Below are positions 1 to 33,640 of a stretch of DNA of 33,640 nucleotides, in pieces (the stretch's first letter is position 1; every line of letters starts with the position of its first letter). A program made the position numbers and the translations under genes. The notes beneath the pieces were generated by a model. It was not told where the DNA came from, did not search any database, and worked only from the letters and a program-made list of their open reading frames with translations. Origin of the DNA: Bacteroidales bacterium (lineage in GTDB: Bacteria > Bacteroidota > Bacteroidia > Bacteroidales > Bacteroidaceae); the NCBI GenBank assembly GCA_012729225.1, contig JAAYDO010000126.1:1-33640 (forward strand), given 5' to 3'.

Positions 1-48
1 CAAAATGCGGCTTCGTGGGTGCTTGTGACAGATTTTACATCAAAAAAG

Positions 49-75
49 CGGCATAGAAAGAATCTTTCCATGCCG
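49..75 (-). terminator. Hairpin, probable minus-strand terminator
   Basis: The 12-base arms 49-60 and 64-75 pair with one A/C mismatch around a 3-base loop. Six A bases at 42-47 would be a U tract on a minus-strand transcript. No minus-strand gene is seen just upstream of it, so its client is unknown. Confidence 0.35.
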
Positions 76-94
76 TGCCTGTAAAAAAACAAAT

Positions 95-126
95 AAGAGG
101 ATGTGCCTATTTTGACACACCCTCTT
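95..126 (+). terminator. Hairpin, possible terminator of an upstream gene
   Basis: AAGAGG at 95-100 pairs with CCTCTT at 121-126, and TGTG at 102-105 with CACA at 116-119 plus one flanking pair. There is one mismatch and a 10-base loop. Only a short TTTATA follows, so termination is weakly supported. It may end a plus-strand gene lying before the window. Otherwise 1-295 shows no gene. Confidence 0.3.
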
Positions 127-295
127 TATAATGAATCATCCTAAAAAGTTGCAAGTCATACATAACAAATGATTCTGGGTTGTTGCGTGATAAAAGACCT
201 CTATTGAAACATACAAATACACGTATAATCACGATAAGTGATACAGGGAACAAAGATTTTCCACTGCCAAACCCTCACATCTCATCTAAAAAGAG

Positions 296-303
296 TACAT
301 TTG
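296..303 (+). promoter_or_regulatory. Bacteroidetes-type -7 element for cdd
   Basis: TACATTTG matches the Bacteroidetes -7 consensus TAnnTTTG. No clear TTTG is seen at the -33 position. It lies 27 bases before the ATG at 331. That argues against the longer reading frame opening at 238, which would start upstream of the promoter. Confidence 0.5.
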
Positions 304-330
304 CAAATACAATCGCAATCTTCAGACTAT

Positions 331-810
331 ATGAAACAAATGGACATCCTCTTCTCCATAGACATCAAGAAGGAAAAAGAACTCACACTCAAAGAACTCA
401 CACTGATTGATGAAGCCCGCCGTGCCACTTATCGCAGTTATGCCCCCTACTCCCACTTCTCCGTGGGTGCGGCAGCAGAACTCGAAGACGGCACCATCGT
501 GACAGGTAGCAATCAAGAGAATGCAGCCTATCCATCAGGACTCTGTGCTGAGCGTACCGCTGTGTTCTACGCCAACTCACGCTACCCCGACCTCTCCATT
601 CGTCGCCTGTGCATCGTGGCACGAGACACCGAAGGGAAGTTTCTCTCTCGCCCAATCTCTCCCTGCGGTGCCTGTCGTCAAGCACTCTTAGAGAGCGAAC
701 AACGAAGCGGGAAACCCATTGAGGTGTTGCTGTATGGCACTGATTCTATCTACATCATCCACAGCATACAAGATCTTCTTCCCTTATGCTTTGATGAAAG
801 TTTCCTATGA
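331..810 (+). CDS. cdd: Cytidine deaminase
   Basis: Probably a cytosolic zinc-dependent cytidine/deoxycytidine deaminase of pyrimidine salvage, converting (deoxy)cytidine to (deoxy)uridine and ammonia. The 159-residue product has the family's zinc and catalytic signatures: CAE at residues 72-74, where Glu74 is the proton shuttle, and PCGAC at 111-115, giving the other two Cys ligands. The substrate-side motif SHFSVGAA is at 41-48. The frame is open back to 238, but the ATG at 331 is preferred because a TAnnTTTG promoter lies at 296-303; ATG 340 is an in-frame alternative. Length fits the homotetrameric class. It stands alone, with ridA downstream behind its own promoter. Confidence 0.93.
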   Translation: MKQMDILFSIDIKKEKELTLKELTLIDEARRATYRSYAPYSHFSVGAAAELEDGTIVTGSNQENAAYPSGLCAERTAVFYANSRYPDLSIRRLCIVARDTEGKFLSRPISPCGACRQALLESEQRSGKPIEVLLYGTDSIYIIHSIQDLLPLCFDESFL

Positions 811-852
811 TGAGTAATGGTGAAATAATCGCACCATTTACAAGCAGATTAT

Positions 853-883
853 TTTGTCAAGCAACAAGAAATATTTAACTTTG
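853..883 (+). promoter_or_regulatory. Promoter of ridA
   Basis: TTTG at 853-856, a 19-base spacer, then TAACTTTG at 876-883. This is a near-perfect Bacteroidetes primary sigma promoter (TTTG / TAnnTTTG). The ATG is 37 bases downstream. Confidence 0.75.
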
Positions 884-920
884 CAACCAATAAGAAAAAC
901 AAACAAGTAAATCAAGAAAA

Positions 921-1295
921 ATGAAAGTCATCAGCACAACAAAAGCTCCTGGGGCTATCGGTCCTTACAGCCAAGCCATCCAAGTAGGCAATCTCATATA
1001 CACTTCTGGACAGATTCCTATTAATCCCGCCACAGGTCATTTCGTAGAGGGAGGAATCAAGGAACAAACCCATCAATCTCTCACAAATGTAAAGGCCATT
1101 TTGGAGGAGGCTGGACTGACCATGCAGAATGTGGTGAAGACTACTGTATTTCTGGCTGACATGAACGACTTTGCCGACATGAACAGTGTGTATGCAGAGT
1201 TTTTCAGCGAACCCTATCCCGCTCGTTCTGCTGTAGCAGTGAAGACGCTCCCCAAGAATGCACTGGTGGAGATAGAGGTGGTGGCTGAGAAATAG
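921..1295 (+). CDS. ridA: RidA-family enamine/imine deaminase
   Basis: This 124-residue protein belongs to the RidA (YjgF/YER057c/UK114) family. Archetypal members hydrolyse reactive 2-aminoacrylate and other enamine/imine intermediates released by PLP enzymes such as threonine dehydratase. Conserved features are GPYSQA at 14-19, the TSGQIP strand at 28-33, the PARSAVAV segment with Arg102 (equivalent to catalytic Arg105 of E. coli RidA) and Glu117 in the VEIE strand. That places it with active RidA rather than Rid1-7 variants lacking the Arg. No signal peptide, so cytosolic; family members are trimers. It is monocistronic, with a clear promoter at 853-883 and a strong terminator at 1322-1359. 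Confidence 0.93.
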   Translation: MKVISTTKAPGAIGPYSQAIQVGNLIYTSGQIPINPATGHFVEGGIKEQTHQSLTNVKAILEEAGLTMQNVVKTTVFLADMNDFADMNSVYAEFFSEPYPARSAVAVKTLPKNALVEIEVVAEK

Positions 1296-1321
1296 ACCTC
1301 ATCAGTCTATAGACAAAAAAG

Positions 1322-1359
1322 AGAGAGGTGGGTCAGAAATAGAAGTGACCCACCTCTCT
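1322..1359. terminator. Bidirectional intrinsic terminator
   Basis: A perfect 14-bp stem (1322-1335 with 1346-1359) and a 10-base loop, with A6 at 1315-1320 and TTT after it. It sits between convergent ridA (+) and the lipoprotein gene ending at 1383 (-) and can serve both. Confidence 0.85.
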
Positions 1360-1382
1360 TTATGTGCATGCAACATGAGCAA

Positions 1383-2123
1383 TTAGTAGTATTCTATCAC
1401 ACGTGTCTCCACATAACGGAGCGTATCCAAAGAGTTAGGATCCTCATCCACTTCTCCTTCCGCACTCTCATGACTCAACATGAGCACCTTTCGTTTAAGC
1501 CAGTTTCCCTTTTCATCACGTTGTTCATCGTAAGTGTAGGTCGTGCTTTCATCAAACTCTGAGCCTGCAACATAGAAGTGGTGTTTGCTTCCAGACATGT
1601 TGCCTTCCGCATCATACGTGTAGTTGATAAGGCCTGCAGACTCCCAAGCACTCCAGTCATTCATCACCATACGACCATACTCGTCGTAGGAAATAGAGTC
1701 TGACCCAACCGCTGTCCAATATTCAAGTTGATGGTCGAGCGCCTGTTGATATTCACAGTTATAGCTTATGATCTGTCCCATTTCGTTTCTGGAAAGAAAC
1801 GCTGCATTCTCCGCTTTCGACATATCCATGAAACGATAAGAAAGGACAAAACCTTCAGGAGAGAAGAGAAGAGTGTCTTTTTCAACTTCACCATTGCCTT
1901 CTCTATCTTCCTCGTTATAAACGGTTGAAGTTATGACACGTTTGACAGGACCATAGAGATTGTACATGGCAAGGTCGGGAGAAGAGAACTGAAATTCAGA
2001 CACCTCTGTAGAATCCTTAGCACCATTTTTCTGAGAACCGCCAGAGCCTATGCAACTGCTGACAGTGATAGTTGTGAGAGTAGCAAATGCCGACACCCAC
2101 AAGAGATTCATCCATTTTGTCAT
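1383..2123 (-). CDS. YD-repeat-like lipoprotein of unknown function
   Basis: A 246-residue predicted lipoprotein. A hydrophobic signal segment ends in a lipobox-like VSSC, with the lipidated Cys at residue 24, then a Ser/Gly/Lys-rich linker. The mature part contains several short Tyr-Asp units (YDEYGRM, YTYDAEGN, TYDEQRDEKGN) that resemble the YD repeats of RHS-type proteins. Start: the frame is open to 2186, but that stretch holds the promoter (2175-2206), so the ATG at 2123, which opens the signal peptide, is chosen. No enzymatic motif is visible; related Bacteroidales lipoproteins are uncharacterised. It converges on ridA and shares its terminator. Confidence 0.8.
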   Translation of the reverse strand: MTKWMNLLWVSAFATLTTITVSSCIGSGGSQKNGAKDSTEVSEFQFSSPDLAMYNLYGPVKRVITSTVYNEEDREGNGEVEKDTLLFSPEGFVLSYRFMDMSKAENAAFLSRNEMGQIISYNCEYQQALDHQLEYWTAVGSDSISYDEYGRMVMNDWSAWESAGLINYTYDAEGNMSGSKHHFYVAGSEFDESTTYTYDEQRDEKGNWLKRKVLMLSHESAEGEVDEDPNSLDTLRYVETRVIEYY

Positions 2124-2174
2124 TGTTGTGTGGTTTTGATGATGATTAAAATAGCATGCTAATACTTGACAATG

Positions 2175-2206
2175 CAAAATTAGCAAATAAGTGATTGAAT
2201 AACAAA
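2175..2206 (-). promoter_or_regulatory. Promoter of the YD-repeat lipoprotein gene
   Basis: On the minus strand, TTTG (2203-2206), a 20-base spacer and TAATTTTG (2175-2182) match the Bacteroidetes promoter pattern. The start codon lies about 50 bases downstream. Confidence 0.6.
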
Positions 2207-2405
2207 TATATCATGTAAAAAAAGAACTACAAATAAGAAAATAGAATTCTTCTCCTTGCCTTTTTCAGCCTCAACCTTTAGAAAAAAGAACGTTTATTCT
2301 TCTATTTCAATAAGAATCCGCAACTTTGTCACACGCTGTCATGTGTTCTCCCTACATGTATAGATGAAAGACAGACGAGCAACCCTATATGAAAGTATAA
2401 TATAT

Positions 2406-2446
2406 AGACCATCCTCCTTTAAACCTTATGAGGCTACAGATGGTCT
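2406..2446 (+). other. Inverted repeat upstream of the GH8 gene
   Basis: AGACCATC (2406-2413) pairs with GATGGTCT (2439-2446), with further CTC/GAG pairing inside. It lies 51 bases before the GH8 start, in the leader or promoter region. No T tract follows, so it is not an obvious terminator. It could be an mRNA structure or an operator; neither is shown. The rest of 2207-2497 is AT-rich with no gene and no clean TAnnTTTG promoter. Confidence 0.35.
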
Positions 2447-2497
2447 TATGATGTATATTTCGAAATATTTTTCTAACCGACAAACATTTTACAAAAC

Positions 2498-3835
2498 ATG
2501 AAACAACTATTCAAAGCCATGCTTGTAGCATGTGCCCTGATGGCTGGACAAACTACGTATGCCGCAGAACCTTGGAAGAAAGGTGCGTTTGAAACAGGCA
2601 AGTACCGCAACCTTTTGGTAGAAATGGGCTACAAGAAAGAAGATGTGGACGCTAAACTCCAAGAAGTCTTCAACGATGTATTTTACGGTCCAAACAAAGT
2701 GTATTTCGAGGTGGGCGACACCATGGGTTACGTGTCTGACATCAAGAATCACGATGCAAGAACAGAGGGCATGTCGTATGGCATGATGATTGCCGTACAG
2801 TTTGACAAGAAGGACATCTTTGACCGCTTGTGGCGTTGGAGTCGCAAGTACATGCAACATCAAAGTGGCGAACGCGAAGGCTACTTCGCATGGAGTTGTC
2901 GCATAGATGGCACACAGAACTCCGCAGGTGCTGCCAGCGACGGCGAACTCTACTTCATCACGGCTCTGCTCTTTGCCTCCAATCGCTGGGGCAACGACAC
3001 CGGCATCAACTATAAGGCTGAGGCACAAAGAATCTTGAACTGCATCATGCCAAAGGAGATTGCAAGCCGTCCAGGAGGTGGCTTTGGTCAGCGTCCAGAG
3101 CAGGCTCAAGGAAATCAGCCTGAAAGAAAGCAAATGATGTATCTGATTGACCCTGAGACCAAGTTGATTACCTTCACACCTGATGGTTTTGGCCAGCGCT
3201 TCACAGACCCTTCTTATCATATCCCTGCATTCTATGAGGTATGGGCCAAGTGGGCTGACGATGGTCGCTCCGACTACTGGATGGAATGTGCAAAGGTCTC
3301 ACGAGAGTTTCTTCATAAGGCATGTGACGAGAAAACGGGATTGAATCCTGACAATTGCCAGTATGATGGCAGTCTGATGGAGGGATTTGGCGGTCGCAGA
3401 AATGGTGGCAACAACTTCCGTTACGACTCTTGGCGTGTGCCTATGAACATCGCACTGGACTACGGATGGAGTTGTGCCGACCAGGAATGGCAACGCCAGT
3501 ATGGCGAGAAGATTCAGAACTTCTTCTACTCTCAAGGTGTGAACGACTTCATGGATCAGTACCGCGTGGATGGCACTCTGCCTGAAGGTGGTGAAATCCT
3601 TGGTGCAGGTGGTTTCCGCAAACTGCGTCACTCTATAGGACTGGTGGCTACAACTGCTGCTGCCAGTCTCTTATGCAGCCACGACAAGAGCAAGGAATTT
3701 GTGGACGCATTCTGGAATGCAAAGCACGAGCCTTTTGAGGACGGTTATTTCGATGCTTACTACGATGGTCTGCTCCGTCTCTTCTCTTTCATGCATCTTA
3801 GTGGCAACTATCAGATCATCACTCCTAAAAAATAA
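2498..3835 (+). CDS. GH8 reducing-end xylose-releasing exo-oligoxylanase
   Basis: A 445-residue secreted glycoside hydrolase of family GH8. A signal peptide covers about residues 1-22 (cleavage after TYA), so it is probably periplasmic. Family landmarks are in order: the general acid Glu90 in ARTEGMSYGM, Asp148 in AASDGELYF, and the putative base Asp310 in YDSWRVPMN. These match the catalytic trio of Bacillus halodurans Rex (EC 3.2.1.156), which removes xylose from the reducing end of xylo-oligosaccharides. An endo-xylanase or other GH8 specificity cannot be excluded. A Gly/Gln/Pro-rich insertion at about 190-212 is unusual. Two GH43 genes nearby support a role in arabinoxylan oligosaccharide use. 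A strong terminator follows at 3858-3893. Confidence 0.88.
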   Translation: MKQLFKAMLVACALMAGQTTYAAEPWKKGAFETGKYRNLLVEMGYKKEDVDAKLQEVFNDVFYGPNKVYFEVGDTMGYVSDIKNHDARTEGMSYGMMIAVQFDKKDIFDRLWRWSRKYMQHQSGEREGYFAWSCRIDGTQNSAGAASDGELYFITALLFASNRWGNDTGINYKAEAQRILNCIMPKEIASRPGGGFGQRPEQAQGNQPERKQMMYLIDPETKLITFTPDGFGQRFTDPSYHIPAFYEVWAKWADDGRSDYWMECAKVSREFLHKACDEKTGLNPDNCQYDGSLMEGFGGRRNGGNNFRYDSWRVPMNIALDYGWSCADQEWQRQYGEKIQNFFYSQGVNDFMDQYRVDGTLPEGGEILGAGGFRKLRHSIGLVATTAAASLLCSHDKSKEFVDAFWNAKHEPFEDGYFDAYYDGLLRLFSFMHLSGNYQIITPKK

Positions 3836-3857
3836 TTTTATATCTATCTACTAAGAC

Positions 3858-3893
3858 AAAGAGACCGAGGCTATCTTGCTTCGGTCTCTTTTT
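3858..3893 (+). terminator. Intrinsic terminator of the GH8 gene
   Basis: A 13-bp stem (3858-3870 with 3879-3891, one G/T pair), an 8-base loop, and a TTTTT run at the 3' end. It lies 22 bases after the GH8 stop codon. Confidence 0.85.
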
Positions 3894-3904
3894 ATATGCT
3901 CGTT

Positions 3905-4315
3905 CCTGAAAAATGAAAATCATCTGGCACAACCCCTATTATTAGTGAAAGGAACGAATAAAAGCATGTGTGCACAAGGATGGAATAGCAGGATGGCAGT
4001 GCCATTTGCCACATCAAATGACCGAGGAGCTCTTCATGCTCCAACGAATAATGGTGGATGCGTCAATGAACAATGGTTCAATGGCAAACGAACAATGCTT
4101 CAAGTGTCGATGAACAATGGTGCGATGTTCCATGAACAATGGTGCGTTTTCACCTTCACAAGCGTTGAGTTATAGAATATACAGAAATCTTTGTATATGA
4201 ATAAGTTATAAAGCAAATCATAGTAAACATCATGGACTTCCCATGACCCTTGGAAGTGAAAAACACAAACATGGAGAAGAGTTCCACACTTATAGCCGTG
4301 GATGATGGGGCATCC
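3905..4315 (-). repeat. Interspersed 0.5-kb repeat, copy A (inverted), with five 22-bp-spaced units
   Basis: Non-coding. Read on the minus strand it aligns with the copies at 14957 and 24278. Its core is five 17-base units at 4129-4145, 4107-4123, 4085-4101, 4063-4079 and 4041-4057. Each starts exactly 22 bp from the next, with consensus GCACCATTGTTCRTTGG on the minus strand. After the array come ATGGCAGTGCCAT (4002-4014 region) and a stretch shared with copy B around ATTCCATCC. The part that would hold the element's first ~100 bases would overlap the gene ending at 4316, so this copy is 5'-truncated or diverged. It lies between convergent genes. The open frame at 3876-4175 is treated as fortuitous. 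Confidence 0.75.
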
Positions 4316-4582
4316 TCATCTTTTCTTCTTCAGAAAAGACTTCACACGCCTAAAACCCTCCACACCCAATATGGTGAGACCACCATATTGAAACGTCTTG
4401 GCAAGACCAAAAAAGATAACCCATAACGCACTCTTTGCGCCCACAGATAGATACTCGCTTGGCACAAGCATCTGAGCAAAAGAAAGTAGATAGCAAGGCA
4501 CACACAATGAAAGAACAATCACTCCCGTCCTAAATGAGAGTCCTTGCAGCCACATCTTTGCCTTCCTCCATAAATCCTTCAT
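4316..4582 (-). CDS. Small two-helix inner-membrane protein
   Basis: An 88-residue protein with a basic amphipathic N-terminus (MKDLWRKAKMWL), two hydrophobic stretches at about residues 20-40 and 50-72, and a basic tail ending KSFLKKKR. This predicts a hairpin inner-membrane protein with both ends in the cytoplasm. The order of a first helix, a short loop ending in SVGAKSALW and a second helix recalls the small 'transporter suffix domain' proteins, but that match is from memory and weak. An upstream TTG extends the frame by two codons; the ATG at 4582 is preferred. It is 178 bp beyond the GH43 operon and separated from it by a likely terminator, so it is probably a separate unit. Function unknown. 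Confidence 0.65.
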   Translation of the reverse strand: MKDLWRKAKMWLQGLSFRTGVIVLSLCVPCYLLSFAQMLVPSEYLSVGAKSALWVIFFGLAKTFQYGGLTILGVEGFRRVKSFLKKKR

Positions 4583-4702
4583 AGTCAATACTTATTGAGT
4601 GTTTCCGATAAGAAGCCACGAAGGTAGTGTTTTCTTCCCACATGACAAAGGATTCAGAACAATTTCTCTATTTTTTCTCATCAAGAGCTCATTGAAGCAC
4701 AA

Positions 4703-4732
4703 AAGATGAGACCCTGATAAGAGCCTCATCTT
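4703..4732 (-). terminator. Terminator of the GH43 operon
   Basis: AAGATGAG (4703-4710) pairs with CTCATCTT (4725-4732) around a 14-base loop that can pair further with wobbles. On the minus strand it is followed by TTTT. It lies 28 bases after the GH43 stop codon. Confidence 0.55.
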
Positions 4733-4760
4733 CATATAAATGTCTATGTAAAATAAGCGA

Positions 4761-6224
4761 TTAGTGATTGCGGAAATTCCACTTAGAGTTATCACTGTTG
4801 AAATCATACTCGGCAAGCGTTGGTGTGCAGTCGCCCGCAGAATAGAGCACCATGCGCTTGTTGATGCCTTCCTGTCCTGGAATCTGTTTAGGCATGATGC
4901 GGAAAGTACCATCGGTGAGTTGTTCAATGCGCCAGAGTTGCTCGGCAGCACCAGTAAATTCTGGCACAGAAGTAACCTCGCAGTCGGCTGTGGCAGCAAG
5001 AGCACGGTTCGTTCCCTCAATGGTAATCTTGAAGTAAGGATTGCTCAAATAGCCACCTGCCTCAGGCACTGCTGTGATTGTCCAACGCTGATGAGGGCGG
5101 AACATGTAATCGCCAATGCGGACATTGATGTTGCCTGAAGGCCATGTGCCAATCACATCCTGCAGTTTCTGGTTCTCTACTGGCTTAGGTGCTTCCTGCT
5201 GCTGATTGTTGTCACGAGGACCAAACATGCGCATGCCACCTTGCATACGTACGAAGTCCACAGAGAGTTCAAGTGAGTAACCACGACGCTCAGACTCAAT
5301 CATGTAAGTGCCTTCCTTGAAACGGTCACCAGCCACAGGCCAGTCGTTCTTCCAGAGGAGAGGACGAATGCCTAACACGCTGCGACCGCCTTGATCAAAG
5401 TCTGCCTCGTAGTGACATGACATAATCTCCACACCTTCATCAATGATGGTGCGACCAAAGTGACCAGGACCACACACACGGTCTCCAGCAGCAATGACCA
5501 TTTTACCTCCGCCATGGAACATGTCACGATTGACATTATCTATATAAGGACCAGTGACACTGCGTGAGCGACCCACCACAATGTTGTAGGTGGAATTGAC
5601 ACCATCGCAGCAAGTGCCATGAGTTCCAAGGAGATAATAGTAGCCATTGCGATAGATGAGGTCAGAAGCCTCGCAGTCAATAGCTATATCAATGGCTTCA
5701 TTTCCCTTGACACGCTCTCCTGTGTTAGGGTCAAGTTCGACAAGACGAATATTGCCAAAATAAGTACCATAACTCATCCAAAGGCGACCAGTAGTCGGGT
5801 CGAGGAGCACACCAGGGTCGATTGCGTCATTATCCTCCATACCATCGGAAGAAGCTACTTCTATAGCTGTGGAGTATTTGAAGTCTGGTGACTGAGGATC
5901 TAAGGTCTTGTTCCACATGGTGAGGATGCGTCCGTTGTGACCACCACCAAGACCACCACCTGTTGCACCATAGATGACGAGATAGCGATCGCCTATCTTG
6001 ATCACATCAGGAGCAGCACCACCACCTGGGCGCACACCACCTCCTTTCCAGTTCCAACCGTCTTCAGTGATGATACCACCACTGCCTGTGCCGAAAGTGT
6101 ACCACTTTCCATCACACTCAGCAAGTGTGGATGGGTCGTGGATATAAGGTTGTCCTGATTGAGCTGAAGCCGTTGTTGCCAGAAGAAGCGAACTGGCAAC
6201 TAATATGTTGCGTAGTATTTCCAT
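4761..6224 (-). CDS. GH43 arabinanase-like glycosidase with C-terminal beta-trefoil-like region
   Basis: A 487-residue secreted protein with a signal peptide of about residues 1-21. The five-bladed GH43 fold is indicated by the base Asp30 in HDPS, the pKa-modulating Asp136 in AIDPGV, and the general acid Glu185 in CEASDLI. Segments CCDGVNSTYNIVVGRS (205-220) and GPGH (252-255) are typical of endo-1,5-alpha-L-arabinanase-type GH43 members, so arabinan or arabinoxylan side chains are the likely substrate. The C-terminal ~120 residues (QRWTI, QLWRIEQL, SKWNFRNH) look like a ricin-type carbohydrate-binding trefoil. A Gln/Asn/Met-rich linker at about 336-352 separates them. It starts 5 bp after its upstream partner, so the two are co-transcribed. 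Confidence 0.85.
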   Translation of the reverse strand: MEILRNILVASSLLLATTASAQSGQPYIHDPSTLAECDGKWYTFGTGSGGIITEDGWNWKGGGVRPGGGAAPDVIKIGDRYLVIYGATGGGLGGGHNGRILTMWNKTLDPQSPDFKYSTAIEVASSDGMEDNDAIDPGVLLDPTTGRLWMSYGTYFGNIRLVELDPNTGERVKGNEAIDIAIDCEASDLIYRNGYYYLLGTHGTCCDGVNSTYNIVVGRSRSVTGPYIDNVNRDMFHGGGKMVIAAGDRVCGPGHFGRTIIDEGVEIMSCHYEADFDQGGRSVLGIRPLLWKNDWPVAGDRFKEGTYMIESERRGYSLELSVDFVRMQGGMRMFGPRDNNQQQEAPKPVENQKLQDVIGTWPSGNINVRIGDYMFRPHQRWTITAVPEAGGYLSNPYFKITIEGTNRALAATADCEVTSVPEFTGAAEQLWRIEQLTDGTFRIMPKQIPGQEGINKRMVLYSAGDCTPTLAEYDFNSDNSKWNFRNH

Positions 6225-6229
6225 TCTCT

Positions 6230-8287
6230 TTATTTGTTATTGATGATTGTAAAGTTTTTAACAGGTTGTCCCTTTTCATCGAGGAAACGGACACAGAAGT
6301 CGCTCATGCCCGGGCCATTGATAATAGCACCACGAAGCACATTACGACCCTTCTTCAGCGTGAGACGAGGAGACATGCAGTCGTCCTTCACCATACGACG
6401 GTCGCCTGAGAGGAGAAGCGCCTCTTCGCCATTGAGCCACCACATGGATGCGGAGTTAGAACCCACGGCAAGACGCACATCCTTTATTTCCTCAGGACAA
6501 TCAATAGTGGTGACAGCCCAGAAGAGCACGCCATACACTTGTTTCTGAAGACCTTCAGAGAAACGGAATAGTTTAGAGTTGAAAGTAGTACTCTCCATCT
6601 GATGCCAAGTGAGGGTTTGCTTGCCCGCCTTAACCTTGTCGCCATCCTTTGGAAGAATGGTGAACTGATTGGCAAAGTACTGCTGGTTGAAGTTTTCACG
6701 GAGATAGGAATCTGTAAAGACTGTATTGCTGCGGTTAGGCTTATCGATAGGCTCAAGCAGACACCAACGACGGATGAAACCTTCAGCATCAGGATGGGAT
6801 GGCTGAGCAGCTGCTGGAGTGAAGTAGGTCTGACGATTCTTGAACTGAATCCAATCCACGCTGGCGCCTTCTCCCTCGCAAGTGATGCAGAGATCCGTTA
6901 TGCCCTTAGGCATGTATTCTACAGGAGCAGTGAGTGTGAGCCACTGTCCACGCTGATCACGACGGAACTGTCCATCGCTGACCACTGTGAGGGTGAACTT
7001 AGCAATAACCTTGCCTTTGGCATTCTTCTCACGAACAAACACCTGGGTATTGCCTTCTGCCTTGATGCGACCTGTGAGGTATGCATTGCTGGCATCACTG
7101 AAATCCACATCATTGAAGGTTGCCCATGCACCCTTCTTAGGTAGAGTGACACACCAACCCTGGAAGCGGTTGGACGTATCAAGCGTGTCCACTGAAGCAT
7201 CTGCGCTTGCTGCACTGTAGCGATCCATTTCAATCTTGCTGGTCGCTTTGACAATACCTACACCACGAAGGGTTGGCTTAACCTCGATGATTGTACCATC
7301 TGGTTTGAAACCAATCTTGTCGATACATACAGAACGGCGCTTGTCGTCACCAGGTGAGTAGTCATTGTGGTGATAGAAGAGATACCACTGACCCTTGTAT
7401 TCAGTGATGCTGTGGTGGTTGGTCCAGCAATTGTTGGCATGTTCTGCCATGATGATACCTTTGAACTCCCAAGGACCAAGTGGGTTCTTAGACATAGAGT
7501 ATGCGAGAGTCTCTGTACCTGAGCCACCCTTCTCCTTATCAGAGCGTACCCATGGGAAAGTAAGATAGTACCAACCATTGCGCTTGAACACATAAGGACC
7601 TTCCTTGAATCCTTCTGGAAGACCTTCCATGTTCTGACCTGCCATCATCATTGGAGGACGGTTGCCAGCCTGCTGACCACCTTGTTGCTGACCTCCCTGC
7701 CGCTGAGGCATCTGCACTGGGGTCATCTCGCCATCCAGTTCCTTCATGTTGCTCTTGAGCTTAGAACCACGAATGCCACCACCTGACCAATAGATATAAG
7801 CCTGACCATCATCGTCGATGAGGACGCATGGGTCAATGCCTGATATGCCCTTGATAGGCTCTGGTTCACAAATGAATGGACCTGTTGGAGAGTCGGCAAC
7901 GGCTACACCTACAGCAAAGCCACCTCTGCCTGCAGCTGGAGCAGAAGGAAAATAGAAGTAGTACTTTCCATCCTTATAAACACAATCAGGTGCCCACATG
8001 GAATAGGAGTCTGGTCTGACCCAAGGCACCTTGTTTTGGGTGACAATCATGCCGTGGTCTTCCCAATCCGTGAGGTTTTCGGAAGAGAACACATGATAAT
8101 CTTCCATACAGAACCAGTCCTGGCGCTGACCAGCAGGTGGCATGATATCATGCGATGGATAGATATACACCTTATTATTAAACACACGCGCTGTAGGGTC
8201 AGCCGAAAATTGATTACGGATGACTGGGTTTTGTGCCGATAGCGCAAGTGGCACACCCATCAATAGAAATTTAATTAGGCACTTCAT
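6230..8287 (-). CDS. GH43 beta-xylosidase/arabinofuranosidase with CBM6-like and C-terminal accessory domains
   Basis: A 685-residue secreted multidomain glycosidase with a signal peptide of about residues 1-18. The GH43 catalytic domain (about 20-345) has Asp30 in SADPTARVF (base), Asp152 in GIDPCV and the general acid Glu229 in FKEGPYVF. Residues 350-487 resemble a CBM6 (EMDRYSAASA at the start, VDWIQFK at the end), a module that often binds xylan. The remaining ~185 residues resemble an accessory domain of Bacteroidales xylan esterases (RRWCLLEPI, MWWLNGEEALL); that assignment is tentative. A Gln/Gly/Met-rich insertion (194-222) interrupts the catalytic domain just before Glu229. First gene of a two-gene operon; beta-xylosidase or arabinofuranosidase activity is inferred. 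Confidence 0.85.
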   Translation of the reverse strand: MKCLIKFLLMGVPLALSAQNPVIRNQFSADPTARVFNNKVYIYPSHDIMPPAGQRQDWFCMEDYHVFSSENLTDWEDHGMIVTQNKVPWVRPDSYSMWAPDCVYKDGKYYFYFPSAPAAGRGGFAVGVAVADSPTGPFICEPEPIKGISGIDPCVLIDDDGQAYIYWSGGGIRGSKLKSNMKELDGEMTPVQMPQRQGGQQQGGQQAGNRPPMMMAGQNMEGLPEGFKEGPYVFKRNGWYYLTFPWVRSDKEKGGSGTETLAYSMSKNPLGPWEFKGIIMAEHANNCWTNHHSITEYKGQWYLFYHHNDYSPGDDKRRSVCIDKIGFKPDGTIIEVKPTLRGVGIVKATSKIEMDRYSAASADASVDTLDTSNRFQGWCVTLPKKGAWATFNDVDFSDASNAYLTGRIKAEGNTQVFVREKNAKGKVIAKFTLTVVSDGQFRRDQRGQWLTLTAPVEYMPKGITDLCITCEGEGASVDWIQFKNRQTYFTPAAAQPSHPDAEGFIRRWCLLEPIDKPNRSNTVFTDSYLRENFNQQYFANQFTILPKDGDKVKAGKQTLTWHQMESTTFNSKLFRFSEGLQKQVYGVLFWAVTTIDCPEEIKDVRLAVGSNSASMWWLNGEEALLLSGDRRMVKDDCMSPRLTLKKGRNVLRGAIINGPGMSDFCVRFLDEKGQPVKNFTIINNK

Positions 8288-8319
8288 TGGCTAGTAAATA
8301 AAAGTTAAGAAATTCTTCG

Positions 8320-8352
8320 CAAATATAGCAATTTATTTTTGATAATAACAAA
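8320..8352 (-). promoter_or_regulatory. Promoter of the GH43 operon
   Basis: On the minus strand TATATTTG (8320-8327) matches TAnnTTTG, and a TTTG (8349-8352) lies 21 bases upstream, slightly wide for -33. The start codon at 8287 is about 30 bases downstream. No regulator gene or SusR/HTCS site is seen nearby. Confidence 0.6.
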
Positions 8353-8619
8353 ACATATGGATGACTATTTTCAAAAAATTATATAATCATGAAAAAAGAC
8401 ACGTTTTGATGTAAAATAATACATGAAGAGTGTCATCAAAAACAAATAAATGTCTGATTAACACTTAAAAAACAATGCCGTTTACTTATCGTAAGAAATA
8501 AGGAATGAGGAAGGGGAAAGGGAGCAAGGGAATAGGAGTAAAAAGAATAATGTAATTTGTTTTTGAAGAAAAAGGAGAAATAAGGGAAAAGAGTGTCGTG
8601 TTATTCGGAATATTTTATG
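8353..8619. other. Divergent intergenic region with purine-rich tract
   Basis: No gene. Between the two divergent promoters, 8491-8597 is strongly purine-biased on the plus strand (runs such as GAGGAAGGGGAAAGGGAG). No hairpin or known regulatory motif was recognised. Confidence 0.4.
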
Positions 8620-8627
8620 TATCTTTG
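8620..8627 (+). promoter_or_regulatory. -7 element of lnb, giving a near-leaderless transcript
   Basis: TATCTTTG matches TAnnTTTG. Only 11 bases separate it from the ATG at 8639, so transcription would begin within a few bases of the start codon. No good -33 TTTG is seen. Confidence 0.55.
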
Positions 8628-8638
8628 CATCGCTTTTT

Positions 8639-9859
8639 ATGGAAAAAATTACACGACATATACTAATATGCCTCATGATGCTGATAAGCCAAGTGATGTC
8701 AGCACAGGACAAGTTGTCTTCCGACAGCACGGAGACAAGCACCGAGAGGTTGGATTCCATTGAGGTGTCGCTTGTGACATGCACTCCTGGCAGGGATATG
8801 TATGCTAAATTTGGGCACACTGCATTAAGAGTGAGAAATTATACCATAGACAAGGATATCGTGTTCAATTACGGATGTTTTGACTATAACTCCAACAACT
8901 TTGTGCTCAAGTTTCTGTTGGGACAAACGGACTATCTTTTGGATGCAGAGCCTTTTGACTATCTAAAGTATCGTTATAGCCTGCAGGGAAATGGTGTGAC
9001 CGAGCAAGTACTGAATCTCACACAACCAGAAGCAAATAAACTTTTGATTCTCTTACTGGAGAACTTGCGACCAGAGAATCAAGAGTATCGCTACAATTGG
9101 CTTTATGACAACTGCACAGAGAGAGCTCGTGATGTGATTGAGAAAGCCGTAGATGGCGAGATAGAATATGCTAATGTGATAGATGACAATGTGACTGTAA
9201 GAGAGATGCTTCGTAACACCTTGAAGACAAGCCCTTGGATTTCGTTTGGCATTGATATGATTTTGGGCGACGAGATTGACAAAAAGGTGGATGCACGAGT
9301 GAAGATGTTTCTGCCTACGGCTCTGAAAGATGAATCCGACCAGGCATACATTGTGAGAGATGGAGGAGAGAAGATCTCGTATGTCATTGGCAGAGACACC
9401 ATTCTTGAAGACATGAACGAACCAGAGGAGGCTTATGTGGTAGGCTCTCCCCTATTTGTATTCATCCTGCTCTTGATTTGCACCATTTGGGTTTTTGCTG
9501 AAGAACTGAAGCGCAAGAGATTGACCATTGCTCTGGATGTGGTTATCCACATGTGTCAGGGCGCGGCAGGACTATTGGTGGCATTCCTCTTTTTCTTTTC
9601 AGAGCACCCTGCAGTAGATAGCAATTGGCTGGTTATTATCTTCAACCCTATCCCACTCTTGTATGCAGGTTGGGTGCTATATTGTCACAAGAAGAAACGC
9701 AAGAACTACTTGTCATACGTCAATTTGGCGGTAATAGCAGGCTTTTTGGCAACCATGGCCTTCTGTCCACAATCCTTCAATCTCGCCATGTGGTTGCTGG
9801 TATCCAGTTTGTTGGTTAGAGCACTATCACACGCTCACTTTGCATATCATAGTAAATGA
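8639..9859 (+). CDS. lnb: Lipoprotein N-acyltransferase Lnb (DUF4105 family)
   Basis: A 406-residue inner-membrane protein of the former DUF4105 family. From memory, Bacteroides members of this family were shown to be the lipoprotein N-acyltransferase Lnb, which adds the third acyl chain to lipoprotein Cys in place of Lnt. A signal/anchor segment (1-22) leads to a periplasmic domain containing the candidate catalytic pair: His60 in AKFGHTALRV and Cys159 in YDNCTERARD. From about residue 272 there are four or five transmembrane helices. It has a promoter almost abutting the ATG. Its stop overlaps the next gene's start by four bases (ATGA), indicating translational coupling with the phosphatase-like protein. 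Confidence 0.8.
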   Translation: MEKITRHILICLMMLISQVMSAQDKLSSDSTETSTERLDSIEVSLVTCTPGRDMYAKFGHTALRVRNYTIDKDIVFNYGCFDYNSNNFVLKFLLGQTDYLLDAEPFDYLKYRYSLQGNGVTEQVLNLTQPEANKLLILLLENLRPENQEYRYNWLYDNCTERARDVIEKAVDGEIEYANVIDDNVTVREMLRNTLKTSPWISFGIDMILGDEIDKKVDARVKMFLPTALKDESDQAYIVRDGGEKISYVIGRDTILEDMNEPEEAYVVGSPLFVFILLLICTIWVFAEELKRKRLTIALDVVIHMCQGAAGLLVAFLFFFSEHPAVDSNWLVIIFNPIPLLYAGWVLYCHKKKRKNYLSYVNLAVIAGFLATMAFCPQSFNLAMWLLVSSLLVRALSHAHFAYHSK

Positions 9860-11415
9860 AGAAGCAGATACTTACAACATTCATAGCCTCCATTGCTATG
9901 GCAGGCACGATGGCACAGACAACCTCTGTGCCTCGATTGGTTGTAGGAATCACCATTGACCAACTGCGTTCCGACTATCTTAATGCCTTCATGCCGCTGT
10001 ATGGCGAAGGAGGTTTTAAACTCTTAATGGAGAAGGGGCAAGTGTACTCGAATGTACAGTATCAGCATGCTCCCGTAGATCGTGCATCAGCCATTGCTTC
10101 CATTGTGACGGGCACTGTACCTTACAATCATGGCATCATTGCAGAAGAATGGATGAACCGACAGGAACTGCACACCAACTACTGTGTGGACGACAGGAAA
10201 TGGAAGGGAGTGAACACCAATGATGCTTCTTCGCCTAAGAATCTTTTAGTAAGCACCATTGGAGATGAACTGAAGGTTGCCACAAAGGGGAAAGCACTCA
10301 TTTATAGTGTAGCTCCCTATCGTGAAGTGGCAATACTGGCTGCTGGTCATGCTGCAGATTGGGCAACTTGGATTGATAGCCAAAACGGGCAATGGGCAGG
10401 CACTACCTACTATGGAGATACACCTGCATGGTTCAAGTTTCTAAGCAATAATACCTTATCAGAAAAAATCTCAACCGCATCATGGAAACCTATCAATGAT
10501 GCCATTGGTAACTATAACTACTATCTCACCACCAGCCAGAAGGCATTTGTACACAAGTTTGCAGGAGATGGAAGATTCCGCCTCTTCAAGCAATCAGGTT
10601 TGGTAAATGAAGAGGTGACGAAGGCTGCCAGAGCCTGTTTGGAAAACGGGAAAGCAGGCATGGATGAGGTCACCGACTTCCTTTCTGTATGCTACTATGC
10701 TGGTGACTACTATGCAGAGAACCAGTCGGAAAACACTACTGAACTGCAAGACACATACGTAAGACTGGACGATGAGTTAGCAAACCTACTGAAGAAGATA
10801 GATCAGTTGGTGGGATTGGACAGAACACTCATCTATATCACTTCAACAGGATATGATGAGAATAATGCTTCACTGTCTGAATCATATCGCATACCTACTG
10901 GCGAGTTCAATATCAACAGATGCGTCACACTGCTCAACATGTACCTCTGTGTGATGTACGGCAATGGACAGTATGTGGAGAGTTGCTTCGGCAATCAGAT
11001 TTACCTTAACCACAAATTTCTGGAGCAGAAACAACTGAAACTGGCTGAGGTTTTGGGACATTGCGAGGACTTCCTCTTCCAGTTCAGTGGTGTGAGGGAT
11101 GTTTTTACGTCTCACCGCATCACCCAAGGCGCATGGACTCCAGGCATCAGCATCTTTCACAACGGTTACAATCCTAAATGTTCAGGCGACATCACTGTGC
11201 AAGTATCGCCAGGATGGTACTTGGTGAATGAGGATAGAGGAACAAAGAAACTCCAGAGAGACTCTTTCTTTGAATTTCCACTCATCTTTTTTGGATATAC
11301 CATCCATGCTGGGAAGGTGGCAACTCCTGTCACTGTTGATTGCATAGCACCTACTGTGGCACACCACATCAGAATCAGAGCACCTAACGCATGCTCCACC
11401 CCACCACTTTTTTAG
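9856..11415 (+). CDS. Degenerate alkaline-phosphatase-superfamily protein (predicted pseudoenzyme)
   Basis: A 519-residue exported protein with a signal peptide of about 1-20 and the alkaline phosphatase/PafA-type phosphodiesterase fold: VGITIDQLRSD near the start, SIVTGTVPYNHGI at 82-94, LQDTYVRLDDEL at 297-308, and IAPTVAHHIRIRAPNAC at the end. The scaffold is intact but the active site is not. By alignment from memory to PafA/NPP enzymes, Asp35 and Asp284 remain. The nucleophile Thr position is Arg76, the His four residues after Asp284 is Glu288, the DH metal pair is Gly332-Tyr333, and the last metal His is missing. Phosphatase activity is therefore unlikely. A 4-bp overlap with lnb suggests a linked role at the cell envelope, which is inference. 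Confidence 0.8.
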   Translation: MKKQILTTFIASIAMAGTMAQTTSVPRLVVGITIDQLRSDYLNAFMPLYGEGGFKLLMEKGQVYSNVQYQHAPVDRASAIASIVTGTVPYNHGIIAEEWMNRQELHTNYCVDDRKWKGVNTNDASSPKNLLVSTIGDELKVATKGKALIYSVAPYREVAILAAGHAADWATWIDSQNGQWAGTTYYGDTPAWFKFLSNNTLSEKISTASWKPINDAIGNYNYYLTTSQKAFVHKFAGDGRFRLFKQSGLVNEEVTKAARACLENGKAGMDEVTDFLSVCYYAGDYYAENQSENTTELQDTYVRLDDELANLLKKIDQLVGLDRTLIYITSTGYDENNASLSESYRIPTGEFNINRCVTLLNMYLCVMYGNGQYVESCFGNQIYLNHKFLEQKQLKLAEVLGHCEDFLFQFSGVRDVFTSHRITQGAWTPGISIFHNGYNPKCSGDITVQVSPGWYLVNEDRGTKKLQRDSFFEFPLIFFGYTIHAGKVATPVTVDCIAPTVAHHIRIRAPNACSTPPLF

Positions 11416-11493
11416 ACACATTGTGTACACATTATATATAATAAAGGGCTGAAAGGCTCACATATTTAACAAGAATAAAACAAAACTATATAT

Positions 11494-14400
11494 ATGGGAT
11501 TTTCATTAAACAAGATTCTAAGCGCACTATTTGGCAACAAGGCTGCTCGCGACATCAAGGAGATTCGCCCCATTGTTGATCAGATTTTGGCCGTAGAACC
11601 AGAGATTCAGAAACTCACCAACGATGAACTGCGTGCAAAGGTTGATGAGATCAAGGTGCAACTTCAAGATAGAGTGCAAAGCAAGCGTGATGAGATTGCT
11701 TCATTGAGAGAACAGATTCAGACTACTGACATAGACAAGCGCCAACCTCTTTTTGAAGACATTGACAAGAAAGAGATTGAGGTACTTGACATCTTTGACG
11801 AAGGACTGACAGAAGTACTCCCTACAGTCTTTGCCATTGTAAAAGATACCGCACGACGTTTTTCAGAAGCAGAAAACGGTGATGTCATTGTGACTGCAAC
11901 TGATTTCGACCGACAACTCAGCGTGGAGCATGACTTTGTAGATATTGATGGCGACAAGGCTATCTGGCATAACCACTGGATTGCAGGTGGCAATGAGATG
12001 ACTTGGAACATGATTCACTATGATGTGCAGCTCTTCGGTGGAACAGTACTTCATCAAGGCAAGATTGCAGAGATGGCAACAGGTGAAGGTAAGACCCTGG
12101 TGGCAACACTGCCTGTTTTCCTTAATGCACTCTCTCGCAACGGCGTGCACGTGGTGACTGTGAATGATTACTTGGCTCGTCGTGACTCTGAATGGATGGG
12201 GCCTCTCTACATGTTCCACGGCTTAAGTGTCGATTGCATTGACAAGCATCAACCCAACTCTGAGGAACGAAGAAAAGCTTATCAGGCAGATATTACTTTC
12301 GGTACTAACAATGAGTTTGGTTTCGACTACTTGCGTGACAACATGGCCATGCGTCCTGAAGACCTCGTACAGCGTGTACACAACTATGCTATCGTCGATG
12401 AGGTGGACTCCGTGCTGATTGATGATGCTCGTACACCATTGATTATCTCTGGTCCTATTCCAAAGGGAGACGTTCAGATGTTTGAAGAATTCATTCCTTT
12501 TGTAGAGACACTCGTTGAGGCTCAGCGACGATTGACCCAGAACTATCTCACTGAAGCAAAGAAACTCATTGACTCTGACAACAAAGATGATGTAACAGCA
12601 GGCTTCCTCTCTCTCTTCCGCGCTTATAAGGGCTTGCCAAAGAACAATGCTCTCATCAAGTATCTTTCTCAGCCAGGCATCAAGACTGGTTTGCTCCAGA
12701 CAGAGGAAATCTACATGGAGAACAACAATCGCCGCATGCCTGAAGCCATCGAGCCACTCTTCTTTGTGGTGGACGAGAAACTAAAGTCTGTGGAGATGAC
12801 AGATAAGGGTAATCAGCTTATCGCAAACCAGATACATGATGACAAGTTCTTCGTGCTTCCAGACATCACAACCGAATTGGCTGAACTTGAGAATCAGCAC
12901 TTTGAAAGTGAAGATGAGAAGTTGGCAAAGAAGGATGAACTCATGCAGGATTACGCCCTCAAGGCTGAACGAGTACATACAATCCAGCAGTTGCTCAAAG
13001 CCTACACCATGTTTGTGAAAGACGATGACTATGTGGTCATGGATGGTGAGGTGAAGATTGTGGACGAACAAACAGGTCGTATCATGGATGGTCGTCGCTG
13101 GAGCGATGGATTGCACCAAGCTGTAGAGGCAAAGGAAAGAGTGAAAGTGGAAGCAGCCACTCAGACTTTTGCAACAATCACCCTACAGAACTATTTCAGA
13201 ATGTATCACAAACTCTCAGGCATGACAGGTACTGCCATCACAGAAGCAGGTGAGTTCTGGGACATCTATAAACTGGATGTGGTAGAGATTCCAACCAACC
13301 GTCCTATTGCACGCAACGACATGAACGACCGTGTGTATAAGACCAACCGAGAGAAATACAATGCCGTGATTGACGAGATTGTGAGGATGCGCAACAGTGG
13401 ACGTCCAACACTGGTCGGCACAACCTCAGTGGAAATCTCAGAGTTGCTATCACGCATGCTCAAGATGAGAAAGATTCCCCATCAGGTCTTGAACGCAAAA
13501 CTTCACCAGAAGGAAGCTGACATCGTGGCTGAAGCAGGTAGAAGTACAATGGGCGAGACGATTCTTGAAGACGGCACTAAGGATGAACGTCTCTTGGGTG
13601 CTGTGACCATTGCAACCAACATGGCAGGCCGTGGTACAGACATTAAACTCTCTGACGAGGTGAAGGCAGCAGGTGGTTTGGCTATTATCGGAACAGAACG
13701 ACATGAGAGCCGTCGTGTGGACCGCCAGTTGCGTGGTCGTTCCGGACGTCAAGGCGATCCTGGTTCTTCCGTATTCTACGTGTCTCTCGAAGACAAGCTC
13801 ATGCGTCTCTTTGCCAGTGACCGTATCTCAAAGGTAATGGATAAAATGGGATTTGAAGAGGGTGAGATGATTGAGCATTCAATGATCAACAGTTCTATCG
13901 AGCGTGCACAGAAGAAGGTGGAAGAGAATAACTTCGGCATTCGTAAGCGTCTGCTCGAATATGACGACGTGATGAACAAGCAGCGCAAGGTGATTTATGA
14001 ACGTCGTCGTCATGCCCTCATGGGTGAGCGAATTGGCATGGACATCGCCAACATGATTTGGGATCGCGTGTGCCACATCCTCAGCAATGGTGACTATGAA
14101 AGTTGCAAGGAAGATTTCCTCCGCATCTTTGCCATGGAGATACCATTTGACATGGACAAGTTTGAGAGTGCAAGCCGAGAGAAACTGGAGGACGAAGCAT
14201 TTGATGTAGTGATTGACGCATTCAAGAAGCGTACCAATCGTTTGGCATCTGTTGCCTACCCTGTCATCAAGGATGTATATGAAACGAAAGGTGCTATGTA
14301 TGAGAACATACTCGTGCCTATCACTGATGGACGTCACATGTTCCAAGTGCGAGTTCCCCTCAAGGAAGCCTATGAAACAGAAGGACATTCTATTCTCGTT

Positions 14401-14874
14401 GCCTTTGAGAAGGCCATCTTGCTCCACACCATTGATGATGCCTGGAAGGAGAACCTCCGTGCTCTCGATGAACTGAAGCAGTCTGTACAGAACGCTTCTT
14501 ACGAGCAGAAAGATCCATTGCTCATCTTCAAACTCGAATCTGTGAGTCTTTTTGATTCAATGGTAAACGACATCAACGACAACACCATCTCTGTACTCAT
14601 GCGCTGTTCTATCCCCATCGCTCAGGAAAGTGATGTGCGTCAAGCTCCAACCCAATCAATGGATGAGCCAAAGCAACACCTCACTGAGTCTCATCAGAAA
14701 TTCGATGAGCCTTCTGAGACTCAGCGACAGATGCAACAGGCAGCACAGAGCGAGACTCGTCAGCGCCAGCCTATGACTCCAGTTGTGAACGATGGTCCGA
14801 AGATTGGCAGAAACGATCCTTGTCCTTGTGGCTCTGGAAAGAAATACAAGAATTGTCACGGAAGGGGCATTTAA
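11494..14874 (+). CDS. secA: Protein translocase ATPase SecA
   Basis: The 1126-residue motor ATPase that drives preproteins through SecYEG at the inner membrane. Visible parts: Walker A ATGEGKT (195-201), the DEVD Walker B box (302-305), the peptide-crosslinking region, the helicase-like segments MAGRGTD and [13 protein letters not shown], and a C-terminal zinc-binding SecB/lipid motif with Cys1110, Cys1112, Cys1121 and His1122. The extra ~220 residues relative to E. coli SecA (901) are usual for Bacteroidota and lie partly in the N-terminal region (about 50-105) and the Gln-rich linker before the zinc motif. It is 78 bp after the phosphatase-like gene without an obvious own -7 box, so read-through is possible. 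A terminator follows. Confidence 0.98.
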
Positions 14875-14910
14875 AGTCTGATGACTATCTACTTTTTAGA
14901 ACCAATGATT

Positions 14911-14950
14911 AAGGGAGAGCGTTTACTTAAAAAATGCTCTCCCTTCTTTT
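14911..14950 (+). terminator. Intrinsic terminator of secA
   Basis: AAGGGAGAGC (14911-14920) pairs perfectly with GCTCTCCCTT (14936-14945), loop 15 bases with extra A/T pairing, followed by CTTTT. It is 36 bases after the secA stop codon. Confidence 0.85.
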
Positions 14951-14956
14951 GTTCAA

Positions 14957-15455
14957 CATGAGTTCAGCAGGATTCAGAAGCAGAAACAAATGGACTTGAT
15001 GGCTGGCTCATCTTTTCAAGCATACTTTCCCCTTTCATTTTTTGTCATAATCCATAGATAATTCCACTGAATTCATTTGCTGTGGAAGAAGAGCTAAGAG
15101 ATTCAGACAAATTTTGCTCTGTACAATCCTTCCAAGAAAGCGAAAGGCTCTCTACTTTTTTCTTAAAAGCACTCACATCTTCTTTACATCCAACAACTTA
15201 TACATGCCGGACAACTGCATGCTGACAAGGAGAAAAACGCACTCATGGTTCATGGCTCATCGCACCATTGTTCATTGACCATCGCACCATTGTTCGTTGG
15301 CCATTGAAGCATTGTTCGTTGGAACACAAGAAACAATGCCATTATGTGAGATGCCAAATAGAAGGGAAAACTTACCATTCCATCCTCTCACACACATATC
15401 CTTTTCACCCCCTCCGCTAATAGTAGAGGAGACGTGTGATAAATTTGTCTAATTC
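14957..15455 (+). repeat. Interspersed 0.5-kb repeat, copy B, full length
   Basis: Non-coding. Landmarks by offset from its start: ATGAGTT at 1; TCTTTTCAAGCATAC and TTTTTTGTCA at 54-90; GACAAATTTTG at 149; the 22-bp array from 282; GATAAATTTGTC near 481. Array units are at 15239-15255 (degenerate), 15262-15278, 15284-15300 and 15306-15322. The last three are spaced exactly 22 bp and the first by 23. It lies between convergent secA (+) and fcl (-), just after the secA terminator and just before the fcl terminator. Together with these terminators it accounts for most of the gene-free stretch 14875-15558. Confidence 0.8.
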
Positions 15456-15470
15456 AAACTTTGCATACAA

Positions 15471-15521
15471 AAAGAAACCGTGCATCAACCTACAAAGGAC
15501 GGCTGACACACGGCTTTCTTT
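15471..15521 (-). terminator. Terminator of the gmd-fcl transcript
   Basis: AAAGAAACCGTG (15471-15482) pairs with CACGG(C)TTTCTTT (15509-15521) with one bulged C and a long loop. On the minus strand the stem runs into CTTTTTG. It lies 38 bases past the fcl stop. Confidence 0.6.
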
Positions 15522-15558
15522 ATTCTGATTTCGTCAATCTCAAGTTAAAACCACTTCA

Positions 15559-16758
15559 CTAAGCACCCTGATGATTGATACAAATACCTTTGAGATACCA
15601 CTCATAGAGTTTGTGAATACCTTCTTCAATCTCTATGGTATGATGCCATCCAAGACGATGGAGCTTCTCCACACTGGTGAGTTTCTTGAGCGTACCGTCT
15701 GGTTTGGTAGCGTCCCAGCGAAGTTCACCCTTGAAGCCAATCTCCTGCATGATTTTTTCTGCCACCTCTTTGATGGAAATCTCTTTGCCTGTACCAACAT
15801 TGATGTGGCAGTTGCGAATCTCTTTGATACCATCACGATTGACTTTGAAGTCGCTCTTTTCAACCACATCCTTGAAATCCACATTCAAGAGACAGTGGAC
15901 AGAAGCGTCTGCCATCTCCTCGCTCCACAGGAATTCGCGCATGGGTGCTCCTGTACCCCAAAGCGTGACAGCCTCTGGCGTGATGCCATAGTGACGAAGC
16001 ACCTGAAGAATGGTATATTCATCGCTCATGGCTGTAGCCATTATGGTTTGAGTGGCCCTTGAGTCTGCATCCTCCTGAGCACCCTGACCGTCAAACATCT
16101 TAGGCACTTTCATCGAGACAGGGCGAATACCGAGGTCTTTGCGGACAGCGTCCCAATCACCTTCATTCAAGCACTTGGCCAGATGAATCTTGCGAATCAT
16201 GGCAGGAAGCACATGAGAGTTTTCAAGATGGAAGTTGTCGTTTGGACCATAAAGGTTGGTTGGCATCACAGCAATATAATTAGTGCCATACTGAAGGTTG
16301 AAGGACTCACACATCTTCAGACCAGCAATCTTAGCAATGGCATAAGGCTCGTTGGTATATTCAAGAGGAGATGTGAGAAGACAATCTTCAGGCATTGGCT
16401 GGGGCGCTTCACCAGGGTAGATACATGTTGAACCCAAGAAGAGCAACTTCTTCACTCCATGTTTCCAAGCCTCGCCTATCACATTCTGCTGAATCTGCAT
16501 GTTCTGATAGATGAAGTCTGCACGATACTGAAGGTTCGCCATGATTCCACCCACATGTGCAGCGGCAAGCACCACCGCATCAGGTTGTTCTTCATCGAAG
16601 AACTTCTTGACAGCCACAGGGTCGAGCAGGTCAAGTTCTGAATGTGGTTTCGCAACAAGATTCTCATAGCCACGAGCCTTCAAGTTGTTCCAGATGGCAG
16701 AGCCAACAAGACCACGATGCCCCGCTACAAATATTTTTGCATTCTTATCTAAAGTCAT
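15559..16758 (-). CDS. fcl: GDP-L-fucose synthase
   Basis: A 399-residue NADP(H)-dependent short-chain-type epimerase/reductase that converts GDP-4-keto-6-deoxymannose into GDP-L-fucose. The Rossmann motif GHRGLVGSA is at 13-21, the catalytic Ser110 in GSTCIYP, and Tyr139/Lys143 in YAIAK, corresponding to Ser107, Tyr136 and Lys140 of the E. coli enzyme. It is about 80 residues longer than the E. coli protein (321); the extra segment is around residues 200-265 (GDWDAVRKDL to VLRHYG). I believe this is common in Bacteroidales homologues. It follows gmd by 8 bp, so the two form a complete GDP-mannose to GDP-fucose module for surface glycans or protein O-glycosylation. Confidence 0.95.
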   Translation of the reverse strand: MTLDKNAKIFVAGHRGLVGSAIWNNLKARGYENLVAKPHSELDLLDPVAVKKFFDEEQPDAVVLAAAHVGGIMANLQYRADFIYQNMQIQQNVIGEAWKHGVKKLLFLGSTCIYPGEAPQPMPEDCLLTSPLEYTNEPYAIAKIAGLKMCESFNLQYGTNYIAVMPTNLYGPNDNFHLENSHVLPAMIRKIHLAKCLNEGDWDAVRKDLGIRPVSMKVPKMFDGQGAQEDADSRATQTIMATAMSDEYTILQVLRHYGITPEAVTLWGTGAPMREFLWSEEMADASVHCLLNVDFKDVVEKSDFKVNRDGIKEIRNCHINVGTGKEISIKEVAEKIMQEIGFKGELRWDATKPDGTLKKLTSVEKLHRLGWHHTIEIEEGIHKLYEWYLKGICINHQGA

Positions 16759-16766
16759 CTCTTTAT

Positions 16767-17876
16767 TTATTTTACAAGTCCCTTTTCAAGGTATTCAGCC
16801 AAGTTGGTGCGCATGACAGAAGCCACATGGTCAGCAGCCACCTTTTCCATATCATGCTTCACCATGATAGACACGAGTTGCTCGAACGACGTGCTCAGCG
16901 GATTCCAACCCAGCTTCTCCTTTGCCTTTGTTGGGTCGCCCCAGAGATTTACCACGTCTGTTGGACGATAGAAGTCTGGACTTACCTCAACGAGAGTCTT
17001 ACCCACAAGGTGTTCTGGACCAGAAACACAAACTCCCTTCTCTTCCATATCCTCACCACTGAACTCAAGTTCGATGCCTGCAGCCTTGAACGCATAGTAA
17101 GCAAACTCACGCACAGAATGCTGAACACCTGTAGCAATCACAAAGTCTTCGGGCTTGTCATTCTGGAGGATGAGCCACATACACTCTACATAATCTTTGG
17201 CATAACCCCAGTCACGCAGACTTGAGAGATTGCCAAGGTAAAGTTTATCCTGCTTGCCCTGAGCGATGCGAGCAGCAGCGAGCGTGATCTTACGGGTCAC
17301 GAAGGTCTCACCACGACGCTCACTCTCATGGTTGAAGAGGATGCCTGAGCAGCAGAACATGTTGTAAGCCTCACGATATTCCTTCACAATCCAGAAACCA
17401 TAGAGTTTTGCAACGGCATAGGGTGAATATGGATGGAACGGAGTGTTCTCATTCTGTGGAACTTCCTCCACCTTGCCATAAAGTTCTGATGTGGAAGCCT
17501 GATAGATGCGACACTTGTCTGTTAAGCCACAGAGGCGAACAGCCTCCAACACACGAAGCACACCCACAGCGTCTATATCAGCCGTAAACTCGGGAGAATC
17601 AAAACTAACCTGCACATGGCTCTGAGCCGCAAGGTTGTAGATTTCTGTTGGTTGGATCTTGCCAACAACCTGAAGCATTGACATAGAGTCGCCAAGATCG
17701 GCATAGTGAAGATGGAAATTGGGTGTTCCTTCCAGATGAGCAATGCGCTCACGATAGTCCACTGAGGAACGGCGGATGGTGCCGTGAACCTCATAGCCTT
17801 TAGCCAGAAGAAACTCAGAAAGGTATGAACCGTCCTGACCGGTAATACCTGTGATTAATGCAGCTTTTCTTTCCAT
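16767..17876 (-). CDS. gmd: GDP-mannose 4,6-dehydratase
   Basis: A 369-residue cytosolic SDR enzyme catalysing GDP-D-mannose to GDP-4-dehydro-6-deoxy-D-mannose, the first step of GDP-L-fucose synthesis. The nucleotide-binding loop [10 protein letters not shown] is at 9-18. The catalytic set Thr129, Glu131 (STSELYG), Tyr153 and Lys157 (YAVAK) matches E. coli GMD Thr132/Glu134/Tyr156/Lys160. The [14 protein letters not shown] segment is the NADP-binding loop that mediates tetramer contacts in the family. It is flanked by fcl 8 bp downstream and by the regulator's stop 32 bp upstream. No TAnnTTTG promoter is visible in that 32-bp gap, so co-transcription with the regulator is possible. Confidence 0.96.
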
Positions 17877-17908
17877 AAAGATATTATATACTTTTCTTTT
17901 TTCTATTA

Positions 17909-18874
17909 TTATAAATTCACATCGCTGAGCGACACCAGCTTGTTCACAATCGCATAGATGGTGATGCCTGCCGCTGAATGAATGTGGAGTTTGCGAGCGA
18001 TATTGCGTCGATGAGTAGTAACCGTATTGACAGAGAGAAATAAGGTGTCGGCTATCTCCTTGTTTGAAAGTCCCTTTGCCACACAGGCCACAATCTCTTT
18101 CTCACGCTCGGAGAGTGTCTCCTCAGATTTTGTGCTTTGGGACTCTTCTGCCACATCCACCTCTGGCTGGCGAGTCTTGACCTGACGCTCAAGCCTTTTC
18201 ACAGCAGGCACAAAGATATTATCTTCCACAAGACAATGGATGCTCAAATCCTCTTCAGCCTGATAGATGGATATGATGACCGCATTCAACTTGTCATTGT
18301 CCTCTGTCTGAGGATAGTACTGCATGAAGAGGTTCTTCAACTCACCAAGCTTACATTCGATGGCTTCATGATGTCGAGAAATCAAATGTGTGTTCTCTAT
18401 CTGAACTGTCTCTCCATCCAAGAGCTTCTGCACATAGGTATAGACGGTTGTCTCCTCATATTCCATGTGCTTCCTCACCTCCTCTACATATTCATCATAA
18501 AACTTCAAGACCAAAAAGGCTATTTCATTCTTGACAGAACAATCTATGGCATTGAGCAGATGGAAACGAATACTGGAAAAAAGATAATTGAGGAAATAAG
18601 CATGTGTCCTTTTTAAGTATTTCAGCACAGATGCAACATTCACACGTTCGACTCTTTGTGGTTTGTTCTCTGCCCCATCTTTCACATAATTGATGATGGC
18701 AAGAAAGGTGTCTGTATCAACATTACACTGACGGCACACTGATGCTATGGTCTTTTCCCCGAAACCTAAAGAAAGACCAAATCGACTCATCACCTGTAGC
18801 AAGCGATAATCGTTGGCAAGTACGAAACCCAGTTTGTCTGTTGATTGATAATGAGCAGCCATTTTATTAAACAT
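17909..18874 (-). CDS. RIC/hemerythrin-like di-iron domain fused to a LuxR-type DNA-binding domain
   Basis: A 321-residue predicted transcription factor. Residues about 12-65 resemble the ScdA/DUF542 N-domain of RIC (YtfE) iron-sulfur repair proteins, but the Cys pair is absent (LGFGE). Residues about 85-230 form a hemerythrin-like four-helix bundle with His91, His136-x3-Glu140, His168 or His169, and His213-x3-Glu217. The spacing nearly equals the YtfE ligands His84, His129/Glu133, His160 and His204/Glu208. Residues about 250-321 are a LuxR/GerE helix-turn-helix ([22 protein letters not shown], given here as LSEREKEI and GLSNKEIA). Di-iron sensing of oxygen, NO or iron status is inferred. It is divergent from feoAB and upstream of gmd-fcl. 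ATG 18862 is an alternative start. Confidence 0.82.
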
Positions 18875-18956
18875 TCTCTTAAAAAATCCCTTGCTTATTT
18901 ATGTTCATAGACAACTTATATTGAAGGGAATTGATTGAACATCTTCTTATTTGGTA

Positions 18957-18964
18957 CAAAATTA
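18957..18964 (-). promoter_or_regulatory. -7 element of the regulator gene
   Basis: On the minus strand TAATTTTG matches TAnnTTTG, 82 bases before the ATG at 18874. No clear -33 TTTG is visible. About 100 bp separates it from the divergent feoAB promoter, leaving room for shared regulation. Confidence 0.45.
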
Positions 18965-19043
18965 GTGAAAATAAATGAATTCATACTCTAATCATAGACT
19001 TTAATTCCGCCAAACACGACAAATACCAATTAATGAGTATTGT

Positions 19044-19070
19044 TTTGTTTCGGAAAAGACCGTAACTTTG
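19044..19070 (+). promoter_or_regulatory. Promoter of feoAB
   Basis: TAACTTTG at 19063-19070 matches TAnnTTTG. A TTTG at 19044-19047 is close (15 bases) and a TATTG ending at 19042 is at 20 bases, so the -33 assignment is uncertain. Transcription from here excludes the in-frame TTG at 19075 as the start. No Fur box was recognised with confidence. Confidence 0.6.
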
Positions 19071-19125
19071 CACCTTGAAAAGAATTAGCGACATCATCAG
19101 TCGCATCATATATAATAATAGAAGG

Positions 19126-21444
19126 ATGAAATTATCAGCATTAAAAACAGGTGAGACAGGAGTCATTGTTAGAGTGATGGGGCATGGTGGTTTTCGCAAG
19201 CGAATTGTGGAAATGGGCTTCATCAAGGGCAAGACTGTCACAGTATTGCTCAATGCTCCCCTGCACGACCCTGTGAAATATAAAATCATGGACTATGAAG
19301 TCAGCTTGCGCAGAGCCGAGGCTGATCTTGTGGAGGTGGTAAGTGAGGAAGAAGCCAAAGCATGGGCAAACAATCATCCTGAACTCAAAGGTATTCCATC
19401 CAATGAAGGTGAAGATGCGCTTCATCACTTAGCTCGTGTGAAGGAACATGAACTGACTGTTGTGTTTGTGGGCAATCCCAACAGCGGAAAGACAAGCATG
19501 TTCAATATCGCCAGTGGTGCACACGAGCGTGTGGGCAACTATTCGGGTGTGACAGTAGATGCCAAAAGCGGACACTTTGACTTTGAAGGGTATCATTTCA
19601 ATATCATTGACTTGCCTGGCACATATTCTCTCTCTGCTTACACACCAGAAGAATTGTATGTGCGCAAGTACATCATTGAGCAGCATCCTGATATTATTAT
19701 TAATGTGGTGGATGCAAGCAATCTGGAGAGAAATCTCTACCTCACCACTCAACTCATTGACATGGATGTGCCCATGATTATGGCCATGAACATGTATGAT
19801 GAACTAAGAGAAAGTGGCAACAAACTCAACATTCAGCAGTTAGGTGTATTGCTTGGTGTGCCAATAGTCCCCACTGTGGCCAAAACAGGAGAAGGAATCA
19901 AAGACCTTTTTCATCTAATCATTGATATGGCAGAAGGTAAACAGACCATTGCTAGACACATACATATCAATCATGGAACTTTGCTTGAAGAACAAATCAA
20001 CAAAGTAGAGAATCTCATTCGCAAGAATCCAGAGCCTCATCACAACTACTCTGCACGCTTCCTCTCCATCAAGATATTGGAGAATGACAGACAAGTGGAA
20101 AGCATCATCAAGAAACTGGACAACCATGAAGAAATCCTTGCAGAAAGAGATGCATGTCAGAAAGCCATCTTGAAAGAGATTGATGAAGACAGTGAGTCTG
20201 CCATCACTGATGCTAAATATGGGTTTGTACAAGGGGCTCTAAAGGAAACCTTTGAAAAAACACATAAATACAAACGCTTGATGACCAAACAGATTGATGC
20301 GGTGGTGACTCATCAGATCTGGGGCTATCCTATCTTCTTACTGCTCATGTACTTCATGTTCTTCTGCACCTTCAACATAGGTCAATACCCTATGGACTGG
20401 ATTGATGCCATAGTGGAATGGATGAAGGAATTAGTGACAGAATGGATGCCAGAAGGTCCTCTCAAGGATTTAGTAGTGGATGGCATCATTGGTGGCGTTG
20501 GAGGTGTGATTGTCTTCCTTCCCAACATCATGATTCTATATGCGTTCATCTCATGGATGGAAGACAGTGGATACATGGCAAGAGCAGCCTTCATCATGGA
20601 TAAAATCATGCATCGCATGGGATTGCATGGCAAATCATTTATTCCCATGATTATGGGTTTTGGGTGTAACATCCCTGCCATCATGGCAACAAGAACCATT
20701 GAGGATCGAAAGTCACGCCTCATCACCATGCTGATTATCCCGCTCATGTCATGTTCTGCACGACTTCCCGTCTATATCATCATTATCAGTGCATTCTTTG
20801 ATAGCCATGCAGCACTTGTGCTCTTCAGCCTCTATCTGTTAGGCATTACCTTCAGTGTTTTGATGGCTAAAATCTTTAGCCGTTTCATCGTGAAAGGTGA
20901 AAGCAGTCCTTTTGTCATGGAACTGCCACCATATCGAATGCCATCCATGCTCAGTGTGAGCCGTCACACATGGGAGAAAGGCAAGCAATATCTCAAAAAG
21001 ATGGGTACTACCATCCTTATTGCAAGTATTGCTGTATGGGCATTGAGTTATTTCCCTCATCACCCAGAGATGTCTGAAGAACAACAGATGGAAGCAAGTT
21101 ACATTGGGCAATTGGGCAAGTTTGTAGAGCCAGTGATTAGACCTTGTGGACTTCAGTGGAAAGAAGGTGTGGCATTAGTGGCAGGAGTGGGAGCAAAAGA
21201 GATTGTTGCAAGCACCATGTCCGAACTCTATCATGGTGACATCAAGACAAGCAACCTTTCCACTCTCTCCGCTCTTAGCCTGCTCGTGTTTGTATTGCTC
21301 TATTTCCCATGCATCCCAGCATGTATTGGTATTAAGAACGAGTCTGGCAAATGGAAATGGGCTATCTTCTCAGCATTATACACCACGCTACTGGCATGGA
21401 TTAGTTCTACAGTGATATTCCAAATAGGCAGTTTAATTCTCTAA
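19126..21444 (+). CDS. feoAB: Fused FeoA-FeoB ferrous iron transporter
   Basis: A 772-residue inner-membrane Fe(II) uptake protein. Residues 1-72 are an SH3-like FeoA domain (MKLSALKTGETGVIV, RIVEMGFIKGKTV, EVSLRRAEADLVEV). A FeoB G domain follows, with P-loop GNPNSGKT (116-123), the switch segment VGNYSGVTVD, DLPGTYSLSAYTPEE (G3) and a guanine-specificity loop around AMNMYDE (canonically NxxD). The membrane part carries the two Gate-type repeats with GFGCNIPAIMATR and SCSARLPVYIII, regions linked to iron translocation. Start: ATG 19126, just after GAAGG; the upstream TTG in frame lies before the predicted transcription start. A Cys-rich small protein follows 48 bp downstream, and the di-iron regulator is divergent. 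Confidence 0.96.
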   Translation: MKLSALKTGETGVIVRVMGHGGFRKRIVEMGFIKGKTVTVLLNAPLHDPVKYKIMDYEVSLRRAEADLVEVVSEEEAKAWANNHPELKGIPSNEGEDALHHLARVKEHELTVVFVGNPNSGKTSMFNIASGAHERVGNYSGVTVDAKSGHFDFEGYHFNIIDLPGTYSLSAYTPEELYVRKYIIEQHPDIIINVVDASNLERNLYLTTQLIDMDVPMIMAMNMYDELRESGNKLNIQQLGVLLGVPIVPTVAKTGEGIKDLFHLIIDMAEGKQTIARHIHINHGTLLEEQINKVENLIRKNPEPHHNYSARFLSIKILENDRQVESIIKKLDNHEEILAERDACQKAILKEIDEDSESAITDAKYGFVQGALKETFEKTHKYKRLMTKQIDAVVTHQIWGYPIFLLLMYFMFFCTFNIGQYPMDWIDAIVEWMKELVTEWMPEGPLKDLVVDGIIGGVGGVIVFLPNIMILYAFISWMEDSGYMARAAFIMDKIMHRMGLHGKSFIPMIMGFGCNIPAIMATRTIEDRKSRLITMLIIPLMSCSARLPVYIIIISAFFDSHAALVLFSLYLLGITFSVLMAKIFSRFIVKGESSPFVMELPPYRMPSMLSVSRHTWEKGKQYLKKMGTTILIASIAVWALSYFPHHPEMSEEQQMEASYIGQLGKFVEPVIRPCGLQWKEGVALVAGVGAKEIVASTMSELYHGDIKTSNLSTLSALSLLVFVLLYFPCIPACIGIKNESGKWKWAIFSALYTTLLAWISSTVIFQIGSLIL

Positions 21445-21492
21445 AGAGAGACAACCGACCTCATTCATCAATCAATAAAAGAAAACAGAAAT

Positions 21493-21654
21493 ATGTCATT
21501 ACAAGAAATCATCGTATATATCATCTTGGCATTCGTTGCCTTTGTACTGGTTCTCTATGCTTATCGCCGGTTGACAGGCAAGAAGAGTGGATGCAACTGT
21601 GGTTCTTGTTCTAAGGGATGTGGAACATGCCATTGCCATGACTGTCATGAGTAA
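21493..21654 (+). CDS. FeoB-associated Cys-rich membrane protein
   Basis: A 53-residue protein. One transmembrane helix (about residues 6-24, IIVYIILAFVAFVLVLYAY) is followed by a short basic stretch and a cytoplasmic-looking tail with seven Cys (34, 36, 39, 43, 46, 48, 51) and three His (47, 49, 52) in 20 residues. Size, topology and position right after feoB match the FeoB-associated Cys-rich protein family, thought to replace FeoC or to handle iron at the cytoplasmic side; its mechanism is not established. The gene is in the same orientation as feoAB, 48 bp away, with no intervening terminator, so co-transcription is expected. Its ATG at 21493 is preceded by an A-rich stretch rather than a strong Shine-Dalgarno. 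Confidence 0.85.
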   Translation: MSLQEIIVYIILAFVAFVLVLYAYRRLTGKKSGCNCGSCSKGCGTCHCHDCHE

Positions 21655-21728
21655 AAGCATCTGCAACAATGGTAGAAACATCCTACAATAACACAAGAAA
21701 GTATCTATAACAATAGACCTCATAGCAC

Positions 21729-21767
21729 AAGGAAAGCCTGCAAGCAAACTACTTGCAGGCGTTCCTT
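21729..21767. terminator. Hairpin between feo operon and J-protein gene
   Basis: GCCTGCAAG (21736-21744) pairs perfectly with CTTGCAGGC (21752-21760), extended by AAGGAA/TTCCTT with one mismatch. It has no strong T tract on either side. It lies between convergent genes and probably terminates one or both. Confidence 0.6.
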
Positions 21768-21800
21768 GCGTATGTGAAGGTATGAAACAATCTGAAAAGA

Positions 21801-22445
21801 CTACCCCTTGCGTGCTTGCTCAAGCAATGCCTTTTGGCTGTCAGATAAAGAGGTGGGAATTGTCACATCAAATACGATGATAAGGTCTTTGGGTGTACCA
21901 TCACTTTGAGTGCCTCCTTTGCCTTTGAGTCTTACCTTCTTGCCAGGTTGAGTGCCTGGAGCCACTTTCAACTTATACTTGCCATAAGAACTGCTTACAA
22001 TGAGTTCTCCACCCAACATGGCAGTCCACACATCTATAGAAACGTGGGCCTCCACCTCTTTAGGCTCAGCAGGACGACGGGCGCGGGCACGCCTACCACC
22101 GCCCATACCACCAAAGATCTGTTGGAAGAAATCACTCATGCCACCTTCGCCTCCCATATTGAAAGAGAAACCCTCGAAGGGATTACCGCCTCCTCCAGCA
22201 GAACCACCAAACTGATCAGCCTGCTTCCAGTTCTCACCATACTGATCGTACTTAGCACGCTTATCTGGGTCGTTCAGCACTTCGTAAGCCTCATTCAACA
22301 TCTGAAACTTCGCCTTGGCCTTAGCATCGTCAGGATGAAGGTCTGGATGAAACTGCTTAGAACGCTTACGGTATGCAGTTCTGATTTCCTTTTGTGGAGT
22401 ATCCTTCGGGATACCCATCACTTTATAATAATCTATAAATGCCAT
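21801..22445 (-). CDS. Short CbpA-like J-domain co-chaperone
   Basis: A 214-residue cytosolic DnaJ/CbpA-family co-chaperone that would stimulate a DnaK partner. The J domain spans about 1-70 with HPD at 33-35 and the end motif [10 protein letters not shown] Gly/Phe-rich region runs 78-116 ([26 protein letters not shown]) and a basic Arg-rich patch follows (RRARARRP). There is only one C-terminal beta domain (about 130-200: [29 protein letters not shown]). CbpA and DnaJ carry two; by motif order the one kept here looks like CTD-II, and there is no zinc finger. E. coli CbpA is 306 residues. The shortening leaves substrate binding uncertain. It is monocistronic with no recognised heat-shock element. 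Confidence 0.85.
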
Positions 22446-22539
22446 AATTTCAATAGTTTTTCACTAAGATAACACAACAAAAAAGATGCCAAAACAGACA
22501 GTATGACACAATTATTGATGTAAAGTAAATATTTTTTTG

Positions 22540-22547
22540 TAACTTTG
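22540..22547 (+). promoter_or_regulatory. -7 element of the 5'-nucleotidase gene (leaderless or nearly so)
   Basis: TAACTTTG matches TAnnTTTG exactly and ends only 8 bases before the ATG at 22556. The expected transcription start falls within a few bases of the start codon, leaving no room for a ribosome binding site. Confidence 0.65.
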
Positions 22548-22555
22548 CAAATAGT

Positions 22556-24277
22556 ATGAGCACACAGACTAAACATCTGAAGATTATTTTCACGACAGAC
22601 GTACATGGGAATTACTTTCCTTATGACTTCCGTCATGAACACTGGGGAAAAGGAAGTCTCCAGCGTGTTCATGCTTTTGTGGCAAAGATGTTGCAAGACA
22701 ATCCTTGCAACATGTTGCTCATAGATGGAGGTGACATGTTGCAGGGCGAGCCTACCGCTTATTACTTCAACAACCATTGCAGCAAGTCACGACACCGTGT
22801 TGCGGAAATCTGCAACTACATTGGATATGATGTGGCTGTGATAGGCAATCACGACATTGAAATGGGAAGTGGCATCTATGATAAATATGTGAAAGAATGC
22901 AGTTTCCCTATTTTAGGAGCAAATGCCATCAATACAAAGACCAACGAGCCCTACTTCCAGCCTTATGAGATTTTCTATCGTCAAGGACTGAAGATTGCTG
23001 TGATTGGTTTCATCACTCCAGCTATTCCGCATTGGATTCCCAAAGATATATGGAAAGACATGCGCTTTGAGAACATCCCAGAGAGCGCAGAGAGATGGGT
23101 TAAACATGTCAGAGAGGAAGAGCACCCAGACTTTGTGATTGGCTTGATGCACTCTGGCATGGACGACGGTATTGTGACAGATGAGTATAAAGAGAATGCC
23201 ACTCGTGAGACAGCAGAAAATGTGGAAGGATTTGACTTGATTCTTTATGGCCACGACCATTCCAGCAACATGGAAGAGATAACCACAAAGGGCGGACGCA
23301 ATGTGCCTTGCATCAATCCTGGTTGCTATGCCTATAATGTGGCAGTGGTGGATGTGGATTTCCGCATCAATGGTCAGGGGAAAGTGACCAGCCATGAGAC
23401 TCAATGCACACTTAATTATATTGGCACGCTTCACAATCAGCATGCCAACTCCTTCAAGCGTCATTTTGCCTATCCCTTCCACGAGGTGAAACGGTTTGCA
23501 TCCCAAAAGATTGGCACATTTCTAAATCGTGTGGACGTGACAGATGCCTACTTTGGCTCTTCTGCCTACATTGATCTCATACAGTCACTGCAACTCAAAG
23601 TGAGCAGTGCAAACATTTCGTTCACTGCCCCACTCTTCTTTAATGCTGCCATTGAAGAAGGTGACATTCGGGTGAGCAACCTGTTTGACCTCTACCGTTT
23701 TGAAGATCATCTCTACACCCTTCAACTGTCAGGTCGGGAAATCAAGAGTTATCTGGAAATGAGTTATGCGTGTTGGACACAACAGATGCACGAGCCTACA
23801 GACCAGATGTTGCTCATTTCTCCTATGAAGAACAACCCCTCACGTATGGGGTTCAAGAACTTCATATTCAATTTCGATTCTGCTGCCGGCATTCATTATG
23901 AAGTAGATGTGACCAAGCCTGAAGGGAAAAAGATTCGCATCATCAAGATGGACAACGGAGAATCGTTTGATCTTGACAAGAACTATACGGTAGCAATGAC
24001 TGCCTATCGGGCAAATGGTGGAGGAGAACTACTGACAAAAGGTGCAGGTCTCACCAAAGAGGAAATAGACAAACGCATACTGAAGGTGAGCAAGCACGAC
24101 ATTCGTTATTATCTGCTGGACTACATCAAGGAACTCGGCACTATCAATCCACAACCACTCAACCATTGGCGCTTTGTGCCTGAAGACTGGGCTAAGCAAG
24201 CGTCAGACCGCGAGCGAAAGATTCTCTTTGGTGATGCCAAAACCGAAGGGAAATCGAGCGTGGAAGAAATATCTTAA
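22556..24277 (+). CDS. Cytosolic UshA-family 5'-nucleotidase / metallophosphatase
   Basis: A 573-residue two-domain metallophosphoesterase of the 5'-nucleotidase (UshA/CpdB) family, expected to dephosphorylate nucleotides or similar phosphoesters with a two-metal centre. Metal and catalytic motifs are all present: Asp15-x-His17 (TTDVHG), Asp60 (DGGDMLQGE), Asn98-His99-Asp100 (GNHD), His199 (LMHSG) and GHDH (232-235). The C-terminal substrate-recognition domain begins after about residue 310. UshA orthologues are periplasmic, but here the first strand starts at residue 8 with no signal peptide, so a cytosolic location is predicted. No downstream Met could restore one. The promoter nearly touches the ATG. 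Repeat copy C starts on the base after its stop. Confidence 0.9.
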   Translation: MSTQTKHLKIIFTTDVHGNYFPYDFRHEHWGKGSLQRVHAFVAKMLQDNPCNMLLIDGGDMLQGEPTAYYFNNHCSKSRHRVAEICNYIGYDVAVIGNHDIEMGSGIYDKYVKECSFPILGANAINTKTNEPYFQPYEIFYRQGLKIAVIGFITPAIPHWIPKDIWKDMRFENIPESAERWVKHVREEEHPDFVIGLMHSGMDDGIVTDEYKENATRETAENVEGFDLILYGHDHSSNMEEITTKGGRNVPCINPGCYAYNVAVVDVDFRINGQGKVTSHETQCTLNYIGTLHNQHANSFKRHFAYPFHEVKRFASQKIGTFLNRVDVTDAYFGSSAYIDLIQSLQLKVSSANISFTAPLFFNAAIEEGDIRVSNLFDLYRFEDHLYTLQLSGREIKSYLEMSYACWTQQMHEPTDQMLLISPMKNNPSRMGFKNFIFNFDSAAGIHYEVDVTKPEGKKIRIIKMDNGESFDLDKNYTVAMTAYRANGGGELLTKGAGLTKEEIDKRILKVSKHDIRYYLLDYIKELGTINPQPLNHWRFVPEDWAKQASDRERKILFGDAKTEGKSSVEEIS

Positions 24278-24775
24278 CGTGAGTTAGACAAACCCAGACG
24301 ATGAAGCAGTTAGTTTCGGTGGTTGATGTATCTTTTCAATCATACCTCTCCCCTTTTATTTTTTGCCAAAATCATGGATAATTCAAAGGGTATTTGCCCA
24401 CAGTGCAGGAAAGAGGAAAAGACTCTGACACGTTTTGTCGCAGGATGACTCTTGCAAGAATGGGAGTGAGGTCATGCCTGCATCCAATAATTCCCATATC
24501 TTATTCAAGCACAATGATTTATAGAGACCATAGAGCATCATGCCTGTGAGGTTAAAAACGCACCATTGTTCGTTGGTCATCGCACCATTGTTCATTGACA
24601 CTTGAAGCATTGTTCGTTGGCCATTGAACAATGGTTCGTTGGAGCATGAAGAACACTTCGGGCGTGAGAGATGAAAAATGGCAGGGGGATCCTGCCATTT
24701 TATCTTCACAATCACCTGCTTTTATTTATACCCTCCAACAATTGAGGCTGGACATGGAAAATTTATCAAACCTTG
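24278..24775 (+). repeat. Interspersed 0.5-kb repeat, copy C, full length
   Basis: Non-coding. It begins CGTGAGTT on the base after the nucleotidase stop codon. Offsets of shared blocks: TCTTTTCAATCATAC at 53, GACACGTTTTGTCGC at 149, array at 282, GGAAAATTT at about 478, nearly the same as copy B. Array units at 24560, 24582, 24604 and 24626 (17 bases each) are spaced exactly 22 bp, with 5-base linkers. A strong hairpin (24675-24701) follows. It lies between the convergent nucleotidase and DUF2752 genes and explains most of the gene-free stretch 24278-24830. Confidence 0.8.
24675..24701. terminator. Hairpin inside repeat copy C
   Basis: An 11-bp perfect stem AAAATGGCAGG / CCTGCCATTTT with a 5-base GGGAT loop, then TATC. 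It could act as a bidirectional terminator for the flanking convergent genes. Copy A has a related but weaker palindrome at the matching place. Confidence 0.6.
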
Positions 24776-24799
24776 CGTTTTCTTAGGATACAGATTTGC

Positions 24800-24822
24800 T
24801 TTGACAATGTAGCATCGTCAAA
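24800..24822 (-). terminator. Hairpin after the DUF2752 gene
   Basis: TTTGACAATG (24800-24809) pairs with CATCGTCAAA (24813-24822) with one mismatch and a 3-base loop, 8 bases after the DUF2752 stop. No good T tract on the minus strand, so termination is uncertain. Confidence 0.35.
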
Positions 24823-24830
24823 ACAGCATG

Positions 24831-25226
24831 TCATATATCCAATATATTCCTCAACACTCCCCACACAAAGAACAGTACGATATAGACCTTGGCAAGTATG
24901 GGGCGATGAACCATATTGATAAACACATCTCCACGCTTCAAGTTCTTCAGCACTTCTGCAACGACTAAAACAATTGCATAAGGAATGCTAAAGATGAAAA
25001 AGTAGTTGAAAGCCAAGGCTTGAAGAAGTTGTCCATGAAGCATGGCATGCAATGAACGTTGCAAGCCGCATGCAGGACAACTCCATCCCGTCAGGATGTG
25101 GAACGGACATTTAGGCACCCATAAAGAAGTGGATGGGTCAATCACTGCGTAAACCACAACACCAACCACTGCCACCATAAAAAGTATGATGAGCGGAAGC
25201 CATTGAGCATGTTTCGTTTCTTTCAT
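24831..25226 (-). CDS. DUF2752 membrane protein
   Basis: A 131-residue predicted inner-membrane protein with three hydrophobic segments (about 10-30, 70-95, 108-128). It carries the DUF2752 hallmark between the first two: CPFHILTGWSCPACGLQRS with the pattern CPFH-x3-G-x2-CPACG-x2-R (residues about 40-58). The paired cysteines suggest metal binding or redox chemistry, but no function is established for the family. The frame extends one codon to a TTG at 25229; the ATG at 25226 is preferred. It lies 33 bp after the dispanin-like gene and is probably co-transcribed with it; these two families are often neighbours in Bacteroidota, as I recall. Confidence 0.85.
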   Translation of the reverse strand: MKETKHAQWLPLIILFMVAVVGVVVYAVIDPSTSLWVPKCPFHILTGWSCPACGLQRSLHAMLHGQLLQALAFNYFFIFSIPYAIVLVVAEVLKNLKRGDVFINMVHRPILAKVYIVLFFVWGVLRNILDI

Positions 25227-25259
25227 CAATGAAGCACGGATGATGATTGATGAGAGAAC

Positions 25260-25853
25260 TTAATAGTTTGCAGAAGTAAAGACACCTGCAGCCAACAGAA
25301 TGAAATAGAAAACAATGATTACGATAGAGGCTACTGCACCCACAATAGACCAAGTCCTTGCTGCACGTGCTCGGTCGCAAGCCCCTTCATAGTTACCTGC
25401 TGCATAAAGTTTATCAACATCATTGGCACAGATAATGGCATAGATACCCACTGGAATACAGCACAAGACGGTACAAAGGACAGCCCATATCATATTGTTG
25501 TCGGGCTTTGGAGGCATGTTCATGCCACTTTGATTAGAACCCACATTTGGTGCTGAGGCTGGATTCGCCTGAGCAGCAGGGGCAACATATTCACTTCTGT
25601 TATAGTTGTTTCCTGCAGGCGAAAGAGGTTGAGCCGCAGGTTGAGGATTGCATGGCGGTGGTGGTACCGATGCTGGAAAACCTTGAGGGGGAAAGAGTCC
25701 TTGCAGTTCAGCCACGCTACCAGCAGGAGCCCACTGTTCCATACCTTGAGTCCACACCAATGTCTGTGGAGTAACACCATTTGCCACCAACTGGCTTCCC
25801 TCTATAGGACCACGTTGTTCATTGTTGGAGGTCAGATAATAATAAAATCCCAT
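25260..25853 (-). CDS. GYF_2 (DUF4339) plus CD225/dispanin membrane protein
   Basis: A 197-residue protein. Residues 1-52 form a GYF_2 (DUF4339) domain: FYYYLTSNNEQRGPIEGSQL-type start, then TLVWTQGMEQWAPA. A Pro/Ala/Gln/Asn-rich linker (53-115) follows. Residues 118-197 are a CD225/dispanin-like double-membrane-helix region (MIWAVLCTVLCCIPVGIYAI, then LYAAGNYEGA and ARTWSIVGAV). GYF domains usually bind proline-rich peptides, so the N-terminus may recruit a partner to the membrane. Bacterial dispanins have no assigned function. It has its own -7 element at 25890-25897 and is followed by the DUF2752 gene. Confidence 0.85.
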   Translation of the reverse strand: MGFYYYLTSNNEQRGPIEGSQLVANGVTPQTLVWTQGMEQWAPAGSVAELQGLFPPQGFPASVPPPPCNPQPAAQPLSPAGNNYNRSEYVAPAAQANPASAPNVGSNQSGMNMPPKPDNNMIWAVLCTVLCCIPVGIYAIICANDVDKLYAAGNYEGACDRARAARTWSIVGAVASIVIIVFYFILLAAGVFTSANY

Positions 25854-25889
25854 AATTCAAGTAATATATATGTGTGAATAAAGTAATTG

Positions 25890-25897
25890 CAAATGTA
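25890..25897 (-). promoter_or_regulatory. -7 element of the GYF_2/dispanin gene
   Basis: On the minus strand TACATTTG matches TAnnTTTG, 36 bases before the ATG. No -33 TTTG is seen at the usual distance; the terminator of the efflux operon lies directly upstream. Confidence 0.5.
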
Positions 25898-25900
25898 AAC

Positions 25901-25938
25901 AAAAAAGATGAATCATCCATAAATAATTCATCTTTTTT
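25901..25938 (-). terminator. Terminator of the RND efflux operon
   Basis: AAAAAAGATGAAT (25901-25913) pairs perfectly with ATTCATCTTTTTT (25926-25938) around a 12-base loop, giving U tracts in either direction. It lies about 107 bases after the tolC stop on the minus strand. Confidence 0.8.
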
Positions 25939-26045
25939 TGATATTATCAACTAATTCATGTGAGTTCGATGGATTCACATTCACATAATATATTAATCGC
26001 ACAGAAAAAGCAAGTGGACTTCTGTGGCAGAATGTCCCTCAGCAA

Positions 26046-27467
26046 TCATCTCAACTTTCCCGTTGCTTTCATGAGACTGACATAAGCCAACTGCCTTTGA
26101 CAACGTGCGTTCACAAGGTTTGCGTAACACTTTTGCCACATGGCTTGTGTCTCAAGGTAATCAGAGAGTGTCTCAAAGCCTACCTCATATTGTTGCTTGG
26201 ACAAACGCATATTCTCAGCCGCTTGTTCCAGCGACAACTGGCATAACTGTAGTTCTGACAATGATTCCTCATAGATGTTTTGGCATTGCGACAACTCCAG
26301 TCTCATCTGCTCATTGAGATCTTCCTGCTCAAGTTGAGCAATCTGGTAGGCAGCCTTAGCCGAACGAGTCTTATTGACAGCATCGCCAAAGATGCTGATA
26401 GGCACTTTCACCGCTACTCCCACCGATGCAGCACCATTATCAATCAGTTTCTTGCCAGCCAATTCTCCTCCATTCGTGTAGGTGTAGGTTGCACCCACAG
26501 CCACAGTGGGCAGATAATCGCTCTTTGTAAGCCTGATTTTCTGTCGAGCCAGTTCTGTTTTCTTTTCGAGCAGAGCATATTCTGGACGTTCCTCTATTGA
26601 AGAACTCCTTCCAAGGATGATCGTTGAGTCATTAGATGAACCCAACAGAGATGAGGTAGCAGTTTGGTCATCACCAAAATCTATCTGGCTATCGAGAGGC
26701 ATGCCGATGACATGACAGAGGTTCATACATGCCAACCGATAGGCATTATCTGCCTTCTGAATGGAAAGTTCAGCTTCATTCAACTTGACCTGCACCTTCA
26801 TCATGTCGTTTCGAGTGCTCATGCCGTGACGAAAAGCACCATCCACATTCTTCTTCAATTCTGTAAGCAAACTCTTATAACTGCGAGCCACATCGCCCAA
26901 TTCCTTTGCCTTGATAGTCAGGTGATATGCCTCATGTGTCTTCACGATCACTTCTGATTCACTCAAACGAATATTCTCCTGAGCCATCGCCACACCAATC
27001 TTTGACATATTGTAGGCTGTAGTAACCTTACCACCCGTATAAATAGGCTCGGTTATTGACACGCCACCCAAAAACATGTTCTTCAGTTTCCACTCCATTG
27101 TTTGAGAAGGAAAGTCTGCATACTGATTGAGCGTGTAAGTTCCATCAGCATTAGGAGTGACATTGGGCACAAACTGACCTGAAGAAGGCACATAACTGTA
27201 AATGGGCAAATGACCACCTTGTATGGTGAAGTTCCCTTTGGCAGTAGAAAAGAAGTCAAGAGCCATCAAGTTCATTTTGGGATAGAAGTTTGCCTTGTAC
27301 GACTTCATGTCAAACTGAGCCTGATCCACCTTCAACTTAGCAGAGGAGAGCGAACGATTGTGTTCCAGCGCACGCTCCACACAGGCATCAAGCGACAACG
27401 ACTGAGCCGTAGCATGGGTGTAACACAAAAGTGCTAAAAGTGATATATAAATATGTGACTTAACCAT
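26046..27467 (-). CDS. TolC-family outer membrane efflux channel
   Basis: A 473-residue outer-membrane factor of the TolC/OprM type, the exit duct of a tripartite pump. A signal peptide (MVKSHIYISLLALLCYTHATAQ, first ~21 residues) leads to two repeats of long coiled-coil helices. The first starts at SLDACVERALEHNRSLSSAK; the second includes RPEYALLEKKTELARQKIRL and LEQEDLNEQMRLELSQCQNI. The beta-barrel strands are around the FLGGVSITEPIYTGG segment and its equivalent VGVAVKVPISIFGD. The frame is open to a TTG at 27494; the ATG at 27467 fits the signal peptide. Last gene of the efflux operon, 41 bp after the pump. Confidence 0.9.
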   Translation of the reverse strand: MVKSHIYISLLALLCYTHATAQSLSLDACVERALEHNRSLSSAKLKVDQAQFDMKSYKANFYPKMNLMALDFFSTAKGNFTIQGGHLPIYSYVPSSGQFVPNVTPNADGTYTLNQYADFPSQTMEWKLKNMFLGGVSITEPIYTGGKVTTAYNMSKIGVAMAQENIRLSESEVIVKTHEAYHLTIKAKELGDVARSYKSLLTELKKNVDGAFRHGMSTRNDMMKVQVKLNEAELSIQKADNAYRLACMNLCHVIGMPLDSQIDFGDDQTATSSLLGSSNDSTIILGRSSSIEERPEYALLEKKTELARQKIRLTKSDYLPTVAVGATYTYTNGGELAGKKLIDNGAASVGVAVKVPISIFGDAVNKTRSAKAAYQIAQLEQEDLNEQMRLELSQCQNIYEESLSELQLCQLSLEQAAENMRLSKQQYEVGFETLSDYLETQAMWQKCYANLVNARCQRQLAYVSLMKATGKLR

Positions 27468-27508
27468 GGATTCAAAAATTATAGTTTCAAACAAAAACAG
27501 TGATACAT

Positions 27509-30500
27509 TTATTTGATTTTGAAGAATATCGCATATAGCACAGGAATGAAGATCAAGGTAATGAGTGTACCCATGAAAAGCCCACCCATGATGGTGACTG
27601 CCAAAGAGCCAAACATGGCATCAGGCACAAGAGGTATCATGCCTAAGATAGTGGTGAGGCTCGCCATCATCACAGGGCGAAGACGTGACTTGGAACTTTG
27701 AATGAGAGCAGTCCTCGGCTCAATCCCCTGAGATATTTCAAGCGTGATTTCATCCATCAATACTATTCCATTCTTTATCATCATGCCTATCAAACCCAAC
27801 ACACCAACAATAGCCACGAAACCGAAGGGCTTTCCTGTCATCATCACAACAGGAATCACACCTATGATGACTAATGGGATGCAACAGAAGATGATGGCTG
27901 GTTTCTTATAGTCCTTAAAGAGCATGATCAAGATGAGAATCATGATGACAATACAGATAGGGAATCCATTGAAGAGATACTTCATTGACTGGTCGGAGGC
28001 TTTCTTCTCACCTTCCCAACTCAGTGTGTATCCTTCTGGCAACTGAATCTTCTCTATCTCTTCTGCAATGGACTGACGAGCTGCTTCTGTTCCCACTCCA
28101 GGACAAGGAGAACACTGCAAGCGTTGGCTTCTCTGACCATTGAAACGCACCACCACAGGTTCTTCCCATTTGATGTCAATACCCTTCGACACCTGCTTGA
28201 GAGGGGTGGTACGAATAAGACTTTCTATCACATTCTCACGAGTAACAGCACCTGTCATCAATTTCTGAATGGTAGAGCGGTTCAAGTACGGACCAATATT
28301 GGGCATCGTGCCAAACACACGAGCATTCAGAAGATTCTCCACATTGTCGCCATTCTCGTCTGTGCATTTCACATAAATGCTTTCAGCATTAATACCATTG
28401 TAGAAAGTACCAATAGGCACACCACCTGTATATGCCATCATGGATAGTGCCACATCACTACGAGACAACCCACTTGTGCGTGCAGAAGCCTGATCATAGT
28501 CAATGCTCAACACAGGAACACGAGGTTCCCAATCTGACGTGGCAAGATACACCTTATTAGAAGCATCCACAATGGCACGAGTAGAATCCACCAACTGATG
28601 AAGAACGGCAGGGTCAGGTCCACTGAAACATGCCTCAATAGGATATTTCTTAAACATCAGATTATATCTCTTGAACTTCACATAAGCATCTGGATACAGA
28701 TCACTTATTTCTTTTTGCAGAGAGTCTATATGTTCCACCAGAGCCGAAGGAGATGTGAAATCTATGATGAGTTCACCATACGCCAACGAAGGAGTAGCCA
28801 CTGAACGAACAAGATTGTAGCGTGAGGGTGTACCACCAACAGCAGAGGTCACTTGAGTGATGTAGTCTCGCTTCATCAATAACTCACGGATTTCCTTCAG
28901 GTCTTTTGCTGTCTGAGTGGAGTTGTAGCCCTCTGGCAACTTATACTCCATATATAGTTGGTCATACTCCATATCAGGAAAGAATGCCTGATTCACAAAC
29001 TTATAGCACAAGCCACTGATTGCCAAAAGCGCAATTGCTCCAGTCACCACTGTCTTGCGGTGCTTCATTCCAAAGCTAAGCACCTTTTCCAACACATCAT
29101 AAGATTTACCTTTATAAAGTTCTGCCTCACTTTCTGACTGCTCCTTAGACAGCGCAACCTTCTTAAACATCTGGTTGCTCACCACAGGCACATGCACCAA
29201 GGCAAGTATCCAACTGAGCAGGAGGCTCACCGCAATCACAATGAAGAGGTCACGCACATATACGCCTGCGGTGTCTGGACTCATGAAGATAGGAAGAAAG
29301 GCAAGAATGGCTATCAAGGTAGCGCCAAGAAGAGGCATTGCGGTCTTTTGCCCAATAGATGTGAGTGCTTCCATTCTTGGTTTCCCCTGCTTCATGTCCA
29401 CCAAGATGCCATCAACAATCACAATGGCATTATCCACCAGCATGCCCATGGCCAAAATAAAGCTTGCCAACGACACACGCTGGAGTGTGCCATCAAATCC
29501 TTTCAGCACTAAGAACGATCCAAACACTATCACCACAAGACTGCCACCAATAATGCATCCACTTCTCCAGCCCATGAAAAAGACCAATAGAAGCACCACA
29601 ATAGCAACAGACTCCAATAGATTGATAAGGAATGTATTAAGAGCCGAACTCACACGCTCTGGTTGGAAGAAAACCTTATGGCATTCCATGCCTGCAGGAA
29701 AACGATTCTCCAACTGAGCAATAGTCTCTTCCACCCTTTTGCCAACCTTGAGAATATCGTGATCAGACAAACAGGCTATGCTGATACCCAAAGCACGCTC
29801 ACCATTATATGACATCTGATTGCGTGTTGTGGCTTCATAAGTCTTGGTCACAGTGGCAATATCCTTAATGCGCAACTGATCATCATCATGACCCTGAATG
29901 AGCATATTGGAAATATCATCCACATTATTAAACTTATCACTCACATCCACCCGAATGCGTCTGTCACCATTGTCATAGTAGCCTGCATAACTTGTCTTGT
30001 TCTGATTGTTAAGCGTCATGATGACCTCTGTAGGCAACACACCCATATTGGCCATCTTGTCCTCACGAAGCTCGATATTGATACATTGACTCCTCTCACC
30101 ATAAATCTCCACTCGGCTCACACCCTCTATCTCACCCACATTGCGCTTGATGAGTTCGGCATAGTCATTCAATTCCTTATCATTCAGACCGTCACCTGTC
30201 AGCGCATAAAACATACCATACACATCACCAAAATCATCTCTCACCTGTGATGCCGATGCTCCTTGTGGCAATCTTCCCTGAACATTCGCCACCTTTCTTC
30301 GCAAAATATCCCACTGCTGCTCCACTGCATCATCAGGCACAGTAGTCTGAAGTTCCACCGTGATGAGACTCAAGTCAGCATAACTTGATGACTGAATGTT
30401 GTTAATAGTGGACATCTCTCGGATGCTTTTCTCCAGAGGATCGGTAATCTGCAACTCCACCTCATGGGCTGAAGCACCTGGATAAGTGGTAATCACCATT

Positions 30501-30637
30501 GCCTGTTTCACCTTGATGGCAGGATCTTCCAGTTTTGACATCTCACCATACGACAAGATACCACCCACCACCAGTATCACCACCAGAAAGTTTATCAGCT
30601 TACTGTTATCCAAAGCCCATTTGCTAAAATTCATCAT
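27509..30637 (-). CDS. RND-family multidrug efflux transporter (HAE-type)
   Basis: A 1042-residue proton-driven inner-membrane pump of the AcrB/MexB superfamily. Topology signs: an N-terminal helix (about 14-30), a large periplasmic loop, helices 2-6 from about 338, a second periplasmic domain (about 560-870) and C-terminal helices with IGMMIKNGIVLMDEI, which holds the conserved relay Lys. The proton-relay motif in helix 4 reads GMLVDNAIVIVDG: Asp402 is kept and the adjacent Asp of AcrB is Asn403, as in several HAE subfamilies. Substrates cannot be read from sequence. Start may be either of two tandem ATGs (30637 or 30634). It follows the adaptor gene by 55 bp and precedes tolC. Confidence 0.94.
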   Translation of the reverse strand: MMNFSKWALDNSKLINFLVVILVVGGILSYGEMSKLEDPAIKVKQAMVITTYPGASAHEVELQITDPLEKSIREMSTINNIQSSSYADLSLITVELQTTVPDDAVEQQWDILRRKVANVQGRLPQGASASQVRDDFGDVYGMFYALTGDGLNDKELNDYAELIKRNVGEIEGVSRVEIYGERSQCINIELREDKMANMGVLPTEVIMTLNNQNKTSYAGYYDNGDRRIRVDVSDKFNNVDDISNMLIQGHDDDQLRIKDIATVTKTYEATTRNQMSYNGERALGISIACLSDHDILKVGKRVEETIAQLENRFPAGMECHKVFFQPERVSSALNTFLINLLESVAIVVLLLVFFMGWRSGCIIGGSLVVIVFGSFLVLKGFDGTLQRVSLASFILAMGMLVDNAIVIVDGILVDMKQGKPRMEALTSIGQKTAMPLLGATLIAILAFLPIFMSPDTAGVYVRDLFIVIAVSLLLSWILALVHVPVVSNQMFKKVALSKEQSESEAELYKGKSYDVLEKVLSFGMKHRKTVVTGAIALLAISGLCYKFVNQAFFPDMEYDQLYMEYKLPEGYNSTQTAKDLKEIRELLMKRDYITQVTSAVGGTPSRYNLVRSVATPSLAYGELIIDFTSPSALVEHIDSLQKEISDLYPDAYVKFKRYNLMFKKYPIEACFSGPDPAVLHQLVDSTRAIVDASNKVYLATSDWEPRVPVLSIDYDQASARTSGLSRSDVALSMMAYTGGVPIGTFYNGINAESIYVKCTDENGDNVENLLNARVFGTMPNIGPYLNRSTIQKLMTGAVTRENVIESLIRTTPLKQVSKGIDIKWEEPVVVRFNGQRSQRLQCSPCPGVGTEAARQSIAEEIEKIQLPEGYTLSWEGEKKASDQSMKYLFNGFPICIVIMILILIMLFKDYKKPAIIFCCIPLVIIGVIPVVMMTGKPFGFVAIVGVLGLIGMMIKNGIVLMDEITLEISQGIEPRTALIQSSKSRLRPVMMASLTTILGMIPLVPDAMFGSLAVTIMGGLFMGTLITLIFIPVLYAIFFKIK

Positions 30638-30692
30638 CTTTGTAAAAAACTATATTCTTATCGTTTATCTATTATAAAACACAGGGATGATG

Positions 30693-31766
30693 CTATAGCA
30701 AACCACCCACATTAGATGCAGACGGCTTCTGGAGAACCCTCACCTTTTGACCATCCTTCACATGATGTGCACCGGCAGCAACCACCCTCTCACCAGACTT
30801 AAGACCGTTGTCCACCTCCATCGCACCATCTCTCTCCACTCTTGCCACATTCACATTGCGAAGTTTCACCACTCCTGCTTTCTCGTCATATACAAACACC
30901 TGAGTCTTGCCATTCGTATCAATCACAGCCGATGATGGAACATGAACCTTGCCCGCAGCATCCTTATTTGACACCTCGGCATACACAATAGTTGTCATGC
31001 CTGGAGTAATCTTCTTATGATCCACTGCATCCATGAACTTCAGACGCACATTATATAATTGAGAAGTATTGGCCTCCTGACTCATGCGCACCAAAGAAAG
31101 AGGAAACTCCTTGTCTCCTGTCACATCAAACTGACATTTGAAACTTGTGAATTTATCTATATTGGCATAATCCGTTGCACTGATCTGAATCTGCACCTCA
31201 ATGCCATCACGTCCAAACACACTCACCACAGGCATCCCTGCAGACACGGTTTCTCCACTTTCATGAAACTTGGTCTGGACATAACCACTTATATTACTTC
31301 TCAGTTGTGTGTCAGCCAGCTGATTCCGATGATTAGCCAACTTCTGAGTGATTTGCTGCAATCCATACCGAGCCTTATCATAATTGCTGGCAGTAGTGTT
31401 GCCCTCCTGATAGAGCGCCATCACTCGTTCGGCATCTGCTTTCACCTGCTGATATTCTGCTTGAGTTGCTGCCAACTGCACTTGGTAGTCACGGCTATCC
31501 ATCATTGCCACCACCTGACCTTGACGTACATAGTCGCCTTCTTTCACCAACACACGCTGAATCTGACCTGCCACACGAAATGCCAGATTCACTTCCTCTG
31601 CCGATTTTGTCTTGCCGGTGAATGTGGTCGCACCCAACTCATTCAGTCCCTTGACTGTTTCCAGAACTACCATTGGAGCATCATCCTGCGAGCCTTCTTT
31701 TTTGCCACAAGAAGCAAGACCCAACGCAAAGACAAGCATGGAAATAAGATAAAAATTCTTTTTCAT
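30693..31766 (-). CDS. RND efflux periplasmic adaptor lipoprotein
   Basis: A 357-residue membrane-fusion (AcrA/HlyD-like) protein linking the pump to the TolC channel. The lipobox LASC places the lipidated Cys at residue 20, so it is inner- or outer-membrane-anchored. Lipoyl-like halves flank a helical hairpin: VAGQIQRVLVKEGDYVRQGQ-type first half, then a coiled coil of about 70 residues, then SGYVQTKFHESGETVSAGMP. The beta-barrel and membrane-proximal domains follow (ITPGMTTIVYAEV, VPSSAVIDTNGKTQVFV, LKSGERVVAAGAHHVKDGQ). The frame is open to 31838, but the promoter at 31791-31798 and the lipoprotein signal favour the ATG at 31766 (31778 is possible). First gene of the operon, divergent from an AraC regulator. 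Confidence 0.93.
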   Translation of the reverse strand: MKKNFYLISMLVFALGLASCGKKEGSQDDAPMVVLETVKGLNELGATTFTGKTKSAEEVNLAFRVAGQIQRVLVKEGDYVRQGQVVAMMDSRDYQVQLAATQAEYQQVKADAERVMALYQEGNTTASNYDKARYGLQQITQKLANHRNQLADTQLRSNISGYVQTKFHESGETVSAGMPVVSVFGRDGIEVQIQISATDYANIDKFTSFKCQFDVTGDKEFPLSLVRMSQEANTSQLYNVRLKFMDAVDHKKITPGMTTIVYAEVSNKDAAGKVHVPSSAVIDTNGKTQVFVYDEKAGVVKLRNVNVARVERDGAMEVDNGLKSGERVVAAGAHHVKDGQKVRVLQKPSASNVGGLL

Positions 31767-31790
31767 AGATTCATACATTTTATTTGTTTG

Positions 31791-31798
31791 CAAAGTTA
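31791..31798 (-). promoter_or_regulatory. -7 element of the efflux operon
   Basis: On the minus strand TAACTTTG matches TAnnTTTG, 24 bases before the ATG at 31766. The -33 region lacks TTTG, as would fit an activator-dependent promoter; the divergent AraC-type gene is the obvious candidate regulator. Confidence 0.6.
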
Positions 31799-31932
31799 TT
31801 ACATTATTTTGGAACTTGAATAGTGTAAAATCAAGCATTATTGTTCATTTCGTATGTTTTGTTTAAAAATATTTGCTCAATAAGTTGGTGGATTAATTGG
31901 AAAGTATTTATTTTGTGATAAAATCAAATACA

Positions 31933-32883
31933 ATGATTGAAGAAAAAGTAACCATATTCGAATTAAAGGGAGGGGAAGTAAACATTCTCAACGCAGAAAG
32001 CGAGAGCGTGAAACTCACCAAGACAGGTATCTTCATCTGCAAAGAAGGCGAGGTGGATCTAACCATTGACAGCGTGGAGTACCACTTGAGAAGAAACTCC
32101 ATCATCGTGTATTTCTCTTATAGTGACCTGCACATTCTTCGCCACACTCCCAATCTCCGTGGCACATTGGTAGGAGCCAATCTTGAAATCATCCAGCCAA
32201 TGCTATACAATGTGACCAATTTCAATGCTCTGTTCATCATCAAGCAAGTGCCACATCAGAGCATATCCGATGCACAATACAAGGCACTCTACCAATACAT
32301 CTACCTACTTCAAGAAGTGATCAAGAAAGAGAAACTTGAAGAGGACGAAGAAGTGGACATCAAACATACTCGTCCAATGATCGAGATTGCGCATAAGCAA
32401 GCAGAACTCCTCAGTTATGCACTGATGCTCGAAGTCCTGCAGTGCTACACGAATGTAGTTCCCCATAATGAGCCTTTCTCCCGCAAAGATGAAGTGCTCC
32501 AGAAATTCGTGTCCATGCTCTACCGCAAATACCGCACGGAACATGATGTGGCATACTATGCCGACCAACAGTTCCTCACCGTTCGGTATTTCAGCACGAT
32601 CATCAGGGAACGCTCTGGTAAGTCCCCCATCAAATGGATTACCACCGCACTTCTGGTGGAAGCCCGGGACTTGCTTAAGAATACCAACATGAGCATCAAA
32701 GAGATTTCCGACTTTCTTTGCTTCCCTAATCAAAGCTATTTTGGCAAATGGTTCAAAAACCTCACATCCATCTCTCCTCTTGATTTCCGCAAAGGAAAAT
32801 CTGAAGGTATCAGCACTGATACATCATTTGCTGATGTCATCAAACGAGGCATCAACTATGTCAAAAACAACGGAATCAGTTAA
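31933..32883 (+). CDS. AraC-family transcriptional regulator
   Basis: A 316-residue regulator with an N-terminal cupin-like sensing domain (about 1-110: ELKGGEVNIL, GIFICKEGEVDLTI) and a linker helix region with an acidic run (EKLEEDEEVD). The C-terminal AraC double helix-turn-helix spans about 205-300 (AYYADQQFLTVRYFSTIIRE, given in part; SIKEISDFLCFPNQSYFGKW; SPLDFRK). It is divergent from the RND operon with 166 bp between start codons, so it is the likely regulator of the pump; the inducer is unknown. The frame opens at a TTG at 31897, but the ATG at 31933 is preferred. A lipoprotein gene follows 51 bp downstream. Confidence 0.9.
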   Translation: MIEEKVTIFELKGGEVNILNAESESVKLTKTGIFICKEGEVDLTIDSVEYHLRRNSIIVYFSYSDLHILRHTPNLRGTLVGANLEIIQPMLYNVTNFNALFIIKQVPHQSISDAQYKALYQYIYLLQEVIKKEKLEEDEEVDIKHTRPMIEIAHKQAELLSYALMLEVLQCYTNVVPHNEPFSRKDEVLQKFVSMLYRKYRTEHDVAYYADQQFLTVRYFSTIIRERSGKSPIKWITTALLVEARDLLKNTNMSIKEISDFLCFPNQSYFGKWFKNLTSISPLDFRKGKSEGISTDTSFADVIKRGINYVKNNGIS

Positions 32884-32934
32884 AATCAAAACACTAAGTT
32901 CAACCAAACAGATTAAATTCATCAACTCATCAAC

Positions 32935-33411
32935 ATGAAAAAGATACTTTCTCTCATCCTCATCATCACATGTGCCACTCTCACATTGACTTCATGCAGC
33001 GACGATGGCTCCAAAGCCACCTGCACCTACTATGTGGCAACCACTGCCGTGGAACACTCTGATGACCAAAACAAGCAGTATGAGGAACTCATCCTGTCCA
33101 ACATCATCCAACACGGACTTTCCTCCTATACATTTACCGAATCAGCCGAGTCAAGCGACGGTCGCCAGCAGATTGCCATCATGCTCTGCAACGAACAGGC
33201 GGTAAAGACCTTTTCCTCCAGAACACCAACCAACATGGACTTATCCACCGTTCAGCAGGAAATCTTTAATGCCAATCCACAGTTCTTTGCCGAAGCGGGC
33301 ATCACCTCTATCGAAGACTTCCAACTCCATCCCTACACCATTCATCTTACACTCCTGAATGAAATTGATAGGCAAACACCTATCAGTGAAATCACCATCT
33401 TCGTAAAATAG
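32935..33411 (+). CDS. Small lipoprotein of unknown function
   Basis: A 158-residue predicted lipoprotein: positively charged start, hydrophobic segment, lipobox LTSC with the Cys at 21, then SDDGSK, an acidic +2 region. The mature part has mixed helix/strand character and no motif I recognise (YYVATTAVEHSDD, NNQ-like segments are absent, IEDFQLHPYTIHLTLLNEI near the end). It is 51 bp downstream of the AraC gene with no terminator between, so the two may be co-transcribed and the protein could relate to envelope stress or efflux. That is inference. Repeat copy D begins on the base after its stop codon. Confidence 0.75.
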   Translation: MKKILSLILIITCATLTLTSCSDDGSKATCTYYVATTAVEHSDDQNKQYEELILSNIIQHGLSSYTFTESAESSDGRQQIAIMLCNEQAVKTFSSRTPTNMDLSTVQQEIFNANPQFFAEAGITSIEDFQLHPYTIHLTLLNEIDRQTPISEITIFVK

Positions 33412-33640
33412 CGTGAGTTCGACGAGTTTGGAAGATGAAGCAGTCGGTCTCGACTGTTAGCACATCTTTCCAATCATTCTCCTTTCATTTTTTTGTCAAA
33501 AATCATGGATGGTTCAATGGTCGTTTGACTTGAATGGAAGAAAGGCAAAGCGATTCTGACAGATTTTGTCGCTGGGCAACTCTTCCAAGAGAATGAAAGA
33601 CATTCCACTGTATTCTATAAATCAGCATATCTTCTTTATA
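33412..33640 (+). repeat. Interspersed 0.5-kb repeat, copy D, cut by the window end
   Basis: It begins CGTGAGTTCGACGAG on the base after the lipoprotein stop codon. Shared blocks TCTTTCCAATCATTCTC (offset 53), AATCATGGATGGTTC and GACAGATTTTGTCGC (offset 146) align with copies B and C. The window ends before the position expected for the 22-bp array (offset 282, about 33694). Confidence 0.75.

Follow-up and report, generated by a model that had tools for sequence, protein, structure and literature searches.

The closest described systems are MITEs, a class of elements of 50-1000 bp according to the available text of a study on P. gingivalis (PMC4596501). BrickBuilt, presented there from P. gingivalis and P. 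gulae, is composed of a leader, a tail, TIRs and 23-nt minisatellite units; it is always intergenic, is found in 19 copies and features a GAGACC... TIR like those of the IS5-type ISPg1 and ISPg9 (PMC4596501). The same study describes MITE464/PgRS, with 41-nt repeats, and MITE239 and MITE700, which by their table description seem to be without mini- or microsatellites and were matched to ISPg3, IS5 family (PMC4596501). MITECca01 of Cardinium cOegib is an IS982-derived element of ~240 bp found in 169 copies in a single lineage. It is mostly intergenic and thought to be maintained by its parental IS, and the word 'tandem' does not occur in the main text of its report (PMC9769881).

As far as the available text of these reports goes, the repeat family analysed here shares with BrickBuilt a non-repetitive leader and tail, TIRs, an internal minisatellite and an intergenic location, while it differs in its TIR ACGTGAGTTCGACGAAT, that of IS982, in its 22-bp unit and in its more than 100 copies. 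The BrickBuilt combination of a GAGACC TIR and a 23-nt unit is not found in it, its terminus reading ACGTGAGTT and its unit measuring 22 bp. The likeness to MITECca01, within the same limits, is that of an IS982-linked MITE of one lineage with a mostly intergenic location. The termini of MITE239 (left, ACGTGAGTTCGA...) and MITE700 (right, TCGAACTCACGT) are near-identical to those of the family, and these two elements differ from it in their apparent lack of mini- or microsatellites, according to the same study (PMC4596501).

The family very probably consists of non-autonomous MITEs whose ~17-bp TIRs also end a resident IS982-family IS, which would have inserted the copies. In the genome from which the DNA derives (home genome), well-kept copies are ~501 bp long and run from ACGTGAGTTCGACGAAT to its complement. 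Among the 22 copies with both ends, 21 measure 480-541 bp and one 325 bp, all within the size range of MITEs. The family profile has 502 collinear positions, the TIRs are common to an autonomous element (IS982) and the copies are numerous, dispersed and intergenic (109 clusters). They code for no transposase: a tblastn search with the IS982 transposase over 356 kb yielded IS ends and remnants. A literature search, with subscription papers mostly outside its reach, returned no account of the element. One of the tblastn matches (C34) adjoins a MITE copy.

The window is the whole stretch of DNA that was analysed, 33,640 bp long. The profile recovers all four copies that the preliminary description had recognised in it, and the proposed origin of the many copies from a single non-coding element is borne out. 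The best window copy is 502 bp long (24277-24778, + strand; profile match 24278-24772, 462 bits; ends read from sequence). Its left TIR ACGTGAGTTAGACAAAC (24277-24293, +) has three mismatches to ACGTGAGTTCGACGAAT; the right TIR (24762-24778, -), also read from sequence, is degenerate and ends ...AACCTTGCGT. Target-site duplications bracket the copy, TATCTTA on the left (24270-24276) and TTTCTTA on the right (24779-24785), matching at 6 of 7 positions. The array of 22-bp units that forms its core (24557-24651, +) shows tandem repetition with periods of 22 and 44, and an inverted repeat, AAATGGCAGG-GGGAT-CCTGCCATTT (24676-24700, +), has a family-wide pairing not above the shuffled level. The copy at 14956-15459 (+; profile match 14959-15455, 358 bits), with a degenerate right TIR and a tandem array of 22-bp units at 15237-15325 (+), lies between a secA-like gene, which ends at 14874, and a gene for an NAD-dependent epimerase that converges on it (15559-16758, -), as assigned by Pfam. 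Positions 33411-33640 (+; profile match 33412-33640, 167 bits) hold the left 230 bases of a copy whose remainder is cut by the contig end; its left TIR GCGTGAGTTCGACGAGT has two mismatches. A degraded copy occupies 3917-4234 (-; profile matches 4234-4058, 157 bits, and 4055-3917, 86 bits). Neither of its TIRs is recognised at up to 4 mismatches, and its array (4042-4144, -) has period 22 and 4.7 copies.

The statements that the family has no terminal inverted repeats and fits no IS or simple MITE have to be corrected: TIRs of ~17 bp exist, they agree with the ends of a resident IS982-family IS, and the best copy of the family, on C202, is flanked by a perfect 7-bp duplication. The pattern ACGTGAGTTCGACGAAT is found, with at most 3 mismatches, at 105 sites of the home genome against 10 in the reversed control. 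Many of these sites lie ~100-130 bp inside a contig end, and the sequence behind them is identical or almost so. Residues between 267 and 304 of a congener IS982 transposase match at six such contig ends, and its N-terminus matches at contigs C78 and C41, which fits the expectation for a collapsed multi-copy IS. We infer a resident multi-copy IS982 with the MITE termini, known at contig ends only; three NF033520 matches are remnants (the best at 54.7 bits, under the cut-off), and the home-genome assembly has no intact IS982. In congeners G013 and G066, intact 1,051-bp IS982 elements with 304-aa ORFs lie between TIRs of this kind (1 mismatch), and G062 has one of 1,048 bp with masked bases. Scored with NF033520, the protein of G013 reaches 259.6 bits (cut-off 130). 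The terminus thus belongs to IS982 both at the contig ends of the home genome and in intact congener elements. Comparison of 69 of the 105 sites with the copies places 29 at a family copy and 40 elsewhere. Beyond the termini, MITE and IS ends have little in common, so that descent of the family from IS982 by deletion is conjectural.

The IS982 transposase, provided in trans, would recognise the MITE ends and insert the element at AT-rich 7-bp targets, often with TA or CA at the end, which would become duplicated. A perfect duplication, TAAGACA (7/7), flanks the MITE at C202:8752-9252. A recognisable 7-bp duplication is seen in 2 of 18 home-genome copies with both ends, the other 16 matching at 0-4 of 7 positions; taken together the 18 (2.61 of 7 vs 2.20; 308/5000 permutations as high) are not clearly above chance. 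At 14 congener IS and MITE flanks (16 fetched, L212 and L214 left out) the match is 4.57 of 7 against 3.08 by permutation (0/5000 as high). The G013 IS has the duplication TAAGATA (7/7), of the same 7-bp length as that of the C202 MITE, a comparison between one IS and two MITE copies. The expansion is old, as the decay of most of its target duplications and flanks indicates, and it is known from this lineage only. The copies that survive are intergenic, and half of those that could be classified lie where two genes converge.

The element is absent from the secA-epimerase site in six congeners, and a seventh (G018) carries there a 196-bp MITE of its own that shares the termini but is otherwise unrelated. 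At the C202 site no more than about 285 bp separates the flanks in seven congeners, versus 687 bp here, as judged by flank distance. The empty sites envisaged in the preliminary description are thus found in other species and not in strains. Next to the C202 copy is a 50-bp motif that recurs in congeners and resembles a Bacteroidales promoter consensus. The G018 MITE, of which nine copies were fetched (L215-L221, L226, L227), has a 7-bp duplication matching at 6 or 7 of 7 positions in 5/9. It features the same TIR as the family and, with one of its copies, occupies the secA-epimerase gap as well, but it is 172-214 bp long, palindrome-rich by eye and without a match to the family profile at E 10. 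One IS982 terminus is therefore shared by different, unrelated MITEs in separate species of a single genus, and two of these MITEs sit in the same gap between genes.

The 22-bp-phased array itself is absent from the 44 congeners scanned at 2 mismatches, 32 of which have the termini. The laxer pattern, at 3 mismatches, has 706 matches in the home genome, one in each of 4/44 congeners and 1 in the control. A whole-element search of 36 congeners, with the best 10 or fewer candidates per genome, gave no copy, and at the order level, with the same number of candidates, one weak 44-bp match (E 6.9e-4) appeared in one of 24 other genomes. The nearest thing outside the home genome is an array of GAACAATTGTTC-like units in congener G064 (C72:11503-11584; profile match 37.9 bits), read as unrelated because its period is 21 and no TIR occurs in the 701 fetched bases (best 8 mismatches). 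In collections that may omit records close to the home genome, a pattern scan of genome contigs gave one match in a KSB1 MAG, near chance level by rough estimate, and none in viral contigs; a search of plasmids gave no match. Relatives, proposed earlier as a place to look for the family, thus proved to have no copies of it among the 44 congeners, but they do have its parental IS and further MITEs that end in the same way.

In the home genome the query 24278-24775 has at least 55 matches (best 40 of 176 candidates scored), and a 26-mer of the core, with at most 3 mismatches, occurs at 98 sites versus 0 in the reversed control. The 109 clusters lie in 356,520 bases chosen around matches, many by the core pattern, which biases the copy set; 27 of them reach near both element ends. 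Of 328 array matches genome-wide, 244 are in fetched sequence, where they form 101 clusters, and scaling therefore gives about 135 array-bearing loci. The earlier figure of 'hundreds' was right as to many copies and somewhat high as a number. According to a crude in-house ORF caller, no copy out of 106 lies inside a long ORF and 40 of 80 classifiable copies lie between convergent genes, compared to 35 of 179 other gene pairs (P=1.4e-6). No second family with the same core was detected, the flanks of 21 clusters without recognisable ends having one common 56-bp match.

The array has ~four 22-bp units, and its identity to the consensus is 0.870 versus 0.724 and 0.727 for the flanks. The core is the best-kept part in 25/25 near-full rows (those aligned as one stretch, out of 151). 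Alignment bias as its sole source was rejected, since simulated uniform mutation favours the core by no more than about 1-3 points. Core identity stays at 0.881, 0.867 and 0.864 from the oldest to the youngest third by flank age (correlation -0.06), and in the 27 of 151 rows found at TIR sites it is 0.882 against 0.733 and 0.767 in the flanks. The array, better kept than the rest, was already present in the founder element, since its unit order is retained across copies. Much of the divergence followed insertion, because target duplications are nearly randomised. The family offers over 100 replicates of an internal tandem array that persists longer than the surrounding element, so that selection on the minisatellites of bacterial MITEs can be tested directly.

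Constraint on the array is the likeliest reason for its conservation, and we guess that it is a putative binding site for a protein. A 22-bp period is close to two helical turns. It is conceivable, if short of probable, that the units are putative helically phased sites for a host protein, kept by purifying selection after insertion, and that the family was co-opted genome-wide. This would account for the excess of the core over the flanks and its steadiness with flank divergence, and it fits the positional identity of the units and the divergence that followed insertion; the 12-bp motif columns (0.93) also exceed the spacer columns (0.83) in each of the four units. Many loci were, however, fetched by the core pattern, which favours conserved cores, although the rows found at TIR sites have a similar core excess; the phased array is not beyond chance in the 44 congeners, giving no sign of the same function outside the species; and the palindromic form GAACcattGTTC is found in only 32 of 310 units. 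That same count led us to reject a LexA-like palindrome, GAACnnnnGTTC, whose link to LexA is our assumption. The wider reading, by which the MITE seeded ~135 phased arrays between genes, chiefly convergent ones, and purifying selection keeps them as a putative lineage-specific, transposon-built binding-site network for a DNA-binding protein while the remainder of each copy decays, is speculative and we hold it rather doubtful.

Gene conversion between dispersed copies might instead homogenise the core in the absence of constraint, an explanation that we regard as somewhat unlikely. The copies have ~90 bp of high identity in common that could seed ectopic conversion, units at the same position are alike across copies (0.820, versus 0.619 for different units within a copy; 47/151 rows usable) and the arrays differ in length (from 0 to 5 recognisable units, four in 47/106 copies). 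Against it, conversion would not favour motif over spacer columns, as observed in all four units, and homogenisation within the array is absent: units keep their position, which excludes within-array concerted evolution as the cause of conservation.

A family of structured non-coding RNAs or intrinsic terminators is highly improbable, despite the inverted repeat AAATGGCAGG/CCTGCCATTT near the right end of several copies. Nine of its ten pairs have changes on both sides, in 26 cells versus 19.1 when shuffled (18/500 shuffles as high), a weak excess that ignores kinship among copies. In 85 rows the stem has a pairing of 0.728, versus 0.721 after shuffling, the consensus fold of 21 full copies has -1.1 kcal/mol compared to -0.2 (sd 0.5) for shuffled columns with a negligible covariation term, and Rfam gives no match at gathering scores. 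The family thus features neither a conserved fold with covariation nor an Rfam match, and the covariance analysis once suggested leaves at most the weak excess in this stem. A small protein coded in the left half, suggested by long stop-free runs in several copies, was likewise rejected. The frame starting in the TIR is open in 1/28 copies, conservation there has no period of three, and the stop-free runs of greatest length (median 83 codons in 21 copies vs 62 when shuffled) differ in place and occur on both strands, in line with the earlier remark that no open frame survives. Chance AT-rich similarity, named at the outset as what would undo the family, has no point in its favour and is virtually impossible in view of the phased array matches (328, with none in either the reversed control or the 44 congeners) and of the collinearity of the 502-position profile.

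The four repeat copies of the window (24277-24778, 14956-15459 and 33411-33640 on the forward strand and 3917-4234 on the reverse strand) all belong, according to the family profile, to the single collinear family claimed in the preliminary description. The statement made there that terminal inverted repeats (TIRs) are absent does not hold, since well-kept copies start with ACGTGAGTTCGACGAAT and end with its complement. The best window copy, 24277-24778, is preceded by TATCTTA and followed by TTTCTTA (6/7), while copy C202:8752-9252, on another contig of the same genome, has TAAGACA on both sides (7/7). An array of 22-bp units, whose variants follow a fixed order, occupies profile positions about 280-375 of this MITE. 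Among 106 copies, 47 carry four units, 30 three, 13 two, 10 five and 6 one or none, and several have a hairpin-like inverted repeat downstream of the array. No conserved reading frame was found: the frame that begins in the TIR stays open in one of 28 copies, and the pattern of conservation shows no three-base periodicity. At window positions 24275-24277 and 33409-33411 the first base of the element completes the stop codon of the upstream ORF (TA/A and TA/G), and insertion at a TA-ended target thus regenerates the stop.

The draft genome to which the window belongs, as contig C113, comprises 2.89 Mb in 213 contigs. Searches with the copy at 24278 gave at least 55 matches in this genome (40 of 176 candidates scored), none in 36 congeners among the up to 10 scored in each (6-24 candidates per genome) and a weak 44-bp match in one of the 24 further genomes searched within the order. 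The family profile, built from seven well-kept copies and 502 positions long, identified 106 copies in the 356,520 bases fetched around matches; a second-round profile identified 109. The array pattern matches the genome 328 times, its reversed control 0 times and each of 44 congeners 0 times. As 244 of the 328 matches lie in 101 clusters of the fetched set, the genome is estimated to have about 135 array-bearing loci. A laxer phased pattern (3 mismatches) gave 706 matches in this genome, one match in each of four of the 44 congeners and one for the control.

Allowing up to 3 mismatches, the genome has 105 TIR sites; the reversed control gives 10. A good part of these sites are found some 100-130 bp short of a contig end, and the sequence behind the TIR is identical or nearly so from one to the next. 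One type of contig end reads, by eye, into MITEDKVTEIFCIADDFCKFF, and the other gives a match to the same kind of protein at its C-terminus, with residues between 267 and 304; the two are taken as the ends of a multi-copy IS impassable to the assembler. The whole IS measures 1,051 bp from TIR to TIR and contains a 304-aa ORF in congeners G013 and G066; in G062 it has 1,048 bp including masked bases. The G013 protein belongs to the IS982 family (259.6 bits, cut-off 130) and its element has TAAGATA on both sides. Left-end DNA of the resident IS matches in 21 of 44 congeners, and the TIR with at most one mismatch is present in 32 of the 44, the control in none. Ten ACGTGAGTTCGACGTAA sites (including loci L093 and L096), most near contig ends, represent elements with a second TIR variant that also break contigs; one such end, C154, weakly matches the C-terminus of the IS982 protein. 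At G000:C34:29958-30362 (L122) a MITE copy is represented by its right half, which directly adjoins an IS982 transposase fragment in antisense orientation; a possible left end near 30428 matches the TIR poorly.

The 7-bp flanks of 14 of 16 fetched congener elements match at 4.57/7 positions versus 3.08 by permutation (0/5000 as high). The 18 own copies that have both ends give 2.61 and 2.20 (308/5000 as high), and most own insertions therefore seem too old to show a target duplication. The neighbours of copy 14956-15459 are a secA-like gene and, convergent with it, an epimerase gene. Both flanks of this copy match side by side on one contig in seven congeners, whose gaps gave no match to the family profile even at E 10. 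The gap measures 105-282 bp in six of them versus 710 here, and 483 bp in G018, which has there its own unrelated 196-bp MITE on the same TIR (L258, G018:C58:56979-57174). Judged by spacing, the flanks of the C202 copy match within about 285 bp in G064, G030, G024, G068, G022, G002 and G066 versus 687 here; the distance in G007 is 574 bp. Beside this copy, an about 50-bp motif (L081:2087-2140) recurs in many congener genomes; we take it to resemble a Bacteroidales promoter.

The array is the best-kept part of the element. Identity to the consensus in 25 near-full rows of the 151 in the alignment is 0.870 for this core versus 0.724 and 0.727 for its left and right flanks, and the core ranks first in 25/25. 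Uniformly mutating the consensus and aligning it likewise gives the core only about 1-3 points, and 27 rows located at TIR sites yield 0.882 versus 0.733 and 0.767. Core identity is flat with age (0.881 in the third with most diverged flanks, 0.864 in the least). Much of the divergence arose after insertion, because target duplications are nearly gone, and a flat core amid it suggests either constraint or conversion between copies. Identity is 0.93 in the 12-bp motif columns and 0.83 in the spacers, which favours constraint rather than conversion. Homogenisation of the array within copies is rejected, as different units are 0.619 identical within one copy and 0.627 between copies, and the same unit in different copies 0.820 (47 of 151 rows). 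In congener G064, palindromic GAACAATTGTTC-like units form an array whose period is 21 bp (L259:304-385, G064:C72:11503-11584; 37.9 bits to the profile). The 701 bases fetched there contain no TIR, and the array does not lie within a recognisable MITE; it is read as unrelated to the family, though a binding motif may be common to the genus.

Stem pairing is no better than with shuffled partners (0.728 vs 0.721, 85 rows), there is a slight excess of double changes (26 vs 19.1; 18/500 shuffles as high), and 21 full copies give a consensus fold of -1.1 kcal/mol versus -0.2 (sd 0.5) after column shuffling, with scarcely any covariation term. Rfam gave no match at gathering scores. With genes called by a crude ORF caller of our own, none of 106 copies lies inside an ORF exceeding it by more than 450 bases, and 80 have callable neighbours, the other 26 being at edges. 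Convergent pairs flank 40 of the 80 and divergent pairs 5, while in tandem pairs 26 copies are on the opposite strand and 9 on the same strand (P=0.006). Other adjacent pairs of the same sequence are convergent in 35 cases, tandem in 115 and divergent in 29 (P=1.4e-6 for the excess of convergent pairs and P=0.03 for the deficit of divergent ones around copies).

BrickBuilt of P. gingivalis is a MITE with a 23-nt minisatellite; its defining termini and unit differ from those of the present family. P. gingivalis MITE239/MITE700 have termini nearly equal to the family's (PMC4596501). An IS982-derived MITE is present in 169 copies in Cardinium (PMC9769881). The family unites features of these P. 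gingivalis and Cardinium MITEs. The MITE is a known kind of element, within which the present family is new.

The same TIRs bound other elements. G018 has 47 TIR sites, and nine elements fetched from it measure 172-214 bp; others have 99 bp (G030), 302 bp (G033) and 243 bp (G062). The 468-bp element of G036 (L222, G036:C70:1144-1611) is an IS982 that has lost internal sequence between its TIRs; its 55 and 413 bases share 100 and 99.8% identity with the two ends of the IS in G066. The family profile has no match at E 10 in the elements of these five congeners. A 573-bp IS982 copy of the own genome (L089, G000:C183:2340-2912) is likewise internally deleted, and L089 and L222 are possible early stages of MITE birth. 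Behind the family's TIR the own genome also has other sequences: L070:1501 and L082:1501 have a common GATTTCGATTGACAT start, and L094 and L095 are contig ends of identical sequence, whose element may therefore be recent. In both L071 (CCTTCGATA...) and L087 (CTCGAAGGCAT...) tandem units lie behind the TIR, leftwards from 1517; these may be additional elements that contain tandem repeats.
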